A DNA stretch of 64,000 nt, from positions 7,118,989-7,182,988 of the forward strand of contig CAIIXF020000006.1 in the NCBI GenBank assembly GCA_903813345.2, in the 5' to 3' direction. Below are positions 1 to 64,000 of this stretch, one piece after another; the stretch's first letter is position 1; each line of letters starts with the position of its first letter. The translations under genes and the position numbers were made by a program. Source of the stretch: Owenia fusiformis (taxonomy: Eukaryota; Annelida; Polychaeta; Sabellida; Oweniidae). The notes under the pieces were generated by a model. It worked only from the letters and a program-made list of their open reading frames with translations. It searched no databases and was not told the origin of the DNA.

Positions 1-448
1 ACAGTATTTCACATCTCTTTCCTATTACTGTATTTATAGAAGTTCAGAGAATTTAGACCCTGCTTTATAATTGGGTATGTATGGGAGGGTGCAGAATATT
101 CATTCACATTTCTGTACGTTTTCCTAGAATGGGCACTGAAAGCATGTGACATCTTCGCATGCCCTGAGCTCACTTCAGAGTGTGCTGCATAGCAAAGATG
201 TCCTTGTCACTCAGATAATTTATTTACACCCTTTGTATGATAAAATGTACATTTGTTATTTGTTGATTATATTTTCATCATAACAGAATTAATATTATGT
301 GTTGATTAATATGTAAATATAGAAGGGTGTACAGTATGTACAAAATGTCAAATAGAAGAATAAATATTGATCATTTAAAATGATAATTTGGTATTATTTG
401 TAAATGTTTATCTGACATGTATCTGAGTGTTATCTTTTGATTTATATA

Positions 449-612
449 CAGTAAAACCCATCTAAGTGGAACACCTTTGGTACCTCTATAAGGTGTTCCA
501 CTTGGGAGGTTTTCCAATTATGGGGTTCATTTAACATTAAGTCATTTAGTTTTTGGACTCTGAAAAGTGTTCCACTATCAGAGGTGTTCCAATTTACATG
601 TTTCACTGTTAT
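449..612. repeat. Short inverted-repeat element, ACAGTRAAAC-ended family
   Basis: The left end reads ACAGTAAAACCCATCTAAG and the right end ACATGTTTCACTGT, which are inverted relative to each other. The body has an internal inverted pair built on GGTGTTCCACTT / AAGTGGAACACC. Related ends occur near 6788, 22900-23070, 23688-24005 and 42110-42258, so this is a dispersed non-autonomous family. No coding capacity. Superfamily unknown. Confidence 0.55.
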
Positions 613-636
613 ATATTTTAACATCAAGCAAGAAAG

Positions 637-1247
637 TTAAAGGGGCATTCCTGGCCAAATCATTTCTATCCAGATATGCTAGCTATAATCATATATATAT
701 ATATACTTTCCATATTTGGCGAAACGTAGGAAAATGTTTTAATATAGTCAATATTGACCATTTGAAAATGTAGTGCTCATTTCCAGTAAGCTGTCATCTT
801 TTAAGATTTCACTCAGGAAGTGATGTCATTGTCTCTCAACTTTTATAACCTTGCCTATAACAGTATAGGAAAGAAGCACTCAATCTCTTCTAAACAGGTA
901 GTCCTTACTTTATGTGCAAAATATTTTCAGAGATTGTCAGCTAAGGATAAAAGAAGAGACTTAGAAGGATTGAATCATAAGAAGAATATTCAGCTGGTTC
1001 TGTAATTCTTAATAGCTCCTTACCTACTGCTATATGTAAAATTGAGAGTTGATGACATCACTTCCTGAGTGAAATCCCTGGTGAAATCTTAAAAGATGGC
1101 AGCCTACTGGAATTAAACACTCCATTTTAAATGATCAATATTGGTCATATGAAACATTTTCCATGTTCTGCTAAACATGGGAAGTGTATATATGGTTATT
1201 GCTACCATATTAGGAGAGAAATGGTCTGGTAAGGAATATACCTTTAA
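637..1247. mobile_element. Foldback MITE bounded by TTAA
   Basis: The arms, about 200 bp each (637-838 and 1036-1247), are imperfect inverted copies of each other. Both contain the CACTTCCTGAGTGAAAT / ATTTCACTCAGGAAGTG core and an AGAAATG-type subterminal block. The element begins TTAAAGG and ends CCTTTAA, so TTAA lies at both boundaries, as expected for piggyBac-type target choice, although TTAA may simply be part of the inverted repeat. The centre (about 840-1035) is unique and has an unrecognised 61-codon frame. No transposase. Confidence 0.75.
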
Positions 1248-3119
1248 CAAACAAACAAGCCATGATTGCAAATTTTCTGAAGTACATTATACCAATAAGT
1301 GTATTATAATGGCACATGGAATTCTAAAGTTTATTTGATAGATGAATATCAATTATTAGGGATCCTACAATACAACTTTTTTTAAAGTTTTTTAAATTTT
1401 ATTCATATCTCGATGTACAAAAAATGATTTGATTTGATATATGACCCCTTTAATACTATGGAATCCTTTGCCATTAAAATTAGACTAGTTGTCGGTTATC
1501 CTGATATACTTCCTGCTATAAATCGAGCATTAGGGTCAACATGACCTGTAATAATACTTATAGGTGACGTTATCATAACAAAATATTATTTTAGTAAAGT
1601 TAGATTGGGTATATTTAAAAAACACCATTTATGATAGTGTCAACTAATTACAGACCATGCAGACTTGATTTATTTCTAATGAAAAGTTGAACCTTTGTGC
1701 ACTGGTGACATTTTGACTTTCTCGACAGGTCTTGTACCATAGAATTTAAGCAATGCAAAAATATTCAGACAAGCTTAACACATTTTACAATACAGAATAG
1801 AATATTCATCTTGCAACTTTTTTGAGAAATAGTCATAATCCCTTGCAAATTTGTTGTTTTTTATTGTATTTTGTGGGCACGTAAATGACATATCAACAGG
1901 AGGTGTATTGACTAATTTGCAAATTAAATCCACATGAATTATTAATTAGTGGAAATGAAGGACTTCTGGGAGTTATTCACATCTTTTGTTTGACCTTGAC
2001 CTTCAAGTAATATTAATGTAGGTGCAATGAAAAGTTGACACACATAAAATCTTACTTCGTCAAAAATAAAAAAGAGTACAGCCTCAAATACATATAGCAT
2101 TAACTTTAAGGAGAATTTCCTCACATTCATGTATTCTTCCAAGAATCCTATATTTTCCCAAAATCTTGCAAAGAGAGGTTTGAGTTTTTGTCATTGAAGA
2201 ATTCTTAACTTCTTCATTCTGTTTTGAAACAGAAAGGTTGTTCATGTTATCCGAATAAAATGGATTAATTAGGATAATGGTATTTATTGCCTTCTCATCA
2301 AACTTTTATTACACAGTCCTTCATGTAAAGACAAAATGTTAGTAACAACAACTTATAGATAATAAACAGACATAGAGTTAAAAGAAAAAACAAGGTCCAA
2401 GTTATAATGTACAATTGACATCATACGAGTTTCTTTATGCACTTTAAGATATGAAAAGTCACACATGGCAATAAAAAGACACATTGACCCATCAATATAT
2501 TTCATAGTACATACGCTGTATGATCAAGAGGGTTGGGGGTTGGTATAACATGGAATATGAGGGATAAACAAAATGGAATATAAAGATGAAGCAATAGGTT
2601 AACCATTGCTCTTGTGCATGTCGATATTTCAATAATTCTGGACCCTAATGAATGACATACTAGATACCTCCTTCCCTCCTCCCTAAAAAATGTTAATTTT
2701 TAAAAAAATTAAAATTAGCTTCCTCATTGGAATGTAATGGACTTTTGAACTAGATTATTGAAAGCCCATGGTTTACTTGAAATCTTTGACATTCATGGCT
2801 AAATAGAGCAGTTGACCTGGTCTAATTAGCCTCAAGTTAGTTAACTAGGATTAATAAGTACACACATGGGTTTGTCTGCCCAAATGTCTTTAATATTTAT
2901 AGGCTTAAAGCATTGGGGGTGGGGCCTGGGGTGAAACCTGGGGAGCTCTGGTTCCGGGCTCTGGTTGTTCTCTTACTCTTTTACATCTCCATGATCATTT
3001 TTTTTCTTTTTCTAAATTGCAGAATGCTGATGCTTTGGTTGCGCCAAGCAATAGAAATTATAAAATGGCATAAGAATGTATTTGTGCGTGTTTTGTTTAC
3101 TTGTTTGTACCCGGTTGTT

Positions 3120-3229
3120 TGTTCACTGAGCAAACCCTTAGATCTTTGCCGCCACAATGCTTTGATCCGTATTAACCAATCAGATTACAAAGATTGGGTC
3201 ACGTGATCAGAAACTAGCTACTAACCAAC
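3120..3229 (+). promoter_or_regulatory. TATA-less promoter region of the fusion gene (CCAAT + E-box)
   Basis: Immediately upstream of the first ATG lie a CCAAT box inside ACCAATCAG (3176-3180), a reversed ATTGG (3193-3197) and a palindromic CACGTG E-box in GTCACGTGATC (3200-3205). No TATA box is seen within 100 bp. The spacing suits an NF-Y/USF-type housekeeping promoter with transcription starting near 3210-3240. The factor assignments follow from motif identity only; the start site is inferred. Confidence 0.5.
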
Positions 3230-3289
3230 ATGGAGGTCGAAAAAAGTTCGAAAGAAATAAGGAATTATTTCGGGCGGTTTTGGGACTAA
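3230..3289 (+). CDS. Upstream ORF, 19 codons, abutting the main start codon
   Basis: ATG at 3230 in the context AACATGG opens a 19-codon frame (begins MEVEKSSKEI) that stops at TAA 3287-3289. Only one base separates it from the main ATG at 3291. If transcription begins upstream of 3230, scanning ribosomes would meet this ATG first and the main frame would depend on leaky scanning or reinitiation. If transcription starts downstream, it is irrelevant. The ATGGAGG context also resembles a YY1-type initiator, so the site could be promoter DNA instead of coding sequence. Confidence 0.35.
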   Translation: MEVEKSSKEIRNYFGRFWD

Positions 3290-3290
3290 A

Positions 3291-3315
3291 ATGCCACGTA
3301 AGAGTCGCAGTACAG
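3291..3315 (+). CDS. Fusion gene coding exon 1 (start codon, MPRKSRST)
   Basis: ATG at 3291 has A at -3 (ACTAAAATG). The exon encodes eight residues, MPRKSRST, plus the first base of codon 9, then the consensus donor G|GTAAGC. The overhanging G joins AT at 24787 to make GAT (Asp), so phase 1 matches exon 2 exactly. The basic stretch could be part of an NLS. The exon is short, so the assignment rests on phase match, donor quality and the promoter-like sequence just upstream; another 5' exon inside the 21-kb intron cannot be excluded. Confidence 0.7.
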
Positions 3316-6300
3316 GTAAGCCAAAAACTGTTTGTTACTACCTTTCTTTTGGTATGCTTAGCTTAGAAATCGGTTGGCTGAATGTCGAGAAACGGACCCT
3401 GTTTTGATGGAATCTGTTGTCAAATTTCAAAAACAGTGAATACAAGCACATGCTGAAAACTGGTTACTGTTTTTGATTTGTCGTATTATGATAACAATAA
3501 AAAGCTGTTATTCTTATAACAATCTTGCTATCCATGTGCATCGTTTGGATGAAGTAGAGAAATCCCACCAGTTTTTCTTGAGTCTAGCCACCTCTGAGTT
3601 GGTTTAGATTTTGAGAATTTATGCACTGCCAAAGAAGTAGGTCAAAGGCCAATGGGTACATACATCAACATGAAAACATTCTCACATTCCAAGAACCTGT
3701 TCATCTTCATCATAGCAGCTTTTTATGTTAATTTTTCTCAACATTTTTTACTTATAAACATGTAAGGTTTGATGACTTGTCTTCGGGAATGTTTCTATTT
3801 CAAATAAAAGTTGAAATAGAAATTTGACTATTAATGTTGTCCAATAGTCTTGGTTATAAGCCTGTGTTATAAGTATTATCTATGTTTTATATCTTGGTAA
3901 ATTCTTTTTAGATATACATACACATGTATTCTGTTGTAGATGTGGAATCTCCTAATAACTTGTTTCACCCACTAATCAACGCTTTATCCCAATATTTTTA
4001 GATAACAATCCACAAATTGATTTATATGAATGTATATTGCTTGCCCATAGCTAGCTTTTACCAGGAGGGTGAGCCTATTTCCAGGGGGGGGAGCTTTTTC
4101 ACAATTTTGGCAAAAAATCATGCGAAAAATTCTCAGAATGGTGAAAAACTGCATGATTTTGAAACAATTCCTGACCAGGGGAGGGGAGCTTCCACTCCCC
4201 CAGCTCCCCCTCTGGCTACGGGCCTGTATTGTATATGCAAAGCTAAACGTTTTAGAATATTGTTTATCAAGAAAATTGCTCATGATAGGCGTCTTAAATA
4301 CAACATGTATAGTACTGTTTATAATGATGATTCTATTTAAGTTATTTGTTTTAGTTTACTCATACTAATACATAATAGAATGACAGAATTTGCTATTTGA
4401 TACATTTTCAATGAATATCTTTCATTGTTTTCTTTCCGCACCATATTAAACTTTATTCTCTCAAAATAGTCCAAAATGAACGAAGGAATTCTTCAAAGTT
4501 AAATGTTTCGTTTCGACATTTAACCAGGAAGTATTTTGCGCATATTTTCTGCATACGAGGTCGTTCCTTTCTAACAATCCTCTCTGTTCTCACGTCTTCT
4601 TACGCGAAAAATGTTGATCTATCATTAAATTAAAATCATACAATTTTAGATCAATAATATATCCAATAGTCTGAAGTAGAAATAATGAAGAGAAGTGGGG
4701 AAAACCAATTATTTAATTAGAGAGGCTTTTCTGGAGATTTCTAAAATATTGTTGAGTTAGATTTCATTTAAGCGTTCCTTACCTTAGAAATCCAGATACA
4801 GAATCATTGTCTGGTTGCACACAAAGTCGTATTAGAGCAGTGAAGGTACAGGGTAAGCTGATTGTTAAAAAGTTTTTGTCTTCAAAAACTCTCATTCTCG
4901 GCTTATTTGATCCATATTTTTCATCTACACAAGCAAGGTACACCCCCAATCTGCAACATCATCTTGCAGCGCTGTAAGCAGTACTGAACAGTGCAGTTCA
5001 AGCACTGCGCTGTACAGTGATGTATACAGTAGTACAACACTGTTTTTACAGCGCTGTACAGTACTGATTTTGAAATCAGCAATATACAGTACTGTTTTTA
5101 CAGCGCTGTCCAGCAGTTTCATGAACAGTGCTGTTTCATGCTGTTTGAGATTGACAGTGTAGATAACAGGAATCCTTAAAATGAGTATGGAACAATGACG
5201 AGAAGGTAAACTTGTTTTCATTTTAGGGTATGACTTATGGACCAGTGATTTGACAGAGTTTGTAGGGTCAGGGCTAAACCTATTGGTCGAGACAGACAGT
5301 ACAACACTTATGGAAAATACTATGCCCCATTATAAATAATTGCTTAGTATATATATAAATCTCATACCTTAGATTTATCTCGAAACCAATTATTGTTGAT
5401 CATTGAAATAATCAACAGAACAACCAACTGTCAGAATTGAACACCATTGATTCCGCGTCCATTGAGGGGAATCCCTGTCAAGTGACAGGATTGTTCACGT
5501 GTGTCAGAACCAGGCAGCAAATCAGGTTCAGATAAACAAATTCTATGACCAATCAGATAACATGAATTTTATCTTCCCTTTTTCTATGTCTGGGCAGAAT
5601 ATGTAGTTTCTTCATGCAGAAAATTGGAATATATATAGCTCAAGTATGATGTTCCATAAAGGCAGAAGCAGCAGGTGTTTACTTGCTAGATGTTCAAGTG
5701 TTCTGTATATTTAAAGGTGTTCACTTTTCATTGAGGTCTTCCCAGCGTCAAAGTAATTGGGAGATGTACCCACTTGATAATTTGAAAATCATTAGGAACC
5801 TCATGTTGCATGAACTTGAAAAAAATTAGCATTTTTTATAACGAAAAGACAGAATCTTGAAAATGAGACTTCACATCTTTCAGAGAACAGTAAGAACACC
5901 ACATTTAATATTCTTAAATCGTACTTCCTAATACTCATTTTGATACAAATAAAATAAAAGGCCGTTTAGAATGAATTATTGATATTTCTAACAATGCCAT
6001 ATTTACATATCATTGAAAACTATCCAAAATATGAATGAAGTTTTGCTATAAGAGTATGCATATTGATTATTAAATCTGTGCAAAAGAAAAAATAAATATA
6101 GCAAATTGTTTAATGTATTGAATGCTCTATTCAGATTTTCTCGAATGATTCCATTGATTTTTTTCATTTATCTTGGCATGAACTCTGAATCTTTGACTTT
6201 GCCTTTTAGACTAGCTAGGAGTTATTTGAACAGTAATTTCACTGAAAAATCTATGAGTTTGGTAGATCGTTGCTCATGAATATCAAGGTCATCACACTGT

Positions 6301-9300
6301 TTAGTGTTGATATCTTGCAGAGATCTCCCCAGTAATGAAGAAACTGGTAACAGTAACTAGTGGAGAAACTTTCATTAATGCAATGGTAATGAAAAATCAG
6401 GATGTTCCCTAAAGCGTTGAAGAAACCAAGTTGGGAAATAATAATTTGAAAAATTGTTAAAACATTGGCATTATTCATCATTTTAAGATATTTTGGACAA
6501 AAGAGAACTTTTTCCCAGTTTAGAAAAACCCAGAAGATGTCATCAGTGAACAATCCTCAATATAAGACATCTTTTATTAGATGTTTTTATTTCATAGACT
6601 TTCATACTAATAAACCAAAGAACATAGTTCCTTGATATTTATTTACTGTTCATGATATCAAAATCAGAATAACATCTTTCTGAGTAGTTTAAGCCGAGTT
6701 GCTGTTTAGAAGTTGTCCTCATAAATATGTTAACCCCTGTCTTCCTACAAGAACAACTAAAACCAACATGTTTTTAAAAACAAAATACAGTGAAACTCAA
6801 ACTAAAGTGAACACTGTTCAGGTTGTTTAAGTATTTACATTGAGAGGTGGTCTATCAAGGTAGGTTCACCTTGAGTTAGGATCACATTTAAAGGCTGGAA
6901 TTATTAGGTTGGGACATGAGTTGCACCAAGAGGCAAGAGGGTCACATTGAAAGGTGCTGACAATCAGTGCTATTCCAAAAATCTAATATCTCATGTTTTA
7001 TGGGTTCAACTTAGAAAAAATCCAAGACCATCTAGGCATTTACTGAAATCTCCAGGGATATTATTCTTGATATATTGTTCCCTATGGATCAAGTTCACAT
7101 GAGTAATGTTTCTTAAGAGACATTTGACCACTAAATTTACTATGGCCTTAGTCTTTAAATCAGTTTTTGGTTCCACCCTTCTGAGGTACATCGTGTGTTG
7201 TTCAGAGTAACCTAGAAAGTATACAATTCAGGGAAAGATTTTGAAATTCATTTTGTGAAATTTTGCATATTCCTCTACCATAAATGATATATGTTCTAGA
7301 CTCTCAATGGAGTCTCAAATTCTTAAAAGTGGCCAATTTCAAAGATAATATTACTGGTAGATCAATAACTTAGGTAGATTTTTAGTTAATGAACTCCAGA
7401 GTTACAATGAAATACAGGATGTGCACACATATTGAGAGAAGAATTATCATTATTGATGGGTTAATCAACTTTGTGTCTTATAATATTATAATGCTCATCA
7501 CATCTTTCTATCATGCAGTGATCTCCTCAGGATTTTTTCTCAGGTGGGTGCAAAATTCTCATTTTCACAATTCAGACAAAGATTGGTCAAAATATGCCAG
7601 TTTTTCATAATTTTTCTCATTTTCAAATGGGTGCAACTGGATTTTCAGGTGGGTGCAAGTCTATTTCCAAAATCTCAGATGGGTGCTGCGCCCACTTGCT
7701 TTAATGCTGGGGAGATCACTGTCATGTTACTTGTAAGGTGTTTTAGAGACTTGAGGACTAAGGACATTAGACAAGACATGGTTTATTGCATCATGTTGAA
7801 CAATATCTTTTGTATTGAACTTTTTCAAAATGCATTTTACTGATGAAAGAGTGTGATTCTGTTGGTAAGAAGATTCCTGTTCAATTTGAAAGATGCTAGA
7901 GAAGACTTTGGACATCCTGAGTAATTAACTTGGTGGCCATTTTGAAATATTTAATGTGTGTCTTGTTTTGTTTTAATTTTTTCCCACACGACACAGAAAT
8001 TGGTAATTGCAGTAACTCACCCAGATAAAATTTCTCAGTTTAAGTAAATATGACAAAGAAATGAACAAAACTGGTCAAAACATTTAAAGGTCATAAATAG
8101 TCAATAATCTAACCTAAAGCAATCAATTTTATTTAATAATAGATGTACTTAATCGTAAATGTGGCAATCGTTTCACTCTACTGAACGTGAAAGCTGTTCA
8201 GTAAGCTATATTTAAATGTTGTGTCTTGTGTGACACACTTTGGGCCCTACATGGCTTCATTTGGGCCCAATACGACCTGTTCTAGTTACCCTGCGTGCAG
8301 AGTCTAGTTAAACTACACTCTGCCTAGTAGAAATCATATTACAGTTTAGTAGCCCCGCCACCACGACGGGTGCCGGTGACAGTTCGGGTAATAAATCACT
8401 TCTGACCTACGCGCTGACCTTTCTTCCACAAATCAGCGAGCTTGAAGAAACACGCGCCAAAATAAATTCTGAATTGTCATTGGTCAATTCCGGACTTAAC
8501 AATGACGTCAGAATGAATGACCATATAAAGAACGTCGGTCAAATTTGGCCGATGAGCACTGATTGGCGCGGTGAGTTCACTGGTTTATTTTAGTTTGAAA
8601 GAGTGAAGACGGAGCTCTCTTTTAAGAAGTGAAGTCGAACGAATGCAAAGGGTATGTTCTAGTCTACTGAATCATGATGTAATTGGTCAAAGATGTTTGT
8701 TTAAACAACAATTTTATGGTTGAACCCTCCGCACAAAGTTGTCATAAAAAAGACTAGATGCCTGTGATAGTCCAGGTCATAAATCACTTCAAACCTACTG
8801 CGCTGACCTTTTCTCAACCAATCAGTGAGCTTTTAGAAAATGTGCTAGATGCATGCTCATTAAATATAAAATGACGTAAGAAAATGACCAAATATAGAAA
8901 GTCATCCTTAATCTGACGACAAACTCTGATAGGCTCGGCAAGTTCAGAGATTTATTGGGAACTAAAAGAGTGAAGTTGACACTCTCTTTTATGAAGCGAA
9001 GTCGAACGAATGCAAAGGGTTGTGTGGTTGCTATGAGTTGTGATTAACAAGAAATCAGTAAACCGGAACCATATATATAAGGATGATGTTACTGATCATG
9101 TCAGGCCCAATCTGACAGATCCATTGATATGATAGCGTTGGTATTAGACTGTTAACAGTTATTTATTAATTAGAGAACTCTATGTTGGGCTTACAATGCA
9201 GAAAACTGCATTTTTATAGCTGCTGGTTGAGAAAACCAATTCATATGAGCTTTAATGATTTTTCAATTGATGTTGCATGGTGTATAAGGCTTGAAATGAG

Positions 9301-12300
9301 GTCTATACCTGAATTTGCCTTTGATTCGGATCAAAATATTAAGGATTTTTGTAAAATACACCAAATCCTGGTGAGAATCCTATATAGGGTATGGAAAATT
9401 GACTCGTTGATCTTGCTCTAATGTAACACAAACTTATGAAGTATCATGAAAAGACTAGCGCTAATTGTAGAGGAAGCTCAAGACACGGCAATAAGTGGGA
9501 GACAAGTGGACAAAGTGGAGTGGACGTCAGCACCCTCATAAGCATGTAGCCTGCAACAGATAAAAAAAACTTACTGATAAAAACTGAAAACAGTGAATAG
9601 TGCTCATATTATTTGGATATTTTGTTGCTTTGGTGTATGTGGTGCTATTTTGAAATAGTATGCATGTTTTCACTTTTCATAATATAATCATTTTCTATTA
9701 GTGATGAGAACATATTCATTCCCTGTATTAGCATTGTTATATAAAGTGTAACATGGCATCTCCCTCCCATCTTCAAAACCGAAAGATCTGATTACAGCTG
9801 TAGTTATGATATCAGAATATGTGTTTGTATTATCAATGATTTTATGAGTGAGTTTTGGTTGTAATATGCAGACATTGTTCTATTAACACTTTAATTTATA
9901 GAGAAGATAATATGGCATATATTACAAGGGTTATGTGACCAAATCCATAACATAAAGCAAAAAGAGGTCAGCATACCCCTGTCTCGGGAGCGGAAGCCCC
10001 ATGTATTCACATGGCATATTTTCAAGATGAATAAATATAGGGTACATAGGAATCTTCCCAGCCTTGGAAAAATAGGTGCTCGAGTGGGTGCAACAACCTG
10101 AAATGCATACGCTACATGTTCTTGAAATGAAATGAACAATCATGATGAATTGCCATCTTGGGTTATACAATTAGAATTTTATATTTTTATACAATATGCT
10201 AGTTTCTAAAATAGATCCAGCATTAGAGCAGTCGGGTGCTGTACCTTGTTGCAAATGACATGCCAACCAATAGGGTGGTGTTTTTAGATATTTCGATCAA
10301 ACAGGTAAACTTAAAATTAAGCACCCTGATGAAGAAAGATTCTACAGATATCTATTCTTCATATGAATATTAGCCATCTTAAGAGGGACTTGTGTACCAA
10401 GAAATCCAATATGAAAGATTAAGTGCCCGGAATTTCCTGATTATTTCTCTGGAGATTGAGAAAAGTTCTTGCAAAATCCTACTTTTTTATCTTACAACCA
10501 CTGAATAACATTTGGGCCCGGTGAATTCATAACTCTTAGATTTGTTTAAATATCTGGAGATGTGTATATTAAAGTTTCTTGTTTAGCATGTAGGTGCAGG
10601 TATATTAAGCAAATAGAATAATACACATTACAGACTAGATGGTTAGTTTTAATCATCACTTTGCAGAGATATCACTATCTACTTTACAGTGTGGCACTGT
10701 AACCTTGAAGCTCATATCAACATTTTTCAATTCTGGAATTTTGATTTTTTGGGAATGTTCTGAAACATAATTTGTGGTTTTGTATTGGTACACAGTTGAG
10801 GAAATGATTGTAACTCTTATATTGGAGCAATATGTTTTTGTGTTGATTGTTTTTGATAAAAATATGAGTTTCATTTTTTGTTGCAAGAGGGATATGTGAT
10901 ATACAGAGATCTGCATTACAGGGGTGGAGCTAGCTCTTTTGAAACACACTAACTTCAGAGGGGTCAGCCCATTCATCTCAAAATTGTATGGCCATTTTAT
11001 TTAGATGTTAAACTGTATAAAATGTAGGAAAATAAAAACAGATATAAAAAATGAAAGCAACTTTATTACACTGATAGCGACATTTGTAATATTTGAAAAG
11101 GGATGTTATGTTTAATAAATCTGATAGAGATGAAATAACAAATGAATTTTCCAAAATTGAGACATACTTTTTTTAAATTTCATAGTCACATTCTGTTGTT
11201 AGATCTTCTTTTGTTATTGTTTACTGCCAAAATATAATGCATGCTTAGAGAAGGAAGGTGGAATCTGCTTGAGTATTTTCCTGAATCCTTTCCTTATCAT
11301 AGATCCCTATGATATTCTTGAGCATTCTCCAAATGCATTACATCTCCTCTGTTCACAGTCTCATCTGGCCTGGAGAATGATTCATCAGCATACTTTATAA
11401 GACCTTGACCTTGTGTTAACTCTTGGAAATGAGATATAATCCATTGATTAGGAAAATCATATCTTTTAACAATCCATACTAACAAAATATTCAAGATCCA
11501 AGGAAAGCTGTGCTTGAGATCGTTAAGATCTCATCAGAATCAAAACAATTGAATGGTTATCTGTTATTATCAGAGGGAGGTGTAGCTAGCTGATATGATT
11601 CAGGGTAAATCTCCAGGCAAAGATCAACTACCGTACTTGTCTTCTAACTTACCCAGAAGTGAATCAATCATTTGGTGAATTTCTCCATTTGCAGTTGTTA
11701 TGATAAAATATCAATGTCATGGTACAGGAGGGGGCCATGTTTTCTCTATCTTTATAATTTCTAATACAGTGGGATAAAAAGTATTTGTTAGCATAGATAA
11801 ACAGGCAGAGCATCTGGATGTTAAATAATTTTAAAATGTCAGAAAATCCCCGCAATTCGTCAAATTGAAGAGAACTGTTTAGGAATAGACTTGGAGTGAG
11901 GTATAAGCCCAGATTGACATTTAGCAAGAGTAATCATATCAATAGGTCAATTTGGTCTTTATGCTTATTACAAGAATTTTTGATAGAGGAAAGAGTAGTT
12001 AAACATGGTGTAGTATGTTGTGATTTAAGGTTTCATATGAACTTTTTCTTCTACTAAGTATATTTCTATGGTCTTGAACTTGCATCCTTAGTCCAAGGGT
12101 ATTTCACTTCTTTCCAACAGTTGATTTTGTTGTTATTCCTTGAACTCAAAAACTGAACTTTTCAGTTTGAATCAATTCTGGGAATATCATACTTTTACTA
12201 ATGGTGATTCTCTTAGAAAGGTAGAGATAGAAAAACTCTAAAAAAGGACATAGCAGGAAGTATACTGGTTCATTCCTTCCTTTCTTGTGGGCATATATTG

Positions 12301-15300
12301 GTGCCTTTGGCTTAGGCTTACCATCACCATTTCATTTCACCATCTTCCTCATCACTAAGCTCATGGGCTTGCATGTTGTTATGTCCATTCAGAAATACTT
12401 TGAAGTGGTTGAGAAAATCAAGCCACAATCAGATACTTGAATCCACAGCTGATGACACTCAGTACTACGCCTGACCAAGAGTGGTACACTTACACTATTC
12501 AATGTGAGTGTAATAGTTGAATAGTCTTGCATGCTTTTCTCCATTCCCGTGTTAAGAGATAATGATGAGGGGGCAGCACAGGGGCTTCAATAAAACTACA
12601 GTTCAACTGTTCAGTGCCAACAGCACACAAGTAATATGTAGTAATGAGATATCTTTTAGATTGTTGTTATGCTAACATTTGAGTCTTCATTTAGAAGTTT
12701 ATGTGCAAGATATTTTTTTATTCTTGATGGTGCATTATTAAGTGTTCATACCAAAGAGATGTCGTCTTTTTGTCATTAAAGATGTATATTCATTAAAGGG
12801 GTCATGTGTATTACAGAGGTCCTCGTTGTAGAAAGATGTTTCATGGATAGGGAGAGATATTCCTATTTATAATAGGAAAAGGTTCATTAAAGAGGTGTTT
12901 ACATTTAAAGATGTATATTTGCTAAAAAGGTCTTCATATGTTAGAGATATACAGTGTATACAATATTAAGAGGTGCTTACAATAGAGGTGTTCACAATAT
13001 ACACATACAATATCCAATGCTTTATAATTCCCTAGCACTGGCATAGAAACTATAGAAACCCAGTAGAGGACAAATTACATTTCTTGTGATCTCTACTGAA
13101 CAACCCTTGCTGAAAATCTAAGAATAATCATGTTTTTTCTCTGAACTCTAAAGAAATAAAAAGAATTTGAGTAGAGGCATTGATTTAACATAGCCATCTA
13201 CATGAAAAATCAATTTAAAGATTGCTTTTAGAATTATTTTGGAGAAAACATGTGGAGTATAAGGAAGATGAAGCAAAGGAAAGAATTTGTAAACAGTTCT
13301 TTTATTTTCCCAATAGTGTATTTACATGCTGATATACTACATTGCCGAATTATTGATCTCTGACTGTTCCCGAACACTGATCCAGTCTCAGAGGCAATTT
13401 TAGCTCAATCAGTGGTTTTTATCTGGATATCATTGCAAAATATATGCAAAGAAACATATATTGGACTCAATATGTAGCTCAGGCATCTGTCTGACCATTG
13501 GTTCTTCTGTCCATTCAATCTCTCTTGATTTATCACCAATGGTTGTATAGATTCAAACTACAAATGGAGTATGTGTATATGTTTATATGGACATTTATTT
13601 TATGTTCATCCATAGTATTATTTGACCTGTCATTGCCATTTCCCAACTTCTCTCATACTTGAGAAATTGGCAAATTTGACTTCAAAAAGTCACATTTTGT
13701 CATTTAGCAATTATGCTGTAAAGAAGTACCACAAGGGTTATTAGTTGTCAAATTATGTGTTTATACATTTTCGTAGAATTTTTATTTGAAACATAAGAAC
13801 AAATCCTATGCTAAGGGCTTAGGATTTGTTTCTATGTTTCAAATAAAAATTCCATGAATATTGAAGGAAGAAACAACTTTTTTCAACACCCATGAACTCC
13901 ATAATAATGCGGAAATGAAAACATAATAGAGGCTAATAGTAACAATCATTTTGATAAGAAGAAATCATTGCACAGCTATTTTTATCTATGAGTATGCTTA
14001 TAGATTTCAATATGATTATGTCTTTTCTGTGAAAAATATATTTGTATATTGTGAATGCTAAATGTCTGTTAATGTACAATGGATTCTTTTAGAGGAAAAT
14101 CTGGAAATGTGTTTTTATGAATGCACTGTAAAGAATCAATAGTAAGAGACATACATGTACATGTATAGGGTTCTTATATGATGATAAAAAATCATATTGT
14201 GAACAAACAAGAATTTTTGTCAGGAGGTTGAAGTGTTCTTATATATTTTAAAGTTCCTTATTGAGGACAAAAGTGTACGTGATCACAAGCATGTAAGGAT
14301 ATGCTAAATGGGATAATCCAGGATAATCTCTTAGATTAAATAAGATTATCTCTAACACTTCAAGAGAGTGAGACATTATCAGGTAGATTGACCTAATTTA
14401 AGATATAGTCTTGGATGACCTTGCTTCTCAATGCCTGGCAAGACTAATCTTGTTACTTTCTTGTTTTATAGCATTGTACATATCTCTTTATTAATGTTTT
14501 TACAAGAAGACTTCAGGATCTAATCTTAGTAGCGTATAATTTGATAAATGTTCATCTGATTTTCTAGTTCAGATTGTCGTCACCAATTCTATGCCATTTG
14601 CTGTTGTTGCCAAACTCAAACTGCTCAAGATTCTAGCAATAGTCTCATATAATTTTCCTTTGCTAATGTGATTGTCATCCATTATTTTACATTGTACAAT
14701 GTCAGGACTTTTCAAGACAATCTGATTTGTTTGTTCCTCAGCCTTGATTTTCTCTCCAACAGTATATGATATGGTCGTTTCTTGTGATCTTATCTTCGAC
14801 TCTCTGATTGGTTGAGTCCTAGCGGTAAAATAATGATCATAGTCAGAGGAATAAACTCCTTGTCAGAGGTTGGCATTCTTGCTGTTGATCACAGGGTAGT
14901 ATTATAGTAGACATTCTATAAGAAGGTGAATAGTGATAGTCAATTTGTCTGATTTCCTTTATTGTTCACTGAACATTAGACTAATGTAGCATGCTAAGCC
15001 AGGTTGTTAATTGGACCTAATTCACTTGTTTTCAGTATCAGTGATTCTATCTTCTATGACATTGGCATGAAATGATTGTCATGTTATAGAAGTGTTATCT
15101 CTACATTGAAGCAAGTGGGGCTGCGGCCACTTGAGATTTTGAAAAGCTGATGACCATGAAGAAAATCGTGACATTGGAATAGATTCTGCTGGTCAATGAA
15201 CAGCTGCTGGATTACTATCACTGAAAAATGTAGAGGTCGTTTCCTAAACCGAATGATGGAAATTAGCTTCCAGATAATGATTTTTGACCCATCAATTTGT

Positions 15301-18300
15301 CAATATCATAACTTTCTATATTGCATTCTGGGTGATTTATTTGTTGATGGCTGTTACAGTGAGGTAATTGGAGTAATAGACGTGACATGATTTTACTGGC
15401 GGCTACTCTTGTCAACTTTTTTGTCTCAATTTCTGTATTTTTATCTTATCTCACTGATACTTTGCACAAATTGATTAATTTCCTAAATATTTTCTATTGA
15501 AATATAAGAAATCATAGATTTTGTATTTTGATCTGATTGTTATTCCTTTAAATTGAGTTTATAGAAGAATAAAAACACGTCCTGGACAGTATATAAGGGA
15601 TTCTCCGTACATTTGCTTGATTAATTTCAACAAAGCTTTTGTTTGAAGGTGAATCATTTATCATTAGTTCATCAACAAGAATAGAAAAATGTTAATTTTC
15701 TATGAGATTTTTTATGCGTCCCTTACGAGAAATTTGCAATACTGCGGCAATGTTTGTGCTAATAAAATACAATCCAAAAATACACTTGAGTTTTGTATTT
15801 AGCATGACTTTAATATGAACGCTTCATTGAGTTTTAATAATATTTCTGACTTCGTGATTTTCAGATTAGAAAATTGCCCTTAGTCTTAAAATTAAAATAT
15901 ATGTATTGGGAAGATTTTTTACTCCGGCTTAAAGTATGATAATGTCAACGCCACGTGGTGTTCGATGATTTATATCAAGTCATTCTAAATCATTGATTTA
16001 ATATGCTCCCATATCAGTGAGATGCAAATTAGGAAATCAAAATTTATCATTTATTTTTTGAGAAAGTTGTCTAAAAGGAATCATTGCAACTTTATGTCGC
16101 TAGAAAAAAGTTAATTTTGTTTTTATGTCCTGAGTTTTATTGGTGCGTAAACTGATAAACTTTTGACCAATACAACACCTTGTATTTCATTAATAATGCC
16201 AAATTAATCAATCGTAAATAAAAAAAATCGTTATGGAAGAGAAAGTTCTCCTTTGGTAGGACAGTTTCTCAGATAATCACACTGCCCTACCTCGATAGCG
16301 CATGCGCGAATTTTTTGGCTTTCAACCACGTCGCTTTTGAGTATTTCGACTGCTTAGTCAAAAGGTTAATACGTTTGGTGCTCGGAGTGAGTCAATATTG
16401 CTATTCGCTGAACTTTAGTGGTGCAATAGTGAAGTCCATGTTCCAAGTTATATGATAGTTGAAGAAAGAATGTAAATAATATCGTTTTAAATTTTAAAAT
16501 ATTTGATATGTCATAGTACACGGTACACAGATGCAAAAGTTGATCAATACAGGGTACAAGGAATGTAAATTGCTCAATAGTACAGGGAGCGAGAAAGTAA
16601 GCTGATTATACAGACATACTATGTCCCGATCTCATGTAAATTTACGTTGCAAACAGTGAAAATAATGCTAAAAAGGCCACCTGTTGATGCTTTGAGGTGT
16701 CATCAATTGTTATTTAATCCAAATAAAGTAAACATTATTTTGTAGATTTAGACACGGGCTTTCAGGTCGTATACTAGTATGCATTTTAGTCATTAAAGAA
16801 CGCTAGATTATACGTGTTACTAGGGTATCAATTTAAAATGAAATAACGAAATTAAATATGAACACGTTAATGATAAATGACTATCCGCTATCAGGATTAA
16901 TGACTATCCGCTATTCAGAATAATTAAAATTGCCTGAACTACATGTAAAGAATCGTTCTATATAATCCTTGAATGGTCTAATTCACTACCGTCCTCAAAA
17001 AACGATCATTTAAAATATTTTTTTCAAAATACCACCATGCCACGACTTGAGAGCATATTGTTCTTCACGATTTGCTGTAGCGCTGATATGACATCGTATT
17101 TCTCTATAATTGTAAAAAAACTAATACCAGATCGATGTAGTCTTATATGGCGTGTTAAATGTCAGATGTTTTTGGATGGTATCTGCTCCAGTGATTTTGC
17201 ATTTAATCATTAAACGCTCATCACAAGACACCTCGAAACAAACATTATCCTCTTTGTGACAAGAGGAAAAATGTTTCACAACATGTTATGCCTTACGGGA
17301 AAGTAAAGATACATTTCTGGGACGACGTTTTGTGCATCTTAAGATTTTAGAAAAACAATTAATTCACAAAAATACAGTTGAATAACATACTGGAAAACGT
17401 ATACACATATAACACGATGACACGCAGTTTAAATAACAGTTAACTGTTTTTTTGTTACATATCTATGTAACATTTTCGAAGGGAAACTTACATGCTCCCT
17501 GTACGTTGATAGATTTACTGAAATGTATCGTGTATTGCATTGAGTTTTGCTTCTCTGCGCCCACTATTATCTATCTTTGCCTATAGTGTTTTTTTGCCAA
17601 CAATACTCTACAAACTGCTTGATTAATCAATTCTATGTCTGGTAGAATACTAGAAATAAATATAAAATGTATTTTACGTTCAGAAATATGAAATTAAACC
17701 CACGTCCTCCATTTGCAACTTAGCTGTACCCTGTTTCCCTTTTAAACCTGGTCACGTGGTAGGGTAGTGTGATAATAGGGTGATATATGTGTCCAATGTT
17801 TCAATATTATTGAGCATGGATACATTTAAAACAGAGAGTTCTTACATGTAACTAACTTACTTGGTAACTGTGTCATGTAGAGGTGTAACTCCCGAGTCAG
17901 TAACTCGAGTACAGCTCGTCAGAGCTGCCTATGCATTGGCTCGAGTTGTCCTCTAGAAACTCGCAATCTATTTCAACTCGCGAGCTAGCTATAACTCGAG
18001 TCAACTCGCGAGTTTCGCCTATCTTGCAAGCATGTAAAATGAATTCGGGTCCCAGAGATCGTGCAACATTACTTCATTACTGGAATAAATATACCAATGA
18101 TCGCCATATTTAGCGCCCGTCACCTAAAAAACACTCTCAAAGCTTCACAAAGTTCAACAAATATCGTGGAATGACGAGTTACACCAAAAATATCAGAAAA
18201 AGATCGACTATCGAAGGAACTCAACGGGCGATAATAGAGTAGTCATTAAAATTGAATTGAAAAATGGTACCCTTATTCTCACGTCGTTTACACGACTTTT

Positions 18301-21300
18301 ACATAAAAAGATGATCTATCATTAAATTAAGATCATAAGTCTTAACTTTAGATCAATAACCAGCAGTCTTTTGTATAAATAATGAAGATAATCCGGGAAA
18401 ACCATTCATTAATTTGAGGGGCCCTTCTGGGTTTTCTAAAATATTGTTTGGTTAGATTCTTGCGATGGCCCCACGTGTTAAATACCTTTTAGATGTGATT
18501 AAACCAGAGAAACTTGCCGCTTGAAGTTACAGTAATTTTGTATAGCCGGGTTTACAATATGTACTGGACGAAATGAATGAACTCGAGTTTTACTCGAGTT
18601 TTGGAAATATTTGGCAAGTTGAACTCGAGTTGGATTTTTCTGGCGAGTTACACCTCTAGTGTCATGTTGCTTGTAACTCGACTATATTATTGGTAACTAA
18701 ATGCTACTTGTAACTGGCATATATAACTGGTAACTAAACCATGCTATATAAGTTTAAAAAATGGCCTATTTTAATAATGAATAGTATGGGACAAGTGAAA
18801 CAAATTTTCACTGATTTTATTAGAAAAGCTGAAATGTGCATATCTTTGAGAATATAAATTGGCTTACAGATGTGTTTCACTTCAAGGATATGACTGTGAA
18901 GATCTGCAGATGTTCATCCATAGTGGTCAAACAATAACAGTAGTGGTATTTTATATGCTGAATGTATCACTTTACAAATTCATATTTGAATACAGGCCAA
19001 GAATGAAAAGAAAATCAATGAAAATTGAATAATTTTTGGCGTAAACATGAATTTTCAATTTGCCATTCAGAAAGTTACATGCTGCTAAATATTTGTTTGC
19101 GCTGGTCCAGAGTCAAATTAAATTACACATTGAAGTAGATAATCTAACTTTGTGCTACTTGTTATAAGTATAGTATCAATGTACGTATATGCTCGTATAT
19201 TTGGATGCAGCAAAAATGTCCATCATACTCATGATATATCATTTTAAAGTTTTGTTTTCTTATTGATAAATTAACAATATATGAGAGTGAAGATTGTTAA
19301 TTTGAATTCTCTCTTGTATGTAAACACCTCATTGCTAAAGGAAACACCTGACTGATTGAATGAACACCCATAGTAATATAAACACCCTATCTTATAGAAG
19401 GAAACTGAATGGTCAGTAAATGCTTTTCATGTCTTGATTATTAATGTCTAATATGATTCTCACAAAACATCTTACTAAAAGGAAATTTTAACTGTGAATA
19501 TCTATATAAAAGAAACACCTAATTAAATTTCACATTTCCTGAAATTGAACACTTTATACATATTCAGTGTTTGTTGAATAATTAGATATTACACATTATG
19601 AGTATGAGAAACTTAATGTCCATAATCTGTAATTTTCTTCCAAGCATTTTAGAGCCGTTTAGCAGAGGTCGTTTCGACTGAGTTAGAAATTATTGGATTG
19701 ATTTTTTCAGCAAGATATAATAATGATTCATTGGAAGATTTACGATAATGATGTCTTTTATGAGGTTATTTAGGCTAGGATAATTAAGAAATTGTTGTAA
19801 TGTTTAACATATCCTCCCCTAGATAATTTAACATATCCATCCCTCTGCTAAAGCATATTCTTCCTTATTGTTATTTAGCTAGGTCTCTAACCTGACCTTA
19901 AAATCCTCCACAGTTTTTATTTATCCCAACAACCTTTAACTTTCACCATCAATAGACTTTCATAAGATCTTATTTTCTGTAAATATAAAACCTTAAAAAT
20001 GCTTACCAAGCAAGCAGCATGATAAGTTTAAAAATCTAAGAAACTTTGTAGTGTTTTTCAAATACGATTAATTTGCTTATTTGGAGCTATCTACATCAAA
20101 ATAATCCTGGGGAGTACTGAGATCATATCAGGTTACCTGCACTGACAATCCTTGCATTGAGTGTCCTTGTCTACAGAATCCAATCAAAAATATGAGTTTT
20201 TTTATTCAGTGTATTTGTCTCTAAGTATAGGTTCCCAATGTACCATTTACTCTGCAACTGAGTCGATGAATCACATTAGTTTGGCCTCCAGAACTGGTCA
20301 GTGAATCATATTCGTTTGGCTTTCAGAACTGATCATGGTTTTTGTGCGGCATAAACTGAATTTGACTGGTCTTTCCCAGAATGGAGCCAAATAACTATCT
20401 GATGGTAGTTTCAGAGGGATTACCTCCTTTACATTGTTACACTCCCAATGATGCCTTTATGCACAATTCAAAGGTTTGTGTTCGACCCCCTCCACACATG
20501 CTGAATGGTGGGGATTATGACAAAATAAAATTTGGGCTGTCAAATTTAATACCTCAGGAGCCTTGTGAGTCAATTTCCCCACCCTAAGAGCACAATAACT
20601 GGTCAAATATATTCAAAATTCAGATTACTGGGAATATGTATTTTAAGTCCATACTTCCAGGATGAAGTTCAATGTCAGAATGCCACCCCCTGGGACAGTT
20701 ACTGTACATGTGTGTCAGATTCCCAACTCTTCCCCTGTGAGGTTCTCACTCCTCAGGAAAATATTAATATCTTCCCCAGTTTATTATCGTTTCCTCAGTT
20801 TATGTCGATGTTTTCTCTTATGATATACTTTGTATCTTTTTCATCCATGTATATGACTTGTATCTAACATACAGACTATAACAGTAGGGGTAGCAGAAAC
20901 TAAATACAAGATTTAGTGCTTCATTCCATCAGCAAATCTAGCATAGATGGAATATCAATAAGAAAATGAACTGTTTATCATTCCAAACATCTGTCTATCA
21001 AAAGAACTTGGAATAATGTGCCATAAAGTATCTTGAGATGAGAGCGTAGATGTATGGATAGAATATGAAAAAGAATGTAAACATAGTTTTTGCTTAAAAT
21101 ATGTTGTAGGCTGTAGTAGTGTGTGGTCTTTTAACTGACATTGAACTCTTAGTAATGAGCTCCTATTATATCTCAGAGATGGGAAAGTTGTAGATGATAA
21201 AAGATTAAAAGTATATCTCATATTAGGACAAGAAAGAACAGGAAGATTATGGTCAGCATCATTGCTTCTAAGTTCTAATATTACTTATGAAGATACATCT

Positions 21301-24300
21301 TTGACAAGTATCGACACATCTGAGCATAGCCTATCATAACAAAAGGCAGATCAGTGATCACAGATTGTCGTGTCCTTCGGGACGGTGACACATTTAATGA
21401 AAAATGTACTCAAATTTTGTTCGTTTTTTATCTCCTATCACACTCTATGATTTGAAAATTGATCAAATAATATTCGCAATAAAAATGTTGCCAGGATACT
21501 AATAATCTGCCGATTACAAAGAAGGGAAACAAAACCTAATCAATATCTAACCTTTATCTGCTCATCAGTGTCTTACTTGTTAGAAATCATATAGAATTTG
21601 TATGAGGGTTCACTCTCTGGGTGTCTTATTTTTGTCATCTTGGTTGACATCACTTGCAACATTATTTGAGTGGGATGCGCTGGGTATCTATTATTCAGAC
21701 CCTGACTGTCATATCTTCCATATATATTTGTATTGGTTAATGATAAATGGGGCTGTTATGAATGGTTAACAGCCCAGGGTGTCCTTAGACAATTTTTTTC
21801 TTTTGACTTTTAATTAGCTAAAACCTCATCTTGTTATTGGATTTCGAAAATGAGATATTCGGTCGGATTTATCGCATTTATTTGCCGTAAAATAACACTT
21901 GAGGAGCGATCAGGTTATTGTTGCAAAAATATGATGTCTTTCTTCAGTCCCTGATGTTTTCCCTTAAATAAGATCACGATGGTTATGTTTTGAAATGTGA
22001 AATAGAAACAAGAAGATGAGAAATAGAAATTAATGATGCATATAAGCATGAAATGAAAGAAAAGTTTATAAAATATAGAGAGAAATAACATGGAAAATGC
22101 ATGAACTATGAGATTTTTAGATACAGATTCGGTCTTTTGTTGATAGGTTGATAAATGCAGTGATGCATTATGGGACAGGTTAAACTATTGTAGAAATGTA
22201 AATCAACAACTTTTGACGTCATTAATAGAATTAATCTATTATTGGAGACACTAGATTAATTGATTGTAAATATGTGTATATTGTTGTGTATATTTTGATA
22301 TTGTAATCTGAATGTGAACTTTATACCCTTTCATTAAGTGTTGACTTGATTTTTTGTATTGAAATACATCTGTAATACCAATGAAGTAATTCTTGTATAA
22401 ATACCACCATAACTAATGAATAAGTCACAGTATTGTTGTGTTAAATGCGTTCTGTAGCCAACTTCCATGAGTAAGGGTTGATGAAAATATATATATGTTT
22501 TTAGTTGCTTTCAGGTAGATCATATTATTAAAATACGTGAAAACACATCCTTCCGACATGTCAATTATTATATGTCTTACGGGATTTTGAAAAGCAATGG
22601 CATTAGAGTACTTCAACAGGAGAACATGTCATCCTTGGCCCAAGAGTAATTCATTGCATTACATTCATGATCTGCTATGAAAGCAGTGAATGACCGATCT
22701 TGAAGGATGGAACATGTATATGGCAAGCACATTTTGTACCAACAGGATTGCGTGTTGCATTGAGGATTACCAACAAGAGTAGATACAATAGATGCTTGAC
22801 TAAGTTTTTCTCTTAGAATTGTCTATACTTTTCAAAGAAATGTTAAGGGTTCATTAAGAAATTGATTAACTTATGAAATTGACATTTGTTGTCACATACT
22901 ATAACTGCTGAGGTGTCATCCTCCATAGCAGGTGTTTAGAATCCATTCCTCCTTCCTTGAGAGGAACAAATGGAAAATCCCTGCTCTTGGAGAATGCTGA
23001 GGTGTTTGATGGAGGTGTTCTAACTTGTAGAATTGTTCAACTTGCTATAGGTGTTCTTCATAAAGGGTTTAACTGTATGGAATAAATATTGTACTCATTG
23101 AATCCAACACATGAATAAAGATTTCAAATGAACAATTTAAAGTTTTGGTTTGTTGGTCTACATGTCGAAATTCCACTTTAACCAGGTCATTATTTATATC
23201 ATTCCAGCAAACAAAGAAATACTTGATTCACATTTATCATTGGGGAAGACATTATCTGAGATAAAGCCACAATATTTGGTTTGATGTTCCTGGGCATAAA
23301 TGTAAACGCATTGTGGTCATGATTTTATTCACAAAATACAGAATCAAAGCATGGAATGGTCAATGAATAAATTGTTCAGGCTTGAAGTACATAAGTTTAA
23401 TTGTTCAAAAATGCAAGAAAGTCTACCAGTTTGATTGAAATTTACAGAGAAATGGTGTAAAATAGGCATGATCTGATTGCTATTTGAGAAAGGGTTGTGA
23501 TGATTCGTCACTCAGGACCAAAATATGTCACAGTGTTCCAGCATGTCATCTCTTTGGATTGATTTAATAGTAAAGAGGGAGAAAGGGGGACTTGTAATGT
23601 TGATCTTTACAAAAGACTTGACACATCTGAACTAAAGAGGGTAATCTAACTTTTCTGCAACCTCTAATATACTTAATGTTTATACATATACAGTAAAATT
23701 TGTATAAGTAGAACACATTTTGAAAAAGTGTTTCACTTAAAGGGAGGTATCCTATTACACAGGTTGATCAAAATTAAACTAAGGGTTCATTATTTCTTCC
23801 ATGAGATTTTAAAAACTGTTCTACTACTATATAGGTTAAACCTGTCTTATCGAACACCTCTCTCGATTCTATAAAAACCTTGTCCTTAATAAATACCATT
23901 TCACAAAACATACTTTATTGACGGTATGAAAAATCTTTGTAGTGAACAGATATAATGCTATAATGAGCACTTGTAGCTAAAGGTGTTCAATATACAGGTT
24001 TTACTGGAGTACTTGTGAGTGGGTGATTGAAGTTTTTTCAATAAACTTTTACTGGGCCTTTGGGAAAACTAGTTTTTTGTACTGATAATATATAATGTAC
24101 CCAGATACACGTATATAGTTTTCAAATCAAATATATATACAGTATATCAGGTTTTGCTGTAGTTCTTATGAATGGCTTGTTTATATATTTTCAATGTGAT
24201 GCTATATATTAGTTCTACGTATTATTATGTTATTATAGAGTGTTTTATTGATAATACCTGATAAAGCTCAAGATGTTCCTAAAATATATTTTGATTATCT

Positions 24301-27300
24301 TTTAAGTGTTTAACAAAAGTGTTTAATATAAAAACAAAATAAAGTCCTTCTTAATCTTGAAATGGTTTAGGAATCAAGAACCATGTAAACTCATTCAGAC
24401 TTATTATCATTCACTTTCAATTCATTGATGTACTAGATATTCATAAAAATAGATATTGATGTTTTTTACAAGAACAGTACACAGCCCTAAAAATGTTCAG
24501 AATTCCGTATCAGTCCTTTATGACATCATCATTTCTTATGTTGTCTCATGACATCATTCATGTACGATCCAGCTGGGGCATTCTTGTACTTTCCATTATT
24601 CACCTTATCATACTGCATTGATTTCAATATCAAACTTAAAGTTATCTCATTAAAATCATGGTACACCTTTTTCCAAAATAGGTGTACCATTCCAAAATAG
24701 CAGAGATTGTCCATTTTAAGGGGTATGTGCAGTGAGGATTAAAATATTAAAACTAATCAAAAATATTTTATTTTGTATGATTTCAGATAATAATCCATAT
24801 GATGCTTTGCAAAGTTCTTGGGATACTCCGTACTGCCGACAATTTTTACAACTTACAAGACACATTATCGACATACCAAAGTTTAGCATACAAGTAAGTC
24901 GGTACCATAGTCTAGTGTACAATATGAAATAATAACCCCTTCATCAGCTTAAAAAAAGCATATCAGTTCGAGACATTTCAAGTTGCACTGTAGAATATTG
25001 AGTGAAATATCTGTATTGTTTAGCATTATGTATAAAAACATGAGAGATGAGAAAAATACAAGAAATAAAATAAACATTAAGGCGGGAATTTTTGAATAAA
25101 CAATTTGTTTAAGAAAGAGGACGTAGGAGCAGAAATTGAGAAATTTCATTGCTTACAATCTTTTTGTAACTTAAGCAGTATTTTTGTGGATACATTGTCA
25201 ATGTCTGGATATTAAAAGGACCCCAGGAATTATCACTCATCCCACATGATGACATTCATTTTGTGTGTTTATATATCGTCATTATATACATGTAGTATAT
25301 TGTTATTTCATTGTCTATAGGGTGTCATAACAACCGCATATCTTTTTTACAGGAGTTTGAATTTGCGCTGAAAGAGTTTGACGATATCCTTATAAACTAT
25401 ATATTCACACAACTTCTACGATTTTTAGATGAGGTGAAATCACCTATACTGTAAGTAGTATAAAAGGTAATGTACAAATCAATGTTCATATAAATGTTGT
25501 CATATTGTTGTCTGTATTATAATATAACAGTTGATTAGAGGTAGATTGATAGTAACACACATCACATGCTTTTTTAATTCAATGAATGCTGAGTTGTACT
25601 TGGATTACAGGACCCGTTATACTGTGTGATGATTCTCTGATGATAACATTTAACAATGAGATCAGAGTAGCACATGATATGATTGGGGCCTATAACCCAT
25701 TTGATTCCAGCCATAAATATGTAATAGTATCAACATGCATGTCTCTTTTTCATCTATGTCTTGAACATAGCCACATTTACATACTAGGTGCATTGCATGT
25801 GTAGTAGAGGATATATTAGTATAGTCAATTAATTAGTTTAGATTTCCATATAATCATTTAGATTTATGCATGAGGTTTACTGAAATTTCATATTTTGAAT
25901 CAGAAAATGATGTTTATTAGATTATAAAATATCCTATCTTATAACTTGATAATTTTTTTTTAATTTTTTTATATTATTAATAGAATTTATGAAAATGAAA
26001 ATAAAAACAACAGAAAGATCATTATTTGGACATTTTGGAAGATTTGAAGACATAATGTTTATTTATTGTTTGAATATACATCTATAAAGTAAAAAATGAT
26101 TGTTTTATTTCCCAATGCTGTAACATATTTGTTTATCTTACAGGAAATGAGAGGCTGAGGACAGATTCTTGTCACGGGAGATACCAACTGTTTTTTTTCT
26201 ATTTATGCTAGTCGATATGTGAATTCTGCGTGGAATAAGGGATAATGTCCACAACGATCGGAAAGAACAATATTTCATTTGGTTCCCATCCTCTCATATA
26301 ATGGAATATTACAATGTATGAAAAATCAGCTCTCATCACTAATAAAATCATCATTGATGATCCTTCCTAATTCAGTTAACCAAATCCACAACTGTTGATA
26401 TTTTGACATCATCCCTCAAGAACAGGGAAAAGATAGAATATACATGGCCCACATAACACAGAGTCTTCCCAGAATTAGAGTTAGAGCAAGTGGATGCAGC
26501 ACCCATCTGAAATTTTAAAAACAGGCTTGCACCCACCTGAGAATCCACTTGCATCCACTTGAAAATGACAAAAATCTTGAAAATGGGGTTATTTTGACCA
26601 ATTTTGGTCTTCATTGTGAAAATGAAAATTTTGCACCCACTTGAGAAAATATCCTTAGCAGAACACAGTGACATATTATTTCTTTCATCATATTGAAACA
26701 TTTATGAGGCAAAGATATTTGTTCAATCATTTATACCAGTAAGGTGAACTATGTTTGGTGTCTGTTAAAAGAGGGCATTGATTTGTCACTTTTCATTCAC
26801 TTCATAACAATTCTTTTTATTATTGATTTTTAGAGGTCAGTATGAAGATGGACATGCACTGTTCTTGATAGTTGAAGCTAATATCAATTTTAATTGACTA
26901 TTATTTGTGGGATTTCAGGATCTGTTCCAGGTTTCAATCTACGTTCTTCCAAATTTGGTGTGTCTGAAATCAAAGCATTTATCCACCATCTCCCCATCTC
27001 CATTTGTCTCCTAGCAACCAGATGCTGCAAACAATTAAGAATTTGACCCAGATTATCAATTTGAAATTCTAGAGATTTGAGTAAACATTGAAAGAGTGTG
27101 TGATGTATGTTATAGATGACAATAAACATGTATGATTCTTTTTTCAGACTATCCAACTTTGACATTGTGCTGGGAGAGCTCCTAGCTAAAGAGAACCCGC
27201 GTAATAACCAGCTTCATCGTTGCAAGTTCAAACATCTTCGTGGCGATGAAAAGGTAATTAATGCAAGCTTAAAAATGTTTGAAATATTCACAGGTTGAAT

Positions 27301-30300
27301 TTGGTGTCCATTTTTAACAAAAGGGTAAAATAACCAAAACAATGGGCAAAATTGTTGGAAATTATTATTTTTTTGTGGCTGTTGTTTGGTGATCAGAATC
27401 TGTAGAAGCAATTGGGATCTATAACAAATGGCAGGTGGTGACATTTTGCATGTTAATGCCTTGTTTAACAGTTGCCAACAGTTGATACCTTTTGAGTAAA
27501 TCTTGTTTGACATGACAAGACCTGAGACTATCTCTAAATACTTGCAATGGCATCATTGTTTGGCAAGTAAATATAGAATGAGGTTACCTGGAGATTTAGT
27601 GTAAATTTTTAAATCAGATTTATTTATCAATTACATTTTCAATGGTGAATGACAATGTTCTACATTAACCTGAAGGTAATTTGGAGAAATGGGGAGTTAC
27701 TACTCTGTTTGAGTATTAAAATTCTGCAAATCATTTTTACCAGAATGTTTCCTTTTCATTTCAGGTCCAGATTTTAAGATGGCTTGTAGATTATGTGTTT
27801 GACAAAAAGGCTGATGAACTTGAAGAATATTTTGACGATAATTTCCATCCAAATGACCTTGTAAGTAGACCAATTTCTTTTTATCACACTACTTCTGGTA
27901 GAATGTTGCTTACCTTGAAAGATACACTCGAAATGAAATGTCTGTATGGCTCTTACTCAGAGTTTAGTTCTGAATTGATGCAATGCTTAAATTTGGTCAA
28001 TACTGGATCAGTGGTGATGTCAGAAAAAATGACCACATTTAGAAAAAATGATCTTTCTGGCAATGACGAGCTCTGGTTGGTTCTGTGAGTTTCATGGTTT
28101 GTTTTTTAAAGAGTGAATATGAAGCTCTCTTTTAAGAAGCTCAAACGAATGCAAAGGTCACCTGTAGGGCTCAAACTCAATGATTACATTAAAACAATCA
28201 CAAAATGAAACATCTGCATTGTGCCAGCTAAATGCTTGCAATCTTACAATCACAAAAAGTCTACAAGACTAACACATTGACATTAATTATCGTCATTTGA
28301 TTAATGTATGAACTTTTGAGAGTTTAATTATTTGAGGCTATCTGGCCTATTACTCTGTTGATATATACTTGTCAAGTTGGCACCCGCTCAATTAATTCAA
28401 GAATCAGAAAGAATTTGAAGGCACACATTATAGAAACCAAATTAATTCATAGCTGATAAGGTGATTTAAAAAATTGAGAACTTAGTTCATAATAAGAAAA
28501 AAGTGGGCAATGCTGGCATAATTATTTGCAGAATGTCTCATTTGGAGGTGTTCTTTTAAATAATAAAATGGCTTGATTATAGAATTTTTTGGGTTGTGAT
28601 ATGTATCCCAGAAAAATACCTTATTTTTACCACGGGTAGATTGAACCATTTGGAAGGGTCCAAAACGAGTGCTGAGATTTGGTATGATATTTATCACGGG
28701 AAGTCCCATAACTTTGTCTAATATTTAATGCAGAGAATAAATCATGAGTCAGTTGGAAGATACGAGGATTTATGGTTTGATGGTTCTTTGAGAGGTTTAA
28801 GGTCAAAATGAGCAATGTTTCATCAGAATCAGGCAAATAAGTCCATCAGGTCAGAAAATCACACCACTTAATACAAGTTAATAGAGCCCATGTCAGGCAT
28901 CAATGTTTCATTTTAACGCACCAAAAGTAATTCCATTTTGGGTAGGGATTAAAAGCACATTGCTTAAAAAGTATTGATAACAATGCTGATTTATGTCTAT
29001 AGAAGGACTGATGATACATTGATCGTCTGTTTTATGGTTCTAATAAGCCTTTACTTTCTAATGCATTATGGGTATCTTATGTCATGGTCTTTCATGCCTT
29101 TTTCAATAAAATGCAGTTATTCTTTTGTGTATCTCCATTTTGGTTTCACTCTATTTTCCATACCCTGTCTGCAGAGTCTAGTTAAACTTCACTCTGCCTA
29201 GTAGAGACCATATTACAGTTTAGTAGCCCCGCCCCCACGACGGGTACCAGTGACAGTTTGGGTAATAAATCACTTCTTACCTACGCGCTGACCTTTCTTC
29301 CACCAATCAGCGAGGTTGAAGAAACATACGCCAAATATGTTCTGATTAAATATGCGCATGTCATTGGTCAATTCCGGGCTCAACGATGACGTTAGAAGGA
29401 ATGACCATATATAGAATGTCGGTCAAATTTGACCGACGAACACCGATTGGCGCGGTGAGTTCACAGGTTTATTATCCCATCGAACGAAGTTCGGAGGGAT
29501 ATAGGGAACGCCTCCGTCCGTCCGTCCGTCCGTCCGTCCGTACGTACGTCCGTACGTACGTCCGTCCGTCCGTCCGTCCGTCTGTCCGTCCGTCCGTCCG
29601 GGCAATAACTCAAATACCGATGGCCCGATTTTGTTCATATTTCGTACACATATACCCTATGGGGGTAGAAGTTCTGCTCGAAAGCCGATTTTCAAAATGG
29701 CCGCTCATTTCAAAATGGCGGCCATTTTAGTGACGATTTTACAGTAATTTAGGTGCAATATGTAAAACTGTAATAGCAATATGTTTTAAATGTAAAAAAA
29801 GTATAAAGGACATTAATAATGCTACAAATGTAGATATTAAAAAGCACATGGCAGCCATCTTGAAAAATGGCGGCCTTTACTCGTCATTTTACGATTTTTG
29901 CTGTAACTCAAAAAATAGTGGAGCGATTTTGTTCATATTTGGTGTGTGAATACTATAAGCATTGCACACTGTCTAAAGACACTTTTGGTAGAAGGCGGCC
30001 ATTTTTCAAAATGGCCGCCATTTTAACGTATTTTACTATAACTTGAAAAGTAGTGGAGCGATTTTGTTCATATTTGGTATGTGAATACTATAAGCATGGC
30101 ACACTGTCCTATGACACTTTTGGTAGAAGGCGGCCATTTTGAAAACAATTTTGAAAAATGGCCACCATTTTAATGTATTTTACTATAATCGAAAAGTAGT
30201 GGAGCAATTTTGTTCATATTTGGTATGTGAATACTATAAGCATGGCACACTGTCCTATGACACTTTTGGTAGAAGGTGGCCATTTTGAAAACAATTTTGA

Positions 30301-33300
30301 AAAATGGCCGCCATTTTAACGTATTTTACTATAACTCGAAAAGTAGTGGAGCGATTTTGTTCATATTTGATATGTGAATACTTTAAGCATGGCACATTGT
30401 CTAATAAAACTTTGGGGAGTAGTCAGACATTTTGAAAAATGGCCACCATTTTTACGTGTGCGATTTTTCAAAAAATTTTAGAGGTGGCTACTTAAAAGCA
30501 TATTATTTCTTCTGATGACAACTTGGCTAGTGAGCAACCATTTTGAAAATGGTGGCCTTTCTGGTGTGTTGTTTTATGATATTTGCGCTTCGTTTGTAAA
30601 AATGCCAGCCATTTCTGTTCGATGGGATTCGCTACGCTTTGGCGTTGCCGTTGTTCTGGTTTTAGTTTGAAAGAGTGAAGACGAAGCTCTCTTTTAAGAA
30701 GTGAAGTCAAACGAATGCAAAGGGTATATATTTTCCACGATCACTGACATTGTTTCATTGGCATATCAATTTTGACAGAATTTATTTATTATTAACATAT
30801 TGTCATTTGTATATTTTTGCACTTAGACTGCAGGTTTTGCACTTAGACTGCAGGTTTTGAAATTCCAGTTCACGGTTAATTAAGATAAATGATAATTACA
30901 AATCTTCTCAATTCATGTTTTACAATCCTTTTTTTGGTCGGCGAGAGTTAAAAATTTGCTGGTGAATTTTGTTCTCAAACATAATTATGACAAATCACAG
31001 CCTGAATGTTACCTTTTGGGTATTTATCAGTCTAGTGTGGAGATATATCTGTTTCATCATTTGTCATTGTTGTTGCTCGGAAAATGATAGCTTGTAGAGG
31101 AGAATAATAGCTTGTAGAGGAGAATAATAGCTTGTAGAGGAGAATAATAGCTTTTAGAGGAGAATAATAGCTTGTAGAGGAGTATAATAGCTTGTAGAGG
31201 AGAATAAAAGCTTGTAGAGGAGAATAATAGCTTGTAGAGGATAATAATAGCTTGTAGAGGAGAATAATAGCTTGTAGAGGAGAATAGTAGCTTGTAGAGG
31301 AGAATAATAGCTTGTAGAGGAGAATAATAGCTTGTCGAGAATAATAGCTTTTTACAGGAGAATAATAGCTTGTAGAGGAGAATAATAGCTTGTAGAGGAG
31401 AATAATAGCTTGTAGAGGAGAATAGTAGCTTGTAGAGGAGAATAATAGCTCGTAGAGGAGAATAAAAGCTTGTAGAGGAGAATGATAGCTTGTCGAGGAG
31501 AATAATAGCTTTGTAGAGGAGAATAATAGCTTGTAGAGGAGAATAATAGCTTGTCGAGGAGAATAATAGCTTTTAGAGGAGAATGAAAGCTCGTAGAGGA
31601 GAATAATAGCTCGTAGAGGAGAACAATAGATTTTAGAGGAGAATAATAGCTTGTAGAGGAGAATAATAGCTTTGTAGAGGAGAATAATAGCTTGTAGAGG
31701 AGAATAATAGCTTTTAGAGGAGAATGATAGCTCGTAGAGGAGAATAAAAGCTTGTAGAGGAGAATGATAGCTTGTCAGGGAGAATAATAGCTTGTAGAGG
31801 AGAATAATAGCTTGTAGAGGAGAATAATAGCTTTTAGAGGAGAATGATAGCTTGTAGAGGAGAATAATAGCTTGTAGAGGAGAATAATAGCTCGTAGAGG
31901 AGAATAATAGCTTGTAGAGGAGAATAATAGCTTGTAGAGGAGAATAATAGCTTTTAGAGGAGAATGATAGCTCGTAGAGGAGAATAATAGCTCGTAGAGG
32001 AGAACAATAGCTTGTAGAGGAGTATAATAGCTTGTAGAGGAGAATAATAGCTTGTAGAGAATAATAGCTTGTAGAGGAGAATAATAGCTTTTAGAGGAGA
32101 ATAATAGCTTGTAGAGGAGAATAATAGCTCGTAGAGGAGAACAATAGATTTTAGAGGAGAATAATAGCTTGTAGAGGAGAATAATAGCTTGTAGAGGAGA
32201 ATAATAGCTCGTAGAGGAGAATAATAGCTTGTAGAGGAGAATAATAGCTTGTCGAGGAGAATAATAGCTCGTAGAGGATAATAAAAGCTCGTAGAGGAGA
32301 ATAATAGCTTGTAGAGGAGAATAATAGCTTTTAGAGGAGAATAATAGCTTGTAGAGGAGAATAATAGCTTTTAGAGGAGAATGATAGCTCGTAGAGGAGA
32401 ATAATAGCTTGTAGAGGAGAATAATAGCTTGTAGAGGAGAATAATAGCTCGTAGAGGAGAATAATAGCTTTTAGAGGAGAATAATAGCTTGTAGAGGAGA
32501 ATAATAGCTTGTAGAGGAGAATAATAGCTCGTAGAGGAGAATAATAGCTTTTAGAGGAGAATAATAGCTTGTAGAGGAGAATAATAGCTCGTAGAGGAGA
32601 ACAATAGATTTTAGAGGAGAATAATAGCTTGTAGAGGAGAATAATAGCTTGTAGAGGAGAATAATAGCTTGCGGAGGAAAATAATAGCTTGTAGAGGAGA
32701 ACAATAGATTTTAGAGGAGAATAATAGCTTGTAGAGGAGAATAATAGCTTGTAGAGGAGAATAATAGCTTATCGAGGAGAATAATAGCTTGTAGAGGAGA
32801 ATTATAGCTTTTAGAGGAGAATAATAGCTTGTAGAGGAGAATAATAGCTTGTAGAGGAGAATAATAGCTTGTAAGGGAGAATAATAGCTTGTTTAGGAGA
32901 ATAATAGCTTGTAGAGGAGAATAATAGCTTGTAGAGGAGAATAGTAGCTTGTAGAGGAGAATAATAGCTTTTAGAGGAGAATAATAGCTTGCGGAGGAAA
33001 ATAATAGCTTGTAGAGGATAATAATAGCTTGTAGAAATTCAATTAGATTCAGACTGTAAGGAAGTATGTGTCAGTATATATGGATTGCAATAGCAAATTA
33101 AATTTACATACATTTTAGCTATTAGAGGAAGGTTGTTTCTTACACAATCACATATTAGCTGATTTGTAGCTATCATGAAAACGAGAGACCATAGCTTAGA
33201 GACTACAATGGTTCAATGGGGTCCCTTGCAATGGAATGATGATTTCAACACCAATTTTGTTATTAATCTTCTTGTTTGAATATCAGTTTGATTTGATATT

Positions 33301-36300
33301 AAATTATATATATTTTTACTGGTTAGGGAGAAGCTTTAGTTGTGTAGTATTGAAAGTGTTACCCTGATCTCTATCAGCGAGCCATAGTACCCTCTCAATA
33401 TTAAAGAGATGCATACAGTTTTCATGTTGAAATGATCTTAACAATATTGCTATAATGGCTCTTTAGAGGGTTAGAATATGAAATGAACATAAGTCACTTT
33501 TAGGCAAGCAGGCAGTGTCAAGATTTTCTGATGACCAAGTCTGATACAAGGAAGATCAAAAAAGATCTCTAATTTATAGAATGCAGATGCAGTTGAGCTT
33601 TTCGAGAGGGTATAAAAGTGACTAAGTTGTAGAATAAACTGGCACAGTACCTTATTAAAAGTTTTTGAATGTCATTCTAACCAGGTTGTATTTCCTTGTG
33701 TTTGTATATACAAGTAATAGGATAGTTGAATAAAACGTCAAATGAAATTTGGAAATGTCAGTCGCAGCAAAATGTCATTAATCATTAATTCACGGAAGAT
33801 ATAAAAAATCAGTTTTAGAGATTAGGTTTTTGGATAGGGTTGTTGATTTCTTGTTATTATTGTTAATTCAAATTCTGTAAGAAAAGCTTCCAAATGTTAC
33901 TGTGTACTATTCCCTTACATGAAATCACTGTATGTCACACATATTTAGATATTTATTTCAAAAGATTGGAAGTTGATTTGCACATATAGATTTGCATATT
34001 TCATTTTTGGTGTTCCTGTTTCACCATGGATTTTCACACAAATTTATTACATTATTAGATTAAATCGAATAATTTAATTTCATGATAATGTGACATTCCC
34101 TGTAAGGGTAAGCTCAAAAGTAAAGAATAACGGAATGCTACAACATCAGAGAATGGTCTGTAAATATCACCACTTTTCACATGTCACTTGAGACATGCTC
34201 ATTCTGCCCGATTTCACTCTTAAATTTGAATAAAGGACCTGATATTGTAGAATTTCATATAATATCAAGTAAATAATATATATACTCGATATTTATACTT
34301 TATTTTTCATTTTTCATTTTTCATTTTATCTAACATTTTGAATCATGGCTGCTGTGATAGTTTATTCCAGGGGCTACAAGTATATCATATAGGAACATAA
34401 TGTTGCTTGTCACATAATCTAGTAGCCTACATAAATGATTAGCTCAATGAATGGAGAATCAATCGCATAATAACTGTGTCAATTTCCATGATAAAGCAAG
34501 GACTCACATGAACTTAAAGTGATATTTTGATGTACTGATCAAAATGCATTCAATTTTGATGATGAAAAATTATGATGAAATTGTATCATACAGTAATGTG
34601 TTGATAACGAAATCTCTGCTCATGAAGGAGAAATTGTAAGTTAGATGTCAGGTCTATCAGGTGCAATGCTGATGGAATTTATTAGATCATATACCATCTT
34701 TACTTATTGTCGTTTCTTCATACATTATTTATAGCTACACAATACTAAGAACAAAAGGAATAAACTTGTGCGTCAATATCTATACAGCAAATATCGGACA
34801 TCAATAAACATACATTCAAGATGTTTCGACCTGTGGATAGAATTTTACAATGGTCCTCTTTTGAAACATGAAATTGATAAAAAGAGAGAGGAATCTGCAA
34901 GGAATCGAGTAAACAGTCTTGTAGTAAAGACTCTAACTTGTTGTGAAACCTAAGAAAATCACTCAGTTCATAGATTTTAAAGAGAAAAAGGATGAAAAAA
35001 GGAGGAAAAATGTGAGATTTTAACATGGGTATACTTCCATTCAGTTTGCAATATCTTTTGTAAATACTCAGAATGAGGCTGTAAACAGAACTGTCGTCTG
35101 CTACTTAAAGTTTCGGTATTTGCTAGAGATGAATTGATTGACTCAAGGTCACGACGCCCTAAAGTATTTAATACGCCAGCTCAAAACACATGAATAAGGA
35201 ATACGCTATGAAGTCTATAAGGATGTATACATATCGGAAAAATGTAGCTGCTAATTTTGTTTGTTTACACGATGGCTTTTTAAAGAGGAGGGGACGGTGT
35301 CAAACAGAATACACAGGTAATTGTGACATTTACCAACATAATGAAATATTAGCATTTAATCTACTGTATGAATCTCATGCTATGCTAAATATTGAATTAC
35401 ATCAGCTAAATGATCTGAAGAGTTTAAATCTGTTAAAACGATAATTAATACAGAAACAATTAGATATTATATTGTACTTTTCGTACTCTTATTTCAATAG
35501 AAAGGGCGTAAAGGAGATGGCACACAATGAAGAAGCATATTAAAGGCAGATTGTTTTGGGTATAGTCACTGAAGAAATTAGACGCCTTTTTACATACCAA
35601 TAGAACGACCCATTCTCAACAGTATGAAGATTTCTGAATGGCTCCACTTCAATAAGTGATATTAATATAAACATCTCAAGTGAATTCTAACGAATTGTAA
35701 AGGATATTATTCGTTTTTTGAACCTATGTGACTCCAATATTGCCTTTCTTTCAGTCTGGATAGATCCTTGTTATAATCTATTTATAACTGAATAGATATG
35801 AGCTTTCAATTGAAAAGGATGCGAGCTACCGTAGTCTGTTAATTTTGCACTAAGCATATTTATCTACACATGTTTTTAAATGACACTCTAGAAAGCTTAC
35901 TTTTAATATATATCTTTATGTATTTGAATGGATGTCTGAATTTCTTGAATTTGTGAGGTATAATAGTATGTTATATCTCTATTTGTCTTAGTTATTGTCT
36001 TAAATATTCTGACATGTTTCACATTTGGGTATCTCAATTTAAGCAATTTTAGAGATTTCATTGAAATTGTGCAAACTATTTTTGGCTTTTAGAATATATA
36101 GGTTCTCATTTATAAAGTATAGAACACTTATATCTTTTGTTTTGTATCATTTCATAAGGAAATCATGAATATGATATACACCATAATAAAATGCAATGTG
36201 AGTCCTATTCTAAAATAGAAAATAGAGTTTTTTACAGTAGAATCAACTATGTATATGCTGAATTATATGGAAATAATACAAGAACATTAGGGATTCTGTT

Positions 36301-39300
36301 TCAATTTTATTAAGAAAAGCTAAATTTAGAGCCACTGTTACAAAGCCTCTTGGGAGATTTCAGATGATTTGTCACTGTGAAACCCAGAGCTTAGCAATTA
36401 GTATATATGAAACTCTATTTTTTAAAAATGACATCAATGAGTGAAAAGGGCAATGATTTGTAAGGCGAGCTCTGTGTAGTAAAGTATAGTATATTAAATG
36501 TGGTTTTTGAGGTCTTATATTGTGATATATCATCACGTGGCATTATTCATCTCAACTTTATATGTGCCTATATTGAGCTATAGATTTCATTATGATGAAT
36601 TCTAAGGTATTGTACTGGCACTCCAAGTATCGTTTCTTTGTATGGAAGTATGGTATAATGGCAGTGTGTGCAGCATGACTTTTCTGCAGTATTTCAATTA
36701 ACGTTTTTTGTGAGACTTGCACTTTGAATGATTCTATATATAAAGGGGTTTAAATCCTAAGAGGTTCCTCCTTTACACCAATTTTCTCATTCATTTCAGG
36801 GGCTAGAGTAGAGAATCTAAACTCAAAAAATAAGCCGAAGATTTTGCTCTCTTGGAATCTAGTGAAAAATATTAACATTGTTTTCCCCCTATGTCATCCT
36901 GTTATTAGATCACATTCCTTCATAATTTCATGGAGAATATTAATGCCAAGGGACTGCTCTGCTAAGACCAGAGATGTTCACAAGTAAATGGAGGTGTTCA
37001 ACAGAAGGAGGGGCTCACAAGTGAAGAAATGTTAGTCTCGAATTAACTCAGGAAAACATTAAAGATGCATCAAGTTGTAGTCTATTTTATCAGGTTTAGA
37101 GTTGTTGTTTTTATCATGTGGCGAGAGAAATATTGAATTGACAGCTATATGAAAGGTGTTTGCAAAAGGTGCATGGAAGATGTTCTTCAATAACATTGAA
37201 AACTCCCTATTACAATACAGATTTTCTATAAAGCTGCTCTGTGCCTAAATATATCTCATCTGTTAGATACAACTTTATTTCTTTCCAATCTTTGAATGAA
37301 GTAGGCTATATTTAATATTTGCTTTTCTGGGGTTATTTCATTGTTTAGAGTCCGTAGTATTGGCTGTTTGATTTATTCATTTCCGATTTTACATTTTTCT
37401 CTTTATAGGATTCTAATTCATCAAGCCATCATGATCATGAGGTTTCTCATATTAAAAGTCTTATTAAAGTTAAACATGACTATTTGTAAAACACTTCTTT
37501 GAAATAAACTCACTCTCAAATACCAAGTCATAACTCTTTAAGTTAAACGCTTACATGAGTCAGATACCTCTTTAAGTTAAACGCTTTTATGAGTCAGATA
37601 CCTCTTTAAGTTAAACGCTTATATGAGTCAGATACCTCTTTAAGCTAAATGCTTACATGAGTCAGATACCTCTTTAAGTTAAACGCTTACATGAGTCAGA
37701 TACATCTTTAAGTTAAACGCTTACATGAGTCAGATACCTCTTTAAGTTAAACGCTTATATGAGTCAGATACATCTTTAAGTTAAACACCCCTGTAAGTAA
37801 AACACCACCTATTAGCCTACTATGAGTCCAACATTTCTATGTGTGAAGTGAGTCAAACCTCTCTTGAAGTCAAACACTTTTTTAAGCCAAATACCTCATT
37901 GAGTCAAACATTACTCTCCGAATTGAACTTCTCTAAATATGAAACACCTCAAGTTAAACACCTCTGTGTGTCAAATACCTTTTAAAGTTAATCACCTGTG
38001 TGAGTCAAACACCTCCATTAGTGAATCTGTGACTATTGTTTGGAGAACCCTCAAAAAGTGGATCCTGGATGTTTAGAGTTAATGTAAACTCCAAAATTGG
38101 ATCATTTGTCGTACTCAAAATGACTTCAAATGCATTCCGGATCCATTAAACGTGTAATATGCTGTGGGTCTAATAAATCGACTTAATGGTTTCATATTTA
38201 ACTACCGTATTATATCTGATATACTGAAATGAAGATTGACTTAAAAACATCATTTTTCATGTTGGCATTTTCATCAATTCCTCCAGATTTGAAAGCAAAA
38301 TAATCAGCAATATTTTATGTTTACTCGTTAGAGGTATGGTTAATTTGGGATCAAATCAGATGGCATTTGTCTTTCAAAAGCTGCTTGGATTTATTAGAAC
38401 ATTTTTTGCTAATTTTCCCAAACCTGATCGCCTATGATCATTGGTTGAAGTCTTTTATATTGACTATAATCACACTGAGTGAACTCGCTGAAAATATATT
38501 GAAAAAGGTTACAATCAGAAAATGATGTTTTATTGTAATTAAATAAAACTGGGAAATACCAAATTGTTAATTTGCAAGTTATTTTGAAAGGTAAGGGATT
38601 AAATTAGAATTTAAAAAAGTAAAATTGGGGAATATATAAGTTGTATAATTTATTTGCCTCTTTGATAAAAGAGAGTTACAATCATATACAGCACTGCAAA
38701 GAAGTAATTGTTAATACATGTATTGTTAATATGAAGTGCAAGAGAGAAAATGCATAAGTATGATGAGTGTTATATTATTAGTATTGTCCCTATTAATGCA
38801 TCATGTACACATATTCAGCTATAAGTAACAGTTTCTCATCATCATTATTAAATGCAATTCCTAAAATCACTTGATATGAAATTGTCATATACTGTATATT
38901 GTATGTTGATTTTAATGGTTGTATTATCTATGTACTTCCAGAGAGCCATCAATGTGGGCCAAGATGCCTTCAACAATACATACTGGTACTTTGATGGTAA
39001 GTGAATCCCTCTATTCAATATATGGTTTGTCATTCATATCTAACCATAATTTGGATGCTTTTTAGAATTTAGAGTATAGTAGATATCATGATATTTGTAT
39101 TTTAATATAAAAGGCGAGACAGGGGATCGTCTTATGGATTAGTTTAGGTATGATGTCATTTTGTTCGCATATAATATTATAGATAGAATTTGATTAGAAA
39201 GATTTATTTGAGCTTCCTTAATTTAAGATTGCCCTCGATGGATCGCTTTTAGATTTTTGTGCATGTTTTGATTTTTAATATCAAATGTCAGGTTCAATGT

Positions 39301-42300
39301 GGAGATGTTCTTTTATGTGCTTTGTATTGGGAAATGATACCCTTCATTACTTTGATTTCTGGGATACCCTAACCTCTTCTGCTTAATGGGGACTATCCAT
39401 TACTCTTTGATTAATGTTTTATTCTGGAAAATTCACACAAATAAGGCCAATCTGAGTTTATACCATATAAATTCACAATAGTTTGTTCATTGCAGTAGCT
39501 TATGCAGGGAAATCGGTAGAAATCATCTCACATTTTCCAAAAGACTCAAACTGAAAGGTCCAAATCAATACAAAATACAATAATCATTCAAGGCTCTTTT
39601 TGTAACAATAAAGTACACCAATACAATATTAAGTTCATCTTTTGAGACATTCTTAGAAACGCACCAATAAATCTATACACGGAAATTATTTCCTTGTTCA
39701 AGATACTTTATTCACTATGACAAAATTAGCACTTTAACAGCGATTAAAAATGAATATCCTTTTAAAAATCATTATCATTTGACACCATGTAGTTTCTTCA
39801 TAGGTCATCCCTTTTAATCACTTTGATAATTGCTTATGAATCAACATATTCTTCTTTATTATAGTCTCGGAAGTTGTGTATATAGATTTTCTCGTACAAG
39901 AATCTATGGGGATTCTTTCTATGTAGAAGTAAAGGTTTATTTATGTTTCAAAGAGAGGCATACATCAGTGTTTTATGTGCACATCTCGTCATACAGTATA
40001 CGTTGGATATGACCAACGCAGTTCTGCAAATGCCATTTCAAAGTAAAGATAAAAATTCAGATGAGACTGATCACAATGTCAATGTATATAATTAAACATG
40101 TGTATTACATAGTATGGTCTGAAGTTAAGTCTTACATCCTTCATTCAAAGGACCTCATATATTACTCAATTCAAAAGAAAGAAGTTAAATACCCTTTGAC
40201 CAAGGATGAAGTCTTGAATCTCAGACAAGGTCCACCTAGTAGTAAAATCTGAATATAGATCTGAATCTGAATATAAATCTGAACGCTTCAAGTTACAAGT
40301 ATTCCCTGTCACGTAGGTGTTCAGTGTTCACTTGCCCTACAGAGAGAGAGAGAGAGAGAGAGTCTTTTAATGGTGTCACTATGTAAATGAGTTTTACCAG
40401 ACGCAGACAGGAGTGTTTACTAAAACTGATTTTCCTTTATATGAAAAAATGCAAAGTTAATATTGATTAGTTGTTGTGTCAGTATTAACAATGAACAAAT
40501 GGTAGAAGAGTCAAAATATGATAATATCTTTAACTGTTGTTCAATAAGGTTATCTCGTGTATAATTTCCCATTCATATCAAATGTCGATTAAACATTTAC
40601 ATTAGGTAAAAAATGAGATCATTAAAAGTGAGTTTTTCATTTAATAATTATGCCAAACATATTAAATGGGTTAGATTTCTCAAATTGATTTTAGAAATAT
40701 TGATTGTCATAATTATTTTTTTTAAATTGAACACTTTGAAGTGGTTCTAAACAAATAAATCTCGAGAGCTACAATACAATATAAAAGGTATATTTCATTT
40801 GTCTTATTAAAGGATTACACAAAAATGCAGGCCTTTAAATATGATGGATTTTTCTTTTGTATGGATAGTTTTCTGCAGATTAATAGTTTATATTAGTTGT
40901 GTGACTGTTGTGTGCCTTTTTGATCATGCTTAGACTACGTAGTGGGGTTTTTAAGATATACTTGCTATATTCACATGCTATAATGCTTTTCCTCCATATT
41001 TGTTATAGTATTTCAGTTGCTCCTCATTTTAAACCAAGTCATTTCTGGAAATAATTTAGAATAGGGTATGAAATCAATATATTAGTATCATTTAGAAGAT
41101 ATTCTTTTCGGGTTGATTGAACCATTTTTGTTTGTTGATTAACTTGTGCTTGTAAGTTACTGATTGCTATATACAAACACATAAATCCTTCTCATTTTCT
41201 TAAATCTCCGTCTGCTTCTACTTATTTCACACCATTTCTCTTCAAAATTTGAATGAAATATCTCATTTTATTACATTTCTGTATAGTTTAGCACAACTTC
41301 TTGCTCTCTGACTTTATTCCTTGTTAATTTCAGTAGTTTCCACATTATTTCCTCATTTTCAAGAACATTTTACATTCTCATCCAAAATAAGTATATTGTA
41401 CATGTATTGTGTTTATTGTGGAAGCCCTACGTCTGGGTGTGTCTTCCTTTTCATTTTAGGCCTACATACATATATAGGCTTTTTAGGCCTCATATTCTAC
41501 AAGTAGGCCCCCACTTTTAAAAATTTATTTTTTTAGTTTGATTAAATTTTAAAAGTAGGGTTTGGATTCAAGATGTATGGCATAAAACTGCAAAATTTAA
41601 GATTACAATCCTAATTTTGTATGTAGAATACAAGTTACCCGCAATAATGCAGACTTCAAGGCAATATTGTAGAATAATGTAATGATATCTCTGTTAAAAT
41701 AGCAGAATGAAAAATCACAGTCATTAAGTACTGAGTATGGATAGACTTGACCTTTTCTGTACAAACTAAAACTTAAAATATTGTCTCTGTACCCTTGAAA
41801 ATATCCTCTTCTATTGTCTTCCTCATATATTTCATACTAGGCAGTCTGCAAGAGATACAGTCTGGACTTGACTTAAAAGCACCCCTTCTGGTAAAATATT
41901 GCAAGCTTGTCTCCTAAAACACCTCCTTAATGCAAAGATTCTTTGGAAAGTGGCATTTACATATATTGTAAGCTATGGGATCGCGTTGGTGTCTTTAGTG
42001 TAGGAGTAAGTGTCAAATCAGAGGTTGAAATGTCTTTCTGTGCTTTTGTGGTTTAACTTTTCTGCTCTTCAAGTCTAACATAAGAGGAATCTAATCCAGA
42101 GCAGAGTACAGTTAAGCCTGTCTCATCCAAATGGCACTGGGACTGGTGTTCAATTATTAGGTTATCTTTATATATGAGTCTATGGGAGGTATCAAAATTA
42201 AGACAGAAAAAGTGTTCACATTGAGATGTGGTGACGTATGTACAGGTTTCACTGTATTCAATTTATATTCAAAGTTGCCCATCATGCTTTGAGTATTTGA

Positions 42301-45300
42301 ACTTTTCTCAATGAAGGTGACCAGAGTAGACTTGGTTTCAAATTGATTGTGTGAAATATTGCTATAGAAGTCTTGTTCCAGACCCACCTTAATCCTTCAT
42401 TGCATTTTTCAAATTCAGATGATAATTTATATTTGAAATGTGTTTGTGTGATGTTTATAGAATATTAATTTACAAAAATAAATGCTGCACTGAGTATTGG
42501 TGTGAGAAGTCACTCCACCCTACTGGGAGTCGTATGCTTTGATATTAGAATTAGTATAGTCTCATACTTGCATTGTTTTCAGACAGAATATGTCATCTGT
42601 CATTGTTGATATTAGGTTAAGATGATATTTCATTTTTCATGTACTTATTATATTACTTAGTTCTATCTTATGTGTTAGATTATTGTATTTTTTGTCAAGC
42701 ACACAGTTGTGAAAGTGACTTATAAATAAATGAAGGCTTATATTTCAAGTCAGAATTTTTGGGTCTTTTTCAGAGATTCTGTTTTAATATATTGAAGTTC
42801 AACCTTAAGTGCTTTTATATTGTTGTTTCTTATAAGGGTCACCTTGGAATTATAGGTCATACTTATTATTTACTTCATCATTAATAATTCATTCACTTTA
42901 AGCCCTAATGTTTATTTTCTGATTACAGATTTGAGACTATATAAAGAAGCGGGTTCCAAAAAATCAGGTAAAAAGGACTTTGAGACTATTTGCATCACGC
43001 TTCCAGATTGGCAAACATTCGTGAAACAATTCCGAAAAACCTCGAACGTGAACGAAAAACTCTTGCATGATTACTTGACAACTGAATTATTTCCATTGGT
43101 CTCTGCCAAGTTAGAGGTGAGTCTACTGGACCAGTGATATGGCAAAATGTCTAAAGAAAATGAAGAAGTAACCCACTGATATATTATTGGGATTGTGCGT
43201 TAAAATAAACATACATACACCTCTATCTGCATCTAGTACACTGTTGCCCCTCCATGTAATGCAGGTGCAAGGCTGCATAACACAAATATCTGCATGAGGA
43301 CTCGATGGAAATATTTGTCTTCATACTCAAATTAAAAGAGGAGAGACAAGATTGCCAAGGGATTTAATGTTGATTTGAATGGATTAAATGAAAAAACTAC
43401 ATCTTGTTGACATATTCACAGTCTTATGTAACTTTATCACTCAGCTTCAGGCGGACATCCTCTTTGAAAAACTTTTATTACATATCCTTTTGTCTGAAGG
43501 TTTACATATATAATGTTGATTTAAAATGGATTGATTTGTACTATGTAATGTTAACAAAGTCACTAATTTTACTTTATATTTCTACTTCAGGCGGAGTTTC
43601 TCTACCCAGAGACTGAAAATCTGGAAATCAGTCGAGACACCATTTTGAAACGTGAAGCGGTGAATAATCCGGAAATGTTAAATGATTCCTCTAAAATTAT
43701 GGCAAGTAGCGATGTAGAAGTTTCCAACGAAGTGAAGAAAGAAGTTAAAAGTGAACCAAATGTAAATGTGAAAAACGAGAGCTCGAGCGTGGAATCTCAA
43801 GATACAATAATTAACGGTAAGTTTTGATTTGAGTAATGTCCCCCAATATCAATTTAGAATGCAAATTAGAGAAAATGAGTGAAATAAGGAGAAAATGAAT
43901 GAAGTTGAGGTAGCTAGGTAGTAAAGAAAATTAGCTGAAATCATGAAGAAAATTGTGTAAGTAAATGACAGTGACATTTTTAGATCAACAAGTGTCCATA
44001 TGTGTGACAAGTCAGTTATTGGGAACACTGTAAAATTTATAACTCTGGATTATTTTGTCATTGTGATATCATGTAAAAAGTATGTTGTGCCTAGATTGTT
44101 CTACTATAAACATTACAATCAATTAGTTCAGTTGAGTGGTCTCAAATTCTTGTTCGCAATATCTAGGCAATTTACCCTTGCTTGGGTGTTTTGATTGTTG
44201 TATTTTAAATTGGAAATCAACTAGAAAACAGTGAACAGAAACAGAAATCAGTTTGCTTGTATATTATGTAATTCTCTAATTTTTTAAGATATGTCAAAGA
44301 ATTATGAAGTTAATTCAAATTCTAGAGAAAAATGCGCAAAAATGGTTAGCAAAAGGAATTATGTTAAGCATGGTAGGGTAATATACAGGCGGTATGAATA
44401 TGATCTTAATGTCATCTGCTATGTGTATCACATGCATCAGATATATTTCAGTCATTAGTGGTTTGCTGGATAGATGTTTCACTTTGGATTTTACTATATG
44501 ATGATGGGTAGTATATACTTTCAGGTGTATTATTGAATGAGTACTATTTTCTGAGATTATAATTGTGTTTTCAATCTTCCAAAATTATATTCTGAGTATC
44601 AAACTCTCATTTTTGAAAAATTAATTCTTTCAGTGCTTGCAGCATCGACAGTTATTATGATGCAATTTGGGGTATCGTCCTTCCGCATAAGATCCCTCAT
44701 ATATTGATTATGCTTTCATAATAGATTGTAATAGATCTGTTCTGCACATGTTTGTATATTTACACCCTGGTCTCACCAATTTGAACATTACCCTCTCACA
44801 AAGACAAATGATTCTACAATTAATCATGCCATTCTCTGATTGGCTTGATGAGTTCAGAGGTTTATTTGATAAAACTCAGAGGTTCAGAGATTTATTTGAG
44901 AATATAAAGAGTATGAATCTATTTATTTCATTATGTTATTCCAAATGGTATATAATTATTAATGCTTTGGTTACTTGTTTTAGGTAATACGCCAAAAACT
45001 GAGACTGAAGAAGCAAAGCCTGAAATTAAATCAGAAGTAAAACAAGGTAAAATAATAAAATACATATTATTTCTAATAAAATAAACATTATTTCAAGATA
45101 TTATTTTATGGAATGAATAAAATGTATATAATATTATACAGGAAGTTGAACTTCACTCAGTTTATGGTTACATGTATGTCCCTGTATCTTGAACACAATT
45201 CATCCAGACTATTGAGTTTATTCTGCTGTGCTAATCAACCATTAATTGTTAAGCTTTGAGTAAGCATGATGTTACGATGCTCTATTATACTTGTTCTGTC

Positions 45301-48300
45301 AATATTAACAAGATAATTTGTTTTTATTGTCTCGTATTTGTTATTCATTTGTTTGCTTATTCACTAAATTCTGAATATACTTCCAGAATCTAACCCGGGA
45401 GATATATATAGTGCGGAGAATATAGACAGTACCGAAACCCCAAACGGACTGCATCCTCAGCCACCGTTGCTACAGCAACCAGCCGCTGCCCAGCCACAGA
45501 CGAGCACATCGGACTCTCATTACATGCAACAGCATAGCCAAATATTTGTGTATTCAACTGGGCTTGCAAATAAGGCATCTGAATCAGTGTTAAACGGGAC
45601 ACATAAATCTATAATTGAATACCACTGTGAACAACCAGGCACTAAGAAGTTTCTACAGGTAATTATCATAAAGCATACTTTATAAAGAATATGTTGCAAC
45701 TCGCAATTGTCATGTTTTGAAACGTCAAATAGAGTGGAAAAACTGGAATTACCAAGGCGTATAATTAATAACAGGATTGTTCATGCTCTATATTTTATAG
45801 AAATGCAAGACAAGTAGACTCTTCATTTAAAAGATAATGAATCCAAAATCTATGTGGATAATTATTATTATTATTTTATGAATTGTTCCACATCCCTCAG
45901 TTCCATGTTCTCTTTATTATTTACATTTCTGAGTTGTTGTAAACAGGAAATAGGAAAAATGATTTTTAGAATAGATCTTGAAAGAAAATTGGTGATAACC
46001 CCCCTATCACACCAAACTCGTTCTTACCCGTTCTTGCCAGTCCTATGAAAACGTCGTAAAACGGGCTCAATCTGGCTGTGGTCGGGAAATATGTCTGACA
46101 TAATTAGCTTCTTCGTTCTTAAACAGTCTTCAATACGTCCTTCTCGTTCGCAGTTCGTTCAGGTCGCACCACGTCGGTGTGCAACGTAGTAGAACGCGTC
46201 CCTTAGTCTAGAAGGTCAACATGACCTGATTACAGAACGTTATGGTCGCCATCGAATTTTGAATCGATTCAAAATTCTAAAATCACATTCCCGTCTGAGA
46301 ACGATCATAAAGTTCGTAAGTAGACCTTAGAAAGTTGCAGCTACGTTCATTCCGTTCGCACACAGTTTTGAAGAACGCAGTGGCAACTTGTTTGGTGTGA
46401 TAGCTATATTTTTGCTAACTCGTTCATAAGCAGTGTTAAATATGTTCTTAATCAGTTTAAACCCGTTTGCAATTAGTTCTACCTCGTTCTCAACACGTCC
46501 TCAGACAGTTCAACTCGTTGTTAAAATGTCCCTAGTAGGATTGAAGTACGACGGTTCCGTTCGTAGTACGTCCAGCTCGTCGTTAGTACGTTGTCACTCG
46601 TTCTAATTGTAGAACGTGACGACCATGAGAACATTTTGAGCATTGTCTAAGTTCTAGAGGACCTACCCGTTCGAGTACGTTCGATGAAGTTTGTTAATAG
46701 ATCCCAAACGGTTCTTAGTAGGTCCAGTCCGTTCGTACACAGTTGAAGCCCGTTTTTGAGAACGTAGTGAGAACTAGTTTGGTGTGATAGTAGGGTTAGG
46801 GAGGTCAGAATGTGTCTTTGAGCCTGACTAAACATTCAATGAGATATATTCTTGTACTCTATAATAACAGGGAGGATGTATCGGAGCTCTCTATGAGGCC
46901 TTTTGACTCATAGTTTGGGGGTCTTGTACTTTTTTATCATCACTTATTAATAATAGAAAAATGATGTGTTAAAAGAAATGTGTTTTGCCTATATCAGGGG
47001 TTTGCCTATATCAGGGGTTTCACTAGAATTTCTCGCAACAGGCTAAATAAATGAAAACAGGCAAAATTAATGGAAATCATAATTTTAACATTGAAAAGTT
47101 GAACAACAGGCAATTTTGTGAAAACAACCGGTGAAAATCGCCTGTTGCCTGCTGCAAATGAAACTAATATCAAATATTTTGGCCCTTATACAAATCTTTA
47201 TATATTCCCGGAAATGATACAGGAAATTGATAGCTCATTCATTCAATTTTGCAGGATAAAGAGGACTAAGAGGATACCACGACCCCTGTTGTTTAAACAA
47301 TTGCTTTATGTAGATGAAAAATAATATCACTATAAATATCAATATATCTGGTAATAAATATGAAATCTATATTTTTAACTAGCCTAAACCAGAATACCAT
47401 TAACAGGTTATAATAGGCATTGCAATAGACATTGACATTGCAAGTAGATTGTTGATTATTCTTGTAAAATTCACACTGGTTATCATAAAGAGTTATTGAA
47501 TCTTTATTTCAGTATCTCACATGGGCTGACCAAATTCACTTTTATTTTACAGACAGGATAATTTTCCTCGAGGGGAAATAAAGCATTTTAGTTTCTCATT
47601 TTCTCCAATTTTCAGTCCGTCAGGGTTCGAAAAACATTTCACACTTTCGACAAACTTTTAGTGTCAGCTCTAAGGAATTGACTCCAATATTCTCAAAGCT
47701 TTTAATCTTTAATACATATAACATAATGTTCCTAATTATCATATGAGCACTAGATTATATGAAGCACTCTATTACTGTCAATATACACTCCCTGTCAAAA
47801 ATATGTTAACCAAGACCCCCAACTAAAAAATGTTGTTTAAGAGTCTAATAAAAGTCTGTTAAAATTGGTTGTTTGATGAATTTGTTAGATATCAAATTGC
47901 TGGAAATATACAGGCTTAATAAGTGGTCTGATTTGGGGAGTTGGTGTAGCTTAACTTTTTTAGGGGGGTGTACTCGTCAAAATCAAGATGTATATCTTCA
48001 TTGTATTTTCACTGTTTAGCTGACCTCCAGTCTTAACAGAATTGTGCTCTCTCTGACATTTAATTTTGTTGTTTCGTCAAATTGAACAGAAGTACCAATT
48101 TAATGATTGTGTTGTGTTCTTGTGTAACGCATGGATATGTTTGTTCTACATTGTTCTTAACATAATACTCTACAAGTGAAGGTTGAATAAATAATAAACA
48201 AATTAAAACAGAGGATATAAAGTAACCAATGCAATTCTCTCATTTTGAATCACCCTTGATAAATTTGCGCAAGATTTTGTCCCAATAGAAATTCTGGAGA

Positions 48301-51300
48301 AAGCTCTGCAGAATATTCATTAAAAGATCTTCATATGCCTTATCTGAGGGTATATTAATACTTCCCTTTTCAGTTGCACGGTACATTGATCTGATGAAAA
48401 ATTAGGCACACTTAGTGGCAGGCCTGATTAAGTCCCGCTTTATGGCATATCTCTAGCAGACGTAACATAATGAAAATTATATTTTACCATCTCCTTTATA
48501 AGCTTTTCAAATCTGCGTTTTAATTCATGTATTCCGTTGTGTATTTATCATGGTCATCACACTTGTTTTAGCTTAATATGTGTTTTGATAGATTTTTGTT
48601 TTCATGCTTAATGCGATGTATATAATGACATATTTGTAAGAGCGTCACTTTTTATTGCAATGTAACATCTTCCCGAAGCTAGAGCCAATAAAACTAGATG
48701 AAGGAAAATTGTCTCCATAGCGACCATGTGCCATTTGCATTGTGAAACTTTTCCTCTGGGAATGGAAAGGCTTTTATGACGCTAGATAAAATATTTCAAC
48801 ACACATTTGTATTGCAAATTGTCTATTACATTTTGTGATGTCCTCCAATCTGCTTGGAGTCTCACACTTTAAATTTCTCAGTAGAGTCATTCACATTTCA
48901 CTCAATTTCTCTAAAATTTGAATGAAATATCTGATTTTCTGAAGTTTTTATACAATTTAGAGTATTGACTATATAGCTGTTTACTTTATTCCTTGCTGAT
49001 TCCATTCTTTTCTACTCTATTTTGCATTTTAAACATTGCCATAATTAGTATTATAAATTAGTATTACATGACTTTTGAAGAAGGATTATATGTTAAATCA
49101 AAGTGTATCTACTATCTTAACAGTATAATGCAATAGAAATGGCCGTTTCTGTCCCTCAGTTATCTTGTAACTAGTCTATGTATCAACTATTCACTGCACT
49201 CTATTCAAAATCTGTTTATTATTTAGCACTTGAAGTAGTTATTATTATGTCACCACCAAAAGTGGTGACATATTGTTATGGTCTCCGTTTTTTTTGCGAC
49301 GGCGGTTGGCGTCCGGCGGTTGGAGGTTGGCGTCCGGCGGTTGGCGTCTGTAACAATTTCTTACAACTTCCTATAACTTAACAAATACTGTTTAGACTGA
49401 CTTCAATTTTTTTCTAAATCATCTACTTGTTCTCAGAAGTTCAAATCTGACTTTAGATTTGACATTTGACCTTCAATGACCTTCTCAAGGTCAAAAAGGT
49501 CTTTTTTCAACTTGCTTCACATTGACTAAATTTTTTTTCAAAATCATCTACATGTTCTCAGAAATTCAAATCTGACTTTAGATTTGACTTTAAATTTGAC
49601 ATTTGACCTTCAAATCTGACTTTAGATTTGACATTTGACCTTCAATGACCTTCTCAAGGTCAAAAAAGGTCAAAAAGGTCTGTTTTCAACTTGCTTCAAA
49701 TTGACTAAAAAATTTTTTCAAAATCATCTACGTGTTCTCAGAAATTCAAATCTGACTTAAGATTTGACATTTGACCTTCAATGACCTTCTCAAGGTCAAA
49801 AAAGGTCAAAAAGGTCTGTTTTCAACTTGCTTCAAATTGACTAAAAGAAAATTTCAAAATCATCTACGTGTTCTCAGAAATTCAAATCTGACTTTAGATT
49901 TGACTTAAGATTTGACATTTGACCTTCAATGACCTTCTCAAAGTCAAAAAAAGGTAAAAAAGGTCTTTTTTCAACTTGCTTCAAATTGACTAAATTTTTT
50001 TTTCAAAATCATCTACATGTTCTCAGAAATTCAAATCTGACTTTAGATTTGACATTTGACCTTCAATGACCTTCTCAATGTCAAAAAAGGTCAAAAAGGT
50101 ATTTTTTCATCTTGCTTCAAATTGACTAAATTTTTTTTTCAAAATCATCTACATGTTCTCAGAAATTCAAATATGACTTTAGATTTGACATTTGACCTTC
50201 AATGACCTTCTCAAGGTCAAAAAAGGTAAAAAAGGTCTTTTTTCAACTTGCTTCAAATTGACGAATTTTTTTTTTCAAAATCATCTACATGTTCTCAGAA
50301 ATACAAATCTGACTTTAGATTTGACATTTGACCTTCAATGACCTTCTCAATGTCAAAAAAGTTCAAAAAGGTATTTTTTCATCTTGCTTCAAATTGACTA
50401 AATTTTTTTTTCAAAATCATCTACATGTTCTCAGAAATTCAAATATGACTTTAGATTTGACATTTGACCTTCAATGACCTTCTCAAGGTCAAAAAAGGTA
50501 AAAAAGGTCTTTTTTCAACTTGCTTCAAATTGACGAATTTTTTTTTCAAAATCATCTACATGTTCTCAGAAATACAAATCTGACTTTAGATTTGACATTT
50601 GACCTTTAATGACCTTCTCAAGGTCAAAAAAGGTCAAAAAGGTCTGTTTTCAACTTGCTTCAAATTGACCAAATTTTTTTTTCAAAATCATCTACATCTT
50701 TTCAGAAGTTCAAATTTGACTTTACAAGTTCTCAGAAGTTCAAATCTGACTTTAGATTTGACCTTTGACCTTCAATGACCTTCTCAAGGTCAAAAAGGTC
50801 TTTTTTCAACTTGCTTCAAGTTAACTAATTTTTTTTTCAAAATCATCTACATGTTCTCAGAAGTTCAAATCTGACTTTAGATTTGACATTTGACCTTCAA
50901 TGACCTTTTCAAGGTCAAAAAGGTCTTTTTTCAACTTGCTTCAAATTTACTTAATTTTTTTTCAAAATCATCTACATGTTCTCAGAAGTTCAAATCTGAC
51001 TTTACATTTGACATTTGACCTTCAATGACCTTCTCAATGTCAAAAAAAGTCAAAGAGGTATTTTTTCAACTTGCTTCAGATTGAACAATTTCTTTTTTCA
51101 AAATCATCTACAGGATCCCAGAAGCTCAAATCTTCAAAAACCTTCTTAAGGTCAAAAGGTATTTTCCAACTTGCTTTAAATTGACCAAATTGTTTTAGGT
51201 GGTGACATTTTGTCATGTTAATGCCTTGTATCTGTTTACATTCAATTTAAGTCAAAAAAATTTTTTAAATTTTAAATTTGTACCCAGCATGGAAAGATCC

Positions 51301-54300
51301 TGGACAAAACGGAAATATATAAAATTATGTGATAACTTTGTCCATGACTATGCTAGTGTTTGCGTCATAACTACATTGATATTAGTGATGTCAGTATATT
51401 TCAATATTTTTCCATAGTTACTGTGATATTCATATGACATTGTGTCAAAATAAAAAATGTTATTTTCTAAGCAGTGAAAGAATATTATATTTTTGGCAAT
51501 CTATAACATAACCTAAGAATATGACTTTTACATTATGAATCACAGTGAACAGATTTTCCCGACTTGACTCAAAATGAGGCTGACAGTAGTGATACCCGAT
51601 CAGATGTATGGAGAGTTTGATTTGAATTATTTTAACTATGGAATAAGAAGAACAATTTGGCTCATAGATATTGATATCTGTACCCTCTTGCTAAGTTTGC
51701 TCGTACAAATATCAATATCCATTCGCAGATAAAAATTGTATCACTCACAAATTATAGAATATCCTCTATTTATTTCCAGAAACATCCACTGAAAGTGTCA
51801 CAGTTTAATCGGCCAGCAGGTCTACCTAATTACAATATGGCTAATGTTCGTGGGCCAACGACAAATAGGACATCACAAGGCATGATGGGAAGCAATGGCA
51901 ATGGAAATCAAAGTGTCGCTCAGTGGGTCGAGCAACAAAACGCGAACCTACAACAAACTGGAATGAACAATATGACAGGAAACAATATGGCCACAAATCA
52001 GGGAATGGGAAATGTTGGTGGATTTGACCCGAGTAATCCTATGGGTGAACAGACTATGGGCCAAAATCCAATTGGAAATATGCCTTCGAACATGCCTCCC
52101 AATTATGGAGGAATGGGAAATATGCCTCCAAACAGTATGTCCAATATACCTCCAAATAGTATGGGCAATATGCCGCCAAACTCTATGGGCAATATGCCAC
52201 CAAATATGCCACCGAACTCTATGGGCAATGTGCCACCAAGTACAATGGGCAATATGCCACCAAATACAATGGGAAATATGCTGCCAAGTACAATGGGTAA
52301 TATGCCCCAGAGCTCTAATTCAATGGGCAATGGAGCCCCAAATGCTCCACCAAGTACTATGGGCAATATGCCTCCACAGAGTATGGGGAATTTACCACCA
52401 CAAAGTATGGGCAATATGCCTCCGACAAGTGCTCCCGGGACTATGCCTCCAGGCCCCAATCCCAGAATGCCCCCAAATGGCGCAGATCCAAATATGGCCA
52501 TGCCTGGCAGGTGGAACAATGATCAAATGATGAGTGCGGCCGCAAATCTTATGGATATGCAAGAAGGCTCTGGAGATATTCAGACATCACGGATACCAAA
52601 TGAAAACCTTACACCAGAGCAGTTACAACGGCGGGAGGAATCTCTGGCAAACCTTCGTAAAATCCAACAAATGCTCTTCCCGGAAAAAGAGGGTGGCAGC
52701 GGGCCTCCTGGGAGTATGCCGAGCCAGAATGGACCTCCAGGACCAGGGGGTATGCCACCCCAGGGGCCTAACATGATGCAGGGACCAGGGGGAGGGGGTG
52801 GCCCTCCTGATGGAATGTTTAATATGATGAACCCCCAGCAACAAATGATGAGCCCGCATGGACCCTCACCTAACATGATGATGGGCCAACAGCCAATGGG
52901 TCCAGGGGGTCCCCCCATGAGTCAAGGAGGTCCGCCTATGACCCAAGGTGGTCCATCAATGGGACCCGGAGGCCCTCCTATGGGTCCAGGTGGTCCCCCT
53001 ATGGGTCCAGGTGGTCCAATGGGTCCAGGTCCCCCACACAATATGATGTCCCCCCAACCAAATATGATGATGACTCCCTATGGCATTGACCCCCAGAACA
53101 TGACCCCTGCCCAGAGAGACTGGATGAAGCTTCAGCAGGAGTACTACACTGATAAACAAAGGGTCCGGCAGCAGCAGATGATGCAAATGCAACATATGAA
53201 TCCCGGGGGAGATCCCTTTTGTCCCCCAGGTGGACCTAACCCCATGCAAGGCCCCCCTCCTCCATATTTCAACAACATGGGGGGTCGTAGGGCTAGCATG
53301 ACTGGCACACCTACCTCGCCTAATACAAATGGACCTATGCCCTCTCCACATATATCATCAGGACATCCCTCCCCTAGTCCTGGAGGGCCACAATTTGACT
53401 TCCCTGGCCCTAGGCATCCAGGTTTCCCTAGCCCTAATCACCCGGTCATGTCACCAGGGATGCCAGGAGGTATGGACCCTAGCATGATGGGCCCTGGGGG
53501 TATGCCCATGGGGCCAGGAGGTATGCCCATGGGGCCAGGAATGGGACCTGGCATGAACATGGGAATGGGACCCGGAATGCCACACCAACCAACAAGAGGA
53601 AGGGGAAAAAATTCCCGTGCAAAAACACCAGCAATTGTACAACGAGCTGGCAACCCTGAACCTCTTACACCAGAAATAATAAACAATTTAACAGGTCCCA
53701 ATAAACCACCCCCTAGTTACGCTCAATCAACCAAACGGAAGCGAGAAAATGGCATTGATGAAGCCAATAAAAAACTGCAACCCACTCCCTCACCACAACA
53801 AATGAACTATATGAATGTATATGAGGGTCAGGAATTGACTATTACAAAACAGATGAACTCTGCCTTTCAGGACTCCCCGCAGGGGGCACCAACTGGAACT
53901 ACCCGCACCACATCATTGAATTCCCCAATGCCGACCTCTGTGGGGTCACCCATGACAGCCCCAGGATCAAATAAAGCAACATCCATAAAATCACCCCTTC
54001 CCCCTCCAGCTCCATCCCCTGCTCAACAAAAACCAGCTCCCTCCCCATCACCTATCCCCACCCCATCTCCTGCCCAACAGATGCCACCACCATCACCCAT
54101 CCAGAAGCCAGCGACCCCATCTACCCCTGGCCCCCAGGTCCCAAAGTCTCCATTACCTGTTTCTAGCACTACTACCACAGGTAAGGATTTGAAATAATTT
54201 TGTTAAAGAATGGAAATATAAAACATTATTTTAGAGCAATGTAATCAGCAGAGTGAATTAAACAGGAGTTTCTTTGAGCACTCTAGAATGTAAAGAACTA

Positions 54301-56622
54301 ATTTAATTTTCCAAGAAATAAAACTATTTCAACAAGAATGATATGAAATTAAGATCAGTGTTCAAGAGATTAGGACTCGTGTGACGTAAAATCATGCAGA
54401 TGTGACAAAATCATGATCAGTCTGACATGAAATCATGACAAGTGTGACATTAAATAGTGACCAGCATGACATAAAATTGTGTCAAGTGACATAAAATTAT
54501 GATCAGTGTGACATGAAATCATGACCAGTAAAATGTGAAATCATAACTCGATTGTGATAATATGGTAAAATGTTTGTGTTCTTTGTTTCCAGGTACTACT
54601 GTAGTTACAACTTCAACAATCACAACATCAGCCCCAAACTCTAGCGTAACCACGACAACTAGCTCAATAGGGGTCAAATCACCCCTACCCCAGCAAGCCA
54701 AACAACCAACCCATGGGACTCACCCTGCTCTAAGCACGGCACCTGGTTCTGGAGCACCTCCCTCACCAGGCCAACGTCTGTCTCATTTTGACCCCCCAGG
54801 GAGTAAAAACAATGCAAATAAGGCAAACTTGACATCAAACATTACCTCAGCGAGCTTGGCCAATTTGGCAAAAGGCGTAGAACATTTATCCAATCAGATG
54901 CAACAGAGCATGCTTCAAGGGGGACCATTCCATAATATACAGATTCAGGGTCAGATCTCGGAGAATGAACAAATGCCCCCAAATAGTATCCCTCCTCATT
55001 CGAGTATCCCCCCAAGTGGGCCCCCAAGTGTTAATAATACCTACGTGAACGCTACAATGTCTATACAGCAGTTGAATATACAAAGTGTGAATAACCCAGG
55101 AGGAATGAGTAATCCTGCTATGCAGGTCCAGCAAATGAACAATGACATAGCGGGTGGTACCGGACCTGGAGGTGGTATGAATGAGCCTCTTCCTGGTCCT
55201 GCCACTGCCCAGGCAAGCCAGATGATGGCTGGAGGCCCCCTCCCTACTAACACTAGTATGTCAATGTCTCAGGCCCAAATGATGAACATGGGGGGAAGCA
55301 TACCAGGCATGGACACTCATGGTATGCAAAGATTTCCAAGTGGCCCCCAAAGTGGGCCTCCTCAGAGTCCATTCGGACAGTATCCAAATCCCCAGGAGGG
55401 CCCCCAATTTAATCCACAACAGCAGTATTCTCAGTTCCCAGGTGATCCAAATATGCCTGGTATGCCTGGCTCTAAACAGTTCCCAGGGGGGCCACATCCA
55501 GGTGGACCACACCCAGGAGGCCCTCATCCAGCAGGACCACATCCAGGAGGGCCTCATCCAGGTGGGCCACAGTATGGTCCTGGGGGGCAACCAGGGGGCC
55601 CAACTCCTACATCTCAACCAAGTCCATTTCCAGTGCCGGCTACCCCCGGACAGAGGTTCGGATCCCCTGAGGTACCACCTCAAAGTGTAACACCAGATCT
55701 AATGTCCATGGGTCCAGTTGGAAGTCCGCCATTTAGAGGTCCCAACCCTGGGGGCCCAGGTGGGGCACCCCCAGGTAAAGGCCGCAGCTCAGGAGTACAT
55801 GTTCAAGCCAAGGCACCAAACACAATAGGATACATGCCTAACCAAGGGGGACCTCCTATGCCTCAGCAAGTCTCAGACCCTGTCAATGTTCGACCAGAAA
55901 TGGAAATGATGAGTAGATATGCAACACCAATGAAGGATCTAGAATCAAAATTGCCAACTAAAAAACTCCAGTATTTCCCAAATGCAAATGATTCTCAAAA
56001 CCATCATGGGGAAATACCTGGTATGAGAATGGCACAGATGCAAGCCATGACACGTCGTGAAATGATGGGCCCTGGTGGACCAATGCCCAGATTTCCAGGG
56101 GCTCCAGGTCCCCCTGGGGAGATGGCAGGTATGATGCCCCGTCACCCAATGAACAGTATGGAGATGATGCAACAGCAGTCAATGATGATGGCGGGCAATC
56201 GTGGCCCGATGTCTTCTATGCAGTATAGTGGGCCACCCGGACCCCCTGGGGGACCTATGATGCAAGGCAGTCAACATATACAAATACAGGGTCAGAATAT
56301 AACAATGCAAGGTCAAGGACCTATGCCCCCTTTAAATCATCCTATGAACCCATCTCAGCTTGCCCAAATGCGTAGTATGGATCCCCAAATGCGTCAAATG
56401 GGCCCAGATTCTCAAATGCGCGGAGGTGGTATGCCAGGTGTTCCTGATCCACGTATGATGAACTCTGGTGGCCCACCTGTGGGAGGCTCTGCTGGCAGTT
56501 ATGGAAATGATCCTGGATTTAATGCCACGTTTCAACAACAACAAATGTATGCTCAGAATACAGCTCGCCAAATGGGACCACAGGGAATGAGTGGTGGCGG
56601 TAATCCAAACTATATGATGTAA
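3291..56622 (+). CDS. CECR2-like DDT/WHIM region fused to BCL9/Legless, 12 coding exons, 1888 aa
   Basis: Joining exons 3291-3315, 24787-24893, 25353-25450, 27148-27253, 27765-27860, 38942-38996, 42929-43116, 43591-43816, 44984-45046, 45387-45658, 51780-54180 and 54593-56622 gives one frame of 5667 nt with every junction in phase and GT..AG borders. Residues about 18-225 resemble CECR2's N-terminus: an SSWDTP start, helical DDT-like segments, a YWYF-type motif at 158-161 followed by RLYKE, then a helical block. Residues 226-322 are an acidic linker with five SUMO-consensus sites. HD1 is at about 373-402, HD2 at 689-717, HD3 at 853-885, basic NLS-like clusters near 1018 and 1064, and an LQYFP motif near 1670. 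In known families BCL9 bridges Pygopus and beta-catenin, and CECR2 binds ISWI ATPases; a nuclear bridge between the two is inference. Alternative: two transcripts that overlap or are alternatively spliced. Confidence 0.85.
3791..3821. repeat. Short perfect hairpin
   Basis: TTTCTATTTCAA and TTGAAATAGAAA form a 12-bp perfect stem around a 7-nt loop. It lies inside intron 1. It is too short for a typical miRNA precursor. Similar wording (TTTCTATGTTTCAAATAAAA) occurs in the longer hairpin at 13776-13852, so the two may be relics of one repeat. Confidence 0.6.
4056..4226 (-). repeat. Dispersed repeat ending in CAGGCCCGTAGCCAGAGGG (minus strand)
   Basis: Read on the minus strand it starts CAGGCCCGTAGCCAGAGGG and has G-runs at both ends around an AT-rich centre. 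Start motifs of the CAGGCCCGTAGCCAG kind recur in many invertebrate genomes as ends of non-autonomous DNA transposons; that is from memory. Overlapping open frames in both directions are a by-product of the G/C runs. Confidence 0.5.
4590..4790 (+). repeat. Diverged copy of the core of the 17878-18658 MITE
   Basis: GATCTATCATTAAATTAA, TTTTAGATCAATAA, GGGAAAACCA and TTCTAAAATATTGTT occur in the same order here and at 18310-18450. The terminal TAGAGGTGTAACTC repeats were not found around this copy, so it is an old or truncated family member. Confidence 0.65.
4967..5135. repeat. Iterated palindromes CAGCGCTGT / CAGTACTG
   Basis: The 9-bp palindrome CAGCGCTGT occurs at 4967, 5049 and 5101, interspersed with CAGTACTG and ACAGTGCTG variants. 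CTGTTTTTACAGCGCTGT is repeated about 52 bp apart. The stretch could form several alternative stem-loops. No function can be assigned. Confidence 0.6.
7516..7721 (+). mobile_element. 206-bp inverted-repeat element with TCATG duplication
   Basis: The ends are CAGTGATCTCC and GGAGATCACTG, perfect inverted copies. TCATG flanks both sides (7511-7515 and 7722-7726), consistent with a 5-bp target duplication. The body has GGTGGGTGCAA repeats. A related, reverse-oriented copy lies at about 26460-26667. Non-autonomous. Confidence 0.7.
8285..8655 (+). repeat. Promoter-like dispersed repeat, copy 1
   Basis: A ~370-bp module with a CAGAGT...ACTCTG hairpin at its left edge, an ATTGG, a full CRE palindrome TGACGTCA (near 8503), TATAAAG (near 8525), ATTGGCGCGG and a terminal AAGAGTGAAGACGGAGCTCT...CGAATGCAAAGG followed by GTATGT. 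Copies: 8752-9022, 29162-30727 (interrupted), 28105-28162 (3' end only). It looks like a promoter plus first exon with a donor site, or the control end of a retroelement; which one is not decided. Confidence 0.7.
8752..9022 (+). repeat. Promoter-like dispersed repeat, copy 2 (diverged)
   Basis: It starts inside the family (lacking the left hairpin) at CCTGTGATAGTCCAGGTCAT, keeps ACCAATCAGTGAGC, ATGACGTAAG in place of the full CRE, the AAGAGTGAAG hairpin and CGAATGCAAAGG, followed by GTTGTG. Direct orientation with copy 1, about 100 bp downstream, so a local tandem duplication or double insertion. Confidence 0.65.
9023..16275 (+). other. Intron 1, middle part
   Basis: About 7.2 kb of AT-rich intron. 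No exon with splice and phase support was found. It contains the long hairpin at 13776-13852, an OTX-like cluster of GATAATC/GATTA motifs (14310-14350), and old repeat-like wording (AAAGATGTTT / AAAGGTGTTC, about 12780-13010). Frames of up to 106 codons show no recognisable domain. Confidence 0.55.
13776..13852. ncRNA. 33-bp near-perfect hairpin (miRNA-like or MITE relic)
   Basis: Arms 13776-13808 and 13820-13852 are inverted copies with an 11-nt loop. The arms differ only at the centre of the stem (ACATAAGAAC against ACATAGAAAC), so about 32 of 33 positions pair. Size and loop suit a microRNA precursor, but near-perfect pairing is more typical of a small MITE or siRNA source. It lies in an intron in sense orientation. 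Evidence is structural only. Confidence 0.4.
16276..17773. mobile_element. 1.5-kb DNA transposon relic with ATCACACTRCCCTACC ends
   Basis: The left end is ATCACACTGCCCTACC (16276-16291) and the right end GGTAGGGTAGTGTGAT (17758-17773), inverted with one mismatch. A second nested inverted pair is GTACAGGGAGC (16581) against GCTCCCTGTAC (17494). Just inside the left end is the NRF1-type palindrome GCGCATGCGC. No transposase frame remains. A clear target duplication was not established. Confidence 0.7.
17878..18658. mobile_element. hAT-type MITE with 8-bp target duplication
   Basis: The ends TAGAGGTGTAACTC and GAGTTACACCTCTA are perfect inverted copies, and GTGTCATG flanks the element on both sides (17870-17877 and 18659-18666). 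An 8-bp duplication and a TAGAGRTG-like terminus are diagnostic of the hAT superfamily. Internally it has many ACTCGAGT / AACTCGCGAGTT motifs near both ends. No transposase frame. The exact target duplication suggests a fairly recent insertion. Confidence 0.9.
21368..21392. repeat. GTGTC-CTTCGGGACG-GTGACAC hairpin, possible SINE relic
   Basis: The sequence TGTCGTGTCCTTCGGGACGG followed by TGACAC contains nested inverted pairs. GTGTCCTTCGGGACG-like wording is familiar from 3' parts of some invertebrate SINEs, but no tRNA-like head or A/B boxes were found upstream. Low confidence. Confidence 0.25.
23688..24005. repeat. ACAGTAAAAC-ended dispersed repeat, decayed
   Basis: The left end ACAGTAAAATTTGTATAAG and right end ACAGGTTTTACTG are inverted. 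Internal AGAACACATTT / AACACCTCTC wording matches the element at 449-612. It may be two abutting elements, because a second CCTGTCTTATCGAACACC start appears near 23840. Confidence 0.45.
24787..24893 (+). CDS. Fusion gene coding exon 2 (DDT-like region, first part)
   Basis: The acceptor is TTTCAG (24781-24786) and the donor CAA|GTAAGT. It encodes residues 9-44. The segment has SSWDTP followed by a helix and an IPKFSI stretch, which parallels the SWWEVP...LPDFEI spacing of vertebrate CECR2. The exon starts in phase 1 and ends in phase 0. The conserved Trp and Pro-x-Phe mark the start of the DDT-like fold. Confidence 0.85.
24894..25352 (+). other. Intron 2
   Basis: A 459-bp intron, phase 0, with donor GTAAGT and acceptor TTTTTTACAG. 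AT-rich; nothing else recognised. The minus-strand 66-codon frame over it has no recognisable content. Confidence 0.8.
25353..25450 (+). CDS. Fusion gene coding exon 3 (DDT-like helices)
   Basis: The acceptor TTTTTTACAG ends at 25352 and the donor CT|GTAAGT starts at 25451. It encodes EFEFALKEFDD and an amphipathic helix ILINYIFTQLLRFLDEV, and ends in phase 2 with CT, which is completed by A of exon 4. The E-x-E-x-AL...D pattern corresponds to CECR2's EELEAALHRDD segment. Too short to be recognised except in context. Confidence 0.85.
25451..27147 (+). other. Intron 3
   Basis: A 1697-bp intron, phase 2. It contains the reverse copy of the 7516-7721 repeat at about 26460-26667. An exon-like acceptor TATCTTACAG near 26142 is followed by no usable frame. 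Confidence 0.75.
26460..26667 (-). repeat. Reverse copy of the 7516-7721 inverted-repeat element
   Basis: On the minus strand it shares CAAGTGGGTGCAAAATTTTC, a TTGGTCAAAAT core and GGTGGGTGCAAG blocks with 7545-7680. The ends are eroded (CAGAGTCTTCCCAG against ACACAGTG). Diverged and older than the copy in intron 1. Confidence 0.6.
27148..27253 (+). CDS. Fusion gene coding exon 4 (DDT-like region, middle)
   Basis: The acceptor TTTTTTCAG ends at 27147 and the donor AAG|GTAATT starts at 27254. It enters in phase 2 (CT+A = Leu) and ends in phase 0. It encodes LSNFDIVLGELLAKENP, then a basic HRCKFKHLRGDEK, the counterpart of CECR2's FHSYLEDIINYRWE...FQDLPLRTR stretch that leads into the next helix. 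Confidence 0.85.
27254..27764 (+). other. Intron 4, with a solo element end
   Basis: A 511-bp phase 0 intron. At 27434-27470 it carries GGTGGTGACATTTTGCATGT followed by TAATGCCTTG, nearly identical to the right end and flank of the large element at 49247-51208, so the shared piece extends beyond the inverted terminus. Confidence 0.7.
27765..27860 (+). CDS. Fusion gene coding exon 5 (DDT-like region, end)
   Basis: The acceptor TTTCAG ends at 27764 and the donor CTT|GTAAGT starts at 27861; both ends are phase 0 (32 codons). VQILRWLVDYVFD matches the position and pattern of CECR2's VEILHRLCDYRLD, the most conserved helix of the region. The open frame continues past the donor to 28088, but that part is intronic and overlaps a dispersed-repeat fragment at 28105. 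Confidence 0.88.
28105..28162 (+). repeat. 3' fragment of the promoter-like repeat
   Basis: AAGAGTGAATATGAAGCTCT and the following CTTTTAAGAAG...AACGAATGCAAAGG match the right end of 8285-8655. Only about 58 bp remain. Confidence 0.6.
29162..30727 (+). repeat. Promoter-like dispersed repeat, copy 3, split by an insertion
   Basis: The left part 29162-29470 and the right part about 30658-30727 together match 8285-8655, including the CAGAGT hairpin, ACCAATCAGCGAG, GATTGGCGCGGTGAG and CGAATGCAAAGG. Between them lies the 1.2-kb element at about 29471-30657. Copy 1 gives the empty site: GGTTTATTTTAGTTTGAAAG. Confidence 0.85.
29471..30657. mobile_element. 1.2-kb element inserted in the repeat, with (GTCC)n and internal repeats
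   Basis: CCCATCGAAC (29476-29485) and GTTCGATGGG (30617-30626) are inverted. Next come GAAGTTCGGAGGGATATAGG, a (GTCC)n tract (29515-29600), and about four tandem copies of a ~133-bp unit (29890-30440) with AAAATGGCCGCCATTTT palindromes and TGGAGCGATTTTGTTCATAT. About 30 bp lie outside the right inverted motif. No transposase. The long frames across (GTCC)n encode Ser/Val/Arg/Pro repeats and are artefacts. Confidence 0.8.
30829..30860. repeat. Tandem duplication of a ~20-bp unit
   Basis: GCACTTAGACTGCAGGTTTT is present twice head to tail. It lies between the nested repeat and the 20-bp satellite. Small; no function inferred. Confidence 0.7.
31085..33036. repeat. 20-bp satellite, about 97 copies
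   Basis: The unit is AGCTTGTAGAGGAGAATAAT. Period 20 is kept almost throughout, with a few 1- to 3-bp slips (for example 31339, 31511, 32058). Recurrent variants are CTTTTAG, CTCGTAG, TTGTCGAG, AACAATAGATT and AATGATAG. Variant units recur in blocks, which indicates higher-order duplication. On the minus strand it stays open as a Ser/Tyr/Leu repeat (32471-32704), a result of the period and composition and not a gene. Confidence 0.95.
37535..37786. repeat. 34-bp satellite, about 7.5 copies
   Basis: The unit is about TCTTTAAGTTAAACGCTTAC + ATGAGTCAGATACC. Copies differ at TTACATG / TTTTATG / TTATATG and TACC / TACA. The array grades into degenerate AAGTCAAACACCTCT-like units to about 38020. 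TGAGTCA in each unit matches the AP-1 site. Confidence 0.9.
38942..38996 (+). CDS. Fusion gene coding exon 6 (YWYF motif)
   Basis: A 55-bp exon with acceptor CTTCCAG and donor GATG|GTAAGT. It encodes RAINVGQDAFNNTYWYFD and ends in phase 1; the G joins AT of exon 7. The G-x-D...YWYF pattern is the hallmark found at the same place in CECR2 (GALYWYF) and RSF1 (GLMYWY). It lies between an 11-kb and a 3.9-kb intron and would be missed by ORF-length methods. Confidence 0.88.
40341..40361. repeat. (AG)n microsatellite
   Basis: About ten AG dinucleotides in an uninterrupted run inside intron 6. Confidence 0.9.
42110..42258. repeat. ACAGTTAAGCCTGT-ended short inverted-repeat element
   Basis: The left end ACAGTTAAGCCTGT is an imperfect inverted copy of the right end ACAGGTTTCACTGT. 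Size (about 150 bp) and end motif match the family seen at 449-612. Non-coding. Confidence 0.6.
42929..43116 (+). CDS. Fusion gene coding exon 7 (WHIM-like block)
   Basis: The acceptor GATTACAG ends at 42928 and the donor GAG|GTGAGT starts at 43117. It begins LRLYKEAG, aligning with CECR2's TRMYKE directly after YWYF, then has a short basic linker and a helical block (LPDWQTFVKQFRKTSNVNEK, LLHDYLTTELFPLV) that matches the CECR2 EEEWRQVTESFRERTSLRER / LYKLLSEDFLPEI spacing. It ends in phase 0 at residue 225, the end of detectable CECR2 resemblance. Confidence 0.88.
43117..43590 (+). other. Intron 7
   Basis: A 474-bp phase 0 intron between the last CECR2-like exon and the linker exon. AT-rich, no repeats recognised. 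Together with introns 8 and 9 it separates the two protein modules, so it is where a gene boundary would have to lie if the fusion were false. Confidence 0.8.
43591..43816 (+). CDS. Fusion gene coding exon 8 (acidic linker with SUMO-consensus sites)
   Basis: The acceptor TCTACTTCAG ends at 43590 and the donor G|GTAAGT starts at 43817. It encodes residues 226-300 and the first base of codon 301. The early part (AEFLYPETENLEISRD) is probably still tail of the CECR2-like unit. The later part is low complexity and contains VKKE (273-276), VKSE (277-280) and VKNE (285-288), all fitting the hydrophobic-K-x-E SUMO consensus. No bromodomain is present. Confidence 0.82.
43817..44983 (+). other. Intron 8
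   Basis: A 1167-bp phase 1 intron. Near 44825-44905 a CTCTGATTGGCTTGATGAGT + TCAGAGG stretch resembles a worn fragment of the promoter-like repeat. No poly(A) signal with a convincing 3' end, and no promoter-like CpG or CCAAT cluster, was noticed. Confidence 0.7.
44984..45046 (+). CDS. Fusion gene coding exon 9 (short linker exon)
   Basis: A 63-bp, phase 1-1 exon (acceptor TTTTAG, donor CAAG|GTAAAA). It encodes NTPKTETEEAKPEIKSEVKQ. It carries IKSE (315-318) and VKQE (319-322), the last Glu being completed across the junction with exon 10. As it is a multiple of three it could be skipped without breaking the frame, which makes it a candidate alternative exon. This exon and exon 8 are the physical bridge between the CECR2-like and BCL9 halves. 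Confidence 0.78.
45047..45386 (+). other. Intron 9
   Basis: A 340-bp phase 1 intron, AT-rich, nothing else recognised. The exon 10 acceptor is TATACTTCCAG. Confidence 0.8.
45387..45658 (+). CDS. Fusion gene coding exon 10 (BCL9 HD1, Pygopus-binding)
   Basis: The acceptor ACTTCCAG ends at 45386 and the donor CAG|GTAATT starts at 45659. It encodes residues 322-412. The stretch IFVYSTGLANKASESVLNG, then IIEYH, is the HD1 signature of BCL9/BCL9L/Legless (human BCL9 has VYVFSTEMANKAAEAVLKG). HD1 binds the PHD finger of Pygopus. It is preceded by a Gln/Pro-rich spacer. The exon ends in phase 0 and continues directly into KHPLKVSQF of exon 11. Confidence 0.93.
46004..46790. mobile_element. Dimeric MITE with CTATCACACCAAACT ends
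   Basis: The outer ends CTATCACACCAAACTCGTTC and GAACTAGTTTGGTGTGATAG are near-perfect inverted copies. A third copy of the right end, ACTTGTTTGGTGTGATAG, ends at 46401 and is followed at once by CTATATTTTTGCTAACTCGT, a worn left end. So two ~390-bp elements stand head to tail (46004-46401, 46402-46790). The inside is packed with short GTTC/GAAC/ACG words (CGTTC, GAACG), unlike surrounding AT-rich DNA. Confidence 0.8.
49247..51208. mobile_element. 2-kb inverted-repeat element with ~134-bp tandem units rich in AGGTCA
   Basis: The left end ATGTCACCACC...GTGGTGACAT is itself a hairpin and is inverted relative to the right end GGTGGTGACAT. A CGGCGGTTGGCGTC duplication follows the left end. Then about 13 units of roughly 125-140 bp, each with TTCTCAGAAATTCAAATCTG, GATTTGACATTTGACCTTCA, ATGACCTTCTCAAGGTCAAA and AAAATCATCTACATG. 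A solo right end lies at 27434. No transposase. Each unit carries several AGGTCA half-sites. Confidence 0.85.
51780..54180 (+). CDS. Fusion gene coding exon 11 (BCL9 HD2 and HD3)
   Basis: The acceptor TATTTCCAG ends at 51779 and the donor ACAG|GTAAGG starts at 54181. It encodes residues 413-1212 and the first base of 1213. An N/M/P-rich region with an octapeptide array (about MPPNSMGN, 52075-52440) precedes HD2: LTPEQLQRREESLANLRKIQ and then QMLFPE (689-717), the beta-catenin-binding helix, with the Arg-Glu and the hydrophobic Leu/Ile/Leu face kept. A GPGGPPM array (52905-53030) leads to HD3 (MTPAQRDWMKLQQEYYTDKQ, 853 on). Basic clusters RGRGKNSRAK and KRKREN look like nuclear signals. The last third is Ser/Pro-rich. 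Confidence 0.95.
54181..54592 (+). other. Intron 11, with a ~22-bp minisatellite
   Basis: A 412-bp phase 1 intron. At about 54379-54548 it holds around eight degenerate copies of GTGACATGAAATCATGACCA-like units. The donor is GTAAGG and the acceptor TTTGTTTCCAG. Its shortness between two very long exons is typical of BCL9-type 3' gene structure in this locus. Confidence 0.8.
54593..56622 (+). CDS. Fusion gene coding exon 12 (BCL9 C-terminal tail)
   Basis: The acceptor TTTGTTTCCAG ends at 54592; G+GT makes Gly 1213. The frame runs to TAA 56620-56622. Low-complexity Met/Pro/Gly/Gln sequence, with a PHPGG repeat (55490-55570) and a Thr-rich start. KLQYFPN (near residue 1670) after DLESKLPTK matches the conserved BCL9 segment DLSRIIPSEKPSQTLQYFP. 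The final GGGNPNYMM resembles the human BCL9 end GPGNPGNMMF. A KAPNTIGYMPN patch looks conserved but I cannot name its role. The tail is the expected transactivation region. Confidence 0.93.
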
Positions 56623-59500
56623 CAATGCCCAAATTCTGTCATAAACCTCGTAGGAAATACACCACCCGAAATGGAAAATTACCAAGAAATCCTGAAGATT
56701 TCTGTGACCTCATTGATAAAGAACTGAGGTTGAGGTGACCCATAATTGTGGTTTGTGAATGGAGAACAAGGCTGCTGATAGACACACACTGAATGCTCCC
56801 ATATGTACTGTATGACTATTGTAAAAATGTATGCTCCCTAAGCTTCTAGACTACATATGGCTTTATTGGGGTTTCTTGAATATTGAGACATTCAAATATT
56901 TCATTCAAAGAAGAAAGTGTGACGCATGCCAATTTAGAGAAATATCATAACTACTTTCGGTTTACAAGAGAGGAATTAGTGAGGAATATCAGATGAACAT
57001 GAACATGAAATATTGAACAATCCATTGTAAGGAAATTGATTATCCTTTTTTAATCTGCTCAGTCGTAAACATAGCTTTGTATAGATGTCACTCAAAGCAT
57101 GTTTTCACTTTATCTCCTGCTTGTTCCTCTCATGTAGTTTGGATCTCTGGGCTATTTATAAATGAATGGGCAAAAACTTTGAGATGAGTGTACATTTATA
57201 AAAATGAGTGTTAAACGCTAACTTTGATATGGATTAGATTCAGAAGACATCAAAAGTTGAGTGTCATGAACAGGTCCGAGATGAATAAAAAGAATCAGGA
57301 GTGAATATCATTGATGAATATAATTGGTGCACTTAGGTTGCATTAGGTTGTGAAACCGACATATTGTATATAAATAACACTACAGGATGATGTAAACGTA
57401 GTAAATAACCCTAGTAAAATGTAGTATTTTTACTACATAATATTGTACTATAAATAATATTTAATTTTTGTAGAAATTACATATTTTAACAATGTACATG
57501 TATAGTAGAAAAAGTAGGACATTTTGAATTTCTATGCATCTATATAACAACAGTTTGTAGAAAATTGATTCAAACAGTACATATGAATACGGATCAATCC
57601 ATCATGTATATTAAATCTCAAAAATTGTCTATTTTTGGTTTAACATTGAAATAAATAGATAAGTGTCCATTTGTCATAGAACCAATAGATATCATGCAAT
57701 TCAATGTTGGCTTCAATATTTTTGGTTACATTTCAAGCATATTTGCCCTGTGAAAAGCATGTTTTGACGGTTAATACTGGTATCTACTTATTATAGCATT
57801 GCGAAAGTATTATCACTGGTATTAATACAGAAACAAAGACCAACTTTTTGTATTAAAAGCATCTAAAGACCCTGGGGCCAGTTTATTGAATATATCCTAG
57901 AAAAAATGGTTCCAACAGTTATATTTTATTGTATGCTAAGATATATTCTGAAAACTGACCCCTGATATTCTGAGGTAGAATTGAATAATTATATATATTA
58001 TTTGTCCCAGAAACTGGTCCCTGATAATTGAAGTAGAATTACTGAATTAAAGTTACTTAGTTAAGAGTTATATCATGTGGTCACTTTCCTGTTCAGGAAC
58101 CATTAATTTTTATTATCACATCTAACAGATAGATAGATATCTGCTTTGCATAAACGCTGAAAGACATAATCTTTTAATTTATTAGAGTGCAGAATCACTG
58201 AGTAACTCACTATATGATTGATATAGTGTCATTTGACTTATTTACTAGGACATATTTGTATGTGGAAAAACTTAACATGCCACATGTTTTCAAATGTTCA
58301 TGAAAATATATATGTATCCATACATGAACATTGATATTAGGAAAAACATGGTCTAATGATTATATCTTTTGGAATATGAAAATACTGAAAAGGGCCTAAA
58401 CGTCTTTAGCATAAATGATTGGGAGAGTGTGATGTATCTATGATGTTACATTGCCTGTGTGTCAGTGTTTAATCATCTAGCTGTTGCTAACGTGCTATGG
58501 TTTGTAGGTCCTGGATGTGAAGACTAACATCATTATATTAAATAATCAAGGATAACCCTCTCCCATACTGTTTCTAGGAAAATTTAGAAAGGGTAGGGGG
58601 ATAAAATCCTTGATTTTTGGGAGGTGACAAGAACGTAAAGAATATTTCGTAATCCTAGAAATTATTTGAAGAATTCCATTACTAAAGAGACTTTCTTCCA
58701 ATATTAACCATAATGTTGTTTTCTTATTGAGATATTCGTTATGTTTATGCAGGCGAGATACTTTACCTGAAATGAGCAATTGAATAAATGTACTTGAATA
58801 TTTAGAAAATAATGTACAACTAAAAATGTAATAATGACAGCTGCTATCTATTCACTAGTAATATGATATTACATACAGAGTAGTATGTAGACGCAGCAAA
58901 CTTGAAACAGTGAAATCCTTTAAACCATGAATCTATAGATTCATATTTTTTTGAATTTGAACACTGAATTGACATGTATTTAAATTGAATATGAATAATT
59001 TGGTGTTACAAGGTACAGTAGTAAACCTACTGTTTTGAGTATTGCATTGGGGGTTACTTTTTGGTAAACTCACAATGTCTCTGATTTCTGTCTTCAAGCA
59101 TTCAGTGACATCTATATTAGTGCATAAAATGTTCAGGAATTCAAACGCAGCCGTCTTCTCACGTTGAATCATTACAATATTATCAAAGCTTACATCATTT
59201 ATTTCAATTATCAAATGAATAATTTATCAAGTGTTTGAAAATACTTGCTTTGTAATATTCATGTAATGTGAAAAAATAGCATTTTACTGCGAGTAGGCTG
59301 AAATGTATTAATTGAATTGAAAATGTAACATATAGTATTGCATACATGTTTGTAAAGTAAATCCACTTTTACTTGGCTGATTGCGTACAATTGTAAGTAA
59401 CGGTGTATATATGTAATACAAGTATGCAAATATTTTTGTAAGTTTTCAACGAAATAAAACACGTTGTATAAAATATAGAATTTAAATTGTTGGAGTAACA
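56623..59500 (+). other. 3' UTR and downstream region of the fusion gene
   Basis: Unique AT-rich sequence after the stop. AATAAA occurs at 57284-57289 (GATGAATAAAAAG), about 57648 and about 59453. The first would give a ~690-nt 3' UTR; the later ones give longer forms up to about 2.8 kb. No transposon was recognised here, in contrast with the introns. The actual cleavage site cannot be read from sequence. Confidence 0.5.
57284..57289 (+). terminator. Candidate poly(A) signal AATAAA
   Basis: First canonical hexamer downstream of the stop codon, 662 nt after TAA. Downstream sequence is only moderately GT-rich. Competing signals lie further on. Confidence 0.35.
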
Positions 59501-59584
59501 TAAGTAGCTAAGGTGAGGTATGGTGCTTCAGTGAAAGATTGTTATATCTTGTAAATTAAAAAAGGCTGTTAATGATAATTAGTA

Positions 59585-60109
59585 TACTGTACGCCCGGTA
59601 TTATTCGCGAGCTTTAATTTCGTGAATTTTGCGAAAACACGGTTTCGCGGCTATTAAATTTCGCGAATTCTCAAGCTAAATTACTAGTAGATGTACAGTA
59701 ATTGCACTTACCTGATGTCATAGTTGGATCAGATTTACAATAACTGGGATCTTTATCATCGGCAAGCTGCATATCAACTTCTATTATCGCATCGTTAATT
59801 TCGGTCTTATTTTAAAACGAAACCGCAGTTTGAATTCATATTTTGTATTACATGTTGGTGGAAATCATCCAATTATCGCCCAATAACACTAGACGAAACG
59901 TTTTACACAAAACGAAGTGCATGTTGTAGTTCTTCTTACAGATGTAGGAATGGAGGGATCAGAAGTTGACGAAATGCATCAGAGCCCCAGGTAAAAACAA
60001 ATTCCCGGGGATTTAATTGGCAATTTCGCGACGATAATTTTTGCGATTTTAACACCATCGCGAAAAGCGCGAAAGTTAATCGCACGCGAATAATACTGGG
60101 CGTACAGTA
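59585..60109. mobile_element. 525-bp MITE with CTGTACGCCC ends
   Basis: TACTGTACGCCCGGTATTAT + TCGCG at the left is inverted relative to CGCGAATAATACTGGGCGTA + CAGTA at the right: 25 bp with one mismatch. TA at each edge fits a TA target duplication of Tc1/mariner type. Further in, TTCGCGA / TCGCGAAA words recur near both ends. No transposase. Confidence 0.85.
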
Positions 60110-61199
60110 ATGTGTTAATTCCCACATGCCCCTATATAAAGAGCAATGAAATTTTGATAGTTAATTAAAGATCAAATTACAAGCAATATTTCCAAATAAA
60201 AACCAACCATTGCTTTATATAATATCAATAATGTAATATGATATAAACCAGAATAATTCCTCCATTTATCATCATTTTCATAAGAATCCCTCCAGGCATT
60301 GAGGAATATCATGAAAGTTGCACGGTTATTCTCAATAGAATAGAACTATAATATCATGTTTCAAGGAAGTGACGCTAGATGTCCAATGAGAACTAATTGT
60401 ACATATAGCAGGTGATTAGAACACAGCCTCATTACTATTTCATTTTAATCTCCATTTCTTTCTTATTCATTATTGAATGCATTAATTATTCATGAAAACA
60501 GTGTTGTCAGCTTTAGGGTTATTAATAATTCAGGAAGAAACTGTTGTTGAAACAATCAATAATTCATAGTATGTTTGTCAGATGAGATGGCTTCCTTACA
60601 GCTTGGGGGGCCTAGGAGCAAGTCTTTGTAATCAATATAATACTCTATTCAAAATATACAATGGATTTGTAATTATTTATGACTTGAGCTTTCAAAAATA
60701 CAAAATTGGTACAGGGTCGTTTTTTCTAAATCATTTAACATCTTTCATTTGTTAATTTGCATCTTTTAAATTTCTAAAAAATATATTTAAGATGAAGTAG
60801 GCTATACATTTTTTTAAATCAAGATGCTAACATTTTTTTTCAATGCTCAACTCTCTTGATTGAATTAAACTTCAAAAACAGTGTTGAAATCTTTCTAATC
60901 ATGTTTCAATTATCTATTACCGGTATATCAACACAGAGAATATTAATGATTAAATTTTAAAGATCAGGAACATATTGAAATTAAGCTAATGATAATTGGG
61001 AAGGCACCATAGGGGCTAAGTGTAGTCCAATTAAATCATAAATTATTCCATTAGATCATATTACCCCCCTATATGGGCACTAGCATGCATACATACATTG
61101 GTATGAATAATTAATAGGGAACATTCCATTAATTTTCTATGACCATGTGATAGGTTGGAATAGGGGCTAGATGAGGTAAGAACTTCAGTCTAAGTAATA
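60110..61199 (+). promoter_or_regulatory. Possible control region upstream of the second gene
   Basis: Between the MITE and the putative first exon there are repeated homeodomain/POU-like words: ATTAATTATTCATG (near 60480), ATTAATAATTCAG, CAATAATTCATAG and TGAATAATTAAT (near 61104), and a TEAD-type ACATTCCA (near 61120). Motif matches in AT-rich DNA are frequent by chance, so this is weak. Confidence 0.25.
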
Positions 61200-61336
61200 C
61201 AGCAGTACACAGCTGACTGAAAAGGAGACAAGAGCCTGAAAGTTACACATTTGGACATTTAGCATTTTATTGTGTAAAAATCAGAATATAACCATACTAA
61301 TCTATCAAGTTGTGAGGTACAAGGGCAGGACAACTG
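61200..61336 (+). other. Possible non-coding first exon of the second gene
   Basis: A stretch with no long open frame ends at ACAACTG|GTAAGTATG, a perfect consensus donor (intron from 61337). It is preceded by a CAGCTG E-box near 61209. If spliced to the acceptor at 63713 it would give a 5' UTR exon before the ATG at 63719. The 5' boundary is a guess. Confidence 0.3.
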
Positions 61337-62049
61337 GTAAGTATGATTTTCTGAAATGTCTTCTAGTATATTCAAGTACTTTCCACTTAGTGAATCAATC
61401 GACAATGGGTGATATAAAAAGCGTTTCAATGTTTAAAGTCCCCGTCTAAAGTTTGAAAATATTTTTTTATCATTCATTTACTATTTGTTAGGACTTAAAA
61501 AGTGATTTTAGAGATTTTTGAACAAAAAAAAATTTTTGAAAAAAAAGTTGTGAGCATTTCATTTCTCAAATATTCAAATTTCCCGCCATTTTTCAAAAAA
61601 AGTTGAAATTTCTTAATCATCAAATATTTCTTAATGCATTTCAAAAAAGATTATCTTTTTAACACCAATGCAAAGGTTGAACAAAGGACACACTATTTCA
61701 ATAATAAAATGCCATATTTAATGGGCCACTTCAATGTTTTAACATATCAAAAATATTTTGAAACATTAGTGATGTCACTAAGGTACCAAAAACTTTTTGA
61801 AAAAAATTGAAATTTTTTTTTCGATGTCAATCTTTTCTAAATATGTTAGACTTTTATAAAAAACCAATGTTGATTGTCTAACCAGGTTAAAAGGAAGAAT
61901 AAATTATGTTTTAGATATCATTGTACCATTGGTTTCTATGAGAACTAAAATTTTGAAATGCATTTTTCTCAGAACCATTTTCATGCACTGATAAGTTCAT
62001 TTCTCGCTTATTTATGAACCGATTTACTTAATTTTTTCGGCAAAAAACA

Positions 62050-62252
62050 TGGGAGGATTTAGATTTAGATTAAGATTTATGAACTTTATTACACATTCAT
62101 ACCCATAAAAGGTTAAGTGTACACAAAGTAAACACTAATTTTACAATATATCAATACAACAGAAAACAGTACATATAACAACACACAAAATTAACACTTC
62201 ATAATAAATAAATAAGTAAATAAATGAACAAATAAATAAATTTTGGGAGGAT
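62050..62252 (-). mobile_element. Minus-strand non-LTR retroelement 3' end with 9-bp duplication
   Basis: TGGGAGGAT flanks the insert on both sides (62050-62058 and 62244-62252). Read on the minus strand, the end has GTGTAATAAAGTTCATAAAT followed by CTTAATCTAAATCTAAA, that is, an AATAAA-type signal and a short TCTAAA-type tail, as in LINE-derived copies. The other side has an (AAATAAAT)-like run. Strongly 5'-truncated; the family is not identified. Confidence 0.6.
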
Positions 62253-62926
62253 GAATGCTATGCATTGGTATGAATTGTGGCTAATTAGAAGATATGAGTG
62301 ACCTCTAAAAGTTGGTTTGAAATAAATTCACAAATTTTGGAACAAAAAGTCTATCAAAAACCACTTTTTGAAATTTATAAAAAAGGTTTCACATATCACG
62401 CTTTGATAACATTGGGTAAGACTACAATATAAGCCAAAGTGGTTTAAACTTTATATGGGGCCTTCAGAGTGGCGACAAAAAGATTGTATGCCTATTGCCT
62501 GTTACCATATTTAAAGTGCCAACAAAGAATTGTCTTGAAATGAACTATGAACTTTTCAGCTTTGATTGAAAATTAATCTGGTATGCCAGTTTAGCAAATA
62601 GGAAGAGTGTGAAATATTGGAAGAAACTTCTCAAAAAGCATGACAATGTTTCCCCTACACATTCTAATATTTATTATTAGAATGCCTAAATTCGTGAGGG
62701 AGTTGGCAACTTTTTAAAGGATTATCATGGAATTGATATTTTATATAAGAAAATAGGCATGAATGTGATATTGAAGAATTTTGTAAAATTGACAATATTT
62801 CAGAAAGTTACTTTTTATTATTCAGTTTTTATTGCTTCGATGTGCTAGTTGTTTTTTATAATGAAAAGAATAAACTGCTTCAGGAAAAAGTAAACAAATG
62901 CTAAAACCTAATTAAACATGTAACTA

Positions 62927-63393
62927 CAGGGTGGTCCAAAAAAAATTGGAACATTTGATAATTGAATTCGTTATTTTTCCTCTAAAATGCACCAAACTTT
63001 TACTGAGTATTGTTCAGTCACTTATTTATCTGATGTAAAGTTTATAGATGAAAACAACAAAGTTTATGCATTAAACTAGGCAATGTTTGATATGACCCCT
63101 TTTCTCCTGAATTACAAGTTCAAGCCTCGCAATCATTATGTTCATTTAAAGCTTTGAAATAAAGAATACTTGAAAAAGTAGCGGCGAAATTGACAAGTGT
63201 ATATTTAAGAAAAGGGGGTCCTATGAAACATTGACTAGTTTAATGCATTAACTTTGTGGTTTTCACCTATAAACTTTACATCAGATAAATATAGTAAGTG
63301 ACTGAACCATGCTCAGTAAAAAGGTGCATTTTAGAGGAAAAATAAAGGTTTTGTGTTCAATTAACAAATGTTCCAATTTTTTGGATCACCCTG
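62927..63393. mobile_element. 467-bp foldback MITE, CAGGGTGGTCC ends, TA duplication
   Basis: CAGGGTGGTCCAAAAAAAAT and ATTTTTTGGATCACCCTG are inverted, with TA on each side (62925-62926 and 63394-63395). The inverted similarity continues through the whole element: AAAATGCACC, CATCTGATGTAAAG-like and GACCCCTTTTCT blocks each have an inverted partner, with only a short unpaired centre. The ends are typical of Tc1/mariner-derived MITEs. Confidence 0.88.
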
Positions 63394-63713
63394 TATAGTG
63401 TATAGTCAGTTAATTGCAAAATGTCTTGATATTTCTGGATGGGAAATAACATGGAGCTTATATGGATAAAAGTGATCTTGATGTGATTTCAAAGAAAATA
63501 AAAGTATCAATGCCAATGACTAGTCAACAAACATCATTTAAATAAGATATCATGAACATAATGAGGTTTTCAAATTCTTTTAATAATCCAGAGACAACTG
63601 TATATCTGATAGTAGGTTTACTGACTTGTTCCTCGGAGTGCACTTTACTTAAAAATTTATAAAGTTTACTATAGATTGAACATTCTATTAAGCTTTTTTA
63701 TTTGTTATTCCAG

Positions 63714-64000
63714 CTGATATGGATGGTGTTAAGATTAAGCTGGAAAAGATTGATGATGGTTACCATGATAGCAGTTCCTATGGCGGCACAATACCTGCAA
63801 CCATGACAACCAGCCAAATGATAAAGAATGAGACAATGGATACAAATATATATGAAGCTCAGAATCCCCATATCAACAGTTCCACACTGTTGAATATACA
63901 TCGTCACCTAGGGATGAAATATCGGAGAGCTAGGACGCCCCCTGGTACAAATGCGCATAGTAAACCAACATGTGTAAACTGCAAAGAAAGTTTCAACACT
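63714..64000 (+). CDS. Second gene, first coding exon, truncated by the window end
   Basis: The acceptor TTTGTTATTCCAG ends at 63713. ATG at 63719 has a strong context (G at -3, G at +4) and opens a frame of 94 codons to base 64000 without a stop. It starts MDGVKIKLEKIDDGYHDSSS. IKLE and IKNE fit the SUMO consensus; KYRRARTPP is a basic patch; near the edge HSKPTCVNCKESFNT has a CxxC pair that could begin a zinc finger. Codon usage and composition look like real coding sequence. Same strand as the fusion gene. The product is not recognised; a nuclear zinc-finger regulator is a guess. Confidence 0.65.

Follow-up and report, generated by a model that had tools for sequence, protein, structure and literature searches.

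A single 12-exon gene of about 53 kb, encoding a protein of 1888 residues in which a CECR2-like region is fused to BCL9, is the explanation that taken as a whole probably holds for the window, the 64,000-nucleotide stretch of the Owenia fusiformis genome analysed here. That the window carries one fusion gene is the firmer part of this explanation and is very probable. The predicted protein consists of a CECR2-like DDT/WHIM-type module (approximately residues 10–260), a charged linker (approximately residues 260–360) and then BCL9. Exons 1–8 and 10–12 would lie on one mRNA, to judge from the genomic sequence. The gene is probably an old CECR2-like::BCL9 fusion, a new architecture of known families.

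Structure of the gene

The window covers C6:7118989-7182988 of a 498-Mb assembly and contains no N. Twelve plus-strand exons, spanning positions 3291–56622, were assembled from splice-site scores and open frames. They sum to 5667 nt, or 1889 codons with the stop. The junction phases along the chain are 1,0,2,0,0,1,0,1,1,0,1, and every border is of the GT..AG type. A preliminary description of this DNA had claimed 12 GT..AG exons, 11 in-phase junctions and 1889 codons; the chain rebuilt from the raw window gives the same totals. For exons 2–4, the choice among well-scoring candidates was guided by the phases and total of that description. Agreement for these exons is therefore not fully independent. 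The three chosen candidates resemble CECR2, and their lengths fill the missing 311 nt exactly. The exons and their main evidence are as follows, where own CECR2 denotes the separate CECR2 gene of this genome.

3291..3315, plus strand: exon 1, MPRKSRST, phase-1 donor; CpG o/e 0.93 at 3001-3500
24787..24893, plus strand: exon 2, start of the DDT-like helices; 3' border matching own CECR2 in residue and phase
25353..25450, plus strand: exon 3, DDT-like helices; 3' border aligned with that of own CECR2, phase 2
27148..27253, plus strand: exon 4; splice chain and CECR2 alignment
27765..27860, plus strand: exon 5, helix ahead of the WHIM-like motif; splice chain and CECR2 alignment
38942..38996, plus strand: exon 6, WHIM-like GxD....YWYF motif; splice chain and comparison with own CECR2
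42929..43116, plus strand: exon 7, CECR2-type W/F/L helical segment; 3' border at most 2 residues from that of own CECR2, phase equal
43591..43816, plus strand: exon 8, last CECR2-like residues, then the beginning of the charged linker with repeated hydrophobic-K-x-E motifs; splice chain and codon test
44984..45046, plus strand: exon 9, 63-nt linker exon; splice chain and codon test
45387..45658, plus strand: exon 10, end of the linker and BCL9 HD1 (predicted Pygopus-binding); PDB 3zpv, 2vpe
51780..54180, plus strand: exon 11, BCL9 HD2 (predicted beta-catenin-binding) and HD3-like helix; PF11502 at 52605-52709
54593..56622, plus strand: exon 12, BCL9 C-terminus and stop codon; splice chain

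Exon 1 is only 25 nt long and lies 21 kb upstream of the others. It is indicated by its phase, its donor and a local CpG peak, which is one among several in the window. An in-frame ATG 10 bases 5' of exon 2, found by eye, is an alternative start. Exon 9 measures 63 nt, so the frame would also be kept if exon 8 were spliced directly to exon 10. By eye, a short upstream open reading frame (3230-3289, 19 codons plus stop) ends one base ahead of the exon 1 ATG at 3291.

The BCL9 part

HD1 and HD2, in the C-terminal part, both match solved BCL9 chains. The best PDB match of HD1 in exon 10 is 3zpv, annotated 'protein BCL9 homolog' (E 3.5e-7), the fly protein; human BCL9 chains come next, and 2vpe is also matched (E 0.0011). 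HD2 in exon 11 matches 3sl9 (E 2.5e-6) and 2gl7 (E 3.7e-6) and scores 58.8 bits against Pfam PF11502 (cutoff 25). The presence in frame of a complete BCL9/Legless, as described earlier, is thus borne out by sequence matches for HD1 and HD2. Searched for over the whole genome, HD1 and HD2 each gave one significant match, the one in the window: the second HD1 match stands at E 6.4, and the PF11502 match is the sole one in the genome. Judged by these matches, the C-terminal part is BCL9, and no other BCL9/Legless was found in this genome.

HD3 is described in PMC5352222 as a helix with an invariant W and a later F/Y doublet. An HD3-like helix in exon 11 has the W and an EYY doublet, identified by eye and by motif only; a PDB search with it gave no BCL9 match. 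As in BCL9, BCL9L and Legless, HD1 and HD2 follow one another in order, and the HD3-like helix, judged by motif only, would come next. The gene described here differs from these in adding approximately 260 N-terminal CECR2-like residues, and a query with the human BCL9 N-terminus found no vertebrate-type N-terminus in the window (best E 4.7).

The CECR2-like module

Alignment statistics indicate that the N-terminal approximately 260 residues are homologous to CECR2. The module aligns to own CECR2 with a score of 162, which lies 20.4 SD above shuffled sequences (mean 35.9, SD 6.2) and is reached by none of 500 shuffles. Other members of the general DDT/WHIM class leave it near the shuffled level. 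Against RSF1 it stands at 2.7 SD, a score reached by 10 of 500 shuffles, and against the BPTF-like DDT of C9 at -0.1 SD. Own CECR2 and RSF1 are themselves clearly related, as the control comparison of the two gives 19.3 SD; the module still sides with CECR2. In tblastn, its best exon match reaches 28.5 bits with own CECR2 vs 20.8 with the genome's own KIAA2026/BRD10. Among the proteins compared, which were CECR2, RSF1, the BPTF-like DDT of C9 and KIAA2026, the closest to the module is CECR2.

The likeness is old or has been eroded by fast evolution. The module is identical to own CECR2 at 63 of 205 aligned residues (31%), whereas own CECR2 and human CECR2 share 94 of 155 (61%). The module is therefore best read from these alignments as a diverged CECR2 paralogue and not a recent copy. 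At E<=10, Pfam DDT (PF02791) gives no match to the module, whereas own CECR2 is accepted at 22.5 bits (cutoff 22). A PDB search with the module yielded no matches. The Pfam family KIAA2026_hel (PF23450) scores 20 bits, below its cutoff of 27.8. KIAA2026/BRD10 carries a related helical module, but the genome has its own copy at C6:4.67 Mb, which is less like the module than own CECR2 is, and identification of the module as KIAA2026/BRD10 was rejected for this reason. That locus (L049, G000:C6:4667500-4672500) holds a KIAA2026/BRD10-like gene with a bromodomain followed by PF23450, on the chromosome that also carries CECR2 and the fusion gene.

A separate CECR2 with a bromodomain lies at C6:33.80-33.84 Mb, some 26.6 Mb from the fusion gene on the same chromosome. 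Its DDT exon is at 33798.5 kb and is followed by WHIM, W/F/L and coiled-coil exons and by the bromodomain at 33834.7-33835.7 kb. Its DDT/WHIM region and bromodomain are thus in place; two expected exons, the first and the one after the W/F/L exon, were not located at this locus. The bromodomain at C6:33835182 is 53% identical to human CECR2 over 43 residues and scores higher against CECR2 than against BPTF, BAZ1A or BAZ2B. Another bromodomain (L012), aligned to CECR2 over more residues, gives a higher bit score, and a further one (L009) an equal score; BAZ queries fit both better. Since the genome holds this separate CECR2, the module is a diverged paralogue and not CECR2. Descent of the module from the genome's CECR2 by a rearrangement that moved or broke it was considered and rejected, since the separate gene has its DDT/WHIM, coiled-coil and bromodomain exons. 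The earlier designation of the region as CECR2-like DDT/WHIM accordingly stands as to CECR2 homology, with the refinement that a paralogue at 31% identity, and not CECR2 itself, is involved.

Unlike CECR2, a subunit of the CERF complex, the gene described here has BCL9 and no bromodomain after the module. Bromodomain searches gave 33 genome matches at E<=0.001, and the window with 1.8 Mb to either side is free of them. A genome search with the module returned the window exons and one match at E 2 and missed own CECR2, so further distant paralogues may exist. The E 2 candidate, at C5:18016339, was rejected: the single frame translated there contained no convincing reading frame. Pfam DDT gave three matches over the genome at E<=1 and likewise missed own CECR2, because an intron splits its DDT.

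Shared introns and origin

Three intron positions are common to the module and own CECR2. The exon 2/3 border falls at the same aligned residue and phase in both (IPKFSIQ|EFEFAL vs LPDFDIE|ELEDAL), and so does the exon 3/4 border; the exon 7/8 border has the same phase and is at most 2 residues off. Under a simple placement model (4.4% per intron), the probability that at least 3 of 7 introns are shared is 0.0027. The 1/2 intron keeps its phase relative to own CECR2 and lies approximately 6 residues away, the 5/6 intron is shifted by 7 residues, and own CECR2 lacks any equivalent of introns 4/5 and 6/7. The three shared positions favour copying at the DNA level over a retrocopy. A CECR2 gene probably contributed its 5' half, introns included, which was copied in this manner upstream of BCL9 and diverged later.

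The joint between module and BCL9

Coding character at the joint was assessed with a codon score trained on exons 2–7 of the window and own CECR2 (654 codons), with exons 8–10 held out. The test is limited, as in exons 11 and 12, which differ in composition, the true frame is not preferred by the score. Read in the joining frame, exon 9 and the beginning of exon 10 look like coding sequence. Per codon, exon 9 scores 0.27 and the opening 137 nt of exon 10 score 0.25; both values exceed the 99th percentile for open intron pieces, which is 0.20 for exon 9 and 0.12 for the exon 10 segment. The 3' part of exon 8 is modestly coding-like, at 0.08 between the 95th (0.04) and 99th (0.10) percentiles. 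In exon 9, as in the opening 137 nt of exon 10, the joining frame is the sole frame without stops; by chance, intron pieces as long as exon 9 are open in 22% of cases and 137-nt pieces in 4.7%. From exon 9 through the first 45 whole codons of exon 10 the sequence is coding-like, and coding would therefore have to enter exon 10 from upstream. The linker from exon 8 to exon 10 (43645-45388) contains, by eye, six hydrophobic-K-x-E motifs (LKRE, VKKE, VKSE, VKNE, IKSE and VKQE); in VKQE, the final residue comes from the codon that spans the exon 9/10 junction. This pattern is the SUMO-acceptor consensus, and the motifs in the linker are SUMO-like candidates only.

The same stretch can be read as the boundary between two adjacent genes. 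One would encode a short DDT/WHIM protein of CECR2 type that ends in or after exon 8 or 9, the other an ordinary BCL9 under its own promoter, and the in-frame joint would be a coincidence. Phases agree by chance in about 1 of 3 cases, and in vertebrates CECR2 and BCL9 are separate genes. Read-through past exon 8 or exon 9 soon reaches a stop, four AATAAA signals stand at 45054-45116 just 3' of exon 9, and the splice sites at this point are weak, the exon 9 donor (6.0) and the exon 10 acceptor (4.7) each being the weakest of 11. A BCL9-only protein could possibly start at the in-frame ATGs 43675 and 43699 in exon 8 or at 44962, directly before exon 9. Such a division is, however, hard to square with the coding-like exon 9 and exon 10 start. 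In the frame of exon 10 the only ATG ahead of HD1 is at 45524, a few codons before it, and the human BCL9 N-terminus recovers nothing convincing in the window. Between 40.0 and 45.3 kb, 12 candidates lead from an ATG to a phase-1 donor, no excess over seven other 5.3-kb stretches (7, 11, 10, 10, 4, 13 and 0). The best donor among them (10.7) serves two candidates that sit in exon 8, and the next scores 7.7. CpG o/e is low across 43751–45500 (0.10-0.60 in 500-base windows; median over the whole window 0.35). Two separate genes are thus decidedly improbable, and the single fusion gene is preferred.

Alternative promoters would allow the fusion gene to yield both the fusion protein and a BCL9-only protein with its start inside exon 8 or directly ahead of exon 9. 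This arrangement is compatible with the preferred explanation, and the likelihoods of the two overlap. It draws on the same three ATGs and on a CpG o/e of 0.90 over 43501-44000; that interval, however, has only 11 CpG and spans exon 8, which may have raised the value. CpG is in any case a weak guide, because peaks also occur elsewhere in the window (approximately 8, 16-18, 29-30, 46 and 60 kb) and in the region of own CECR2, around its first located exon and at other places. A second promoter of this kind is rather unlikely.

Predicted function of the fusion protein

As an adaptor, BCL9 links beta-catenin to Pygopus and the Wnt enhanceosome. By a weaker inference than that of a single mRNA, HD1 of the fusion protein would bind Pygopus on H3K4-methylated chromatin, HD2 would bind beta-catenin and the N-terminal module would bind an ISWI-type ATPase. 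The covalent linkage would then hold a nucleosome remodeller at Wnt-responsive enhancers. Deletion of HD1 is reported in PMC10287724 to abolish assembly of BCL9, Pygo2, LDB1 and SSBP2, and the DDT domain of CECR2 is described in PMC7948406 as needed for binding to SNF2L/SMARCA1. A genome search located one SLIDE-domain locus of ISWI type, at C2:4.90 Mb (E 4.4e-13). Given the fusion, ISWI recruitment is almost, but not quite, an even prospect.

Alternatively, the gene may be fused and its CECR2-like part may have lost ISWI binding, serving instead in dimerization, nuclear localization or other chromatin contacts. At 31% identity to own CECR2 the module may have lost its ISWI contacts; own CECR2 is itself well conserved relative to the human protein. 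The missing Pfam DDT score and this divergence are real arguments against ISWI binding by the module. On the other side, the module is kept end to end over the 205 aligned residues, the GxD....YWYF core included, which suggests selection on the fold. Loss of ISWI binding is a credible reading, if not the favoured one. With regard to the fusion as proposed, it may tentatively be suggested that in a spiralian lineage the sole BCL9 became covalently joined to a CECR2-like subunit that recruits ISWI, and that every beta-catenin/Pygopus complex would thereby come with an ISWI remodeller; this broadest form of the proposal is the less probable outcome.

In the literature searched, no description of a CECR2-like::BCL9 architecture was found, in keeping with the earlier statement that no such protein was known. 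Among the listed papers on BCL9 together with CECR2, none concerned a fusion, judged by titles and abstract openings, and no paper combined BCL9 with the term 'DDT domain'. The BAF remodeller is placed at the Wnt enhanceosome in PMC5352222, with Osa/ARID1 as the subunit that presumably mediates the contact. A naturally occurring BCL9::CECR2-type fusion would point to ISWI as another enhanceosome partner and would make this link testable by the swap or deletion of one exon block. If it does recruit ISWI, the covalent fusion would hard-wire what other animals would need separate proteins for, if they do it at all. Owenia fusiformis is described as slow evolving (PMC9539403), and the gene would be an instance, within such a lineage, of altered domain composition in a core Wnt component.

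Repeats and other observations

Outside the window, a locus at approximately 1.19 Mb (L048, positions 970-3663, G000:C5) has an open frame of 897 residues that matches the forkhead domain at 71.8 bits, less than most other forkhead matches reach. It is possibly a divergent orphan Fox gene, as far as this match indicates; no RING or RAWUL was seen in it by eye. The genome gives 38 forkhead matches across nine of at least 12 large contigs, with two tandem clusters. In PMC9539403, Fox genes of this species are reported on 9 of 12 chromosomes, with tandem foxQ2 duplications on two; the chromosome numbering used there does not correspond to that of the contigs. A search for mitochondrial COX1 gave no matches. 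Two pattern scans of IMG/VR returned 9 and 7 stretches, none of which was confirmed.

Several repeats lie within the introns. A CpG-rich patch at 45.75-47.0 kb was considered as a BCL9 promoter and rejected as a high-copy element. At approximately 46000-46790, in intron 10, a young inverted-repeat element was noted by eye, with the ends CTATCACACCAAACT and AGTTTGGTGTGATAG. From 2194 candidates at first look, at least 44 genome matches to it are listed; 40 of these, counting the element itself, reach 98-100% identity. Also in intron 10, positions 49609-51133 hold approximately 11 tandem copies of a 136-base unit. A further array at 31079-33035 repeats a 20-base unit (GGAGAATAATAGCTTGTAGA) in tandem approximately 98 times and gives rise to long spurious open reading frames on the minus strand.
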